From positions 36,681,000 through 36,744,999 of the forward strand of contig NC_054866.1 of NCBI RefSeq assembly GCF_018320785.1: a DNA stretch of 64,000 bases. The letters run 5' to 3'. The stretch is from Cheilinus undulatus (Eukaryota; Chordata; Actinopteri; Labriformes; Labridae). The notes under the pieces were generated by a model, which saw only the letters and a program-made list of their open reading frames with translations, did no database searches and was not told where the DNA came from. A program made the translations under genes and the position numbers. Below are positions 1 through 64,000 of the stretch, one piece after another; within the stretch, counting starts at the first letter, position 1; every line of letters starts with the position of its first letter.

Positions 1-79
1 ACACGTTTCATGAAGTTAGCTTGAGTTGTATATTGTTGAGTAAAGGAAACTTTGTCAGTCACATCAATAATTTAATCTA

Positions 80-619
80 CAGTGCTTAACAAATTTATTA
101 GACCACCTGTCATGTTTGTCTCAGAGACCATCCAGCATCATGAAGTGCTTTAATGCTGACTCTTTCATTTTCAGTCTCCACATTTTACCATTTTGAACAG
201 GAATGAGGAATTTCAAACTGAATTCACCTTTTTATACCCAAATTTTAGGCAGCTCACTGGGCTTTTCTGAGAAGTCAGAAATCAATCAAGCATAACATTC
301 AACCACTAAACTCATTTTTTTGTTCAGGAATGCAAGTAAACAACTATAATTTGACATATTAATCAAGAAATAATAATGTGCTTTACTATTTTTTCAGTTT
401 TTTTTTGTAAATCAGTAAATTTGAAAATTCATGGATAACAATAATAATTATTTTAGCATTAAAAATATCATTTGGGTCACAGAGCCTCTACATATTGGTG
501 TATTAACCATTGCAGAAACTTAAAAAAATGATTTTGGTAATTACCAATGCTGTTGATTTAGGGCAGCTGTGGCATAAACCTTACTTTGGGTGGTGGTCTA
601 ATACATTTGTTAAGCACTG
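80..619. mobile_element. Non-autonomous Tc1/mariner-type MITE, copy 1
   Basis: The 5' end CAGTGCTTAACAAATTTATT is matched by its reverse complement at the 3' end (about 590-619), which closes with TTAAGCACTG. Both ends are flanked by TA, the target duplicated by Tc1/mariner transposases. The interior has no ORF. A second copy at 38,250-38,765 matches along its whole length, including the same ends, so this is a dispersed family. The exact family name is not known to me. Confidence 0.8.
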
Positions 620-755
620 TATATCAAATGTATAGATATATGGTTGCTCAGAGCCTCTGTGATTTTTCCCTCTGGTAACATCTAAGTGCTGATTGATTCT
701 ATTTATTCTCAAGTTAACTTTATGCAATTTTTTCACTAGAGTTGAAAAATTTCAT

Positions 756-1841
756 GGTAACACTTTACAATAAGTGACACAAATTCTGCATAATTAGCAG
801 GTAACACATGGGTAACTAGCTACTAGTTAAGTATTAGTTAACCGTTTTGAATCATTATTAGGTAACTTTCTATTCGTTAACTACAAACGAATGAGTAACT
901 AACTACTATTTAACTATTACTTGGCTGTTGGTTAACAAATAGATCAGGTACAAAAAAGTGACTTGTTCCTAGCTAACAAATGTATAATCATCTAGTAGTT
1001 AACCATTAACAAATTAATCACCAACTACTGGTTAACTATTAGCAGTTGAGTAACTAACTAATAGTTAACCATTGGTTAACCATTAATGATCAAACTGATA
1101 ATGTACACAAGTTTAGCATAATCAGTGGGTAACAAACTTTTGTTAACCATTAATGAATAAGTAACCTACCACAAGTTAACCATTAATTAACCATAGCTTA
1201 ACAGATAAGGTAGTTAGCAGGAAACGAATGGATAACCAACTACTAGTTTACATTAACGAATGTCTAATTAACTTCTAGTTTACCATTAGTTAACCATATC
1301 TACTATTGTTGCTACTAGTTAACCATTAACAAATGACTAACTAAACCGAGTTCACCACTAGTTAATTACAACTTGACAAATAGATAACTTACTCAAATTC
1401 AAAATCAAAAAAATAGTTAATAGGTAGCAGATGTAGTTACTTATTTGTTAATGGTTAATTAGTAGTTGGTTTCTCAATCGTCACCTATGAAGCAAAATTT
1501 GAGAACTATATCTGTTTTAAGTTGTGGTGAATTAATGGTAAACTAGAAGTCATTTAGATGTTCATTAACAGTAACTAGGTGTTTATCTGTTGTTAATATT
1601 AAATGAAAGTAAGTTAGGCATTCATTAGTTAACTAGTAGCTAGTTACTCATTGGTATTGTCAACTAGAAGTAAGATATGGATTTCTTAACGGTTAAAAAC
1701 TTTTTATACATTCATTTCCTACTTTTCAAGATGCATGTACCATGTCTGTTAATGGTTTACTAATGGTTAACTAGAAGTTAGTTACACACGCCTTACCCAC
1801 AAACTATGTAAAATCAGTGTACCTAATTGTTAAGTGTTACC
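756..1841. mobile_element. Foldback DNA element with GGTAACACTT ends
   Basis: The left end GGTAACACTTTACAATAAG is matched by the complement of the right end, which finishes TTAAGTGTTACC. Between them lies about 1 kb of degenerate TTAACC/TAACTAGT-type repeats. The left half is rich in GTTAACCATTAA and the right half in its complement TTAATGGTTAA, so the element can fold on itself. GGTAACACTT-type termini recur in non-autonomous fish DNA transposons. There is no coding capacity. Confidence 0.65.
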
Positions 1842-2174
1842 AACTTTGTTAAATGCTGGTTACTAACTGAAGCAATTATTAACATTAAACTGCCTTTATT
1901 AAGTGTTACCAACTTTGTTAAATGCTGGTTACTAACTGAAGCAATTATTAACATTAAACTGCCTTTATTAAGTATTACCAGCTTTGTTAAATGCTGGTTA
2001 CTAACTGAAGCAATTATTAACATTAAACTGCCTTTATTAAGTATTACCAGCTTTGTTAAATGCTGGTTACTAACTGAAGCAATTATTAACATTAAACTGC
2101 CTTTATTAAGTGTTACCAACTTTGTTAAATGCTGGTTACTAACTAAAGCAATTATTAACATTAAACTGCCTTTT
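1830..2174. repeat. 69-bp minisatellite, five units
   Basis: Five near-identical 69-bp units start at about 1,832, 1,901, 1,970, 2,039 and 2,108. Units 3 and 4 share the same variants (agtatt, ccagct). Because 69 is divisible by three and the unit lacks stops, it gives long open frames on both strands; these are artefacts. The first unit begins inside the terminal repeat of the preceding foldback element, so the array seems to have grown from that end. Confidence 0.9.
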
Positions 2175-2179
2175 TTCAG

Positions 2180-3360
2180 TATATCGCAAGATTAGATTAA
2201 TTAATCCTTTATCATTTTAAAAATGAATTCTGTCATCCTTTACAGATAAAGAGAAAATATGTAGAGATTAAGAGAAAATAACAGATACCTACAAACTATT
2301 ATGGTAAAAATGAGCAAATAAAATGTTTTGATGTTTGTCTTTTTTTAATTACAATGTAAAAGGAGCTTCTGTTAAAGAGAAACTGTATCTATAATAAGCA
2401 TTTCTGGTGCAGAATAAAGCCTTCAGAGTTCCATAACACTAATTTTATCTGTTCATTTTCATTACATGGGAATTTGCATTTTATACCTACAGGGCTGTAG
2501 CCTTCTGTTGCTAAAGTGATCTATAGATTTGAGTGATTTTAAACAGCTGGGTAGTTCTGTGTATAATTCTGCATGTTTTAAAGTCAATCATGGATTTGTA
2601 TCAACAGGTTCTCATCAGTAACAAACTATGAATCGAATGAAAAGAAACGATGAAATGAAACGAAACGATCTTAAACTTTTATTCAATAAAGCTCTGGTAG
2701 TTTAGCCTTGATTGAGTCAACTCTGGGAGTTGTGGTTTTGTCTTCTGCCTGACCTTTCTCCTCTCTCCACCGCCCACCTGCGCCGTGACGTCACCAGAGC
2801 GAACCTCATTCAGGCTGGTGTGATGTGCAAGATGTGGAGTGCATTTAAGTACTGCGCCGAACAATAATCATCACGTGAATTAAACATCATGAATGAGTCA
2901 GGGAGGGCAACAGAAGGGTCCCACGATGCATTTGAGCCTGGATTTACCCGCTCTTTAATTTACTGTACAGCCCCCTATGAAGCTTCATTTCATTATCATT
3001 CATTTAGCTGTTTATTAATGAGACAGAGTGGGAAAGAATCCTCAGGACAGGTAACATGACTCAAACTGCAACATGACATTTGCAAGAATTTTGATTCTAA
3101 AAAGTTGTTTTCTTCTTTGGGGATGTGAGGTGTTAATCAGTTATCACACATGATGATACTACTTCCTGAAAAAATCGCTCATTTGGGAGTAAGTTATTTA
3201 TTTCTGGGGAGAAAACGTAAATGCACTTACGTCGACTTATATGGCACATAGTCAAGTAATGCGTTGGTTGACATATAAGTCACTAAGTAGTTCTAAATAA
3301 AAACTACTGCTAGATCACGCTTTGACTTTAACTACTGCTCTCTCTCAGCTTATGAAACAA
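2180..3360. other. Upstream flank of il12a, no gene recognised
   Basis: I see no credible exon here. A patch at about 2,660-2,870 read on the minus strand has a TTAAAT-like box and then an AATAAA-like signal, faintly like a short solo LTR, but no terminal repeat or target duplication is clear. Confidence 0.5.
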
Positions 3361-3370
3361 ATAGTTCGAC

Positions 3371-3380
3371 TTCCCGTTTC
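3371..3380 (-). promoter_or_regulatory. ISRE-like site upstream of il12a
   Basis: The minus strand reads GAAACGGGAA, one mismatch from the interferon-stimulated response consensus GAAANNGAAA. It lies about 110 bp upstream of the TATA box. Mammalian IL12A is known to respond to IRF1 and interferon, so position and gene fit. A ten-base motif with one mismatch is weak evidence alone. Confidence 0.4.
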
Positions 3381-3466
3381 AATCGAAGTGGGCTGGAAGA
3401 TCATCGAGGAAATTACAACATGACGTTTTAGTTTTCTTCTTGCTGGCGCTCCTGCAGGCCGATGGA

Positions 3467-3476
3467 GGAAATCCCC
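3467..3476 (-). promoter_or_regulatory. kappaB-type site beside the il12a TATA box
   Basis: The plus strand reads GGAAATCCCC, the complement of GGGGATTTCC, which fits the NF-kappaB consensus GGGRNNYYCC. It ends 15 bp before the TATA box at 3,492. NF-kappaB control of IL12A is established in mammals, and this placement suggests the same here. Confidence 0.6.
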
Positions 3477-3491
3477 ACGGAGGAGCAGGCC

Positions 3492-3498
3492 TATATAA
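3492..3498 (+). promoter_or_regulatory. TATA box of il12a
   Basis: TATATAA lies 85 bp upstream of the il12a start codon. A usual 25-30 bp spacing would place transcription start near 3,520-3,530 and give a 5' leader of about 50 bases. No other TATA-like element lies closer to the start codon. Confidence 0.65.
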
Positions 3499-3576
3499 TC
3501 CATCAGATAAGCAGAGTAGCATCACAAATCTGCTCATCGACCGGCCTGCACCACAGATAACGACCTGATCAGAAAG

Positions 3577-6500
3577 ATGGTACTCTTTAATATCTGTAAG
3601 TCACCGAGCCAGAAAGACACACTGAGGTTTCAGGTGGTTCCTGCAGCCAGTAGACGCCTGTATTCATGCTTGTTGTTTCCGTCTCTCCATGCAGACTTCT
3701 CCAGCTGTGTGCTGCTGCTCCTCACCCTGAACACGCACACAGCAACAGGACATCCACTGCCCGAGCTGAGCAAAGAAAGGTGCTCAGACTGTTCAGTGCT
3801 TTTTAAGAACCTCCTGCTGAACATCACACAGCTCCTCAACAGCGTGAGTACACAGAAAACTGCAGCATGTTTACCTTTCTTTACTTTACTTATTTCTGTT
3901 GGCTTCTCCACATTCTCTTGATAAATGCTTTTTAATTTGTGAAACAGGACGCCTTATGTTTTGGCATCCCCTCGAATGAAATTGTGGTGAGGAGTATAAC
4001 TGACACTCTCCTGGCCTGTACGCCTAATCTGATCCAGGTAACATTTTTTTATTTATTAATTACATAAATTATTAAGTATTTCATTCTTGCCTTAAATTTA
4101 AACCAAATATTTTATCGTGCAATGTTTTTTACAATTCAGTTTAAGCAGTTGTCTGTATAAAAAGTGCCTCAAAATATCACTAACAATGCTTAGCTTTCTC
4201 AACATTTAGATTGCCTCTGTGGAAGCCCTAAGGCTACATATATCTGAACTTTATCTTACAGTTACGATAATAAGTAAATTTAAGATGACATCTCCATACA
4301 TTTAAATAATGATGACCATACCCTTTGTTTCTCATGATATTAATGCTAAGCTTTCACAAGCTTTTATTTGTATCCATGGAAGCCCGAATGACACATGTCA
4401 ATACTTTTTTTCTTAATGAGAAAATTTAGGTTGAAATTCCCACTTTTATGTCCTGATCTAATAAAAACAACTCGCCTCATGATAAGCTTTCGTGAGCTTT
4501 ACTATGCCTTTACTGAAGCCCTAATGTAACATGAAATCAATCTAATTTTTAACTGTTTTTCCTTTCTGGTTAATGAGTAAATTTAAGTTCAGACCACCAT
4601 AACCTTAAGGAATAACCTTAGTTTTTTCATTATGGTCAAGCTTTAATTTGTCTCTAGAGAAGCCCTAAAGTGACATGTGTCCACCCCCCCCCCCCCCCCA
4701 CCACCCCCACCCCCTTTTTTTCCTGGATAATGAGGGAATTAAAGTTAATCTTCACACATTTATCTTATGATCTAATTAAAACAACTTTGGTTTTAACATG
4801 ATAATCATGCCTAGCTTTAACAAGCTTTACTATGCCTTTCAGAAGCCCTAATGTGACATTTAATAGCTCATGAGTAAATATACGTTGAAATCTCCACAAA
4901 TTTATCTCATGTTCTCATGATAGCATCTTTGGTTTTCTCATGTTCAGCTTTCAAAAACTTTGATTTGCTTCTGTGGAAGCCCTAATTGACTTGTTGCGAA
5001 ACTTTACTTTTCACTTTTTCCTTTTTTTAATTTTATCTTTCAACTGTTCTAGATGTCTCAGGAAAAATAATCTGGTTTTCTCACAAAACTTATGCTAAGC
5101 TTTCACAAAATGCTACTTGCTATATGGAAGTCCTAATGTGACATGTATCCAAACAGTATTTTATGCTGTTTTTCTCTAAAACATTGAGTCAATTTCAGTT
5201 TAGCTTTGACAGTTTTGAATCGCCACACATTCATCTCAGTATCTTGGATTAAAAGCATTTGTTTTTCCTCAATAATGAATTTATTTCAGTTGTTTTCCTG
5301 AGGTCTTGATAAATTAATTCACTATTACTGGAAATTTAGCTTCACTATGCTAAAATAATGACAAAAGTAAGTAAAGATCTCAAGAAGCAACAATAAAAGC
5401 ATTATTGAGCCAAACACATGAGGGAATTTTATTGCCATTACTTGTAATTTTGATTAAAGTAACTTCTATGGATGATTGTCCACTAAGGGCTTCCATATAT
5501 TTTTACATTAACAATATAATCACAGGTATAAGTTGTGCTCATTATCTTTGTCTTTTTTTTTAATTTCCCACTGCTGATGCTAACACTGAAAATGTTCCTT
5601 TTGTAGGATAAATAAAAGTTTACTTTGTTTCTTAGATAAATTATAAAAATGCATTGAAGACGTAACTACCATTTATGTTCAGTGTTTTTTTCCCCACAGA
5701 ATCCACATTGCATGATGCAGAGAAATGCAACCTTCAATGAGGTATGAATCAAGTATTTTTTCATCTTCATTACTGTTTATAATTGTATTCTCATTTACAG
5801 TTTGTTATAAACTACAAATCCAGTTATCTAGCATCTTATTTGCAGATAATATTCTCATCCAAACCTCACAGCTGGGACATTTTACTGTACTTTGATTCCA
5901 CATCCATGTCATTTAGTCATTTTGTCCATAAAATAGACAGATGGTTGAAAGGACATTTCTCTTTGTCTCCACAGACTGAATGCCTCAGTAACATCATGAA
6001 GGACTTGGCTCACTATGCTGCAGTTATTCAGTCTTACCTCAGCTCCTCGCTCAGAAGTCCTGAGGAGGAAGTTCCACTTCTGAGCCCAACTCTGGGAATA
6101 ATCCAGAGCCTGAGGAAGGTGTGTTTATTATGCATGTGTGGGAGGGATAGAAAATGATAACACAAAATCACGATCTAAAAGCAGAAATAGTGAGGAGAAT
6201 CTCAGGGGAAATAACATTTTGAAAGTTGCCTGATGAAATCTTCCTTGGTTTATACAGAGCTGCTCCCTGATGCCTGATGAAGAGAAGGACTCCTCAGAGG
6301 TATTTTTCTATTCCCTCTTTTTTCTCCCCTCATCTTCCAAAAGAAAACTGATATGATCACATCTATCTGTTTTTAAGACACAAAAGAAACTTGCGTTGAA
6401 CTTTCAGAGGATTTTTTTGTGTATTCATGTGTGCACCTTTTGTGTTTTCTCTCAGGAGGAGGTCGCACAGCTGTGGGGAGACGACTCCTACAGAAACAGG

Positions 6501-6596
6501 CAGGAGATGTGTAAGATGATGAGGGGCTTCTATGTCCGGACCATCACCATCAACCGAGCCGTGGGCTACATCGCCTCTGGAGAACATCGGAAGTAA
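3577..6596 (+). CDS. il12a: Interleukin-12 subunit alpha (p35), seven exons
   Basis: Exons: 3577-3595, 3695-3843, 3948-4037, 5700-5741, 5975-6118, 6258-6299 and 6456-6596. All junctions are GT-AG and the joined CDS is 627 nt (208 residues). The product is the four-helix subunit that pairs with p40 to form secreted IL-12. Residues about 1-24 form a hydrophobic signal peptide. Cysteines lie at 36, 39, 60, 80, 90, 103, 150 and 181, with N-glycosylation sequons at N49 (NIT) and N95 (NAT). The C-terminal helix contains CKMMRGFYVRTITINRAVGY, typical of p35. Length and the seven-exon layout fit IL12A, and the downstream C3orf80-like gene and ift80 match IL12A synteny. The first exon carries only six codons plus one base. 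p35 diverges quickly, so identity rests on the C-terminal motif, cysteines, exon plan and synteny together. Confidence 0.92.
4180..5260. repeat. Degenerate tandem repeat of about 150 bp in il12a intron 3
   Basis: A module of the form agcttt-caagctt ... ctgtggaagccctaatgtgacatg recurs about seven times, near 4,190, 4,355, 4,485, 4,640, 4,810, 4,945 and 5,095. Spacing is 130-165 bp and identity is low. It fills most of the largest il12a intron. No coding or transposon signature is visible. Confidence 0.6.
4684..4717. repeat. Poly-C tract
   Basis: A long C run broken by a few A residues lies inside the intronic repeat of il12a. Such G/C homopolymers are prone to length error in sequencing. Confidence 0.9.
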
Positions 6597-6945
6597 ACAA
6601 CCTGCCTCTTCATCATCATCATAATCACTCCAAATCCACCCTGCAATATCTCTACTTCTTTATTTCATCACAACTAAACAAACCATCTGGATCATTCACT
6701 ACCAACTAATCAAGAAGTAGTTCTCTACACTGCACATGCTGGAGGGCTGTCAGCACACCTCAGTTTAACTGATGCTAAACTTAGCAGTGGAGGCCATGTT
6801 GGCCCGTCTAAATTTATGAATGTATTCCAATATTTGGGGTAATTTATCTATTTATTATATTTCTATTTATTACATCTATTTATTTATTTATTTATTTGAT
6901 GAAATGTGATGTTATATTTTGTCAATAAAGTATTCATAAGAAATA
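6597..6945 (+). promoter_or_regulatory. il12a 3' UTR with AU-rich element and polyA signal
   Basis: From about 6,840 to 6,900 the UTR carries many overlapping ATTTA pentamers, including a run of four tandem TTTA units near 6,877-6,897. AATAAA follows at 6,924-6,929. Clustered AUUUA motifs are the standard instability element of cytokine mRNAs, so rapid decay and TTP-type control are expected. Confidence 0.85.
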
Positions 6946-6987
6946 TTTTGGGTGTCTTTTTTGTGCTGAAGTTTAAGTATTTCATTA

Positions 6988-8258
6988 GATCTCTTTTACC
7001 CTTTTATTGGCTTTATAAATCAATCAAAGTTAATATAATTTGGATGTTTAACAACAACAAAGAAAAAAACAAAAAAAAACATTGCTAACATCAAAGTGAA
7101 AACATATGTCTACAAAGTAATGTAAATTAAACAAAAATATGTATACAACAGAGCTCCAGCTAATTGGTCCTAGGAGTCTCACAATCAGTGAAATGGGGAT
7201 CACCTGAGTGCTGTGAATGTGTCTAAAGTGATTGTAGTATAAAGACACCAGTGACTAGAAGGTCCATTCACTGGTTAATCAGTGTTCCTGGCTACTATTA
7301 CACCATGAGGACAAAAGAGCACTCCAAGCCACTCAGAAAAAAGGTCAATAAGATGGGAGAGACTGTATACAACAACTGTTGCCTAGGTTTTTTGCCAGTC
7401 AAAGCTTTATGGGAGAGTGGCAAAGAGAAAGCCACTGTTGAAGAAAATTCCTACTTGATTTCGCAGTGGGATGACTCCATGCTCAAGTGGAAGAACATTT
7501 TTTGGTCTGATGAGACAAAATGGTGCTTTTCGGCCATCAGACAAGACGCTATGTATGGCGGACACCAAACACTGCACATCAGCACAAACACACCATCCCC
7601 ACTGTGAAGCACATTGGTGGCAGCATCATGCTGTGGGGATGCTTCCCATCAGCAAGCCCTAGAGGGCTTGTACAGGTAAAGGGTAAAATGAAAGCAGCAA
7701 AATAACTGAAAATACCGGAGGACAATCTTAATCAGTCTGAAGAGAACTACCGCTTGGAAGAAGATTTTTTTCCAGCAAGGTAATGACCCGATGCACACAG
7801 CAAAAGCTACACAGAAATAGATTCAAGACAACAAGGTCAATGTTCTGGAGTGGCTGAGTCAAAGCCCAGACCTCAATCCAATAGAGAATTTGTGGCTGGA
7901 CTTGAAAAAGGCTGTTCATGTCCAATCTCTGTGCAACCTGACAGAGTTTGAGCAATTTTGCAAAGAAGAATCAAGTTAAATCGTAGTGTCCACATGTGTT
8001 AGCCTGATTGAGATCTATCCACACAGACTCAGTGCTGTGATTGCAGCAAAAGGTAAATCTAAAAACTCTCTTGAAGGGGGTGAATATTAATGCAGTCTCT
8101 TATTTTGCCTTACATATTTTTATTTAATTGACTACTTTATAGAAGTCTGTTTTCTGTATTTTTTTCTCAAAAAAGTCAAAATACATTGGCCATGACTGAT
8201 TTATAAAATCAATACAAGGGTAAAACATCCAAGGGGTGAATACTTTTTATAGGCACTG
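6988..8258 (+). pseudogene. Tc1-like transposon, decayed transposase
   Basis: The right end AATACTTTTTATAGGCACTG followed by TA is a Tc1-type terminal repeat. The outer left repeat is lost, but its inner part (TTTTACCCTTTTATTGG) is present at about 6,988. Inside, frames broken by stops encode Tc1 transposase pieces: LISVPGYYYTMRTKEHSKPL near the N-terminus, then ILV-type catalytic-core text (WSDETKW at about 7,505) and the PDLNPIENLW region at about 7,868-7,900. An internal deletion removes much of the N-terminal half. It sits between the tails of il12a and the next gene. Confidence 0.85.
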
Positions 8259-8358
8259 TATGTAATATTTTTTGTCTGCCTCATAACCAGTTAAAACTCC
8301 TCACATGAGCTGTAATTGTACAACACTGTAAATGTAAAAAAGGGGGAAATCCATTTGT

Positions 8359-8364
8359 TTTATT
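8359..8364 (-). terminator. Possible polyA signal of the FIIND-death-domain gene
   Basis: AATAAA on the minus strand is the first clear polyA hexamer I found downstream of the stop codon at 9,643. It implies a 3' UTR of about 1.3 kb. That interval (8,365-9,642) looks largely repeat-free, as expected for a UTR. The true end could lie elsewhere. Confidence 0.4.
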
Positions 8365-9642
8365 CAGTCATCATTTTCTCCTTGATTTCTTTATATTTCA
8401 TGACTTTTTTGAGGGTTCTGATATGATTGAGACAAGAGCAGAAAAAGAACAAACTTGATGGTATTGCCCTGTTCTCTGACTGTAAACATTTTAGCATGAA
8501 AAACTGAACAGATTCAACATTCAGTGAGATATTTCTGCAGCTTTTCCCCAAACAGTATTAACTTGTCAGGAAACAGAGACAAAGCTGTGACTTAAGAAAT
8601 GTTCATAAAAAAGTAAGTGGAATATTTCCACCGGCAGCTTACAGTACAGATGTTTTTCAGATCTAAGAGTTTTTAGCTCTGCAGCTCTGACATTATTCTT
8701 GCAGAGATATCTCATAAAAGTAAATTAATGTTGCAAAGCTGTAGCTGCACTTACACAGATATTAAATTTAGCCCTGAATCCAAATGCATGTGATTGTTTT
8801 TTTAACTTCAGTGCATACTTCTGAAATACACACAAACATTATTCATATGTAAACAAGAGCTCTGCGTTCCTGTCGCAGTAGGGAAGTAATGGGTTCAAGT
8901 ACAACAATAAACATCATTATACAAATCAGTTAATTTGACATTTTCAGAGGTTTCCAATAAAAAAATAAAACATATAAAAAAGTAAAAAAAAATAGATTAC
9001 AGGTTTGAAAAAGGGAAGAAATATTTACAAGACAAAGTGTACACAAATATAAAAACCATATGAGAACCAGAAGCCTGTGGTTCTTCAGTCTGTTAACTTT
9101 AGACAGTCACAGGGATTTGAAAGTGTTGTAATGTCTCATCGTTCGAAAAAAAAAAATTCCACAGACATAACATTAATTAGTGAAACAAGACACAGGTGGG
9201 CTTTTTTTCCCCAATGTGTTCGCAGTTTCAACACTGCAGCACCTAAAATAAATCAGTTACAGCTACATAATTAGCTACTAAATCCTTCAATGACCTCTAT
9301 GCCTTTAATGGTCATTTTAGGGACTTGAAAATGCTACGCATTAAATTCAGGCAACACAAAGGAAGCTTAAGGCCTGTCTTCTTATCATCCCAGGAAAGAC
9401 TTCGAGCAAAAGTTTGGAGAATGCCCATCAAATGTTGAGACTGTGGCTATTTATGATGAAATGTTGCTTTACAAAGCCCATAACTCAGTTTCAGGTGCAG
9501 AAGAGAGAAGCCAACTCAGAATGGAGCAGATATTTGGTCCATATGTTTACCTTAGTTTGGTTTGTTGTATTCCTGAGGTGTTTTTTTCCTTCCAGAAGCT
9601 GGAGCAACAGAAATCCAACAGTCAATGGATATAAAATCCCAT

Positions 9643-9671
9643 TCACTTAGCTGCTTGATTGTTAATCATGT
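9643..9671 (-). CDS. Terminal exon 17 of the FIIND-death-domain gene
   Basis: A strong polypyrimidine tract ending TTTTTCTAG precedes the exon. With the G carried over from exon 16 it reads DMINNQAAK then TGA, a plausible short tail after the last death-domain helix. Phase matches exon 16. It is only 29 nt, so the choice rests on the acceptor, the phase and the immediate stop. Confidence 0.65.
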
Positions 9672-12600
9672 CTAGAAAAAGAAAAAACAAAGTATCATAA
9701 TATTATTTGTCATATCATGATGCATGTGTTTTCATTAGAACAATGATAAATAATAATATACAGTATTTCTTCACAGAAGGCAAAATTAATTTGAAGAACT
9801 GATTTAGTTTTGATAATAAAGGATTACTCAAAATGACCTGATCATCGAGAAACATCTGGAAGCTTCCATCTCTCACTGGTGTAAGCTCTTAATCTTTTTA
9901 AGATCAAATGGCACCTTAAGGCAGCTCTGTATTGCTTCCCTTTCCTGCCACCTCCTAATCTGACCCCATGGCCATGTACCTGTTTCCCTGCTTCTCCATG
10001 GGTGTCTGGATCTTAATGCCCTGTTCTAACCTTATGAGGTATTGGTAAGATTGAAACTACAGCTCGATTCATGACAAAAAGTGATGAGCAAGTTTTGATG
10101 TATCAGTTTGTCCATTTTTGATGTTATCTTATCACACTATCTTTGTCTAATGTCAAAATTTGTTTGATGATCTGAAACAATTAAGTGTGACAAATACGCA
10201 AAAAAGACGAAATCAGGAAGTGGCTAAATACTTTTGACAGCACTGTACATATCAGCGGCATAAATCACATATCAGCCTTATTTACCATGAGGCAAACATG
10301 GCTGCGGGATGTGCTTGGTCATAGTTGCTGAGGCAATATTAAAGGGATATTCTGGTATTTTTGAAGTTGGGTTGTATAAGGTACTTGGTGATAGTAGAAG
10401 CATTAGCCTCCAGTGATTTCAGTGAGTGCTGCCCCTTCAAACAGAATCCACATAGAGAAGCTAAGCTGCTCCACGTAATATAGCAAGTTTACTATAAAAA
10501 TGGGCCAAAAAAATAATACTGGCTCAATCACACGCTATATTGGGCATTTTACTTTTCACCCAGAAAGCTGCTGGGTTGGGCACTATTTTGCAAGCGAGCT
10601 TTGGATAGTGGCTCACAGACACCTGCAGCTTGCATCACTCCCAACCCAGAGGTCCCTGCCTTACTGAATGCCCACCTTCTTCAACTCTCCAGAGAGAATT
10701 TGGAGAAACCTACCCTAACCTGAAGAGCTGAATGGAACAGGACAGGTCAGAACCTAAATGCAACACGCCTCTAGGTAAGAGCATTTTTAAAATGTGTAAA
10801 TGTATGTAACTGAAGGGCAGCGCTCCTAAGTGTGCACCCTTGGTCATGCTATGAAAAAGAGAAGGAGGGGAAAGGATGACGGTGAATTTAACTAGACAAC
10901 TGGAAAGGCAAGTAGAGAGGGAAAAGTTTGGTATATGTGTCTCTCTGCGCCTGTGCTATGTGCATTTGCATTTTGGGGCTGTTCATGTGTCAGTAAGATG
11001 ACTTCAGTCAGAGAAGGAGCCACACCGTCACAGTCACCCAAATAAGTTTATGGCTGTTACTTTATTCTTCTAATGGCTGACAACTAGACAAGCTACAGTC
11101 AGTCTGATATGTTCACCTTATGAAAACATCGTGTCAGCTGTTGAAGTGCAAAACTGACCTGAAATAACTAGTTTTGTGCTCAGTTTGGTGGTGTTTTCTC
11201 TGCTAAAGCCTACAGACAAAAACATACCTGTCCAGATACACTCAGCACAGAAGCCGGCAGCCAAAGCTCACATTGCAACATTTTGCCAAACACAGTGGCT
11301 TTCTCCTTCAAAATGCTCAATATAGAGTACAATTTTAGCTTAGCCCATTTTAGCTTAAACTCGCAGAATAATTTGAAGTAGCCTAGCATCTCTGGATGCA
11401 TTTATTTTAAAGGGGGCAACACTCTGTGAAATAACTGAAGGCTAATGGCACTGCTATCGCTAAGTGCTTTATAGAACCCAACTTCAAAAATACCAAAATA
11501 TCCCTTTAATGCTGTCTCCCATTAGCATGGCTGTTAATTTTCCATGGTCAACCCTGAATTCACTTATCAATCAGCTAACGGTTATATCTATATCCATACC
11601 AGTTATATGGTGCTTACATGGACATCCCTAATTTCTTACCTTGCAGAGTCTGATGGACCTCATTTGGCAGGTCATCCAGCTCCTCCACACTCTTCCACAG
11701 ATGAAACGCCGTTGCCTCACCTGGCCGCCTCCTGCTCTTCCATTCCACCAGCATCTTCAGCTTCTGCATGGTCACATCCTTCTCTGTTGACTGGATATCA
11801 TCCAGCTCCTTTGAGTTCAAGTCCAGATAGATGGCCACTTGCCTCCACTCCTTCCCAAGCCGCTTGGCCACCTGCAAAAGTTGCTTCTCCGACAAGTCTC
11901 GGCCCTGAGTTAACGCCGTTTTCATTCCGTCTGGAGACACAGCGGTAACAAATATCAGCACTGGAGAAAAAAAACAAAGTTGTGCCTGAAGCTGCTCTTA
12001 CAACAATAACAGGTACAAAAAATTAAGAAAGTCACCCGATTCATCCTGCCATCGAGGTCTTTTACAGCCTGTTTCTTCTTCCTCTGATGGACTGCTGCTC
12101 CCCCGCCGGCCTGTGAGAGACAGAGATCTTATTTAAGGATAACTGCAAATGCTGACAGAAACATGAGCCAAAAAAAATCAAGACAACAAGCTTACTGTTT
12201 GTCCTTTTTCTTGGCTTCTTCTCTTTGTCACCTACACAGTCACCTAGGAGTACAAAAATGACAGAAATCCCTTTACAATAGAACTAAATGACAGAAGTGA
12301 ACATTTAGAGCTTAATATGAAGACAATATAAATCACATTTTCTGACACTTTCAACATCCATACACATAATAATTAAATAACGGGTTGGCCACTCAATCAT
12401 ATTTGGCTTTAATTCTGCCAACACCAGCATATGATTTTCATTTGTAAATCACAAAATATTTCAGTGCAGACTAAATAGACCGTTACCTTCTCTGATGGTG
12501 GCGGACCAAACAACCTCATCAGTGTCAGTCTCTACGAGTGATAATTTAAAGGGAGGAGGCTGCTCAAAGAAAGCTTCAAAGTAGCCTTTCATCTTCGTCA

Positions 12601-15600
12601 CAGCGAGGGTGAATTTCAAATCCTGCAAAGAGATGCATGGGTAAAACTTAATGTGAAGTTAACACATTATATAACAAATTATTATGATGATGCAGTTTGA
12701 TATAATCACATGTACAGTACTGTGCAGAAGTTTTAGACATGTTTGGGCCAAAATTTGAGGCTAAAGTAAGGCATGCAATGGCGATTACGCCACCTGAGGG
12801 CCCCATAGGGCGGGAAGGAGGATTGACACAACCCAGGTCATGCTCTGGATGTCTTTGCACATTACCAAGGGCATGGGAAAATAATCTGATGAAAACAAAA
12901 CAAAAAACACAGCTTTAGGGCGGAGTTATGGATAGATGTGGCGTTTAAACATAACCTACGGTACTGTTAGGGCGGGCAGGAGGGCTGCCACAACCCCCTG
13001 GTTGTCGTGTGTATGTTCTAAACACCTGAAAACTGTTGGTGGTTGCTGGGCGCATTACCAGGGGTGCAACGGCTCGGACAACAGAAATGCTGTTAAGCTC
13101 AACCTTGGCTGCTGAGCGACACACGTACATGTCAAATGTGTTGACACTGACTCTGGCCACCCTCCCTCCTCTCTTCAGCCCGGGGTTGTGGAACATCAGG
13201 ACTTGTGAAGAACCGTAAGCGCTCTGCATGCCTAAAACTTCTGCACACTATTGTATATGAAAAAAAGACACACCTGAGGTTTGATCTCCCCCTCTGGCTC
13301 GCTCAGCAGACGGTACGTCCCCTCGTCCAGTTTACATGTTGGAGGCTTCTCTATCCGGATGTAACGGTTCTTGTAACCCTGCACTTGTTTGCGTATGTCC
13401 TGGTAAACATGAGCACAGGATCAGTTATAATTATTTGGAGGCTCCAGGCAGTGGAAAAATGTGCTCAAAGCAATCCTAATTAGTTAACCAAACATTCAAA
13501 TGCATCTCTTTCAGGTAACAAAGCCAGAGAAAATAGCAGACATATCCAATTCTGATAAATACAGTAAATACCTTGATACCTAACAGTGTTTCCTCACCAC
13601 TTCTTAGAGAAGCATCATAACTCAAACTCACTACAAAATGCACATATAGCATTAGTTCAGGCAAGCCTAGGAGTACTATTGAGATCAGCTGATCTCGCGC
13701 AAGCCCCTCATCAGGCGACAGCCAGCTGATTCGCACACGTTTGGCTAAACGCACTCAGGCTGCCTTTTTAAGTTGATTTATCCTGTTTTCTTTGCTGCTC
13801 TCGCTGCAAACTGCTTTTTGCACCCCTCCTCCACCCCAGCTCCTCTTTTATTCTGCTTCTGGCATAATTAATGCTGTTCTGTTATCATTGATGCTTACTC
13901 TGCTGTGGGTTTATTGCTGCTTCTCTCCCTGCCTCAGGCTTTCCTTGTATGCACAGGAAGAGCAGGATCATGTTCTGTTCCCATTCCTGCTTGCTCATGA
14001 AAACTGGGGATCTCAGAACAGACACACCGCCAAATATAAAATAATAGCAATAAGTGCAAACAAACAGCTGCTATTACGGACACAAAAAATTATAAGTGCA
14101 ATTGTGTGTTTCTTGACTAATTGATCTTGAATGAACTAAATATTTCAATGTCTCAAGTTGATGGGTAAATCAGAAAAAATATGTACAAACACTATTTGTT
14201 CAGTATCTGTTCTACTGTGTTTGTTGCATGAAATTTTAATCAACTACTTCATTGTTTAAATATGCCTATAGGGATCTACCTAACAATAATTGTTTGACAT
14301 GAAGACACAGGAGGCTTTTGACGGGCTTGAATACTGCTGTTGGGGAAGGGGGTCTAATTCAATGCTATTCTTTTCGCTCTTGATCTTTTATTTACATTTA
14401 AAATACATATCTATTAGATTTAAGTTCTGCCTTGACACAGTAGAATCGACCATACAGAGTGGAAAATGACATTGGCCTTATAGGATCAGTCATTCAGTGG
14501 TTCAAATCCCATCTTAAGGAAAAAACATTTTCTGTCTCACTTGGCAGTTTTTCATCTGTGAATTTCAGTTTAGACTGTGGGGTGCCATGAGGTTCCGCCC
14601 ACTTTTATTCCATCTTTATGTGCTTCCCCTTAATTTCATAATCCAAAAACACAATGTCTCATACCATTTATATGCTGATGATACTCAACTATACACCTCA
14701 CTTTCCTCTGATAATCTCAATCCTGTAAATCAACCAGTCAAAATTTACACTGCCTCAGTGCAGTATGACTTGTCACCAGCAGGTTCATTTCACAGACATA
14801 CCCACACTTCCTGAGTGACCTTAGCAGCGCTGTTAGGAAATGACTGAGTGTTACTGTCATGTATCTTTCGACATTAAATGGTGTCTTTTCTGTAATACCT
14901 ATCGAGATGGAATGTTGCCATTATGATAAAAAAACACTGTGTTTTCCTTTGCAATGAAAGCATTTGATGAAGATGGTCAATAATCACCCAAAATAGATGC
15001 TACTGGCAATGTAATGAGGTGTTTCATTGTATTTATGCAATACAAATACAGAGTATAACATAATCACAATAAATATCTGTTTGGTTTTTGTGTCTGTGTA
15101 TTACACCAACCTGGAAATCTTCTGTTTTTTTCTATCAAGCACCACAGCATGAAAGCCAGTGCAGGTTAAAAGACAAACAAGAAGTGAAATTTTTGGTCCT
15201 AATTCAGTTCTTTTTTTCATGCATGCAGATGGCCGACCTAATTTTCACAGGCATTTTGCTGGAGTTTCATCCAGCTGGTAAAACTTAAAATCACAGTAGA
15301 AAAGATTAAGTGTTCAGGTGATGGTCCCATGGATGGAATATTTCATTCAACTGTGTGCGTAAGGAAAGGGCTTTTTATCTTTATGTTTTTCTATTTTGCT
15401 AAAGGGAATGCATAAATCCTTTTATTAAAAAAAGAAAGGTACTTTAAGTGGAAAGTCACAAGGATTTTTTTCTTTCACACAGGCTCATCTATGCTGCGTT
15501 TTTTAAAGTATATAAAGGTAATTTAATGTTTTTCAGTGGGTCACGACTAGGTGTCTGAAAAAAAGGTGATTATTTTACCCTGTTTTACCATGAAATTGGG

Positions 15601-18600
15601 TAAATTTAAATGTTCGATCAATATTTCAACTAATCTATCTCCTCTTCTTGCAATAAATGGCTACTTTTCCCATGATAATTAAGTAATTTCACATGTTCTC
15701 TGGAAAATTGGCAAAAATGTACACATAATGATGGGGAAAGAGGGTACAAAATGTGTCATTTATGTCTCTTTTCGTTCTTTCTTTCTTCATTTTTTTAAAT
15801 CAGGTGTTTTGGTCAAATCATGCTCCAAACTGCAACATATTCAATTAACTAAACATGCATTGTTGAACATTTTTTTGAAACTTGGGTCACAACTCGCGAT
15901 CCGTCGTAAGACAGACTGGTGGGTCCTAAGGCCGGACCAGTTGAGAACCACTGCTGTAGAGTGATGGGTACTAAAATGTTGATTGAAGATGGAAGAAAGT
16001 TTAAAGAAAACTCAAAGTCCCTTTTTTGTCAAAGCTGGCCTAAATATTATTCAGGAATCTGTGACTACACAATGTGAAATGTATTTTTCAAGTCAATTCT
16101 GATGCTACAATCATTCAAATTAATTTTTCTCTCATTAATCTACACTTAGTACATCATAACAAAGCTCCTCTCCAGCTCAATCAGGTCGGATGGGGACCGT
16201 CAGTGGACAGCCATATATATGTCTTTCCAGAAATGTTCGATGGGGTTCAAGTCAGGGCTCTGGTTGGACCACTCCAGGACATTAACAGATTTGTCCCTAA
16301 GCCACTCCTGTGTTGTCTTAGCTGTGTGCTTAGGGTCATTGCCATGTTGGAAGGTGAATTTTCAGCCCAGTCTGAGGTCCTGAGTGCTGCAGAACAGGTT
16401 TTCATTGAGGCTATCCCTCTACTTTGCTCCATTCAGCTTTCAACCCTGACCAGTCTCCCAGTCCCTGCTGCTGAAAAACACCCAACAGCATGATGCTGCC
16501 ACCACCGTGCTTCAATGTTGGGATGGTACTGGGCAGGTGATTAGTGGTGCCATGGTTCCTCCAGACATAATATTTAGAATTGAGGCCTTGCAACAATCCT
16601 GTCTCTGAACTCTGTCAGGAAGGTGGGACTCTGTAGTCAGGGATTTCAGAGCACTGTGCCATAAAAGGTACCTAGTGCTGATAACTTATCATTAAGTGCC
16701 CCATTTTGAGGACATCTAAATATATTTTGTGTTTTAATGAACATTTTTTGCATTGTTTTACATTTTACTGTCTAATAAGACTAAAACCTTCATTCTAAAC
16801 TCTGTGAAGCGCTATGCATAAAGCTTTTGTCTGAATGGTGCTGTTTAGTAAGCCTGCCTTGCCTTGTCTTCTGGGATGGCTTCATCACAATGAGTACACT
16901 GTATTGACTGATGCTTACCTTAATGTCAGAGGCACTGTTGGTGGCCAGGTAGACATGGAAGCTGTAGTTGTTGTTGTCATTCCCCAGCTGCTTATAAACC
17001 AGGACCACCCCGTGGTGCTCCACAGACCGGGTCGTCTGAATGATGGGACCCACAGGTGACAGAGACGACACATTCCACTTCACATGACTACCTGAGTGGT
17101 CCACTGTGGGCTCTATGAGGGGGCGGTTGCCCTTCATATGCAGGACGCTGAATGTCATTTCATTTTCTTGATCTGTAAGGGGATGAAAGTTTTGTAAATG
17201 ATGCTTTATGGCTTTAAAGTTTATTATGCTCTCTAAAAACAGTGACTTATCAAATATAGATGTCCTGGAGTCTGTTCTTACCAGCGAGGCAGACAGAGTG
17301 AGGGAACTGGATGGACTTGAGGACAGATGCTTCTTTATTGACTGTGTCCACGTTGAAGATGGGCCCAGCAAATTTCCAGGAGTCCCTCAGGAATGCCCCA
17401 AACTTGGACCAGGACAAGATTGAGTACCGCAAGAGAACCCGCTCTGATGTTTCAAAAACCAAACCAGTGACTGAGCACTCATATGTACCCTCTCCTTCCA
17501 GCTGCACCCTGAAAAACAAAAACACTCAGAGTCAGTGATTGTGTACGAGCAGAAATATTACAAGTGTGAATAGAGAACGTTTGATCTGTTGTACTTACTG
17601 TAATCGTCCCTTACTGATCTTCCTGGGTGTAACAAGCTCATAGCCATGGCTCTGTCAATAAAAACAACATGTTTGTTTGGGGAATGACAAAATCAGAGCA
17701 GACAGAATTCAACAAAACCATATAAACTTTAAAAACCCATTGGGACATTTAGAATCTGCAAATTTAGTCAGATACCATCTGGTTTCTGAACTCACCTGCT
17801 GGATAGCTTTGCATTTTTCACAGCAATATTTCCGCCTCTCATCTGTCGAGATGCATGAGAAAATGTGGAGATTTTTAATTGGCACGCCACTCAATCTGCA
17901 GAACATTTATTGTGCTTGAATGTAAGACTTCTGCTCACCTTTCTCACTGGAAGTCTCTGCTTCAGGACCAGGGACTGACTCTGGAAGAAAAAATCAAGTT
18001 TAATACTGCAGAATAAAAACCACACAACAGATTTGTACCTTAAGTCTCTAGGGAGATTTTCTAATTGTTTAACAGTTTTCTGGGTTGTAGGGAGGATGGT
18101 ACATGTTCATTCGCACATCAAAGCAATTTTTCTAAAGCCTTCAAAGTCTAAATTATCACGCCTTTACCCCGTAATGCTACCACTAAGACCATGGCAACTA
18201 TGACAACAAGAAGACATGGTGGTCTCAGCAACCTCATCAGTTTATCCAACAAGGCAAGTATTGGTATTGGTCTCGGACCTTTTTTAGACTCCTCTGCCTC
18301 CTCATTTTCTGCAATAAACACAGAAGAGGAGGCCACTTCAGTAAAATCCTCGCATTATAAAGATTTTTAATGATGTAAAATGCTGATGCCAATAATTACC
18401 TTCCTCTCCTCCATCTTTCTCAGCAGATGATTCTGGTGAAAAATGTAAGAAAGAAGAGAAACATACATATTACTTCCCTGTTGAGTTTTATGAGGACAAT
18501 ACCACTTTGATGTGTGACAGTTATGAAAAAAATAACACAAGCTGGAAATCAACTCGGTTAAGGCCATATCAGTTGTGGGTCTATATGTCAGGGACCTCGT

Positions 18601-21600
18601 CAGCCACCATGGCTCTACACTGCTCTGGCAAACTGACAGCTATTGTCCAGACCCATGCCCTGTCCCTCAACGTATCTTCTCAGATGGCCCCAGGTATGCA
18701 AGAGTCCTCCTGAGAAGTCCTGAAGAAGAGAGGTTGTGTCCCAGGCACTGGCTTAATCTGACTGCCTCAGGATAAACCAAAACAGTTTAGAACCAGTTAA
18801 TGATGCCTCAGCACCACCAGCAATGTTCAGTAATGTTTGCCGACACGCAGGGATTTCCTCCTAGTCCACTGACAAAAGTCCCAGCAGCTTTGACCCACCC
18901 TCTTCATATCCTGGCTTTGGTAAATGCTAACAAAATCTGCATTATAACATATTAAAGCTTAATAGTTTTCTAGTCCTAAAGCTTTGAGTAATTACCTAGC
19001 AATAAGTCTCAATCTAGTGGTAACGACTAAATCAGTAGTTCTCAAACTTTTCCGCTTGCAACCCCTAAAATAATAGCGCCAGAAACAGAGGACCCACAAT
19101 GTACCTGAAGGTGACTGACGCATAGTTGAAAACAGCCATACACATTCAAGAAAAGTTGTGTGCAGACTCATATTTTAAGGATTTAACAGGACTTTTATTT
19201 CAGCATAGATCTCACCAAATTACAATGTTTCAATTTCACATTGAACTGATTTTATGCATATATTTAAAAAATGGCATAAATACGTTTAAACGTAACGTTT
19301 AACCATTTAAAAATACTTTTTTGTGTTTTGGAAGGCACCTGTCAACCCTCTCTCAGCGTCTCACGACCCCCTGGGGGGCCCAGACCCCAAGGTTGAGAAC
19401 CATTAGTCTCAACAAACATGTTTAATTTAAGAGCCTTAGAGGTGCAGGTGGCTGGATGTTTTCCTATTCCTAGATGGACAAAAGGCTCACTTTCACCCTA
19501 CTTTTTACAGTTTTTTTGCTAAATTAAGATACGAAATAGCTAGCTGGAGCTTCATACTGTTGCACTCGGATATGAGAGCAGGATGAATCCCCCCAAGATA
19601 TTAAATTGGAGAATTTTAGGAGTGGAAATTGCCCTTTTTATTCTGCTTATTTGGTATCCTATATGTAATAATGACTAATTTATTCAGAAAGTTTAATATG
19701 GATAACAATAAGGATAAAGTTAGAAAAATCATAGAATTCTGAGATGAGATATTTCAGATGGGTAAAAAATGCATTTTATTACTTAATATCATAATTGAAT
19801 GACATTATTACAAAACTGAAAACTTCACAATCATCTTGAATAAATAAAATAGAAATTAGTAAAATTTTAGTTTGACTGACAGAGTTGACAGTAATCAAAA
19901 TATGATGGGCAAAATAAGTACTATTTTGGAAAAAATGTTGACTTAAAAAATCTGTCCCTTTACACAATGCTATTTGAGACCTCAGCCTAAAAAAATAAAA
20001 TCAAGTTTGAAACCTGTTTTATTCCTCATCACAAAATTCAGTGATATTTATCTTGCATGTTCTTTCTTGCACAAATCCGATGGAAATATATGAACAAAAA
20101 CAAACTGATTGATGTGACTTGCAATGGATCATGTGAGGTCAAAATTCCCCTTTTTTAAGGATTTTCTGGGGGACTTATTTTCCAAAGTAAGACTCAAAAG
20201 AGCCACAAAAAAAAACTACGTATGGGGAGTACCAATGATATCATAACATCTGATTGACTGGAGAATACAATTTGCCACTAAAAAGGTCCGGTGCAGGAAT
20301 CATGTATTTATTTCCTGTAGTTTTGGTGTCAGTTTTGTCTTTTGTCAAGCTTCATTTCTTAACTTCTTTCACAACTGTTTGACATCCTGCTGTACCTCAT
20401 ATCCCTCTTCTTCTTCTTGTCTTGACATCAGTTCACATTATCTCCACTCATGTCATAGACACCACCAGCCTTTATAGGGATGGGTGTCGCAAATTAGCAT
20501 TTGCTATAAACACTATGATATCTTTATGGGATGGCTGGTCCCAGTGTGTCTATGTAGATTGTATCTACAAATAAACCATAAATAAATAAATAAGGAAACA
20601 TGAGGTGATGATGTGGTGAGTCAAAACAGGTTAATCTGTTTAAAATGCATTTTTTTAAATCAAAATATCCATATTTGGTATCAACAACTTGATAACTGTA
20701 TCACAGTCAGAAGTAGTCAGAATGATGATATAATCTTTGATTGATATTTTTCCCCACCCACAGAAAGTGTCATTAAATAAACAAACAGTTGAAAGAGTGC
20801 CTCTAACCAGATTCTTCATCATCCTCTTTATCCTCCTCTTCATCCTCAGAGCTGTCCTCAGTGGATGTGCCTGGGTTATCTGATAAATAAAAATGGAAGA
20901 GATGCATGAGGGAGCTAAAAACTTTGTACCGAATTTTCAATGAATGATGAGTAAAGAGATTCATTCCACAAAGACTAAAATTTATTCAGGAAAACAACTT
21001 AATGGAAATGAAAGGAGATTTCATGTCAACAGATGAGAAAGTTTCAGAGCAGTATGGGAAAAGAAAAGTGATTTAAACTTTTATGATATGATGTTTGTGC
21101 TTACCTGAACCACTGCTGTCACTTTCTGTCAGATTATCTGAAACACAACATAGTACGTTAAATAAATAATTTCATGTTAGAGCGGTTTAATTTCTTAAAA
21201 TGACTCATGGATGCCCTAATGTGAGAAATACTCTTGATTATTATGAGTCATTGTCATTTCGAAATTATTATTCAAATTTTTGTTAACTACATCATCCTTA
21301 TCCTTATGGGAATTCACCCTTTTTCAAGGTTTCATAGCAGCATCTCTGTGGTTGGCATTGTAACAGTGATAATACAGAAATGAAAGGCTTTTGTTAATTT
21401 TGCACTGACAGGAACAAACACAGCAGCAGACAGACACAAACAACAAGTTATCATTCATGAATTCCTGCTAACAACCAAAGAAGGAGAGCAAACAATCAAA
21501 GCTACCTTCACTGATCATTTTATTAGGTACATCTGTTCATTTGCTTGTTAATGCAAATCAGCCAATCACATTGCAGCAACCATTGCATTTAGGCATGTAG

Positions 21601-24600
21601 ACATGGTCATGACAGTCTGCTAAAGTTAAAATTGAGCAACAGAAGGGGAAGAAAGATGATTTAAGTGACTTGGAACGCATCGTGGTTGTTGGTACCAGTC
21701 AGGCTGGTCTGAGTATTTCATGGTCTACTGGGATTTTCAGGAGTAACCATCTCTAGGGTTTACAGTTCTCTTGGGATAAAAACTCCTGTTGAGCTGTTCG
21801 AGCTGATAAACACAGTAATGGGACTTTATTTGTAGAATGCCATTCATACATACAGAAAGTCAAGCTGCTTTACAGAGCAAAAACAATGTATGAAAAACAT
21901 CGAAAGCATGACATGGTTAAAAAACAAGACCTAACTATTGACAATTTTAATCACTGAATTTCTGCAGTTAATCTCTATCGCTATCATCCCTTCTTGTTGG
22001 CACAACCCAGTGGTGCTCTGGATGTCCTTGCATATTACCATGGGCATGTGAAAATAATCTGTTAAAAAAATAACAAAGTCCACGCCCTAGGGTGGAGTAA
22101 GGGGTAGATGTGGCAAGGGAGCATGGAGTAGGGTACCGTTTGGATGGGCAGTAGGATCACCACAAGCCCCTGGTCATGCTGTGGATGTCCCAAGGGTTTG
22201 AAAACCATTAGAGTCTCTGGTGAAAAGGCCCAAGGATAAAAAGAGATGCCATGATACAGCTTGACCTTGGCTGCCAAGTGACACACGTGTCAGGCTTAAC
22301 TCTGCCCCAAAGCCCCCAAGCCCTGGATTGTGGCACATCAGGGCCCCATGAAGAATCCTCTGCGTCCTACATGCCTAGAACTTATGCGCATAACTGCATG
22401 TGGTCAATTTTGGTAAATATTTGCTGCTGAAATCTGTTATGTTGTGTCTTGAAATGCAGTTTGTTGCTTGTACTATGCAGGGTCTGACATTAATGGTTGC
22501 CTGAATGCCTGGGGCAACTTCAAAAAGCCAACGGGCAAGCAAAACTTGTAAGGACATGCCCGATTATTATTTTCCTCTCTTGTTGTAAATACAATTTTCA
22601 GTGGGCTAACACATAGCAAACTAGAAAAGCACTCGGAGAGCACAGACCTCCGCCAATAGCCCTATCTCCCAATAGTAAAGAATCCTGTCAAAACTTCCTG
22701 GATCCGGACGATGATCCGGATCACTCCCAAAATCTAATCAGTTCTTCCTTATACCATTTCTTACATTTCCAGAAAATTTCATCAAAATCCGTCCATAACT
22801 TTTTGAATTGTGTTGCTAACAAACAAACTAACAAACAAACTAACTTACAAACTAACTTACAAACCCTGCCGATCACATTACCTCCTTGGCGGAGGTAATA
22901 AATACAGTTTCCTTAAGAAAGAAGTGTTGTGTATTGCTTTCCACAGTCAACAGGGCAATGGATTTTAGTTTAGTATGTTGTGAGAAAAATGTATGCAGCT
23001 AGAAAAAGTAGCTCCTAGACAGGGCAAGTAGGACTTCAGATGGTGCAAGTAGATTTGGGAAGCAGTTGCCCTTAAGGGCAAGTAGGCAAAACCTTAACGT
23101 CGGACCCTGCTATGTCTGTACCAAGTCTATGTGTCTGACTGCTCTGTGTCTGTAACTTTGTTCCATGTGCTGCTGCCTGTCTTGGTCAGGACATGCTTGG
23201 AAAAGATATTTTTTAATAGCAATGTTTTTCAGGTTAAATAAAGGTTAAGCAAAAATAATAAAAAGACTGAAAAGTTATTAATATAATTGTTGAAATTTAG
23301 TAAAATATAAGAAGTCATTCAATTATTAAAATTTAGTAAGACAGTATGAAAAGTTTAAATGCAGTAGATAGCTGTCTTTATGCCTTTGACATTCATATTG
23401 ATAATGTTACGGCGTGAGTATGAGAGCAGGAGCTAAATGTAAAAAACATCCAATATGCACACAGACAGTGCTATGCTCCCCTTCTGGCTCAGCTGATCCA
23501 TTTTTTGCCTCTCTACTACCTCTGTTACTACCTTCAAGCCAGGACAGAGGAGAGGATCACCTTGTACTCCAATTATGTCTCTGTGACATTCAAAGTGAAG
23601 GTGAACTGTTAAAGGGGTGCAGATGTCATCATTTTAAGCAGCACTATGAATTGGGATACTAGCTCAACTAATATTACCAAGGTATTTAGAAGAGCAAATC
23701 TGAAGACTGAACCTTGAAGCAGATGGGCCACAGCAACAGCTGACTACATAGGGTGATACTCATGTCAACAACAGGAATCAAAAGCTATAAAGCCCATGGG
23801 CTCATCAAAACTGGACAACAGAAGACTGTAAAAGTGTTTTCTGGACTATGACTATTGAGCTAAACGTATTGATGGCCACCATTGGCATATCAGATATTTG
23901 CATCAATAGGCAGTTGAACAGGTATACCTAATAATATGGCCAGTCAATGTATATCTTCTTTACTCTTTAAGGTGAAAAATTTTCTTAGGCAGAGAAAATA
24001 ATCTCTAATTCAGCCACATGCCTTTTTTGGTCAACTCTTCTCCTCTCTCCCTCTGTTTAACCTTTTCTTGAAGTAAACAGATGGACTTCAGATTGAAATG
24101 TCAGAAAAAGAATCAAATTACCAAGCTTTACTTTTTGTCACTATGGCTCTTTAAACAGGTGCAATGAGCAAGCTCTCTTTTTAGTTTACTGTGTATTTAT
24201 TCAGTCTTCATCTGAACTAGCCATTAAAAAGGCCCTCAGCATGTCTCACTTACACAACCAGCTTTTACATATTAATCATTCCTGAGCAGCTGACCTGTGG
24301 CACCCTGTGAAGATGACTATGATAAGTGCCGTGCAATAACATCCTGGCACAGTTATAAAGACGGGTCCAGAGGAGCTGCTGCCTCCTCTCTCTTCCCAGC
24401 AGCGGTGAATGTCCGTGGACCGGGCCATCTGGCTGAGTGCCTGGCCAGCTAATGGATGGAGCCCATCCACCCCGGCCCGTGGAGTTTTATCTTAGACTAA
24501 CAAGCAGATGCTGCCATCGCTGTTCCACTCACAGCGCCTCCCTCATCAATCTTGCTCTCCTCCACTCTGCTCGATCTGTCTGCTTCTCCTCTCTCTGCAC

Positions 24601-27600
24601 TCCCCCGTTCCTCTCTTTCTCTCTCCTTGTCCTCAAATGCCTCCCTTGGCCAATCTCTTACTCTGCTGCTGCCTCATCTGAGCCAGCAGGCATCCCTCTT
24701 CACTCCAGCTTGGCTGCTTCCCTTCATCAGCCTGACAAACAAGGTGGAGAGCAAACACCCACATAGATACCACATGCACACATGCAAACGCACACTTGTT
24801 CACAGCTTGGAAAGTTTAGTTAGTTTCATGGGTGCAGACTGCCATCTGCTGGTGTAAAAGGGAAACAGCAGCAGAAGTCATCAGAGAGGCTGATACGCAG
24901 TACACAGTAGTGAAAGTCTGACTGCAGATGCATCAATACCACTTTTCTGTAAGCACATTTGCACTCACTGATGCTGATAATAGTTTATTATGATCCTGGG
25001 TCATATTTGTGTTCTGGTCATGTTTATTGGGATATATGCTCTACCGCCCTGCAGTGTGAGGGTGTTTCTCTATGTATGTTTTAAGAGACATCACAATTCA
25101 GCAGCAGCTGATCATCAATTAGCAGTCAGTCAGCTTAAACAGCGGCGCTTTACTAATTCTAATAAAATACATTGCCAAATGACACCCCACAGTTCACTAG
25201 CCCTGTTACCCACCAAATAAGCCAGTCTATATGGGTACTGAAGAGTCACCACACTTCACAACACTCTGTACCAGAATATAAGGCAGATAACAGCTGGACG
25301 AGTGAACACGGGATCCCAAGGAGCTTCAGTATCCTCCAGAGGGCATCTTAAGGGGTCAAACCCCCTCCAGGAGTCAACACAGACTGCAAGCAACCCTCTA
25401 CTGAATTCCAAAAAGCGTTGAGTGAAGACCTGAAGCGCCAACATGTGGTCAAGCCTGACTGTTTAGGCCACTGGTGTAGAAGCAGCAGATAATGGATCTT
25501 TGAACATTGAAGTAGAGAGTCTGGTAGAGGTCTGGTTTATGTTTGGGCCTTCATTCAAAATGTTCAGGGCTCACTGTGAGTGTGTGGCGCCCTACGCACC
25601 TGATGGTACAGTTGTACGATTTTCCAATATTCACCAATATTCAAGGCAGATATAAGATTTATGTTTTATGAAAATGTCTGCCGATATACGGTCTGTGAAT
25701 ATCAGCAGAAATTTCCATAACTGCTAAACTGATGTATCACTTTTTTGGGCTATGATCTGCAGTTACCAATGTCCTGCCATCCCAAATGTTTAGTTTACAT
25801 GAGCTTACCATGCTGTTGTGCTACACACAAGGCAGTGAACACTGATAGCTGTGATGTAAATGATCTGCAACAGATCTGTGCTGTTGGCAGACTGTTTATA
25901 TGGCCACAGCATTAATAAGCACTGGGATGAGGTGCTGATGGTAGCTGAAATACTCTCCCTAAAATTCTGTGACCACTGAAATTTATATCAAAAATACTTT
26001 AAGAGTAGAAATAAGAAAACTGAAGGTTTTGTTCTGCGTCAAACAACATAAAAGTGCTGGCCTGACTTATAAATTTGATATTCATAGCGAACAGTTAGCT
26101 GTGAACTCAAATTGTGAAGTTTTAAGCAGAAACAGCAGAGCTTTCTCACCTTATTCCTTAAAAACTAAAGTGTGTTTTAAGGACCCAGGTTTTAAGTTTG
26201 AACTAAAGCTAGTTTAATTGATGTTTGGTACTTGGAAAGACTTTGTTTTTGTGTTATTTCAAGCACTGTGTAAGGATTGTCTCAAACACTATGCAACCCT
26301 GGTGTTTAATTAGGATAATTAATTTTAAATTGAAAGTTAAAGCTATTTTAAAAAGGAAACATTTTTCCTTGGTGCCCTACAGAGCTCATGTCTGTCAGCA
26401 GGTCATTATAGTGCAGTTTGTAGCTCTAAAGAAAGCAGACAATGCTTACTTCTACTGTTATAGTTTAAAAAAGCATGTTGCACTTAATGAACATTAGACC
26501 CAACTCAATAAATTGGTGTTTTTTAATTGCTGAAAGTCTATATTTGAAAAAAAAAAAAACACAACATCTAATCAAACATTGCTAGTTCTTCTATGCCAGT
26601 TTCTAAAATAAACAGTCACAGTGAGAGTAAGACTAACAAACAAACATTCATACTATGCATATTTTTTAAAAAAAAGAAAACATTTTTGCATGGTTTTAGT
26701 ATCAGCTTAGATGAGTTTGGAAATAAAGGCAGTATCAGAAACTACAACTGAAAAACTGTAGACACAAGTAAAAGGATGACAATGCAAAACTCTTGCTGCT
26801 AACTCAGGCAAATAATATGGAAATCCCAAAGGGCAAACCATAAGAGGAGAGAAAGGTCAGAAGGGATAAAGAGGTGAAGGAAACCAAAACAGTGAGAAAT
26901 AATACATGAGGATGCACTAGTGTTTAATATTAAAAGGAGGAAGAGGAGAGATGGAGTACAATCACTGCATGAACAAACAACACAAACACATGTAGCCCCT
27001 CGTGAAAGTGAAAGGAGAAAGAGTTCAACAGTATGAGGGTGGAAAAAAGGGTTGATGTTTACCTTTGTTACCAGGTGCTGGGATATCTCCGTCTCTGTGG
27101 GGCAGAGGAGATAAGAGTCAGACAACTCTGAATTACACTGAAAACACAAGGAGTCACGTGAGGGTAGTCTGGGATGTGTGATGACAAGAAGAAAGAATTT
27201 AGAGGTTGAAGTGTTGGAGTGTAACATTGTGCAGCTGCAGGCTGTTGTACTGAAACCACTTCTGCTTTTAGATACAAACACACAGTTAAACGAATTAGAA
27301 AAACAGGAAACGTGCACCTCACTCACTCTTTTGACACCTCCCACCCAGCGATAGATGCATCTTCACACACAGAGTGACCCACTTTCACAGCACTGTTAAT
27401 AGTGCAGGAAATGACGCATGGAAAGAAACTGACAGGGCAGTTGAGCCCTTAAATGATCCTGTGTTTGTTCTGCATTCTGTTTCAGAGACATCAGTGCAGC
27501 TGACTGATTCACATTCATTCAATTGTTAATTTACTTTCATTGGCATCATTATGTGATGATATGATCAGATAGTGTTATCATTTTACAAAGTTTTGGTGTT

Positions 27601-30600
27601 TGAAATATATCAAACTGGGGTTATTTCAGTGTCAGGTTTTAAGCCTTTGATACAATTCCAGTAATGTTTCTATACCATGGCAACACAAATACAAGTCTGA
27701 GAAACTCAATACTGGTCAAATGAAATCTGCCTATATCAGCTATAAATATTGTCCTTACTAACAAAAAAGTCAACAGAGTTTTAAGATGGAACAACCAGCC
27801 TACAGAACACAAGCAGAAATCTCTTTTCCTTTTTCTAATCATTCCTTATACTTTAAGTGTGTTTTAAGACTGAAATGTGCTCACTTATTCATCCTCAAAC
27901 TTCAAATCACATGTTTTAAATACTGAATTTTAAGTCCGACTCATTTAAATATCAGTATTGACTGGGATATCAGCAAAAATCCAATATTGTGCATCCCTAT
28001 TAAAATAAAGCAAGTATCAATCCTTCTAATGGCCTTATTTGTAACTAACAGAGTGAATAAGCAAACATTGTTTGAACTGATGAAAGCTTTAAGTGCATTT
28101 CCAACAAGAAGTCTGGTTTGGGTCATTGGATGACCATATCTGTGGTTCCACAGTATACTGCACCATTATTTGGTAGGTGGGGATGTGAGCTAGCTGGTAG
28201 TAGCCATGTCAGCTGTGTGACACTGTGGCATTATAGCAGGTCTGCACCTCTGAGGTTGTTTGAGGGGTAGTGCTACATGTTAATATTATTTGCAAAAACC
28301 AAAAACAGCCTTGAATTACTCTCTGGAAATCCATGGCATATTCAAACACGGTGCCTTTGTGTTTTTCCAATATCAAGGCATAGGAATGCAACATGGGAAT
28401 TTGCTTCTTTAAGCAATCACCTGACTGCAGTGTGCCTAGCTCCTCTCTTTAGGGTTGGACAGGCATGCTTGTTACTGTAATAGGCTGGGTGCCAAAAAGT
28501 AGGAAGGTACATATTATGTAAGTTAAATTGATACTTATCATTAATTTTGGCAGTGGAAGAACAAATAATTGCATATTATACCAAACCAGAATGAGTTTGC
28601 AGTGATTTTGAATTTGCTGTAATCCCATGTAGATATTTCTTGAAATGTCACTTTTTAATTGAGTGACATAAAGGCTGTACAATCAAATTCACATTTTCAT
28701 AGTTATTGCAATATAACTTTTTAAAAAATATGTAAAGTGTGGTGAATTAATTTATACAAACAAGCAGCAATGTACTAAATATAGCAGGGGTGTCCAAACT
28801 TTTTCCACTGAGGGCCACATACAGAAATATACAAGGATGGTCAGGCCACCTTTATACTCCATGCCTTGAGGATATTGAAGTTATCAAGACTAATCAAATG
28901 CAAGTTTATAGATGCTAAGTGATATTGACCTAATTGGTTAGGTACTGGCTTACAAGGCAAATAGTTATTTTTAGGATACTGGGGAGCCATTCAGATTTCA
29001 GGGGGCATCATTTGGCCCTGGCTACCACTGGCTCTACCCCTGAAATGTTATTGGTCTTGCTATTTGCTGCGATAACACATCAGGACGTTATTAATCAAGA
29101 TATCTTCTTATCAAAATGTTTGTTTACAGAATTAACGTGGTAGCACTGCCTTGTGTTGAAACCAAGACAATACAGTAGAGAACAAGCTTTATGTTCTTAT
29201 GTGGGCGCCATATTTCATTTTATTTCAGGAATTTTTTTTGCAGGCCAATAAAAAATGGGCTGCGAGTTGCATTTGGCCCCCCTTGAATAGAGCCTTGGTT
29301 CTTAGCTGACATAAAAGTGGGGCACAAAGCCATGTTCAGTTGGCTGCAGATGTATGCCTGCCCAAAAAAAGAGAAAAAAAAAATGGCCAAAAAGTCTATG
29401 ATATGCTTTTATTTTGTAGGACGTCTCCACCTCTTTGTTTTGTCACATTGTTTGTTTTACCTCAACTCCAAACTGCCCCATTTTTTTCTGTAAATATTCA
29501 GATATTATTGGGAAAAAAAATTTAGTCGGGATATGTTGTGGGTCCTGATGCTTGATCAGCTGAGAACTAGTGGAAAAGAGAAAGGGAATACAGTCATTGA
29601 CAGAAGTATTGGCACCCCTGGAAATTTTCCAGAAAATATACCAATGCACATAAATGAAATAAACATGTGTATACCAAAAACATTTGTAATTGCAACCATT
29701 TCTGGGGGATATAGTGTATTTTCTGTAAAAATTTCAGGGGTGCCAATACTTCTGTCCATGACTGTATATCGGCTCTCACACTTGGAGTTAGATGTAGCTT
29801 TAGGTATCTGTCAGGTACCCTCAAAACAACTGGCAGTAAGGAGGTCATTATAATGCCAAAATCTAAGATTTCAATATGATAGAAACTATTTCAATACTTG
29901 TCTAGATACCATGGCAACAATAACTGAGTTCTAACACCCAAAATATTGTGCAATTTCTTGTTTTATGATGATAAAAAGCAGGCTATCTCCTGCACATGGG
30001 CTAAGATGCACAAAAACATTGCTTCAGGGCTAAAATTATGCCATCCTATTTGTGCAGTATGGATAGTGTGCAGGAGAATGCTGTCGATTTGTGATGAATT
30101 CATTCCTCATATGTACCTGTCATATAAAACAGAGGTTATTTTTTGGCATTTTTAGTACTTATCGAAACTGCCAATCATTTAATTTTGTATTGTTTTTAAA
30201 AACCCAAGGTATCAAAACATGAACAAGAGCAAGAAGGCTAGCTAACATGCCCTGCAATCCCTGCAGGCCCAATTTTAGTCATATCAAACTGCACAGAAGA
30301 TATCACATGCAGCTCTTCCTCAAATTAATTTAATGAGTTTAATTGTAGAAAAGTTGAGTTTGTCATCTAAACAATGAGTCAGGTGTTACTTTAGTTTGCA
30401 TGCGTGTCTGTATAGGAGACCGGAGCAACCTGTTGACGCTTTCTAAGCCTGGACAAGAGACAACACGCCTGAGTTGCCTACATCTGGGGGAGACTAGAAG
30501 AACGAGTTCACCACCAGCATGTGTGAAAAAGTAGGTCACATCCCGCCCTGTGTCTTTTCCAAAAAGTTCAGAACCGGCGATCAAAAGCAGAATAATGAAT

Positions 30601-33600
30601 CAGGAAATTAGGTTTATTAAGCTGGACCACAATGTGGGCTTCTATTTGGCGTCTGTAAATCCTGATAAGGCACTTTGGTTTCCTTTGTTTTCAAACATCT
30701 GTCCAGGAAATGTGCTTTCTTCTCTTCAAGGTCATCAAGTTGGCAGCCCTGTCACACCACACCAACCCTGAGGCTCGTATGTTGCCATAGTAATCATGTA
30801 CTACCTTTAATAAATAAACTTGCTGCACTGGTTCTCAGGCTTTTTCTGCCCAGAAAATATGATAACACGATCCTCAGTGAGGGTGTTGGTCTGTTTCTGG
30901 CTAGAAGATAATGGTGCAACATTAACATGTCAAACACAACTTCCCAATGAAGAGAGGACATCTGTGTGTAGATAAACAACTGTCAGTTTGCATGTTACAA
31001 ACAGAAGCATGAAAACAGATGACCTTTGGTTCTTCCAGTTATTAATATGACACCTCAATGCTTTCACTACGGTGTTTACAGGGGGTCATAAACAGAACAA
31101 AGGGAATATTGTCCTTCTACTGATAATAAATTGTAAATTCTCTTTTAAATTAAACCACTTCTATGTAGCGTGTTGTTTATAAAAGCCAGGGTAGTGCTGT
31201 TTATTCAGGGACTTTTCCAGCCCTAATGGCCGTGTGGATGATACCTGGACAAAGGCAACTGGTACACAAAGGACAGTGAGTCATCCGGATCATGTCACCT
31301 GTCTGTGGTTTACAACGCAACTGATAACAGAGCATATATGACTTACAATATAATTGGTTTGAATCAAATAAAGATTACTATTTGTTTCAATGAGAAAATA
31401 AATACTTTATATCAAATTTCCATTTGGTGAATACATGCAGGTCACATGTATCAAAGTAACAACTTTTGAAAGGTTGGTTATAGGGCAGGCTTGTTTGTAG
31501 GCCACTGAAGGATAATTTACATATGTAGGATGATTTACATTGTTATTGTTCTGTTTTCTTAACTCAGTCAAGTCAGTAAGTCACTATTATGAGAGAAAAA
31601 AACTTAACAGTTAAAACTCATTTATATGACTCACTGTCTTTTAATTTTGAAATAAATCAATTATAAAAATATTGACTTTTTATCTCATATATTTGCCATT
31701 TTTGTCAGAAATTCTGCTTTTTATCTCATGATTTTTAATCTTTATCTTATAATTTCCACTTTGTCTCATAACCTTAACTTTTATGTCATGATTACCTGTT
31801 TCTCTATCATGATCTGAATATTTGTCTCTTGATTTTGACTTTTTTTCTCATAATTTTTAATTTTTATCAGAATTTCCTCATTGAATGCTACATATTTCGC
31901 ACTTTGTAAAACTATTTTTAATTTTTTTCTCGTGAAATTCATATTTAATGTTATTTAACATTTCTTTCCTAATAATTTGGAATTTTTAGGTAATAACTTC
32001 CATCTAATGTCTTTTCTTTTTGAGTTTTGTCATAAATTTCACTTTTTTCCTGCATTATAATGTTTTATTATCCCAAGTATTTGATATTTTTGTCACATTT
32101 ACCAATTTTCATCATGTAATATGGAATTTTTTATCTTATAAGTTAATGTTTCATGTTTTTTTCCCTTTTTGTCTTTCTAATAATTTTTTGATCATATTTC
32201 TCACTTTTGTCTTATATTTTGGACTTCATTGCTGTTATCTTAATCTTTATTCTCATAATTATAGAGTTTTCACCTCATGGATATAATATTCTGAATTTTT
32301 TTTTTCATTCTCCATCTCATGATTTTTAATTTTATTTCATAACTTCCACTTTCTCTAGAAATCATGACTTTTATGTCATCATTTCCTGATGCTGAATCAT
32401 GATTTTCAAAACTGTCCCTTTATTTTAACTGTATTTCTCATAATTTTGACTTTTCATGTCATAATTTCCACTTTTTGTGTCATAATTCAGGCTTTCAATG
32501 CCATATATTTCCTTATCTGTGTCATAGTTTGTAATTGTATGCCATGATTTTGTTTATCTTTTTTTAGGATATTTTTGGGCTTTTTATCCCTTTAATGAGA
32601 GAGGAGGAAAGTGGACAGAGTCAGAAACAGGGATGAGAGAGTGGGGGAGAGACATGCGGGAAAGGAGCCACAGGCCTGAATTAAAGCAGGCTGCCTGGAT
32701 ACATGGAGCGGGACCTCACAGCAAGGCTATCCACACCACAGCAATTCATTATTTTATATATTTTTGCCTTGTTTTCTCATAACTTGGATTTTTCATTTCT
32801 CCTTTTAGTCTTATACTTTTGCCTTTTTTTCTCATTTTTGTTGTGAATCTAATATTCTACGTTACACTTTCCATCTTATAATTTCGCATTGCTATCTTAT
32901 AAATTTGATATTCAATGTCATAATATCAACATTTATATCATAGTTATGACTTTTTAACTGATTATTATGTCTTACTCCCATACCTTTGACTCTTTATCTC
33001 ATTATTTCGATTTTCTTTTCGAAAACATCTGATCTTTTATAAGAGGTCCCACTTTTATCTCATGATTTTGTTTATCTGCTGATTCAAAATATTTTATCCC
33101 ACATCTTATTTTTTGACTTTTTATTTCGTCATTATCAGTCAACATCTAACAGTTTCAACTTTTCATTTAATAACTGACTTCTGAACTCATTATTCTGTTT
33201 TCTATCTAATAAATTGTCTTTAATATCACAAATTCAACTTCTCAACCCATCATTATGAAGTACTCCTATAAACTCATAATTTTAGCTTTTTATTCTACTA
33301 TGGTGTATCCTTTCATATGTCCTATTTCCCTTTTATACAGGAGAAAATGGGCTTCCATTAGTTTAACCTACATTTCCATCCGTCGTCTTCAAACATGCTG
33401 CTTGTTTTGTGTTTGTATGGTCCCAATTAGTGTTCTGCTACTCTGCTGTCAGTGAGTCATCTTAGTGTAACAACACAGCAGCGTGCTCACACAAAGGCAT
33501 CTCCACATCCTTGTTATTTTACTTTATGTTCACTCTAAATCAAAAGTATCATCAGTTAGGGGTCTTTACATGCGTTATTTCAACTATAAAACTGCAGGAA

Positions 33601-33817
33601 AACGAGCGGACAGAAACAAAAGACTACTTCCTGTCTTGCCTCGAGGGGCCGATTTAAGCGCCTCATCCCACAGACATCATGCTGTCCGATCCGTAGCACA
33701 AACCCTGATGTAAATCCAGAGATCGGCATTCGTCTCATAAGAAAATACTTAGATTAAATAAACTTACCCGTCCTCCAGGTGACAAGCCGCCCCACAGCTC
33801 GCCATCTCCGCCACCAT
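9643..33817 (-). CDS. Membrane-anchored FIIND (ZU5-UPA) death-domain protein, 17 exons
   Basis: Exons in transcript order: 33817-33768, 27094-27072, 21137-21105, 20879-20808, 18432-18400, 18308-18168, 17980-17939, 17842-17796, 17651-17599, 17508-17282, 17172-16919, 13399-13274, 12622-12487, 12243-12196, 12110-12036, 11960-11640, 9671-9643. All are GT-AG and join in one frame: 1,710 nt, 569 residues. Layout: acidic low-complexity region (about 25-80, with [12 protein letters not shown]); one transmembrane helix (about 102-116); short Cys cluster (YCCEKC, about 137-142); FIIND ZU5 part (166-325); UPA part (326-412); basic linker (413-453); death domain (about 463-560). The FIIND resembles NLRP1 and CARD8. 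A putative autoproteolytic set (H252, E261, S279) has the spacing I recall for NLRP1, but the residue before the serine is Leu, not Phe. No NACHT, LRR, PYD or CARD. Likely a signalling protein; function is inferred. The start codon has A at -3 and G at +4. Confidence 0.83.
10120..10246 (+). mobile_element. Tc1-like 3' end fragment
   Basis: The segment ends GGCTAAATACTTTTGACAGC then ACTGTA, a Tc1-type terminal repeat with its TA. Only the right end is recognisable; no transposase text is left. Confidence 0.5.
10343..11505. mobile_element. TTAA-flanked non-autonomous DNA element
   Basis: Exact TTAA sits at both ends (10,339-10,342 and 11,506-11,509). The left terminal repeat AGGGATATTCTGGTATTTTT is matched by the complement of the right end, with about 35 bp of inverted similarity. 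A TTAA target is typical of piggyBac-type transposition. It lies in the last intron of the FIIND-death-domain gene. There is no transposase ORF. Confidence 0.75.
11640..11960 (-). CDS. Exon 16: death domain
   Basis: This 321-nt exon encodes residues 454-560. The domain begins near [20 protein letters not shown] and runs through [12 protein letters not shown], a Glu/Asp-rich helix 3, [17 protein letters not shown] and a final Leu-rich helix. The invariant-type Trp residues (KEW and VEW) and the GEAT turn are characteristic of death domains in ankyrin, UNC5 and PIDD. It is not a CARD, which is what NLRP1 and CARD8 carry here. A GTAAGAAA donor follows. Confidence 0.85.
12036..12243 (-). CDS. Exons 14 and 15: basic linker between UPA and death domain
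   Basis: Exon 14 (12,196-12,243, 48 nt) encodes [11 protein letters not shown] and exon 15 (12,036-12,110, 75 nt) encodes a Ser/Glu patch followed by CKRPRW. Both are symmetric phase-1 exons, so either can be skipped in frame. The KKPRKR and KRPR clusters look like nuclear-localisation signals. Exon 14 has a second in-frame acceptor 12 nt downstream (GTGTAG), which would drop four residues. Confidence 0.7.
12487..12622 (-). CDS. Exon 13: C-terminal half of the UPA domain
   Basis: Encodes residues 368-412, beginning [20 protein letters not shown] and ending [10 protein letters not shown]. The pattern of a beta-strand, a Pro-rich turn (QPPPFKLSL) and a final VW strand matches the end of the UPA region in NLRP1-type FIIND domains. 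Flanks are a TTTGCAG acceptor and a GTAACG donor. Confidence 0.8.
12715..13260. repeat. Unclassified interspersed repeat, copy A
   Basis: The block shares long stretches with 21,990-22,395, including CTGGATGTC-TTGCA-ATTACCA and GACACACGT followed by Pro/Gly-rich text. It also contains an internal partial duplication: two GGGCGGG-AGGA-G starts, each followed by an ATTACCA-GGG motif. It lies in intron 12 of the FIIND-death-domain gene. The class is unknown. Confidence 0.65.
13274..13399 (-). CDS. Exon 12: start of the UPA domain
   Basis: A phase 0-0 exon of 42 codons encoding [20 protein letters not shown] and ending in [13 protein letters not shown]. The RI-KPP motif and the following GxYRL strand correspond to the UPA start in NLRP1-family FIIND domains. 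This exon first suggested the FIIND assignment on the C-terminal side. Confidence 0.85.
14400..14740 (+). pseudogene. LINE reverse transcriptase fragment (L2-like)
   Basis: Broken frames read [20 protein letters not shown], then a Gly-Val-Pro with the expected Gln codon now TGA, then LHLYVLPL-type text and [14 protein letters not shown] at about 14,655-14,700. YADD is the catalytic motif of reverse transcriptase, and the WF-SYL and GVPQGS context is that of L2/CR1-type LINEs. At least one stop and one frameshift are present. It lies in intron 11 of the FIIND-death-domain gene. Confidence 0.8.
15535..15953. mobile_element. hAT-type remnant
   Basis: The right end reads CCAGTTGAGAACCACTG, the complement of the common hAT terminus CAGTGGTTCTCAACTGG. 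The left end (CAGTGGGTCACGAC at about 15,535) is degraded. The interior is AT-rich and non-coding. Confidence 0.5.
16140..16640 (-). pseudogene. Tc1-like transposase fragment, minus strand
   Basis: The minus strand encodes [20 protein letters not shown] at about 16,480-16,535, a hallmark of Tc1 transposases, followed by flanking transposase text in broken frames. It belongs to a subfamily different from the copy at 6,988-8,258. It lies in intron 11 of the FIIND-death-domain gene. Confidence 0.75.
16919..17172 (-). CDS. Exon 11: ZU5 C-terminal half with putative autoproteolysis site
   Basis: Encodes residues 241-325 (254 nt, phase 1 to 0). It begins [20 protein letters not shown] and carries [14 protein letters not shown] and [10 protein letters not shown] further on. 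The block aligns by eye with the NLRP1 FIIND segment around its cleavage site. His252 lies 27 residues before Ser279 and Glu261 nine after His252, the spacing I recall for NLRP1 H1186, E1195 and S1213. The P1 residue is Leu278 rather than the usual Phe. Confidence 0.85.
17282..17508 (-). CDS. Exon 10: ZU5 N-terminal half of FIIND
   Basis: Encodes residues 166-240, including [20 protein letters not shown], then SW-KF and the AGPIFNVDT strand, and ending near the [11 protein letters not shown] motif. The YxCSVTGL start, AGP-(I/L) strand and (L/F)PH motif are the conserved landmarks of FIIND/ZU5 in NLRP1 and CARD8. This is the strongest single exon for the family call. Confidence 0.9.
17599..17980 (-). 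CDS. Exons 7-9: linker with Cys cluster between membrane helix and FIIND
   Basis: Exon 7 (17,939-17,980) encodes an acidic linker, exon 8 (17,796-17,842) [16 protein letters not shown] and exon 9 (17,599-17,651) [17 protein letters not shown]. Splice signals are good: TTCTTCCAG, a CTCGACAG acceptor and GTGAGT/GTAAGT donors. The C-C-x-x-C cluster could bind metal or be palmitoylated, but it is too short to assign. Phase shifts from 1 to 0 to 2 across these exons and still matches exon 10. Confidence 0.72.
18168..18308 (-). CDS. Exon 6: transmembrane helix exon
   Basis: A symmetric phase 1-1 exon of 141 nt encoding residues 71-117. It starts with acidic [10 protein letters not shown], then a basic amphipathic stretch ([12 protein letters not shown]) and a hydrophobic helix [15 protein letters not shown] closed by Arg. 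No N-terminal signal peptide precedes it. The basic residues on the N-terminal side favour a cytosolic N-terminus under the positive-inside rule, but an Arg also follows the helix, so topology is uncertain. Skipping the exon keeps the frame and would give a soluble form. Confidence 0.78.
18400..21137 (-). CDS. Exons 3-5: acidic N-terminal cassette exons
   Basis: Exon 3 (21,105-21,137, 33 nt), exon 4 (20,808-20,879, 72 nt) and exon 5 (18,400-18,432, 33 nt) are all phase 1-1. They encode [11 protein letters not shown], a DN-plus-acidic run ([15 protein letters not shown]) and [11 protein letters not shown]. Exons 3 and 4 both start Asp-Asn, which hints at exon duplication. Acceptors are TTTCAG, TTATCAG and CACCAG; donors are GTAAGC, GTTAGA and GTAATT. 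Low complexity makes these less certain than the domain exons. Confidence 0.65.
19033..19405. mobile_element. hAT-type MITE
   Basis: It starts CAGTAGTTCTCAAACTTTT and ends GGTTGAGAACCATTAG, near-complementary termini of the common fish hAT family with CAGTGGTTCTCAA ends. There is no ORF. It lies in intron 4 of the FIIND-death-domain gene. Confidence 0.7.
21990..22395. repeat. Unclassified interspersed repeat, copy B
   Basis: Shares ordered blocks with 12,715-13,260. It lies inside the foreign insert that splits the Tc1-like element. Confidence 0.65.
22478..23109. mobile_element. hAT-like MITE with LINE tail inside
   Basis: The termini are CAGGGTCTGACATTAATGG and the complement of CTTAACGTCGGACCCTG. 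A shared CTATG flanks both sides; the usual 8-bp hAT duplication is not intact. The element contains the LINE tail at 22,628-22,896. Confidence 0.65.
22628..22896 (+). mobile_element. LINE 3' tail (RTE-like)
   Basis: Starts with AAGCACTCGGAGAGCACAGA and ends ACCTCCTTGGCGGAGGTAAT after a stretch of AACAAACTAACAAAC repeats. This recurring 3' end is typical of RTE-type LINEs in fish; the clade is from memory and unverified. Confidence 0.55.
23955..27060. other. Intron 2 of the FIIND-death-domain gene, no further feature
   Basis: I recognise no exon, RNA gene or clear transposon here. A moderately GC-rich patch at about 24,290-24,760 stands out from its AT-rich surroundings without an interpretable frame. 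Confidence 0.5.
27072..27094 (-). CDS. Exon 2 of the FIIND-death-domain gene (23-nt microexon)
   Basis: It reads through GACGGAGATATCCCAGCACC between a CTGCCCCACAG acceptor and a GTAACA donor. Exon 1 ends in phase 2 and exon 3 needs phase 1. Joining exon 1 directly to exon 3 would create an immediate TAA, whereas this 23-nt exon restores the frame. That requirement is the main support. Confidence 0.55.
27100..28780. other. Intron 1 stretch, nothing recognised
   Basis: AT-rich intronic sequence without an interpretable exon or repeat end. Confidence 0.5.
28785..29282. mobile_element. hAT-Charlie-like remnant
   Basis: The start CAGGGGTGTCCAAACTTTTT followed by GAGGGCCACAT is the well-known hAT-Charlie type terminus. 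The far end (GCATTTGGCCCCCCTTG) is the degraded counterpart. It is non-coding. Confidence 0.7.
29291..29572. mobile_element. hAT-type MITE
   Basis: Starts near CCTTGGTTCTTAGCTGAC and ends GGGTCCTGATGCTTGATCAG then CTGAGAACTAGTGG, the same end type as the element at 55,272-57,047. It directly abuts the preceding Charlie-like remnant. Confidence 0.6.
29591..29764. mobile_element. Short palindromic Tc1-type MITE (174 bp)
   Basis: The ends CAGTCATTGACAGAAGTATT and the complement of ACTTCTGTCCATGACTG match over roughly 50 bp with few differences, and TA flanks both sides. The element is almost two inverted arms. It is intronic in the FIIND-death-domain gene. Confidence 0.85.
29770..31630. other. 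Intron 1 stretch, nothing recognised
   Basis: Unremarkable AT-rich intronic DNA of the FIIND-death-domain gene. Confidence 0.5.
31640..33300. repeat. Degenerate short-period array (CTTTTTATCTCATAATTT type)
   Basis: For about 1.65 kb the sequence cycles irregularly through variants of CTTTTTATCTCATAATTTC with a period near 20 bp. It is broken by a SINE at 32,566-32,752. Strong strand asymmetry (T-rich top strand) is visible throughout. It lies in intron 1 of the FIIND-death-domain gene. Confidence 0.7.
32566..32752 (-). mobile_element. SINE, minus strand
   Basis: The minus strand contains GGCTCCTTTCCCGCATGTCT, then CTCTCCCCCACTCTCTC and AAGGGATAAAAAGCCC, the same order as the SINE at 46,950-47,105. 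It is inserted in the degenerate short-period array. Confidence 0.7.
33768..33817 (-). CDS. Exon 1 (start) of the FIIND-death-domain gene
   Basis: Begins ATGGTGGCGGAGATGGCGAG and encodes [17 protein letters not shown] before a GTAAGT donor. A second in-frame ATG lies four codons in. The first ATG has the better context (A at -3, G at +4). The exon is GC-rich compared with surrounding intron. Confidence 0.68.
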
Positions 33818-33990
33818 CCTCTCTCTGCAGCCAAACCCTGTTACGCTTTCAGTTCAGCACCTGCGCGTAAAACCACATGAATATGATCCAACCATCAGCT
33901 ATCAGTGTCTCCTTAAAGCCCGAGGCACCTTTTCGTGAGATGGCCAATTGTAATCCGATTCCTCGTGGCTTAACTTCACATCACTTGTCC

Positions 33991-34000
33991 TTTTAGTTTC
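33991..34000 (-). promoter_or_regulatory. ISRE-like site upstream of the FIIND-death-domain gene
   Basis: The minus strand reads GAAACTAAAA, one mismatch from GAAANNGAAA, about 175 bp upstream of the start codon. A second IRF-type motif, GAACTGAAA (AANNGAAA core), lies at 33,847-33,855. Together they would suit interferon induction, but both are short and untested. Confidence 0.35.
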
Positions 34001-34009
34001 ACCATCCTC

Positions 34010-35725
34010 TCCTAAGGAAAACAAACATCTGGAGTTTATAGGCTGCCATAAAAGGGCGCAGAGAGTTTCCAAAATCTTTAAACGCAAACAGGCTTCAGTT
34101 CAGTGTTAATGTGGATGTATTGTTTCCTCTCGCAAAATGTTGTTTGTGGCCAAGCGAGAGGTATATTCGATCTCCAAAATATAAGCTTCACTACTGCGCA
34201 GCACACATACGCACATGTAGCTTTGGAGATCAGCGGTGATGCGCAGCTGCAGCGCAAAGCTTCAGAGCACACCAACGAAAGCCACATGTGGGCGGGGGTG
34301 CAGCATCCCGCCTTCAGCATGGTTTTCACAAAGTCGTGTTGATGATTTACAGCATGACATTTACAGTTTTTTTTAAACTAGGAATACATCAATAAAAGTG
34401 CAGTAGATAAAAAGATGTTTGCTGAAACGTAGACTGAAATCGGCTGCATGTCTGCAGATGTTTTAGAGGGATAATGCACAATAAATAGAAACGTATGTGC
34501 TTTGGAACTTTCTAGGAGCAAGATAAGGTATAATCATCTTATTTACGCAAGTAAAATAATTGCATCACTATCACAAAGCATTGAGAAAGTGGGAAAAGTA
34601 AAATAAATTTTGCGCAAAAATGTATTTTGACTAGTCTTTCCGGCTAAGATGTTTGCATACGTCGTTTTAGATACATAGTTGTGAGTTGCACATTTTTTTC
34701 CTCACATGAAAGCAGCCAGCCAGCACTTCACACTGCAACTAGGTCACTTTGAGCGGGAAGACATTCATTGCAAAGCTGCATTACCTTTAATCCACCACCA
34801 GATGTCACATCAGACAACAAAACTAGCCCAGAGCAGCAGCAAAAACCATCCTTTCCCAAAATATCCTTGAACCAAAATACATGTTCATGCCAGATTTGTG
34901 TATTGGACATGCAGCATGAAGTTCAAATGAAATGTGTAAAGATACAAGTTATGTATCTGCAGCAAAAGCTCAGCGTCCATCGGAGAGATAAAGAGAGGTA
35001 GTGAGAGCTCTGTGAGAGCCTGAGATGTCCAGTGGGAGGAATGAGTGAAGGATCAAGGGCTTTCTTATTGATCTCCCCCTCATTGATCCTCTCCTTTCCT
35101 ACTCTCTCCATCCATGTGTCAAACTTACTCAGATAGAGATAAAGTTTGCAGCAGAAGAAGAGAGCGGGAAAGAGAGAGACAGATTCGGTGGGCTGACATG
35201 GATGTTATCCAAGCAGCACAGTCCAAAGGGAGAGATCAGCTCCTCGGTGCAGGAAAAGTAGGCACAACATCAGACTCTGTGGTGAGACGATACCTCCTCC
35301 AATAGCTCAGGAAACTAGAGATAAAACCAGAGAAACAGAAGAGAGGGGGGAAGGAGAGGACAGGGAAGGTCAGGAGGAGAGGAGAGAAAGTGGGAGAAAA
35401 TATAAGCCTGGACAATAGGAGAATAAAAATGGAAAGTCGCTAAAAGCTGTGGTGTAGTGCAGGGTATATGCAGGTACACAGAGTATGCCCACTTCTAAAT
35501 CCACTTTCCTCGCGTAGCAAAAGCAACAAAAAGCAATCTGAGTTCACTAGTGTGTTGTTTTGAAACACATAACCCCCAACACTGCTGTAGAATATAAAAA
35601 AGGTCACTTAAAATTCATAATCATATCATTATCTGTGGGCCAGCTGATGGTAAAATATGCTCTTCTTTGGCTGATATATCATAGTGATCCTTACTCCCTG
35701 AAGCAGCAGAAGGTAAATTATAATG
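34010..35725. other. Upstream flank of the FIIND-death-domain gene
   Basis: No gene recognised. The segment includes purine-rich, GA-repeat-like DNA at about 35,150-35,400. Confidence 0.5.
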
Positions 35726-35732
35726 TGCTCAT

Positions 35733-36835
35733 TCTTGGATGTTTTACCTTTTTATTATTCATAAGCCAATCATGGTCAATATAATTTAACTTTTTTCAGT
35801 ATTTAGTAGATTCATCTTTGGCTGCAATCACAGCACTGAGTCTGTATAGATAGGTCTCAAACAGGCTTCCACATCCAGCCAGAGTAATTTTACTTCATTC
35901 TTCACAAAGCTGCTCAAGCTCTGTCAGGTTGCACAGGGATCAGACATGAACAGACTTTTTCCAAGTCTAAATTCCCTATTGGATTGAGGTCCAGACTTTG
36001 ACTCGGCTACTCCAGACCCTGTTCTCTTGCAGAGTGAATAAGCTTGTCCTCCAGCATTTTACTATATATTGTATTAATTTTATCCTCTACCTTTACAAGC
36101 CCTCCAGAAACTGCTGCTGAGAAGCATCCCCACAGCATGATGCTGCAACCATCATACTTCACAGTGGGGTTGGTGTGTTTGTGGTGATGTGCAGTATTTA
36201 GAGTCTGATGGCCAAAAAACACTTCTCTGGTCTCATCAGACTGAAGAACTCTATTCTAATTGACCATGTAGTCTCCCACATCTCTTTTGGCAAACTCTAG
36301 TTGAGATTTAATGAGTTTTCTTCAACAGTGGCTTTCTCTCACCACTCTCCAATAAAATTTTGACTGGTGAAGAACCTGAGCAACAGTTGTTGTATGCAGA
36401 GCTTCTCCTATCCCAGCTGCTGAAGCTTGTAACTCCATTTAGTCATAGGTAACTTGGTGGCCTCTCTCACTAGTCTTCTTCTTGCACGATCACTCAGTTT
36501 GTGAGGACGGTCTGATCTAGGCAGATTTACACATGTGCTATATTCCTTCCATTTCTTGAAGATAGATTTACCTGAACTCCAGGGGATGTTCAGTGCATTG
36601 GAAACATTTTTCCGTCAATCCTCTGTCTTACACTTTCCAATAACATTTGTTTCTGAGTTACTTGGAGTGTTCTTTTGTCTTCATGGTGTAATGGTTGCCA
36701 GGAATACTGATTAAACAGTGACTGGGCCTTCCAGACACAGGTATCTTTATACTACAATGACACATTCACTGCACTCAGGTGATCCCCATTTCACTGATTG
36801 TGAGACTGCTAGCACCAATTGACTGGACCTCTGTT
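35733..36835 (-). pseudogene. Tc1-like transposon, decayed, minus strand
   Basis: Read on the minus strand it parallels the copy at 6,988-8,258: GATCACCTGAGTGCAGTGAA near the 5' side, HHKHTNPTVKYDGCSIMLWG at about 36,130-36,190 and a 3' part ending in the CCAAG half of the terminal repeat. Several stops and frameshifts break the transposase. Confidence 0.8.
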
Positions 36836-36855
36836 GAATTTGATCAGTCATTTAA

Positions 36856-37520
36856 AAGGATACTTCAACATTTTGGCAAATTCGCCCATTGCCATAATTC
36901 ATATAGTCTTAGTAATAGGTTTGTTTCCTTTAGTTGTCAGTGCAAGCTGTTTCTAGATCTGGGGAGACTGATATACCAGATGCACAGCTAACCCTGTGGA
37001 AGCAGATGGAATTTTTTTGCCTTTCCTCATCAAACTCGTCAAATACACAATCCAACAACTCCAAAACGCTCTTGTCGACAAGTCGAGACCTGCGCATTCA
37101 CCACGCTATGAAATAATAACCTATATTTATGTAACATTATGACACATGAAGCAAATACTCAGAACTATGTCTTGAGCGACACAGTGCAGCAGCCATGTAT
37201 GGAGTGTAGTTCCAGTTTTGCATTTAACTTTAAAACATCTCCGTCTCATAATGTGCCATAATTATTTCATAGCATGGTGAACGTGCAGGTCACAACTTGT
37301 CCACGAAAGCGTTTTGGAGTTTTGGATTGTGCATTTGATGAGTTTGATGAGGGAAAACAAAAAATTCCGTCTGCTTCCATGGTGTCAGCTGTGCAGCTGG
37401 TTTAACGGTCCCCCCAGATCTAGAAACAGCTTGAACCGACAACTAAAGGAAACAAACCTCTTACTAAGACTATAGGAATTATGGCAATGGATGAATTTGC
37501 CAAAATGTTGAAGTATCCCT
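36856..37520. mobile_element. Long-armed TTAA-type MITE
   Basis: The left arm (from AAGGATACTTCAACATTTTG) is matched by the complement of the right arm ending GTTGAAGTATCCCTT. The inverted similarity runs well over 100 bp, through CAAGCTGTTTCTAGATCTGG on the left and its complement on the right. TTAA flanks the left side and TCAA the right. There is no ORF. Confidence 0.8.
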
Positions 37521-37524
37521 TCAA

Positions 37525-38245
37525 GGGTGGAATATTTATGCAATTATTTATAGACACAGCTTTGAATTTTCTGCCTGCTTGAAACTCAACTTTGAGAGGA
37601 TTTGACCCCGACTCAAAAGGCGAGGCGACTTGACCCTGGATTAATGTTTAACTTACAGATTAATGTTTAAGTAGTGTTCTACTAGCAGCTCTGTTAGTTA
37701 TTAGCACAAACATGATCTACCACTTATGATTTTAAAAATGTCATTAATTTTTCAGCTATTTGGGGAACAAGGGTATTACCTGTATTCATATTTTGACCTG
37801 ATTACACAGGAAAAGGGAACCCTGCAAATTAAGACATATTGTTTTTTATAAGATAAACATTAGTGTCTTTTAATATATGTTGTAAAAGAAACAAAGTTGA
37901 TTTCTATATTTTGAGAATTTTCTTTTTTAAATAATTCACATGTAGGCTGCCATTGTTGTGCAATGCACTCTGGGTAGAGATGTCAAACCATAACATTTCT
38001 GATTGCACTCACCTTAGTCTACATTAAAGTATCTTCTTCCTTATTGTTGTCTTCATTTGAACTGCCCTTGGGCTAAATTAAAAAGGCTTTAAGGCTGACA
38101 TCCCATTGGAAAAGATGTGGGATAGACAATGTGGCCACTGGACATCACTACTCCAGTGTGCACTGCAAAACAGTGGAAGCATACATTTGAATTTATCTTT
38201 CAGATTTTCTAAAAATGCAGTGTTTTATTGGGTTTCTTTGTATGA
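37525..38245. other. Intergenic, nothing recognised
   Basis: AT-rich sequence between two MITEs with no gene or repeat end that I can identify. Confidence 0.5.
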
Positions 38246-38249
38246 CATA

Positions 38250-38765
38250 CAGTGCTTAACAGATTTATTAGACCACCTGTCATATTTGTCTCAAAGACCA
38301 TCCAGCATCATGAAGTGCTTTAATGCGGACTCTTTCATTTTCAGTGAGCTCTCCAAATTTTACCATTTCACTCAAATTTTAACCGGCTCACTGGGCTTCT
38401 CTGAGAAGTCAGGAATTGATCAAGCATAACATTCAACCACTAAAACTCATTTTTTCTGTTCAGGAATGCAAATAAATGACTATACAGACTATAGACATAT
38501 TAATCAAGAAATATCAATGTGCTTTACTATTTTTTCTGGTTTTTGTAATCAGTAAATTTGAAAATTCATGGACAACAATAATAATTATATTTTAGCATTA
38601 AAAATATCATTTGCGTTAAAGAGCTTCTACATATTGTTGTATTAACCATTGCAGAAACATAAAAAATGATTTTGGTTATTACCAATGCTGTTAATTTAGG
38701 GCAGCTGTGGCATAAACTTTACTTTGGTTAGGGTTAGGGTGGTCTAATAAATTTGTTAAGCACTG
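38250..38765. mobile_element. Non-autonomous Tc1/mariner-type MITE, copy 2
   Basis: Same termini and interior as 80-619, with TA on both sides. It differs by small indels and by GGTTAGGGTTAGGGTGG near the right end, where copy 1 has GGGTGG. Confidence 0.82.
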
Positions 38766-39289
38766 TACATATCAATGACACTAATGTCAGGTAACATAAT
38801 TTAGTATGCAGGGTTGCTTTAGAAATATAAGGGTTCAATGCCTATCATCAAACACATTTGGAAAATAATGCAGCATGAACAGATATCTGTAGGCAATGCT
38901 GATATGTTACAGCCTTTCAATCTAATTCTACCATTTGACACACCTACCTACTGAATCAAATAAAGCCAAGGTCAGGCTACATGTTTTTCAGCACCATTAT
39001 TGCCTGAACCAATAGTAGCAGGGATCTGGGACCCATTCGCCATGAGAACCTGTTGCTTCCTCTCATGTACTGTGCCATGGTGAACAACAATCAAGAACAC
39101 GTCTGAAACATTTCCTGACCTCTGGACAGAAAGTCTAGCATGTCTGATTTTATTTCCTGCCTTATATGATTTGTTCTGTGACACCAGTGACATCAACCAA
39201 TGGAGCACAGAGAGCTCTGCACGCTACATCACAAATGTACCAAATGGTAAAGCAAAAGAAGAGTGATGAAGTTGTTCCTGTGATATAGA

Positions 39290-40010
39290 ACTACACTATA
39301 TAGAAAAAGTATTTGGCCAGACTTATTAATTATCAAATTCAGATGTTTCAATCAGACCCTTTGCCACAGGTGTTTAAGAAATCAAGCACCCAGCCATGCA
39401 GTCTCTATTTGCATACATTTGTAATGCAAATTGGTAATTCTTGAGAGCTCAACAGCTGCTAAGGTGCATAAAAGTCACTAACCCTGCTGATTCCAGAGCT
39501 AAGAGTTCCAAACTTCCACTGGCATTAATGTAAGCACAGAAACTGTGGAACAGGAGCTTCATGGAATGGGTTTCCATGGCCGAGCAGCTGCATGCAATCC
39601 TCGCATCACCAAGTCCAATGCCAAGCACTGGCTGAAGGGGCCTTCTGACACTGGAGTTGTTTGGGCTTGGTGGATGCTGAGAGGACTGGCCCGCACAGAG
39701 CCCTGACATCAACCCCATCAAGCACCTTTGGGGTGAACTGGAACAGAGACTGCGAGCCAGACCTTCGCATCCACCATCAGTGCCTGACCTCATGAATGCT
39801 CTAAGGAATGAATGGGCACAAGTTCCCACAAAAAAAAAAAAAAAAAAAAAAAAACCTTGTGCAAGTCCTTCCAAGAAGAGTGGAGGCTGCTGTAGCAGCA
39901 AAAGGAAGCCGACTCCATATAAAAGTACATGTATTTGAATACAATGTCATTTCCAACAGTCCCTGTTAGTGTGACGGTCAAGCAGACGAATACTTTTGTC
40001 CTCATAGCGT
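39290..40010 (+). pseudogene. Tc1-like element of a third subfamily
   Basis: Ends are CACTATATAGAAAAAGTATT and, at the right, GAATACTTTTGTCCTCATAG. The inner text includes NPIKHLWGELEQRLRARPSH at about 39,710-39,770, typical of the transposase C-terminus. The N-terminal part is internally deleted and a pure A run of about 24 bases (39,831-39,854) interrupts the C-terminal part. Confidence 0.75.
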
Positions 40011-40019
40011 TTCTGTTAA

Positions 40020-42110
40020 GTAGAAAACATCACTTTTTGGCATATTCTGATTTGTTTTCATTGTCAAACTCAAGAGCAATGACCTAAAATTATATCTGCA
40101 TCTGTAAATTTTTATCACGTTTATTTAAAGATAAAAAAAGACTTTTGTCGGTAGATTATTGTGCTGTAGTAATGACCTTGACTGGAAAGACGTGTTCTTT
40201 GATTAGAAAGTAAAGATTCAAGACTTGGAAGCAATCCAAAAGGAGAAAACAAGCAGGAAATTATATATCATTTTGTGTTGTCATAATTTGAAACCAAACT
40301 GGGATATATAGTACTTTTAAAAGTTATGGGGAAGGTCTTTTTATACAGAGACAACAGACATAGTCTTACCCTCCTCTGTGACAAGAGTCTGTGTATTATG
40401 ACAGGGCTTCTTTCTTTTTTTACAGATTGACCAACCTGTTTGGAAACGATGATGTCACTCACCCTCGAGGGTTAATATGAGCCCTCATTGTGCAGACTCA
40501 TTATCCATCACACAGGCAGACACACTCAAAATAACTCACAAAAACACACAGTCACTCATGTATAAAGAAACTCAGTGGGGCAGGAGGAAAACCCACACCC
40601 CTGTGCTCCCTTTATAACATACATGTATGCGGATGCACAAAAGGTGTCCTCTTACTCTGGAGATGAGGAACGCCATATCCTTTCAGTTTCAATGGGCCAT
40701 TTTGCCATCAGGGCTGAGTTATCACTGGAAAGATCCAAAGTGACAAAAGAGCAGTGGCTGCTGCTGTCCTGCATAAAGAAGCCAGGGAGAGGTGAACAAG
40801 GACAGGGAGCAACACCTTTGCATAGAGAAAATGGGAGAGAGGCTCTGGAGGTTATCCAGCCGTAAGAGATTTTAGAGGCAACCTCATTCAATCCTGCTCA
40901 ACACTGTCATGTATAATGCATGGGCTTAAGAGTTGGCGGTTCTGTTATAATCTTTCCTGTGCAGTCAATAGGATGAACTCCTGATAAGGACGTATAAATG
41001 CAGGGAAACAGAGCAGTGTCTGGGTTTCAGGTCATTGCAGTTTAGCTGTTAAGTGTATACTGATTAAGAGCAAACGAGCCGACCTTGACTAAAACACTCA
41101 CAACCTTCAACATGCCACATGCTTCTGATTTTAATCAACTCCTATATTTCTTTGTGCTTTTCTTTTATTTTTATATACTTTTCTTCAGCAGTCCATTTGC
41201 TGTTGCCATTGTATAGTTTTTTACCCTCAGGGTTGAGATGTTTTATAGGTCCCTTGAGGTTGTTGTCATCTCACCTGCAGAGCCTATTCTTTTTCTGTTC
41301 CCTATTTTCAGTATGTTGTGATTTAGATCAGAAAATAACCCAAGCCCCTCCTTCTGATAGTTTTATGACATTAATTGAATTATGCCAACATGGTGACAGA
41401 GTTCCCCACAGCATCTGCAACACCACATTATTTTGTCTGATGCTACATTTGGGTGCTGAGCTTAGTTCAGCCACAGTCCTCATCACACAGTCTGCATGTT
41501 TGATTGCAGTTCCCACTGCCTACTCCCTCTCCCCATATATCCCGATAGTCTCACAGGCTCTTACTGGCTCTGTGCAAAGAAAGCATTCAAAACAGCAAGG
41601 GTACAAGACTGTTTACCTTCTCAATCAATTTTTATCGTAGTGTTTTAATTGTTGTTAATAACATATTAAGTTGTAGTTTGTACAAATAGTGTTTCATGGC
41701 TTGTAATGTTGTTTATGGATGCAGTAAACATTTCCATGGTCACAGCCGGTGATGTAGTGGTGCATGCAGAAGTGGGTATACTCCTAATTTATACACTCTT
41801 TATTTAGAAGTAGGTATATGCTATGCAGACTAAAAAATAAGTGGTTATACTCCGTATACTTGCTTATACCCCGCACTACACCACTGGTTGCAGTGCTTCC
41901 ATCCAATCAGAGACAAGACTGTGATACTCTATGATTGTAGGTAGTGTAGGTGTCTTTTTTGTCCAAAGAATAAACAACAATTTTCTGAAAACAAGGTTGA
42001 TAATATAAGGACTTCTGACTTCCAAACATTTGTGACTGTCTCACACTCAGATAGTTAATAGGATGTCTACCTTGCATGGCTATAACATTATACAGTAACT
42101 GTATGCACCC
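40020..42110. other. Intergenic, no gene recognised
   Basis: An open frame of 173 codons on the plus strand at 41,119-41,640 is hydrophobic but matches no family I know and lacks supporting features. Nothing else stands out. Confidence 0.5.
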
Positions 42111-42119
42111 TCTTGTATA

Positions 42120-42861
42120 ATTTACCCTATCATTAATCTTAGAAATCATTGTAAGGTATAAAAGATGATTGAATCAATATTCACCCCTTTTGAAGTGACT
42201 GGCAGAGGTCCAGCCAATTGGTGCTATTAGTCTCACTATTAGAGAAATGGGGATCACCTGAGAGCAGTGAATGTGTCTCAAGGGACGGTATAATAAAGAC
42301 ACCTGTGTCTGCAAGGTCCAGTCACTGGTTAATCGGTATTCCTGGCTACCATTACACCATGAAGGCAAAAGAACACTCCACGCAACTCAGAGAAAAGTCA
42401 GGGGATGGATACCAAAACATTTCCAAGGAACTGAACATCTCCTTGCGTTAAGTTAAACCCATCATTAAGAAATAGAAGGAATATGGCACATGTGTAAATT
42501 TACCTATATCAGGCCATCCTCACAAACTGAGTGATCATGCAAGAAGGAGACTAGTGAGAGAGGCCACCAAGTCACCTGTGATTATATGGAGTTACAAGCT
42601 TCAGTGCTGTGATTGCAGCCAAAGGTGACTCTACTAAATACTGTCTTGAAAGGGAGGGGGGGTATTTATGTATTCACTTATTTACATGTCTTTATTTAAT
42701 TTACACTATTTTGTAGAAATCTATTTTACATTGACATTAAGGAGGGTTTTTTTGTAATTTTTATGTCAAAAAAGCCAATTTATATATTGACCATAATTCA
42801 TATATAAACTCAATAAAGGGTAAAACATCCAAGGGGATAAATGCTTTTTTAATAGGCACTG
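42120..42861 (+). pseudogene. Tc1-like element, internally deleted
   Basis: Same subfamily as 6,988-8,258. The N-terminus reads IPGYHYTMKAKEHSTQLREK at about 42,330-42,390, then the sequence jumps to the 3' non-coding end (GTGCTGTGATTGCAGCCAAA) and finishes AATAGGCACTG then TA. Confidence 0.8.
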
Positions 42862-42864
42862 TAG

Positions 42865-43480
42865 CTATTAATCAAATCTGCTATGAAGAAAATAAATGAG
42901 ATTTTTACTTCTGAAACCACACTGTTGACTTCTCCAAAAGCATACAAGCCAAAAAAAGGCCTAATTTTGTTACAGCAGTAAAATTTTAAAACCAAGCAGC
43001 AACCTCAGATGTTGAAAAATGAAGCCAATGCAGAATTGCAAAGAACTGCAGTTCCTAGAGACTGGCTCAGAAAGCCCCAGAGTCCCATTAACGCCTGTGT
43101 TAAAATGCTCATTTAGACTGCAGAAATTAACAATTTACAGCCTGGTTCAAAAACAGTTTTGGTCTGAGTAGCTCATCTCTTAATTGGTGTAAACTACATG
43201 GAGGGATTAAATGTTTTAAAACTTCTGTCTGGATGGTGTTAATTATAAGAGTTATGCTTAGTTAATTAGGGTTGATGTATGTGTGTTGATAAGAGACCAA
43301 AGATCTCACAAAATGTTCTGAAGTGGGATGTTCCTTTCTACATCAGTACATCAATACATCTTGCAGTTATTACAATGGTTATGACAAATGTCATATTCAT
43401 GATGGCACTATAAGCAGTGTTGTAGTGCAGGGTACAAGCAGGTAAACAGAGAACACCACCTTATATTTTCCTCTCCATAG
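42865..43480. other. Intergenic, nothing recognised
   Basis: No gene, repeat end or RNA gene can be identified. Confidence 0.5.
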
Positions 43481-43482
43481 AG

Positions 43483-44070
43483 CAGTCATAATCAACTGGA
43501 TGCTTCCCATTGACCCCCAAAGGATTATCAAATTCAGAAATCTTGAGAGGGCAAAAATAAAGCATGTTAAACTTTTTTTTCTTGAAGCCTAAAAAAAAAA
43601 AAAAACTTCAATCTAGTGGCTTATCAGACAAGAAGCACACAAGTATTTCTGTAATTTGGCATGGTAACCACAGACTTATTATTGTTATCTTGATTAAAGT
43701 TTCAGTTTTTTGCAAAGATTTTCCACCTAAGGCTCTTTGAGAGTGCAATTTCCCTTCTCTGAGAATCTTCATAGATCTGTTTCCTGCATATGTTTTTGGC
43801 CAATCACAACACAGCATATTAGCATCAAACTCACTGATAGACATCAAGAGGGCTCCAGAAATATGTAGCAAAATTTCTCAATTGCCCCCTTGTGGCTGGC
43901 TGCAGTAAAGGTGATAGGGACTGATTTTGGAAGGAAATCATACATTTACAAGAATATTACAATTAGATAAAAAAATTTTGGTTTTATTTCAGTTTATTTC
44001 AATATCTGCCCCCCACAGCATGAGTCAAGAAAAAGCTGGCCCTTGTGAAAATGAAGTTGATGACCCCTGC
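43483..44070. mobile_element. hAT-type remnant
   Basis: The left end GCAGTCATAATCAACTGG and right end GAAGTTGATGACCCCTGC are approximate inverted complements of the hAT-Charlie kind. The interior is non-coding. Confidence 0.5.
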
Positions 44071-44074
44071 TATA

Positions 44075-44870
44075 GAGTATACTTCGACTATGACTTCTAA
44101 ATGCTCTCTGTTCATCTTTCAGTTGCATGCTGCATTTTTTCCTAGGATGGGGAAGGCATGCCCAGCATACTCTCCTTCTAACTTCAGATGCAGATGGGGG
44201 TCATATTTTTCAGTTCTTTGGGATATGTAGTGACATTTAAGTTGAGCTGACAGTGGTAGTTTCTATCAGATGTCTTCCCTCATCCTGATTTCATAATGAT
44301 CCATCTTGAAGTCAACTGCAGAAGTTCAGAGTAATTGCTAAAATAGAAAGGCTTATTTTTAGGTGTACTTATTAAAAGTACAGTTGTATTTTGCTGGATG
44401 GGCCACTAAGAATATGTGGGGCATAAGTTAAGAGTACACCACCTCTAAAAACACCACCACAACTCTGACCTTAAGAATCCTAAGGGGCTCATTTGATCAG
44501 GATTTATCCCCTAAGGACAAAGGTTAGGCACCATTGCTCGAAGAGTCATGAATGCCTTAGAGCTCATGATGACTGAGGTGTTTTATTCTCTATTAAAAAA
44601 GGAAGTTGGAACAACATCAGAGTTATGCAGCTAGCCAGAGCAGCTACATAACTCAAACCTTTTTATTTCCAAATAGCTTTCAATTTATTAAGTGGTCGAA
44701 AATACTTTCATATATTTTTAAAGAATGCAATATGCTCTTATGAAATTATTGAGTAAGAAATGTCTCCCAAAATTCCTATTTTCTTGATGAATTGTAAGGC
44801 TGTGCAATTGACCACAGTTTGATTCATCCTGTAACAAGCATACACAATAGACACAGCAAAATTCTAAGTT
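44075..44870. other. Intergenic, nothing recognised
   Basis: No gene or repeat identified before the dinucleotide repeat. Confidence 0.5.
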
Positions 44871-44873
44871 TAT

Positions 44874-44876
<3 letters not shown>

Positions 44877-44952
<76 letters not shown>
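44877..44952. repeat. Compound (CA)n(TA)n microsatellite
   Basis: About 12 CA units pass directly into about 26 TA units. Such compound arrays are highly length-variable. Confidence 0.95.
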
Positions 44953-44955
<3 letters not shown>

Positions 44956-45309
44956 GTAAAAAGGCATATTGCCTACAACTTTTGATCATTATGGCCACTC
45001 ATCTTGTATATTTTTGTTTTTCAAATCAGTATTAAAGGGGATATATTATACAAAAATCCCTTTTCCAGGTTTTTCTAACAAAAATGTGTGCCCCTGGCCT
45101 GTCCACAATCCCCTCAAGTACCAGAAAAATCCATTCCCTCCTCCCCTCTCTTGTTCCACCTTTCAAAAAATGTGTGCTGAAAGAAGCCGTTCTCACATTT
45201 TCCGCTCATGACCTCATGAGGGGGCTGCACGGCTATGCAGGGGTGAGCACTGTTGCCCTGGTTCACTTCCCGGTCAGGGCCTTTCTGTGCAAGAGGATCT
45301 GGCTGCAGA

Positions 45310-45890
45310 CCTCGACAAAACCTCTATGCTGGGTCGTTCAGCCGGAGACCTCTATGCTGGGGCAGACCTCAGCGTAGAGGAAATGTGAAATCTATGCCCC
45401 AGCATACGGGTCTATACTGGGCGGTGCAGTAGCAGACCCCGACCCCTACGCTGGAGTTACGCCCCAGCATATGGGTCTACGCTGGGCCGTGCAGTAGCAG
45501 ACCCCAACCCCTATGCTGGGGCATAGGGGTCTACGCTATTAAAACCCGATTGGTTTGGTTCAGGCATTTAAACACAAGTGGTTAGATTTAGGGTAAGCCA
45601 GTGGGCAAGCAGCTAGAGAAGAAAAATAATCACGGGTAATATACGTCACACCCCAGCGTAAAGGTCCATGGCACGGGCGATATACGTCACGCCCCAGCGT
45701 AGAGGTCTGCGGGCTCAGGCAATGTATGTCACACCCCAGCTTAGAGGTCCACGGCACGGGCAATATACGTCACGCCCCAGCGTAGAGGTCCCCGGGCTCA
45801 GGCAATGTATGTCACGCCCCAGCATAGAGGTCCGCCCCAGCGTGCAGGTCTGCAGCTGAACGCTCCAGCATAGAGGTTTGCTCGAGGTTT
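45310..45890. repeat. GC-rich 42-bp tandem array with inverted half
   Basis: On the right half, CCAGCGTAGAGGTC recurs at about 45,653, 45,694, 45,736, 45,777 and 45,819. This is a 42-bp period with two alternating spacer types, so the higher-order unit is 84 bp. The left half (45,320-45,540) carries the complement, for example CCTCTATGCTGGGG and GTCTACGCTGGG. The whole block is therefore a large imperfect palindrome. Confidence 0.75.
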
Positions 45891-45899
45891 GCAGCCAGA

Positions 45900-46195
45900 T
45901 GCCTCTCTTTCTGTGTGGAGTTTGCATGTTCTCCCCGTGCACCAGTGGGTCCTCTCCGGGTACTCTGACTTCCTCCCCAGCACCAAAAACATGCTCATTA
46001 GGTTAATTGGTGATTTTAAATTGGCTGTAGGTGTGAATATGAGCGTGCCTGGTTGTCCGTCTCTATATGTCAGCCCTGTGACTGAGTGACGACTAGGCCA
46101 GGGTGTACCCCCCTCTACCCCAGTGACAGCTGGGATAGGCTTCAGCCCCCCATGACCCCAAATGGGATAAGCGGTGTAGAAAATGGATGAATGGA
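45900..46195 (+). mobile_element. LINE 3' tail (L2-like), copy 1
   Basis: Contains TGGAGTTTGCATGTTCTCCC, TTAGGTTAATTGGTGATTTT, then GCTGGGATAGGCTTCAGCCC and a GGATGAATGG end. This is the very common fish LINE-tail consensus. A second copy is at 54,288-54,640. The clade is from memory. Confidence 0.7.
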
Positions 46196-46295
46196 CCTCA
46201 TGAGGGGATATAGTACCGCCCCCAGATTCGGTTGGCCCACCCCGCTTTGAAGAAAGTTCCACCCTCCTCTCCTGATCTTCCTTTCAACTACCACC

Positions 46296-46375
46296 TGACA
46301 TACTTGATAGCTCAGTGGGTTACCCTGCTGACTTTGGTCTGGAAGATTTATGGTTCAAATCCCAGTCAGGTCCTT
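46296..46375 (+). mobile_element. tRNA-like SINE body
   Basis: A-box TAGCTCAGTGGGT and B-box GGTTCAAATCCC occur at the right spacing for an RNA polymerase III promoter. The acceptor stem does not close well, so this is a SINE head or tRNA pseudogene rather than a tRNA gene. Confidence 0.55.
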
Positions 46376-46786
46376 AACTTTGAATAAAAGCATCTATAAC
46401 ATTGTAACATCAGGAGTGTCACATCCATTTCCTGAGAGGGGTGTGGCCAGGGGCGGAGTCAGACAGATCAGAAACATTTAAAGCCACAGACTCAGAAATT
46501 GCTCATTCTGAGAAGGGCTGAAACAGAGGGTTTTTTAGACATGCAAAAATCTAATACTGGAGTGTTTTTCAGCAACAAACTTCACAGGCATGTTTTGGGG
46601 ACCTCTGAGACCAATATAAACTTGTCTTAAAGGGGTAAAATATGTCCCCTTTAAGGTTAAGGTTTATGGGTTTTAGCATTCTCTTTTTGCAAAAACAAAG
46701 ATATAATGGCGGACCAATCAACTAGTGCATGAAGCATTAAAAATATGTTTAGTCAGTTTGCAAAGAAGATCAGCGTTTGTCTGAAG

Positions 46787-47230
46787 CAGTGTTTTTCAAC
46801 CTTTTTGCTGTCAAGACACCCTTCAAAAATCTGAAAAATTTCAAGTCGCCCCATTCACAATGTCTACATTACTGCCAATGGACTCACGTAGTAATATAAC
46901 TAACAAGATTCATTTATAAAGCACTCTCCGAAAACAAATTAATAGCCTTTATCATGGTGCAGATGGTGCACCCCATGTACTCAGGTGACACTGGTTCAAG
47001 TCCAGCCCATGGCTCCTTTACAGCGTGTCTCTCGTCCCTATTTCCAACTCTATCTACTGTCCTCCTCTCCAGATAAAGGCATAAAAAGCCCCAAAATATA
47101 CCTTAAAAAACGCAAACTTCAACACCGTTTCCACTCAGCAACTTTGATGATATTATTCAGCGAATAAACTACATCCTCGTGGTTATTCTTGGTTGAATTT
47201 AAAGATGGCCCCTGGTTGAGAAAGGCTGGT
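46787..47230. mobile_element. hAT-type element containing a SINE
   Basis: Starts CAGTGTTTTTCAACCTTTTT and ends GGTTGAGAAAGGCTGG, degraded hAT termini. The SINE at 46,950-47,105 is inserted inside. Confidence 0.6.
46950..47105 (+). mobile_element. tRNA-derived SINE
   Basis: A tRNA-like head with B-box GGTTCAAGTCC is followed by GGCTCCTTTACAGCGTGTCT, a CT-rich body and AAAGGCATAAAAAGCCCC. It matches the minus-strand copy at 32,566-32,752. Confidence 0.7.
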
Positions 47231-47234
47231 CTAA

Positions 47235-49525
47235 AGAATATCACTATATTTTGTATCAGAAGTACACTCTGATGTTTAGCACATCTGCAACGTGTTTGGA
47301 TTCAACACCTACACAGTCAGTGTCTCCGGACTCTTTCATTGTTTCCTGTATTCACCAGACCACGACTGGCTTTAATTGTTGCGCATTCTCACTTATTAAC
47401 AGATTTCCTGTCTCTGTACATACGTAAAGCTAGATGGGGGAAGAAAGAGAGGAAGAGGAGCATCATTTGGACAGCAAAGACCGTTTAGATGTGTGTATTC
47501 ACACGCTCACGTCTCCTTCACGAACTCTGCATTATTCTGAGCCATTTAGAGTTTTGTGTCATGCCCTGTTTTTAATCTCTCCATCTGTATTTCTGATTCC
47601 TCAGGGAACCCCGTGCATTCAGGGGCCACGGAAGGATGAGTCCTGGGGCATGGCGTGGGCGTCTGGTAGGAGGGACGTGACTGAAGGCCATACAGTCTAG
47701 CCACCTCCTTTATGAGTGACTCAGCGCAGTAGTGCGGAGGAAGGGGGTCAAAAATCCCCTTGGCCTCCGCCTCTGCTTGAAACACGTGGGAATGGGAAAA
47801 GACTATCCTATATTTAACCTCCAGGTGTCTGTCTGGTTTGTATTTATATGTAAGACTGCTTGTGTGTGAGTCTCACAAACTGAGTCATCAGCAGCTGGGT
47901 GTAGTCGATGGGTTATCTTATAGGGGAAAATGAGGTCGCCCATGGTCATCAGGGTTGGTTTGGGGCTGTTAGTAATGTAGGAAAAGCTTTGTCTGCCCCC
48001 CTAGACTCACCTCCCGCTGATGAGAACTTTTCCCCATTAAATCTGTCTGAGCTGCAAGCGTACTTTAGATTTGTATGAAATAAGTCTAAGGAAAAGTTAA
48101 AAATAACTGTTAATACTCACATTAAAATCTTACTGCTTCCTTGCTGTCACATTTGTAGTGTTGCATCATGTACTCTAGGAAAAAAAACAGAGCAAAAGTG
48201 GATTGAATAAGTTTTTTGTTTTTTGCAATTTCAAGGCACAGTGCTCACAAAAGGTAAAATGACAGTGATTGATATACCTACCTGTAAGTATATAAATCAT
48301 TCCTGGCAACAAGATGTTTCTATTTGAGCAGAAAGCATCGATGCTGAGTCAAATCACTTAGTGCAGTGTATTAAGATCATTATAAGGGCATCTTTATATG
48401 GGTTATTCAGCACAGCTCAGCAAAACCTTCTCATCTCATCAGACTTATTAAGAGCACTGAGACTGAAAAAGGTCTTAACCCCTCTTTCTCTTCTTGTAAG
48501 GACTTTTGAGCTCTCAAAGCCCCGTTTTCTCCTCAAAGGAAGCCGGGATTCGGATTCTTCTCTGAGCCAAGAAACACACAACACTGGTGGAGAAAGCCAC
48601 ATAAAGTAAGAGGTGCACACTCTTTCTGAACATGTAAGTGACCACATCCAGGTGCTAGTCCAGCCAGTTTCTGGGGAGTTTATACAAAGTTTGAAATGAA
48701 GGCCTGTCCTGTGACCTGTGCCACATGTCCATCTCACTTAACCGCATGTCGTCCTGTGACGCAAGCAAGAGAAAGCATGTTAGAAACACTCACATAAACT
48801 CGCTAAAACATAAATAAAGTCGCCCTAAACTCTCAGAGCACAGAGCCCCGTACGCTTAAAGACCTCTGAGCCAACAGAGTGATAAGATTAGAGGAAGTAC
48901 GTGGGTGTGAAATAGCTGTGGTGTGGGACTTTCTCGATTCACACAATCTACACTGACTGCAGGCCCTGCTTTTTATTAGAGTCCAAGCTGATGGGAATAC
49001 CCACACACCCGTATCCTGCAAATTTGGTCTGAGAAGTGAGCAGATGCAATACAAGCACTAATGTTACAACCAAAGCATATGCATTCATCCTCTATGGCAG
49101 GCCTGTTTCAACCAACTTTTAAAGGTGACTGATTTGGAAAAAAGTTACATATTTGAAGTCAGACCATGGAATCTAAATGTCTCAATGCAAGTTGTTTAAT
49201 CAACAAAGGGAACAAATATGCTGTTTTAATAAACAAAAGTGCAACTCACACGAACAAAAAAGACCTGAAAATTTGGAAGACTCTGGGGGATTATTCCTTT
49301 TAGCCCCTTGGTTAAATTTCCACAAGTCGATGTTTGAATGCATCTGTATATTCTGGAAAATTCCCTGTGAGCAAGTGAGAATAGATGATGGCATTTATGT
49401 TCTTAAATCAATGGGGATGAGCATCAAAATCTGGTACCAACATGTCCGACACCTATCGTACCAAATTATAACACAGATTTTAGGGCTTCCTTTTGGTACT
49501 CCCTGAAATACATCCCTCAAAAATG
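47235..49525. other. Intergenic, no gene recognised
   Basis: Largely repeat-free with several open frames under 110 codons; none resembles a family I know and none shows codon or splice support. Confidence 0.45.
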
Positions 49526-49527
49526 TA

Positions 49528-49800
49528 TGGGCGTGGCAAAGAGAAAGCCACTGTTGAAGAAAACTGAGATTAAATCTCAAGTAGTTGTGAAAAGGCATGT
49601 GGAAGACTCCATGGTCAGGTGGATGAAAGTTCTTTGGTCTGATGAGACCAAAATAGTGCTTTTTGGCCATCAGACAAGACGCTATGTTTGACTGACCCCA
49701 AACACTGCACATCACCAGTAACACTATCTCCACTCTGAGACAGGATGGTGGCATCATCATGCAGTGGGTAAGCTTCTCAGCAGCAGACCCTGGAAGGCTT
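49528..49800 (+). pseudogene. Tc1-like transposase fragment
   Basis: Reads GGCAAAGAGAAAGCCACTGT through WSDETK-type text (about 49,635) and the GRRYV region to a GGxIMQW motif near 49,750. Only the catalytic core region is left, with stops. It is the same subfamily as 6,988-8,258. Confidence 0.75.
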
Positions 49801-49804
49801 ATAC

Positions 49805-52055
49805 TCTTACCTCAGACATAACTCTTTAAAGATTTGTTTTAGATGCATTTATTTGATAAGTGATGAGTGGGAGCATGCAGGCGAATACTGGGGTGGTGGT
49901 GGGACTGAAAGCAAGAGCAGAGCAGACGAATGTCAAATGTGAAATCAGTGTGACTCAAGCTGCCTGCCTATTTGAGGTGTCCATGCACCAAAACACTTAA
50001 TAATACCTATTTTTTGTGCAATTTTACAGTTCTATATCCCCTCAGCCTCAACATCCCAGGCTTAACCTTTAAATAAATATGCCCTCTGTTCTTAACAAGA
50101 AATATTAAACTCTTACAAACAAGCCAGTAGGCTAAGTTATGGTCAGACAGGGATTAAAGAGCAAATTAATACATTAACTATTAATAGCCTGTAATTGAAT
50201 TCCTGCATTAACATTGTGAGAGGCAACATTGAAGCCATAAGAAGACATGCATCCATACATTTTATAACACCCTTGTTTTTGCGTGACAAAAACTAAACTG
50301 CTGTTGTTTTCTGGAGCGCTTGACTTATTTTAAATTATTGTCCCTAAAAAACCAACACTGGTTTTCCATAACAGGATCATTTCTCAAGCTCTTGAGAAAA
50401 CAGCTGAGATCAACCCTTTACTGTGAGAGAACCAGGCTTGTTATCCTAGGACAATGAAATAGAGAAGTCAAAATCTTCAAATTCTGGAAATTGAGATAAT
50501 TAAATGTATTGGTGCATGTCTGCTCAGGCCTTCCAAAACATTGCACATTATTTCACGTTTCTTATTTTTGAAATAATGATGAAATAGCTGGCTTGAGGCT
50601 GCAGAGTGCCAGATTTGAACAGATCTGCTCCATATATCTCCACACAGCTCTACTCTTGCACCCACACAGAGATCCCTTATGTAATATGTATGTAAAGAAA
50701 AACCACTGTGATGCTATGTGCTTAATTATATATCATAACAGTGTATGACATCATGCAAAGACCTGATTGTTTCCTTAAATATCGCAAGTAAAGAAGCCAA
50801 TACTGGACTCGGTCTCTGTGCAGTAACCCTGAGGTTATGACTTCTGCTCTGGTGCAAACAAAGCCAAATCCCAGAGCCATCAGTCGCTCCATTAACAAAG
50901 CCTGCAAACCTGACAAAGCGTTCTTTGTTTCATAATTAATGCAAACATGATAACCGTGACATTGACGGTCGGGCGGTCCGTACATCAACCTTCTGACACA
51001 TGAAAATGAACGCTGCCATTCATCACTGCGCAGGCCTAATGGAGCCCATAAGACTGAATTATTAAGCACAACACAAGAGACCTTTTGTGCCAGATTAATG
51101 GAGGCATGGAGCGCAGCACATTTATTACAGTGATATAGTGCAGTTGGTGTGTTATTAGCTTGTTAGCCATACAGAAGGCTGCGACTTTAAACTACTGTGC
51201 CAGTTAATGCAACCGGAGGAAAGTTGCTTGTGTTAACAGTTTTGTTGTGTACCCTTTCTTGTCTAATGTTTAGGTTCTTCCTCTGTGAGCATCAAGGACT
51301 CACTCACACTTCCTATGGCATCTTTCAGAGCACAGAAACTCTGTGTATATACAAAAGCTGTTTCAGAAAATAGAAGAATCCTTGTCCTTCTTCTGTTTCC
51401 TTTGGGAAGTATTTGGTCAACAATTAGTTTGATGCATTTGCTAAAAGCTCCTTCTAGATGGACCAAGAACAAGAAAAGGGAGAGGAAAAAGAGATAACGA
51501 GAGTTTATTCGATCAATCTTATACTCACATAAAGAACAGCACTTTGTGGTGGATTTCAGGGAAGGAGGGGTGGGGGGACAGGATGTGGTGGGCTGGAAAC
51601 AGACCTGAGGAAGAGAAACAGGACTAACAACAAGGAAAGGAAGGGGTTGTAAATAAAAAATATTGTTATTGACTTATCAAAGAACAACAGTTTCATTAAT
51701 TACAGAATTAACCTATGTAGTGCTCTTGTCGTGTAAAAATGTAGCTCTGCAAAACTCTGCCTAAACATCTGTAATATATAACATTGTTAAATTGCCAGTT
51801 TCCAATTCCATCATATTTTTTGGGAAAGCATGGTGACTGAAATCAGGCTTATAAATGATGAAGTTGCAGCTGATAAATACTGAGCAGCAGTGGCTTTTAC
51901 TGCAATTAGAGAAACGCAAAAAGAGAGAAAACATCATAGAAAGTGCACAGCCGAATGGTGGCAATAATGGAAATATAGTAAAAGCAGTAAATATGATGCA
52001 TGTATGAATCACAGGGCTTGCGATCTGCATTGTTTGGATGCATGGTTACAGTTCT
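49805..52055. other. Intergenic, possible conserved non-coding DNA
   Basis: No gene. At about 50,880-51,070 lies a complex, repeat-free stretch with TTTCATAATTAATGCAAACA, which looks like non-coding regulatory DNA. This is an impression only. Confidence 0.35.
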
Positions 52056-52059
52056 GAGG

Positions 52060-52489
52060 AGGGGGAGCAGGTCAGGCTGTGTCCATAGGCTTATACGTTG
52101 ATAGCCCTTTTCAAGTTCAGCCACAAACTGTTGGATTAAGGGCTGTGCTTCAACTTGGTCACTCCAGAGCATTGACCTTGCTGTCTTTAGAGCATTTCTG
52201 TGTAGCTTTCGCTTCATGCCTCGCTGGAAAAAAGTGCCACGTTCATTTCACCCTACCTTGAATCAGGTCAGTCACTTTAAAGGGAGTGAATGTTTATGCG
52301 ATCACTCATTTAACTTTACATATTTTTATTTAATTGACATTACTTTGTAGAAATCTGTTTTCATGTTAACATTGACGAGGTTTTTGGATTATTTGTTCAA
52401 AAAAGCCAAATTGTGATGACCATGATTGATTTATAAAATCAGTAAAAGGGTAAAACATCCAAGGAGGTGAACACTTTTTATAGGCATTG
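52060..52489. mobile_element. Rearranged Tc1-like copy with an inverted internal segment
   Basis: The first half (52,067-52,225) reads as transposase only on the minus strand. The second half (52,285-52,489) is the plus-strand 3' end, finishing ACACTTTTTATAGGCATTG. The two halves are head to head. Confidence 0.65.
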
Positions 52490-52494
52490 TATAT

Positions 52495-54285
52495 ACAAGT
52501 CTCTAGTTATTTGTTTCACATGCCTTGTGATATGGTCTGAAGGCCCTGACTACACAGTCTTATCTTTCTGACAGGCACACAGTGATCTTGGTCTTGCTTA
52601 ACCAAAATGGATCCCAATTCACCCCAGACTGTCTTTCTGGGGATTCAGACTCACATTTTGCCCCGTCTGTGTAAGGTACAGCCCTAAGCTGCCCCTGAAA
52701 CCCCCCACAGGGCTGCTGTGTTGGCAAAATCCTGCCAAATTCTTTATACTTTGCCATTTGCAGTGCTTAGAAGTTATTAAAATGATTCACCACGATTAAT
52801 ATATAAGCTCTAAACCTTATAAACTCCTAAAACCCTTTTGATTAAGTTGTAATTAAAAGCTATTCTTATCAATGCTGCAGAATTTTCCCACTTTGCAGAC
52901 ACAGCAAAGAGTAAAAGCTGTGATCAAAAATAGCCGTGGTTCTTTATATACATCAATAAAAGCCAGCAGAGAAGCAAAACAGCAAAGTGCTGGGAAAGCC
53001 CTCCACACAAAGGAACTGAAAAAGGGTTACTCTCAGAGCCTCTCTTCTATTGATTGTGTATTTGTTTATTTGGTTAGGAGGGATCCACGCGATCGAGTTT
53101 CCCTAATCGAGGCAGATTGCAGAAAGAAATACGATGCTGCATAAATTAGGTTGCACGATGTTAGCCTCCTGCTGAATTTCACATCATAATGTCTCAGTGA
53201 TTAGATTTGGTGTACTGTGCATTAGGCCTAGTTTAGGGAAAAGGAATACTGAGTGGCTATTAGTGACAAAGAGAAACGAGAATGCAGGGGGCTGTTTGTA
53301 ATGCTCGTTTCTGTAATCACAAAGGTTTCCCCAAATGATTTAAACCACAAAGACGACTGAAAACTGGGACTTAGTTCTTGATTTTTAGTTAAAGTCTGTG
53401 AGTATATTGGCTAAAGTCCTTACAGATGCAATAAAAATCTGTAGAAAGTGATCATAAATTAATTGCTTGCTTGATTGCATTACAAGTTAGGCAGACTGGC
53501 TTAGTTAATCAGTTCACATTCAGCTCCTATAGAGCAGCTGACCACGCAGTCTGTCATTCTTGGGTTTTATCCAGAGGGGAATCTCCAGAGTAAATTAATA
53601 TGTTTGGCTAGAAGAGACTGTAGTTTAAACTTTAGATTTAGTTTTATGGTTATGTTCTTCAATGCAGCAGACACATGGCCCTCCAGGGTGATACTGGACA
53701 AATGTGAATGCAGACACTTATCTAATGGGGGACTATTACTGCCCACATTGCAAGAAGTATTCATTTTTTATGAGAAGGGTAGATCCATTGGAGCCTTTTA
53801 TCAGGGGCATTCACCCTTACTGGTTACATCTGGCACTGTGTCCAGGCAGGACTCACTAAGTATGGTTTCTGGACAGTGGATCATGAAGCAGGATCTTAGG
53901 AGTCATATGGATCCAAATTATAGATAGTGCAGTTTTGTTCAAGTATGTGTAGGAACTTTTCTTCTTTTTTGCTATTATTTACTTTTCTTTCAGCTGGTGT
54001 TGGTCATTAAATACAGTGTTTGAATGTATCCAATAAAGAGGAATTGTTAAAGATTTTGCAACCAACTGTTGCTTTATAATGTTAAATTTAAGTCCTACTC
54101 AGTGAACTAAATGATTTATCTTACACGTAAGTGCACCATGCATTGGAAAACAAGCAGGGGCTTTCTAATTGGCTCACTTGGCCTTTATAATTTTACCTAA
54201 AGCTTGTATGAGCAATACTGATGCTTCCAAATGGCCCATAAAAGCAAGGAGTGTTAGATACTTCTATGCGACGGTTTTTAATGTA
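52495..54285. other. Intergenic, possible conserved non-coding DNA
   Basis: No gene. The stretch 53,080-53,250 is repeat-free and of mixed composition (includes GCATAAATTAGGTTGCACG) and could be non-coding conserved sequence. Confidence 0.35.
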
Positions 54286-54287
54286 GG

Positions 54288-54640
54288 CTGCACGGTGATT
54301 CATAGCACTGCTGCCTCACAGAGAGGAGGTTCCTGGTTTTAATCCCAATCAGACATGGTCTTTTTCTGCAGAGTTTGCATATACAAGCTCTCTCCTGGTA
54401 CCCCAACATCCTCCTACAGACCAAAGACGCTCGTTAGGTTTACTGGTGACTCTAAATCGTCCATAGATGGGAATGTCAGCATGTCTGGTTGTTTGTATCT
54501 GTATGTTAGTGCTATGATTGACTGTCAACAGGTCCAGGATCTACCAGGCAGCTGATACAATGACAATTGATATAGGCTCCGACCCCTTTGACCCCTAACG
54601 GAACAGGTGGTGTACTGTAAATAATGGATGGATATTTTTA
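54288..54640 (+). mobile_element. LINE 3' tail (L2-like), copy 2
   Basis: Begins GGCTGCACGGTGATTCATAG and passes through the TTAGGTTTACTGGTGACTCT block to an AATGGATGGAT tail. It shares block order with 45,900-46,195. Confidence 0.7.
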
Positions 54641-54644
54641 ATGT

Positions 54645-55268
54645 CTGTAAACTCTGCAGCAAGGCAGGCTGTCGTTATGAAAATTAAATACAAGCTATGA
54701 TTGCCTGCTTAGCTTATTCCCAACTCACTTGTAGAGAATCAAGGTATTGGAGGACTGTGTGTGAGTACTGTCACAGTGTCAGTTTATTGCATTATGACTT
54801 CCTACTCCAGGCAACCAATCAGAGTTTACGCTCTGCAGGCTGAGGGTTATCAACTTTTTAAAATCACACCTCTACTGCTGAACTCAATGGACATTGAAAC
54901 ATTCATCCTTTGCACCTTGAATTAAATGTTTGTAATAATGTTTATTGTTTGGATTTGTCTGAGATGAAATCCATTCAAATGTCTTCATACACTTGGATGA
55001 TACTCTGTTATGTGCCATTTTGTCCTTAATTGTATCCTTCTTTACTGCTGCATTTGAACTAGCCATTTGTTAACCATTTCTTGGATGGGATTTTGCAGGG
55101 ACTGATGAGCGTTTAGTTTTAATTTAATTGAAAATATTGAAGTACACGTAAATAAAGCTAAACACTCCCAGTAGTTCCAATACCTTTGCTGAAAAGGACC
55201 ACGGTGTCACAGGCTACCCAAGGATTCACTCTTCCATTTAAGGTTGTCACCCTGTTTCATGGAGCCTG
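54645..55268. other. Intergenic, nothing recognised
   Basis: AT-rich sequence without a supportable feature. Confidence 0.5.
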
Positions 55269-55271
55269 CAG

Positions 55272-57047
55272 CAGTGGTTCTCAACTGGTGGATCTGGACT
55301 CAAGAGTGGTTCATGGAGCTGTTTTCAGTTGGTCACAATTGTGTACCTGCAGAAGAAAAATGTGGCAAATAGTCTATGATGTATGGAAGCTCTAACCAAG
55401 CAAAGCTCCACATCTGTTAACAGGCAAATCTCTCTTGCAAAGCTCCAACCACAAACATTTTTGCCTGATCAGAATAATTACCAGACCAATCAGCATCGTT
55501 TGAGGACAACAAGATAGCGGCTACAAGCTTGGTTTAGTTTTACTGCAAGCAGGTAAACAATGGCTGCTGCCAGTGAAGGGATAACCTTAGATGCAGCTAT
55601 ACTGGCAGTTATTATCAGAATTGGCCTTTTCTATATTTAAAGAAGGGCAAAAAAACTGCACTGAAAGTTTTTCTTGGCAGAAAAGAGACAGGGGTCCAGC
55701 TGCAGAATGCAGATCTCAGACGCCTCCCTCCCTTTGCAGACCACAACAAAGAGAGGGAGACGCCACAACTGTCAGAACGGAGGGGATGCAATATTTCAAA
55801 CTTGTTTTCTATTAAACTGTATTCATAAACAAAGCCTAGCAGGTACATTCATGAAATAGCCACATTGCAAACATTACAAACAAAGCAACATTTCATAAAT
55901 AAAACAGGTAAGAACTTTCATGCATAGACCCATTTTAGAAGTAGTTACGCAATCAGTGGCTAGCTTCAGCTTAAGGCTTTTGCTAAGGCTAATATAGATT
56001 TGCTAGCAACCTAGTTAACATAACTACGTAAACCAATGTAGCTACGTTAGCTTTAGCAAAAGTTAAAGCTAAAGCAAGCCACTTTTTGCACCAATATTTC
56101 AAAACAGGGATAGCTATACTGAACATTGCATTATCTAACGTAGCTAACGTAGCTTTGTTTATTTTAACTTAAGCTACTTCAGTTATGGAGCTACGTTACC
56201 TGCATAGCTTACATAGCTTTATTCACTTAAGATTTCACTGTTAGCTGTATAGCTACATTACCTATCTATCTGTGGTGGCTTTGCTAGCTTTAGATTTAGC
56301 TATGTTACCTACGTATTTTCATTATCTACGTATCTATCGTAGCTTTGTTAGCTTTGTTAGCTTAGCCTTAGTTATGTTAGTTGACTTAGAGAGTTTTCAA
56401 GGAGGAGAAGCTGTTTTCCTGTAAGTAGACGGTTTACTTTGCTTCATTAATAGTTTTGTAATTATGTTTTGCAGGGCAAGTTTTTTAGTTTTAACTCTTG
56501 ATATCCTGACCCTTATCTTATCCCTTACACTAACCCCGAACAGGAAGTCTGACAGACAGCTGCAAACAAGGACTGCACCTGCCTGTCAAGCTTGTTAGGT
56601 AGCATACCTACTGGAGCTGCACATGACCACTACAACTTGTCACTCTGATTGGCTGGTTATGTCACAGACAGAACCTTTGTCCAATCACCCTCCTACATTT
56701 TTTAAAGTTTTCTGCCCTTCCCAAATGCTTTCTGTGGGCAGTTGCTCTGATGGATGTGAAAAATATCCCATGTAATGGAAATATGAGACAGTCTATCTGC
56801 AGTGTCAGAGGTATGCCCATGTATTTATTTAACTCCTTTTTCTGTCAGTTTTGGTTGTTTTACTGGAGATCTTATCTTACTTGTTGCTTTCTTGGAATAA
56901 CAAAGCTGTTTTCCAATGATGTAAGATTATTTCTAAGAATCTCTATTTTTCATTGAATACATTTGAGTGGTTTTGGAAATTTGATTGTCAATTTCCCATT
57001 TAGGATGTGGTGGTGGGTCCTGATGCTAGACTAGCTGAGAATCACTG
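55272..57047. mobile_element. hAT-type element of 1.8 kb, non-coding
   Basis: Starts CAGTGGTTCTCAACTGGTGG and ends GACTAGCTGAGAATCACTG, the inverted counterpart, preceded by GGTGGGTCCTGATGC. The interior has no intact transposase. At 55,980-56,390 it holds a degenerate array of GTTAGCTTTGTTAGCTACG-like motifs. Confidence 0.7.
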
Positions 57048-57049
57048 GC

Positions 57050-57508
57050 CAACAGGATCCTCTACTACAGTTTATCAGACAGACTGAGGTTCTGCCGCAG
57101 GCACAAAGCTCCTACAGAGGATATGAAGTAGTTGGTGGCAGGATGGTTCAGGTACAGCTGGATGTGGCGACTGATGGGGACAGATCTGTGGGTTGCACTG
57201 AGGAAAATCTGATTGAAAAATGTCTCCACGTATTAATGATGTCAGATTATTCATGACTACGATCACTGTTTCTCCTCTCACATCACTCCCCCTGCAGCAG
57301 ACAGGTCTTCCTCAGCGGGGGGGCACCTGCTGTCCCGCTCCTCGCTGCAGTGTCTGTGCGCGCGGATGAGAGCACATGATTATTGAACAGCTGGAGGGGG
57401 GGGGGGGGAGGCAGACCTGTAACACCTGAGCGGACTTTGAACATCACAGCATCGCGCGCACGGGAGGCGCAAGCAAACGCTCTGCTCCACATCCCTGGAG
57501 ATCCAGAG
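57050..57508 (+). promoter_or_regulatory. GC-rich 5' region of the C3orf80-like gene
   Basis: Base composition changes sharply at about 57,290, with many CG dinucleotides and a run of about 13 G at 57,397-57,409. The CpG-rich character continues through the coding exon, as in a CpG-island promoter. No TATA box is obvious. Confidence 0.5.
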
Positions 57509-58168
57509 ATGATGTCCCGTCTGCCGGGCGGCGGCAGGACAGCGTGCGGGACGACTGGCACCTTTTTGTCTGCGTGTCTGCTCTCGGCTTGTCAAGCCCT
57601 GCGGAGCTGCGGGGAGGTCCAGTGCGGCGATGGCCAGCAGTGCTGTCCACCCGTCATCGCCGGGAACGGCAGTGCCAGCGCCGCCGTGCGCTGCTGCAAG
57701 CTCCCCATCCACATTTTCTTCGACAACGTCGGCTGGTTCACGCGGAAGCTTTCGGGCATCCTGATCCTGTTGCTGCTCTTCGCCATGGGCTACTTCATCC
57801 AGAGGATCATCTGCCCGCGGCCCCGCAGGCACCCGCACCACGACCGCAGCGAGGAGCCCTCCCTCTTTCACGGGCACGCATCGGCGTCCCAGGACTCCCT
57901 CCTGGACCGCTACCCCGAGTACAGCATTGGAGACTTCGCGTCACCGAACCTGCCAGCCTACGACGAGGTCAAATACTTGCCCACGTATGAGGAGAGCATG
58001 CAGGAGATGCACAGAGACCGCTCCGATGATAACTTGCTTTCGGAAAACGAGAGGGGGAGTCGGGACAGGGGGAGAGTGACGGGACCGAGAGCCGGGGAGC
58101 AGAGACGGGAAGTCCTGGAGGTGTCAGGACCGCAGCACAGCCCAAGGACATCTCGGAACTCTGTCTGA
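57509..58168 (+). CDS. C3orf80-like single-pass membrane protein
   Basis: An intronless frame encodes 219 residues. A hydrophobic signal-like segment (about 12-31) is followed by a small Cys-rich ectodomain (C34, C39, C45, C46, C62, C63) with a sequon at N53. A transmembrane helix LSGILILLLLFAMGYFIQ (about 81-98) leads to a basic stop-transfer and a polar cytosolic tail. The tail has paired LPAYDEV (148-154) and LPTYEES (157-163) motifs that resemble WW-domain ligands, as in Shisa-type proteins. I call it the C3orf80 homologue because of this layout and its place between il12a and ift80. The start is the first ATG after the G run; a second ATG follows at once. AATAAA at 58,289-58,294 could end the transcript. 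Molecular function is unknown. Confidence 0.82.
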   Translation: MMSRLPGGGRTACGTTGTFLSACLLSACQALRSCGEVQCGDGQQCCPPVIAGNGSASAAVRCCKLPIHIFFDNVGWFTRKLSGILILLLLFAMGYFIQRIICPRPRRHPHHDRSEEPSLFHGHASASQDSLLDRYPEYSIGDFASPNLPAYDEVKYLPTYEESMQEMHRDRSDDNLLSENERGSRDRGRVTGPRAGEQRREVLEVSGPQHSPRTSRNSV

Positions 58169-58299
58169 CGGAAGACAAGTGATTGGGGAAAGCTGCACAG
58201 ACAATATATCATTCTTATTTTAATATAATCAGGGTAATTATCTTGCAGAGATATAAACTCAAGTGCAATTATAATCCTGAATGTTGAGAATAAAGGGGG

Positions 58300-58823
58300 A
58301 GGCTGAGAAAACGTGCGTGTTCTGTAAGATTATAAGGGATTACCCGCCTTTTGTATGCAAATATCTGCGTGGGTTAAGTAAAGGAGATTATAAAGGAAGC
58401 GAAGGCGTCTGAAATTGACGCTCTTTGTGTGGAGGACAGCTAATTTGGCTGCGGTACAATCGCATTAAGTTTTACTTCAGCACCTCAATTTTCAGTGGCA
58501 CCGTGAAACAGTTTTTCTTCTGAAATTCTCCTCTTTTCTCAGTCTTAATACTTAATATTCTGCAGGACTTGATCGACCTCCTTTTCTCTTATTGAATTTG
58601 CATACAAAAGAAGGATGTTTTCTCCCCTAGTAACCTGGACCGAGTGGAATATCAATTTTAATGCGTTCATAGGCTCACATTTTTATCAGCCAGCTTTAGA
58701 GACAGCTAATTTAAAGCTTATCATACACACACTTCACTGTGTGCAGACAGGAGTGTGTTATCAGTGACCTGAGCCATGTCTGATAGACTGTGAAAGTGAA
58801 GCCAAAGCAGAAGGGGGAGTTTT

Positions 58824-58854
<31 letters not shown>

Positions 58855-59350
58855 GCTCTGATCCTGGGGGCCATGATGTCCTGAGGCTGCATGTATCAGT
58901 GTCTCCAGGGTCCTGAATTTAGAAAAACAATGGCAGAGATTACAGCTGGCACTCTGATGGGTGTAAGCTGCCAAGAAACAAAGTTTGTATTTTGATGATA
59001 GCACGTCAGACAAGATCAGAGACAAACTGCTGCCCTGAGCAGATCTAACTCAGCACAGCTCCGACAGGACAACAGGGGTGGGACAGAGACCAGAGGCTAA
59101 TTATTTTTTGTGTGTGTTGTAGACCAAGATCTATTTGTATGCTGTGCAATTGTCTCATTTTTATTTCTAATTACTAATGAGGCAATATAGGACTTCAAGG
59201 CTGCTACCAAGCTGACATCACACTCACACCTCATTACAGCAGGCCTAATAGCCTGTTTACCTGGATTAAAGCTATACATGTTATTAACTGTCCATTAAAA
59301 TGCCTCATTGTGTTATTACATAGAGAAACCTCATTTTTTTATTGTATTAC
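58300..59350. other. Intergenic flank with poly-A tract
   Basis: Contains a pure A run of about 24 bases (58,829-58,852). The stretch 59,200-59,330 is repeat-free and could be conserved non-coding sequence. No gene. Confidence 0.45.
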
Positions 59351-59351
59351 C

Positions 59352-61490
59352 TGGGCATGCGATTAAGAAACACAACTGTAAAATCCAGCCCAGACATGAA
59401 GAAATCCTGACAGTTAGTATGTTGTTAGCCAAAAAAGAGTAAAAAAAATACTCAAACAGAACCTCCATTAAGTCTTAACAGCCTGCAAATTATGATTAAC
59501 TTTATGAGTAGTCAATAAAATCTGACAGATTTGTGCCATAGCATCTAAAAAATGCTAGTTTGTTTGACCAACAGAATTAAAAAAAAAAAAAGAGCCCTCA
59601 GATTTTTCAATTTAAAGGGTGTAATCACTGAATTTAGGGGAACTTTGCTGAAAAAAGCTCATGATTGATTAATTTCTTATTTAACATCCAGTTGGGAATC
59701 ATGAACAGCCTTTTATCTACTGTAAACTAAGCAACAAATTCACCATTAGATCATCAAACAAAAGCAACGGTTCTTTAAATGTGCATAAGCACATGTAAAA
59801 ACCTAAAACTGACTTATTTGAGAAGTTTCAGGTTTAATGATCTTAAATTTAAGGTAACCTATTTCAACTTGTGAGAACTAGCTGCTGCTAGAAAATCTCC
59901 CTTTTTCTCTAGAATTGTATTAACAGGACATGAGACGAAGAATCACAGCTGCAAAATCCAGCCCAGACATGAAGAAACACTGACATTTAATTGGTTACTG
60001 GCCGAAAACAGGAGAAAAAAACACAAAAGAACCCAGTGAGTCCAAACAGCCTATGAGTGGTCAATAAAATGTGACAGATTTGTGCCATCATAAAATCCAG
60101 AGCCAAAGATAATGTGTAAAAAATGCTCGTTTGTCTGTTTGTTTGACCAAGGATTACTGCTTTTCAAAATCAAAATTAAGACTTAAGACCTTTTTAAGGC
60201 CTGAACTGAAAAAAATAATACCACTTTTTGCACAGTAAATGGTAAAAAAATGAATTGGCATGAGATTTCTTAGTACATTGGAACAGAGTTAAATGAACTG
60301 TTTATAAAATTTCAAATCGTGTAAAACAATATAGTTTTTCTGGGTGATAAACACCCAAATTTGATGATTTTTGGCCCATTTAAAGCCTATCTTCTGTCAA
60401 TATGTCATATGATGATGTCTATCAAAAGACATTCTTGAAGATGCGCTGAGCTGATTGAAAACAGTATGACTATTAAAAAGAAGAATAACACTTTTGTCAA
60501 AATAAGGGCGGGCAGCATGGATTTTTAAGTGGGCAACTTGGTAGCTTAGATGTAACAGAGGATTGGACTAGTGTTTCACAACTGTGCCGTGTTTGTTAAA
60601 TCACAGTATTGAGATAAAATCAGAGAGGGGTCTGGGGGTCTTCCTCAGGAAATTTAGAACAGTGGTTCTCAGCTGGTTTAGCATCAGGACCCACCACAAC
60701 AACCTACTCAATGACAAATCACAACCAAAATTTCTTTAATTATTCAATAATAACCACTAACGTTAACTTTAAAAATGGAAAGTTCAGACATGAAATGGAA
60801 CAGACAGAGAGATGAAGACATTTCCTTCAAATAAAAGCCTATTATAGACTTTTTGCCACATACCTTGTTTCCAGGCACACATCTGTGACCCAATGAAAAT
60901 GGCTGTTGAGAGCCAAGGATTTAAAACATACAACACTGAATTCCCTGAATTATTAAGAATATTTAAGCAACAATTTGTGGTGGAAGATAATTGAAATCAT
61001 ACAAAGTTGGCTAGAAAACAAAGATTGGATAAGGGCATATCTTAGTCAATGATGAAAACCTTAGACATACCACAGGTAAAAATCAGACTTTTTAAGACTT
61101 TTTCTGAGCTTAAGTTTTAATGTGCAATGTAAGACTATCTAAGACTTTCCAAGGATCTGAAGAAACCCTGTTGACCAACAATATTAAACAAAAAAAAAGC
61201 CCATGGAGTTTCCTGTTTTAAAGCATGGAATCACCTAAATTTGGGGGAATTTTTCTTAAAAAATGATTTTTCATTAAAAATCAAAGAGGCACCATAGACA
61301 TCCTCTAACGTTCAGTTAACTGACTGACAGATTAACCACAAGGTCATCAAACAAAAGCAGTGGTTCCTCAAACTTGCATAAGCACATGTAAAGACCCTCT
61401 AATGACTTTTTTGAGAGGTTCCAGGTCCAATATTAATCTTAAATTTAAGGTTGAACCTATTCCAACCTGTAAGAACTAGTTGCTGCTGAA
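59352..61490. repeat. Tandem duplication of about 550 bp, second copy interrupted
   Basis: Copy 1 is 59,352-59,891. Copy 2 is 59,930-60,145 plus 61,165-61,490. Shared landmarks include AAATCCAGCCCAGACATGAA, GACAGATTTGTGCCAT, ATCATCAAACAAAAGCA and GCATAAGCACATGTAAA, in the same order. The gap in copy 2 holds about 1 kb of inserted DNA. Confidence 0.8.
60150..61165. mobile_element. hAT-like insertion within the duplication
   Basis: The right end, read on the minus strand, begins CAGGGTTTCTTCAGATCCTT then GGAAAGTCTTAG, a hAT-type terminus. The left end has the related AAGACTTAAGACCTTTTTAA text but a degraded tip. A second hAT remnant (60,660-60,918, starting CAGTGGTTCTCAGCTGG) is nested inside. 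Confidence 0.6.
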
Positions 61491-61494
61491 GCAT

Positions 61495-63335
61495 CAGTAT
61501 CGTCAGACCACTCAGACTTTACATTTAGAGACCCTGAGCTCCTCTAATGGTGCTGCTGCCACTAATAGTCTGTGTGTGATTGTGGTGTCTTTTGTAACCC
61601 CATACTTCTTGACCATGATAGTGAACACTGATAGCTTTGCTTTCCACAGGGAGCATTGTGGGTAGGTGAAGTTTGTGCTTAAAAGCACTAAATCCAAGCT
61701 TAAAAACCACTGATGGGTGGATGACATGGAGTGTGTGAAGTAGTAAAATAGTAAGAGATATGAATGTTGCACCATCATGAACCAGTTTTGATGTCTAAGA
61801 TGTGATGTAAGCTTTCACAGCCCTGGGCAGTCTACTACAGTTGCAGAAATGTGTGCCAGTGGTTCAGTTGTTCTGTTGCCCACTGGAGCAACACAGGTAA
61901 ACTATGAAGGTCAAATCAATGACCATTACCATCCTTTTAAACTCTGCATTAAATCCAGGAAGTATATTTTTAGAGGAGCTGTGTCGTTTGGCTATCGATC
62001 TAGTAGAGAGCAACAACAAATCTGAGGCATACAGATCTAAGGTTAAATAAAAGATGAGTGTATATTTGGTGTTTTGTTACTAATACTGTGTATATTTTTT
62101 CAGTTGAGAAGAGTGTTTATACATAACTCATTTAAATCCTGAGGTGCACTGTGTGTGGCCGCTCTCTGCTGTAATGCACGTGTAACCCGACTCCTCACTG
62201 ATAAGTCTGTTCATAGATTAATGCTGTTTGGTCTAGATGACTGCAGTTTATCACACAGTGGGTAAGCTGAGAAAGGAAGTGGACTGAGGGAGTAAAATCA
62301 AAGAAAGACAGTGAGTCAGAGCGAGACTTCTGGGAGAAAAATAGCAACAGCAAAGGGAGAATGATCCATTGATAGATTATCCTTTGTGTACCGTTTTCTG
62401 TGATGTTTCAGCGTCTGAAGCTGCTCGTTTTCTGGGAGAACGCAGATCTCCCCCCTTCCCCGCAACATCCTGATATCGTCTAGCAGTTGTTTTTGGAGAG
62501 CCATGGGACGCATCCTCTCCCTCAATTCGTCCCTCCTGGCCCACTAGAGGAGATGGATTGGCTATTATGGTTTGCTGATGTACTGGCCTTCTGCCAACCA
62601 GGGGGTGGAGCTGCATGGCAAGGAGAAGTTTCACACATCAGCAGAAAAGGAAATACAAGAATAACTCAAAGAGAAATGCATACAGTACATATATTGGATT
62701 CTAAAACACACACTCACCCAGAAATACCTTCTAGGTACATAGCTGAAAAAACATCTCGAAGACACTCTAAGATCTTTGTATAAATCCAGTGAAGCGTCAG
62801 GAGATGTAAAGGGACTCAAAAAATAGAGAAAGCAAAGTAAAAGAGGATATTTTAACAGAACACAGTTTTTATTACTTACACTTCCAGAGGGAAAGTCTGA
62901 AAGAAACTGTAAAAATATCTATTCTTATAAAAAACATCATGTCAAACTTTACAGAGATAACACAAAGCAATACATTTGTGCATTTCAGAACAAGTAAATT
63001 TTGAAAAACAGGAAAAATAACTCACAAAATCACATTACGAAATCTTTAGGAAGCTGAAATAGCTGAAAGGCAATGATGCTAAGATAAACTCAGTTGTGAA
63101 ATGATCCCATCACAGACTGTATAAAGTCAATGACATTGTTCTCCATTACTCAGCATATCCAACAGATTGTAGTGTAACAGCAGTTTTCTTCATTTCTCCA
63201 AATGTTCCCTTCATTTAATGTATTTCTTACATCCAGTGAACATTGAGAGAGAGAGCCAGAATCAATCCACCAAATATACAGAGACTATCACGATCACATG
63301 GCTCCATTTCTGCAAACTTTTAGAGAAAAGTCCCT
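61495..63335. other. Intergenic region downstream of ift80
   Basis: No gene recognised. Open frames near 62,490-62,780 have no family resemblance. The ift80 3' UTR must lie within the right part, but no single polyA signal stands out. Confidence 0.4.
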
Positions 63336-63340
63336 GAACA

Positions 63341-64000
63341 TCAACGGCGTGTTGCCATGCTGTTCCTCTCAGATGCATTAGCAGCTTTAACTCTCTCTTT
63401 CACCAGTTCCATCTCTATCTTCGCCTGGATTTTCTCCCAGTCTACCTCAACCTGGCAGAGGGAAAGACAAGATTAAATAAGAAGAGATAAACTGGTGTTT
63501 GAATTAAACAAGTGCTATAATGACAATGCAAAGTGGCTAAATTAGTTGACTGACAAACAGAGGCTGGGATCAGGTTGTACTCATGAAAAGTGCAGCATTG
63601 AAACACTCTTCTTGTCATGATCCTGATTACACTAAACATCTGCAAACTTCAGACATTCAGATGTTGTTGAACCTGTGAGAAAAAAATTGAAACAGACACC
63701 CCCCCACTGTTAGAAATGTCAGTGCAGAGCTCCACTTACCCCTTCAGCGTACTGTAGGAATCTTTTATTGGTCTCCTTTCTGCCAAATTTCTCCAGAAAC
63801 TTCTGCCTGTAGGCCAGCACAGTGTCCACATGAGTTTTGTGTTTGACTGCCAGCTCCAGCGCCCTGCACACAAGAGACATGAGATAAAGACAAACATTCA
63901 TCCAGTTTGGACAAACATGCTTCAAGGTCAAAGAAACTTTGAGCTGTACCTCTCCCAGTTGAAGAGGTCAATATTGACCCGGATGGCCTGGTAGATGAGG
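63341..64000 (-). CDS. ift80: Intraflagellar transport protein 80, last three exons (partial)
   Basis: Exons in transcript order: 64000-63950 (enters from outside the window), 63863-63740 and 63451-63341 with stop TGA. They encode [15 protein letters not shown], then [20 protein letters not shown] and the [16 protein letters not shown] segment, then [20 protein letters not shown] and a short tail. This is the conserved C-terminus of IFT80, an IFT-B subunit of the ciliary transport machinery; the WD repeats lie in exons beyond the window. Splice sites are canonical and phases agree. Position next to the C3orf80-like gene fits vertebrate synteny. Confidence 0.92.

Follow-up and report, generated by a model that had tools for sequence, protein, structure and literature searches.

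What kind of protein is encoded on the minus strand of this window, the whole 64,000-nucleotide stretch of Cheilinus undulatus DNA that was analysed? FIIND domains are best known from NLRP1 and CARD8, whose CARDs feed caspase-1. A preliminary description had proposed a distinct, membrane-anchored FIIND receptor or sensor of fish, ending in a death domain (DD); the architecture, the anchor and the taxonomic range of this protein were each at issue.

Gene structure and domain content

The gene consisted of 17 predicted exons, running from 33817 (ATG) to 9643 (end of TGA) on the minus strand, which joined in frame to give 525 codons and a stop. All 16 introns were of the GT..AG type, and a simple splice score identified weak donors at exon 4 (0.3) and exon 6 (-0.2). 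The coding exons spanned 24 kb of the contig and, judged from the sequence, the gene is real. Its product began with an acidic N-terminus, followed by a Cys patch, FIIND (ZU5), UPA, a basic linker and the death domain. The start codon lay in exon 1 (33768..33817), where the start was identical in several other teleosts. The acidic N-terminus (36 D/E against 6 K/R in residues 1-97) continued through exons 2 (27063..27094), 3 (21105..21137), 4 (20808..20879, an acidic stretch), 5 (18400..18432, also acidic), 6 (18279..18308, the extent implied by most related fish proteins) and 7 (17939..17980). Exon 8 (17796..17842) contained the Cys patch CCEKC (C105, C108) and was followed by exon 9 (17599..17651). 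The first part of FIIND (ZU5) was encoded by exon 10 (17282..17508), its end and the start of UPA by exon 11 (16919..17172), and the remainder of UPA by exons 12 (13274..13399) and 13 (12487..12622). The linker comprised KKPRKRTN in exon 14 (12196..12243) and, as the second half of an NLS-like segment, a Ser/Glu stretch with KRPR in exon 15 (12036..12110); the death domain occupied exon 16 (11640..11930), while exon 17 (9643..9671) supplied the C-terminus and stop.

Pfam profiles applied to the full 525-aa protein matched FIIND (PF13553; 1.2e-34, 119.2 bits against a cut-off of 25.8), UPA-FIIND (PF23679; 8.4e-25, 88 bits against a cut-off of 27) and Death (1.1e-6, over the curated cut-off); the first of these matches was to FIIND and not to ZU5. 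No NACHT or LRR match was found in the protein, nor any to LRR or Peptidase_S68 up to E = 1, and a C-terminal CARD was absent, the death domain standing in its place. The preliminary description had reported 17 exons without a frame break, an acidic region, a Cys cluster and ZU5-UPA (FIIND) with a death domain as effector and without NACHT-LRR, and had named profile searches as a check; on all of these points it was borne out. A profile of the whole protein matched rat NLRP1 (3.3e-18) and CARD8 (5.2e-10). Among 21 FIIND loci in the C. undulatus genome, a CARD match was found downstream of 16 and neither domain at four, while Death occurred only at the locus described here.

Relatives and family spread

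The first search for relatives used exons 10-17 as the query, without exon 14 and with ten surplus residues before the death domain. It returned 413 proteins and, among the 120 listed, alignments over the full query (100%) reached 83% identity, which was the value for a relative from the labrid Xyrichtys. Twelve of these 120 were 'lgn' entries from other species, 67-81% identical and with a longest contig of 2.0-3.0 kb (one, P0069, had only 392 aa); given that the coding exons span 24 kb, such contigs should be spliced transcripts. The family had been described as one of fish. However, FIIND, UPA and DD also occurred together in proteins of a caecilian, a turtle and carnivores, with identities of 43-45% and query coverage of 95-99% in nine tetrapod rows, and a fish-only family was thereby overturned. 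In a further search (8000 candidates scored; 90%-identity clusters showing one or few names), the best 120 of 302 relatives included those of a crocodilian, birds, lizards, echidna, marsupials and many placentals, besides three 'lgn' rows and one 'eukprot' row without a species name. No primate, rodent or lagomorph was named among these 120 of 302, and neither was any member of Afrotheria; we infer from the names among the matches listed that primates, rodents and lagomorphs may lack the protein. The C. undulatus gene is best read as belonging to a vertebrate family of FIIND-death-domain proteins.

In a tree of FIIND-UPA sequences, 24 rows (19 FIIND-DD and five from cod and cyprinodontiforms) lay on one side of a branch, with support of 92/94 and presence in 90% of 200 bootstrap trees, which was under the starred level. 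The 19 FIIND-DD rows alone required three changes, because the five cod and cyprinodontiform rows nested among the fish. Two cyprinodontiform relatives were arranged as CARD-caspase-FIIND-UPA-DD; these joins could be gene-model errors. Conservation was lower in the acidic tail (mean major-residue frequency 0.72) than in FIIND (0.91). Fish nevertheless shared much of the start of this tail, whereas a tripwire would be expected to change fast.

Public databases already contain the family. In teleosts, proteins entered as si:dkeyp-97b10.3 (uncharacterised), 'uncharacterized' or 'FIIND domain-containing' were the same protein with the same layout. Tetrapod entries named 'CARD8', 'NLRP1a/b allele' or 'uncharacterized LOC...' had FIIND-UPA-basic linker-DD alike, in carnivores, ungulates, bats, marsupials, birds and reptiles, although their N-termini differed from those of fish and some were longer. 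Many of them were labelled as CARD8 or NLRP1, but the FIIND-UPA of the dog and chicken FIIND-DD proteins was 23-29% identical to CARD8/NLRP1. A literature search on the locus name si:dkeyp-97b10.3 found no paper, and no FIIND-DD protein was described in the titles and beginnings of abstracts listed for work on FIIND with a death domain. The 'Dog_ded' sequence of D'Osualdo 2011 is probably another protein, since it is reported to be 47% identical to human CARD8, against 23% over FIIND-UPA for the dog FIIND-DD protein.

Comparison with known systems

CARD8 has a comparable order, with an N-terminal tail before FIIND-UPA and a death-fold domain, and shares the His, Glu and Ser of autocleavage; it ends in a CARD rather than a DD, has Phe at P1, and its FIIND-UPA was 22% identical to that of the C. 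undulatus protein. NLRP1 shares FIIND-UPA, the cleavage residues and Ser-Pro at the new N-terminus, but differs in its NACHT/LRR part and in the CARD that the DD replaces here, with 25-26% identity. PIDD1 has the order ZU5-UPA-DD, and its DD was among the closest, while the LRR and Peptidase_S68 matches expected of it were absent from the C. undulatus protein. The order ZU5-UPA-DD is likewise found in UNC5 and UNC5CL, the latter being TM-ZU5-UPA-DD; they are set apart by the transmembrane segment, for which support was not found here (see below), and by the Pfam match to FIIND. Proteins that combine FIIND with another adaptor domain, TRADD-N, and are predicted to undergo autoproteolysis have been reported previously (eLife 2021, PMC8195603); their adaptor domain is TRADD-N, in place of a C-terminal death domain, which distinguishes them from the present family.

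The autocleavage site

The predicted autocleavage site, Leu244/Ser245 (17057..17062, minus strand), aligned with the F/S of human CARD8 and NLRP1 and preceded Pro246 in exon 11. His218, Glu227 and Ser245 of the C. undulatus protein corresponded to His270, Glu279 and Ser297 of CARD8, residues that autocleavage of CARD8 requires and that were mutated in work on that protein (PMC3210808). His at -27, Glu at -18 and the Ser were kept in all 120 teleost entries and in 119 of 121 tetrapod entries; the latter figure includes five in which the His is displaced outward by one residue. The SF/S motif of mammals, with Phe at P1, was absent from the C. undulatus protein; P1 was Leu here and in 238 of the 239 motif-bearing entries, the exception being a tetrapod with Phe. 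HLS stood at the cleavage place in two FIIND loci of the C. undulatus genome (L005 and L006).

Two points speak against self-cleavage of the C. undulatus protein: UNC5b likewise has a leucine at the P1 place, and CARD8 F296H was severely defective (PMC3210808). The first of these observations favours a scaffold that is never cleaved, in which ZU5-UPA-DD would form a closed supramodule like that of UNC5b, to be opened without proteolysis before the DD signals. Had cleavage been abandoned, however, one would not expect 239 of 241 entries to keep His, Glu and Ser, and such a scaffold is considered rather unlikely.

Death domain affinity and the basic linker

A DD profile built from fish and tetrapods ranked THOC1 first (1.7e-10), followed by PIDD (1.2e-9), RIPK1 (7.3e-8), RAIDD (1.7e-7) and FADD (1.4e-6). 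The order differed in a teleost profile, where PIDD came first; across the two profiles, DD scores did not separate THOC1, PIDD, RIPK1 and RAIDD. The earlier suggestion of a FADD-, PIDD- or RIP-type pathway remained plausible; the scores favoured PIDD, THOC1, RIPK1 and RAIDD, and FADD was weaker. The C. undulatus genome contained the CARD and DD exons of RAIDD as well as a PIDD-like DD exon, located with a Peptidase_S68 match at C9:21.86 Mb, in agreement with the proposed distinctness from PIDD.

The linker between UPA and DD contained a basic cluster in 100 of 102 teleost and 71 of 74 tetrapod entries with a delimitable linker. Stretches of the same length elsewhere in those proteins contained such a cluster in 8% (teleost) and 18% (tetrapod) of cases, but shuffling of the linker itself still produced one in 61% and 42%, respectively; much of the signal is therefore composition. 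The conserved basic linker and the first rank of THOC1 in the combined profile are consistent with a nuclear regulator in place of a death or inflammation platform, with an acidic head, an NLS-like linker and a THOC1-like DD acting in transcription or mRNA export, and FIIND as a degradation-controlled switch. Against this stand the shuffled-linker control, the CARD-caspase joins in relatives and the precedence of PIDD in the teleost profile, and a nuclear regulator of this kind appears unlikely.

The putative transmembrane helix

The helix arose only if exon 6 was extended by 111 nt into the intron (18168..18278, minus strand), whereupon the additional peptide included a 19-residue window with a hydropathy of 2.58. 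The frame was open as far as the donor after 18168, which scored 0.6 against -0.2 for the relatives' donor after 18279; the former was slightly better but both were weak, and on splice scores alone the helix could not be discounted. Some other fish models (P0034 and P0047) extended here too, but with other letters and no strong helix. Among the 120 teleost entries, one of 81 delimitable N-termini exceeded a hydropathy of 1.6, this being a partial Nibea model in which a different hydrophobic stretch (1.92) replaced the region of exons 6-8; among the 121 tetrapod entries, two of 106 measurable N-termini did so, both at other places. None of these three contained the C. undulatus stretch, and a transmembrane anchor was rejected as a feature of the family. 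The stretch matched the C. undulatus genome only once, at its own position, and is thus not a recognised repeat; an origin from a transposon or repeat was unsupported. Since the helix needs the donor after 18168 and is not common to relatives, the 'membrane-anchored' element of the preliminary description was poorly supported, and 'receptor', which depended on it, fell likewise. The open frame, the donor score, the extended fish models and the Nibea stretch notwithstanding, a membrane-anchored FIIND-DD receptor, even as an isoform of C. undulatus, is very improbable. The chance that a FIIND gene was mis-joined to an unrelated DD exon is negligible: exon 16 is about 5 kb away from the FIIND exons, but FIIND, UPA and Death co-occurred in most fish and tetrapod proteins among the matches listed, including 2-3 kb contigs.

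Proposed mechanism

With moderate confidence, we favour, over a membrane receptor, a soluble intracellular protein that acts as a self-cleaving switch of the CARD8 type and whose output resembles that of PIDD. In such a switch, self-cleavage of the ZU5 half at Leu244/Ser245 is probable and would leave a 27-kDa N-terminal piece (acidic tail and ZU5) bound non-covalently to a 32-kDa piece of UPA, linker and DD. Cleavage, ubiquitination or other degradation of the N-terminal piece would free UPA-DD, which could oligomerise through UPA and recruit a death-domain partner through its PIDD/RAIDD/RIPK1-like DD. The prime candidates for this partner would be RIPK1 and RAIDD, the latter giving access to a CARD caspase, while the conserved basic linker suggests that the UPA-DD piece may enter the nucleus. 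More tentatively, an ancestral FIIND protein of bony vertebrates might have coupled CARD8-type degradation to a PIDDosome-like DD platform, the freed piece possibly acting in the nucleus. This protein would have been lost in the primate/rodent lineage but kept by fish, by reptiles and birds, and by many other mammals.

Significance

If primates and rodents are indeed without FIIND-DD, human and mouse studies cannot reveal its role, and a loss in their lineage would be why such work has missed it. In tetrapod genomes, quite a few genes annotated as 'CARD8' or 'NLRP1' carry a misleading name, and statements of presence or absence based on names may need checking. The family could fill in part of the cell-death wiring of livestock, poultry and bats and, with close relatives in fish as well as in dogs, cattle, bats and chickens, it would show that a self-cleaving, degradation-triggered switch drives another output.

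Gene structure and the putative membrane helix

The preliminary description had joined seventeen exons in one frame, and this was borne out: on the minus strand, from 33817 to 9643, they formed an unbroken open frame of 525 codons plus a stop. The boundaries of exons 1, 4, 6 and 16 were set by splice phase and through comparison with the proteins of other fish. All 16 introns had GT..AG ends, and a simple splice score rated the exon 4 and exon 6 donors as weak. A profile search for FIIND/UPA and Death had been proposed; in the full protein, Pfam matched FIIND (1.2e-34), UPA-FIIND (8.4e-25) and Death (1.1e-6), all over curated cut-offs, and results for a partial version were much alike. This earlier sequence finding is sound, with the exception of a membrane helix.

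The helix appeared only when exon 6 was extended from 18279 to 18168. The donor implied by relatives scored −0.2, against 0.6 for the longer form, so sequence alone cannot decide where exon 6 ends. Using hydropathy in a 19-residue window with a threshold of 1.6, the N-terminus exceeded the threshold in three relatives, none with the same stretch: one of 81 teleost N-termini delimited by pattern (among 120 entries), and two of 106 from tetrapods (among 121 entries), both at other places. The single teleost was a partial Nibea model, in which a different hydrophobic stretch replaced the exon 6–8 region. The exon 6/7 junction was extended in a few fish models too, though by a different sequence that lacked a strong helix, and a genome search with the helix stretch found no match besides itself. 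The stretch is provisionally taken to be intronic.

Relatives and taxonomic range

A query of exons 10–17 (lacking exon 14, and with ten surplus residues ahead of the death domain) matched 413 proteins. Among the best 120, identity reached 83% for matches aligned over 100% of the query, and many were labelled si:dkeyp-97b10.3 or 'uncharacterized'. These 120 included twelve 'lgn' entries, presumably assembled public reads, whose longest contigs measured 2.0–3.0 kb. Because the coding exons of the window gene extend over 24 kb, these entries are expected to be spliced transcripts from other fish.

A search with a pike protein, restricted to longer proteins via an artificial query length, gave 35 matches. 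Nine were from tetrapods (a caecilian, a turtle and seven carnivore rows), with 43–45% identity over 95–99% of the query; precomputed Pfam assignments gave FIIND and UPA in all nine and Death in seven. A badger query matched 302 proteins, of which the best 120 were listed. These comprised many placentals (Carnivora, ungulates, whales, bats, pangolin, hedgehog, moles, shrew, sloth and armadillo), marsupials, echidna, alligator, turtles, lizards and birds, many being labelled CARD8, NLRP1-like, NLRP1a/b allele or uncharacterised. No primate, rodent or lagomorph was named among these 120, although birds and lizards were still listed at 55–66% identity; this protein listing, rather than a genome search, therefore suggests loss in the primate/rodent/lagomorph lineage.

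The window also contained a weak, below cut-off match to IL12 alpha (6357-6593, plus strand), a DUF4719 gene (57380-58165, plus strand), which we take to be C3orf80, and an IFT80-type TPR exon (63722-63967, minus strand). In human, IL12A, C3orf80 and IFT80 are neighbours on 3q25, so the gap among them would be the place for a lost human copy. Other features were a minisatellite (1830-2180; 69-bp unit, 5.1 copies, 97% match), an array of about five 41-42-bp units (45631-45833) and a weak, below cut-off DDE transposase-like fragment (39681-39935, plus strand), presumably Tc1-like.

Kinship among FIIND proteins

Across FIIND-UPA, the window protein shared 43–52% identity with 13 FIIND-DD proteins from tetrapods, but 21–26% with NLRP1 (human and rat), CARD8 and three FIIND-CARD genes from the same genome. 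In a 30-row tree, a branch supported at 92/94, below the starred level, had the 24 rows of the FIIND-DD lineage to one side. Five of these rows, relatives from cod and cyprinodontiforms, contained CARD, caspase or NLR parts and nested among the fish. In two Gadus NLR proteins (P0150 and P0152), the FIIND was of the FIIND-DD type and shared 53% identity with the window protein; it is as if the module had moved onto NLRs in cod.

The Cheilinus undulatus genome gave 40 FIIND matches at 21 loci, a lower-bound count from exon-by-exon matches with at least one close pair merged. A CARD match lay within 20 kb downstream at 16 loci, a Death match only at the window gene, and neither at four, where exons may have been missed.

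Predicted cleavage site, linker and acidic tail

Ser297, His270, Glu279, His252 and Phe296 matter for CARD8 self-cleavage, according to PMC3210808. In aligned letters, Ser245, His218 and Glu227 of the window protein reproduced the CARD8/NLRP1 spacing (0, −27, −18). With the cod and cyprinodontiform relatives from the pike search left out, this triad was kept in 120/120 teleost entries by a wider pattern (118 by a stricter one), and was exact in 114 of 121 tetrapod entries; His stood one residue farther out in five, and two had no motif. The residue before the predicted cut (P1) was Leu rather than Phe in every motif-bearing entry except one. Self-cleavage is likely but not assured, because Leu also occupies this place in UNC5b (PMC3210808). 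If cut, the window protein would expose a Ser-Pro N-terminus, the same as NLRP1.

The UPA–DD linker placed a Ser/Glu stretch between basic clusters (KKPRKRTNS...KRPR), resembling a bipartite nuclear signal. Among entries with a delimited linker, a basic cluster was found in 100/102 teleosts and 71/74 tetrapods, against 8% and 18% of same-length stretches elsewhere in the proteins; shuffled linkers retained one in 61% and 42%, and so the signal is partly composition. Mean major-residue frequency was 0.72 in the acidic tail versus 0.91 in FIIND. Unlike a fast-changing protease tripwire, the tail was well conserved at its start among fish.

Death domain and candidate partners

A 16-row teleost death-domain profile matched solved structures of PIDD (2.1e-9), THOC1 (5.7e-9), RAIDD (1.9e-8), RIPK1 (9.7e-8) and FADD (4e-4). 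With nine rows (five fish and four tetrapods), the matches were THOC1 (1.7e-10), PIDD (1.2e-9), RIPK1 (7.3e-8), RAIDD (1.7e-7), ankyrin-3 (8e-7) and FADD (1.4e-6). In the same genome, C23 carried RAIDD CARD and DD exons about 10 kb apart and C9 a PIDD DD exon; candidate partners are therefore present.

Cod models mixed FIIND, DD and CARD, with a caspase too in one scanned. P0129, a predicted protein from Gadus macrocephalus, joined FIIND-UPA and a caspase domain to four death-domain and two CARD stretches, and is either real or a merged gene model. The order CARD–caspase–FIIND–UPA–DD occurred in one predicted protein each from Girardinichthys (P0130) and Xiphophorus (P0136), two genera for which ordinary FIIND-DD proteins (P0085 and P0099) were also listed. 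If the gene models hold, such joins tie the FIIND-DD module to CARD-caspases, and self-cleavage of P0130 and P0136 would separate the caspase from the death domain.

No paper on FIIND-DD was listed in the literature searched. PMC10249858 defined CARD8/NLRP1 orthologs by >50% identity, a rule under which FIIND-DD would fall outside. Its mode of action, partner and cellular location are inferred. The window protein belongs to the FIIND class, where it had been overlooked, and its output is through a death domain.
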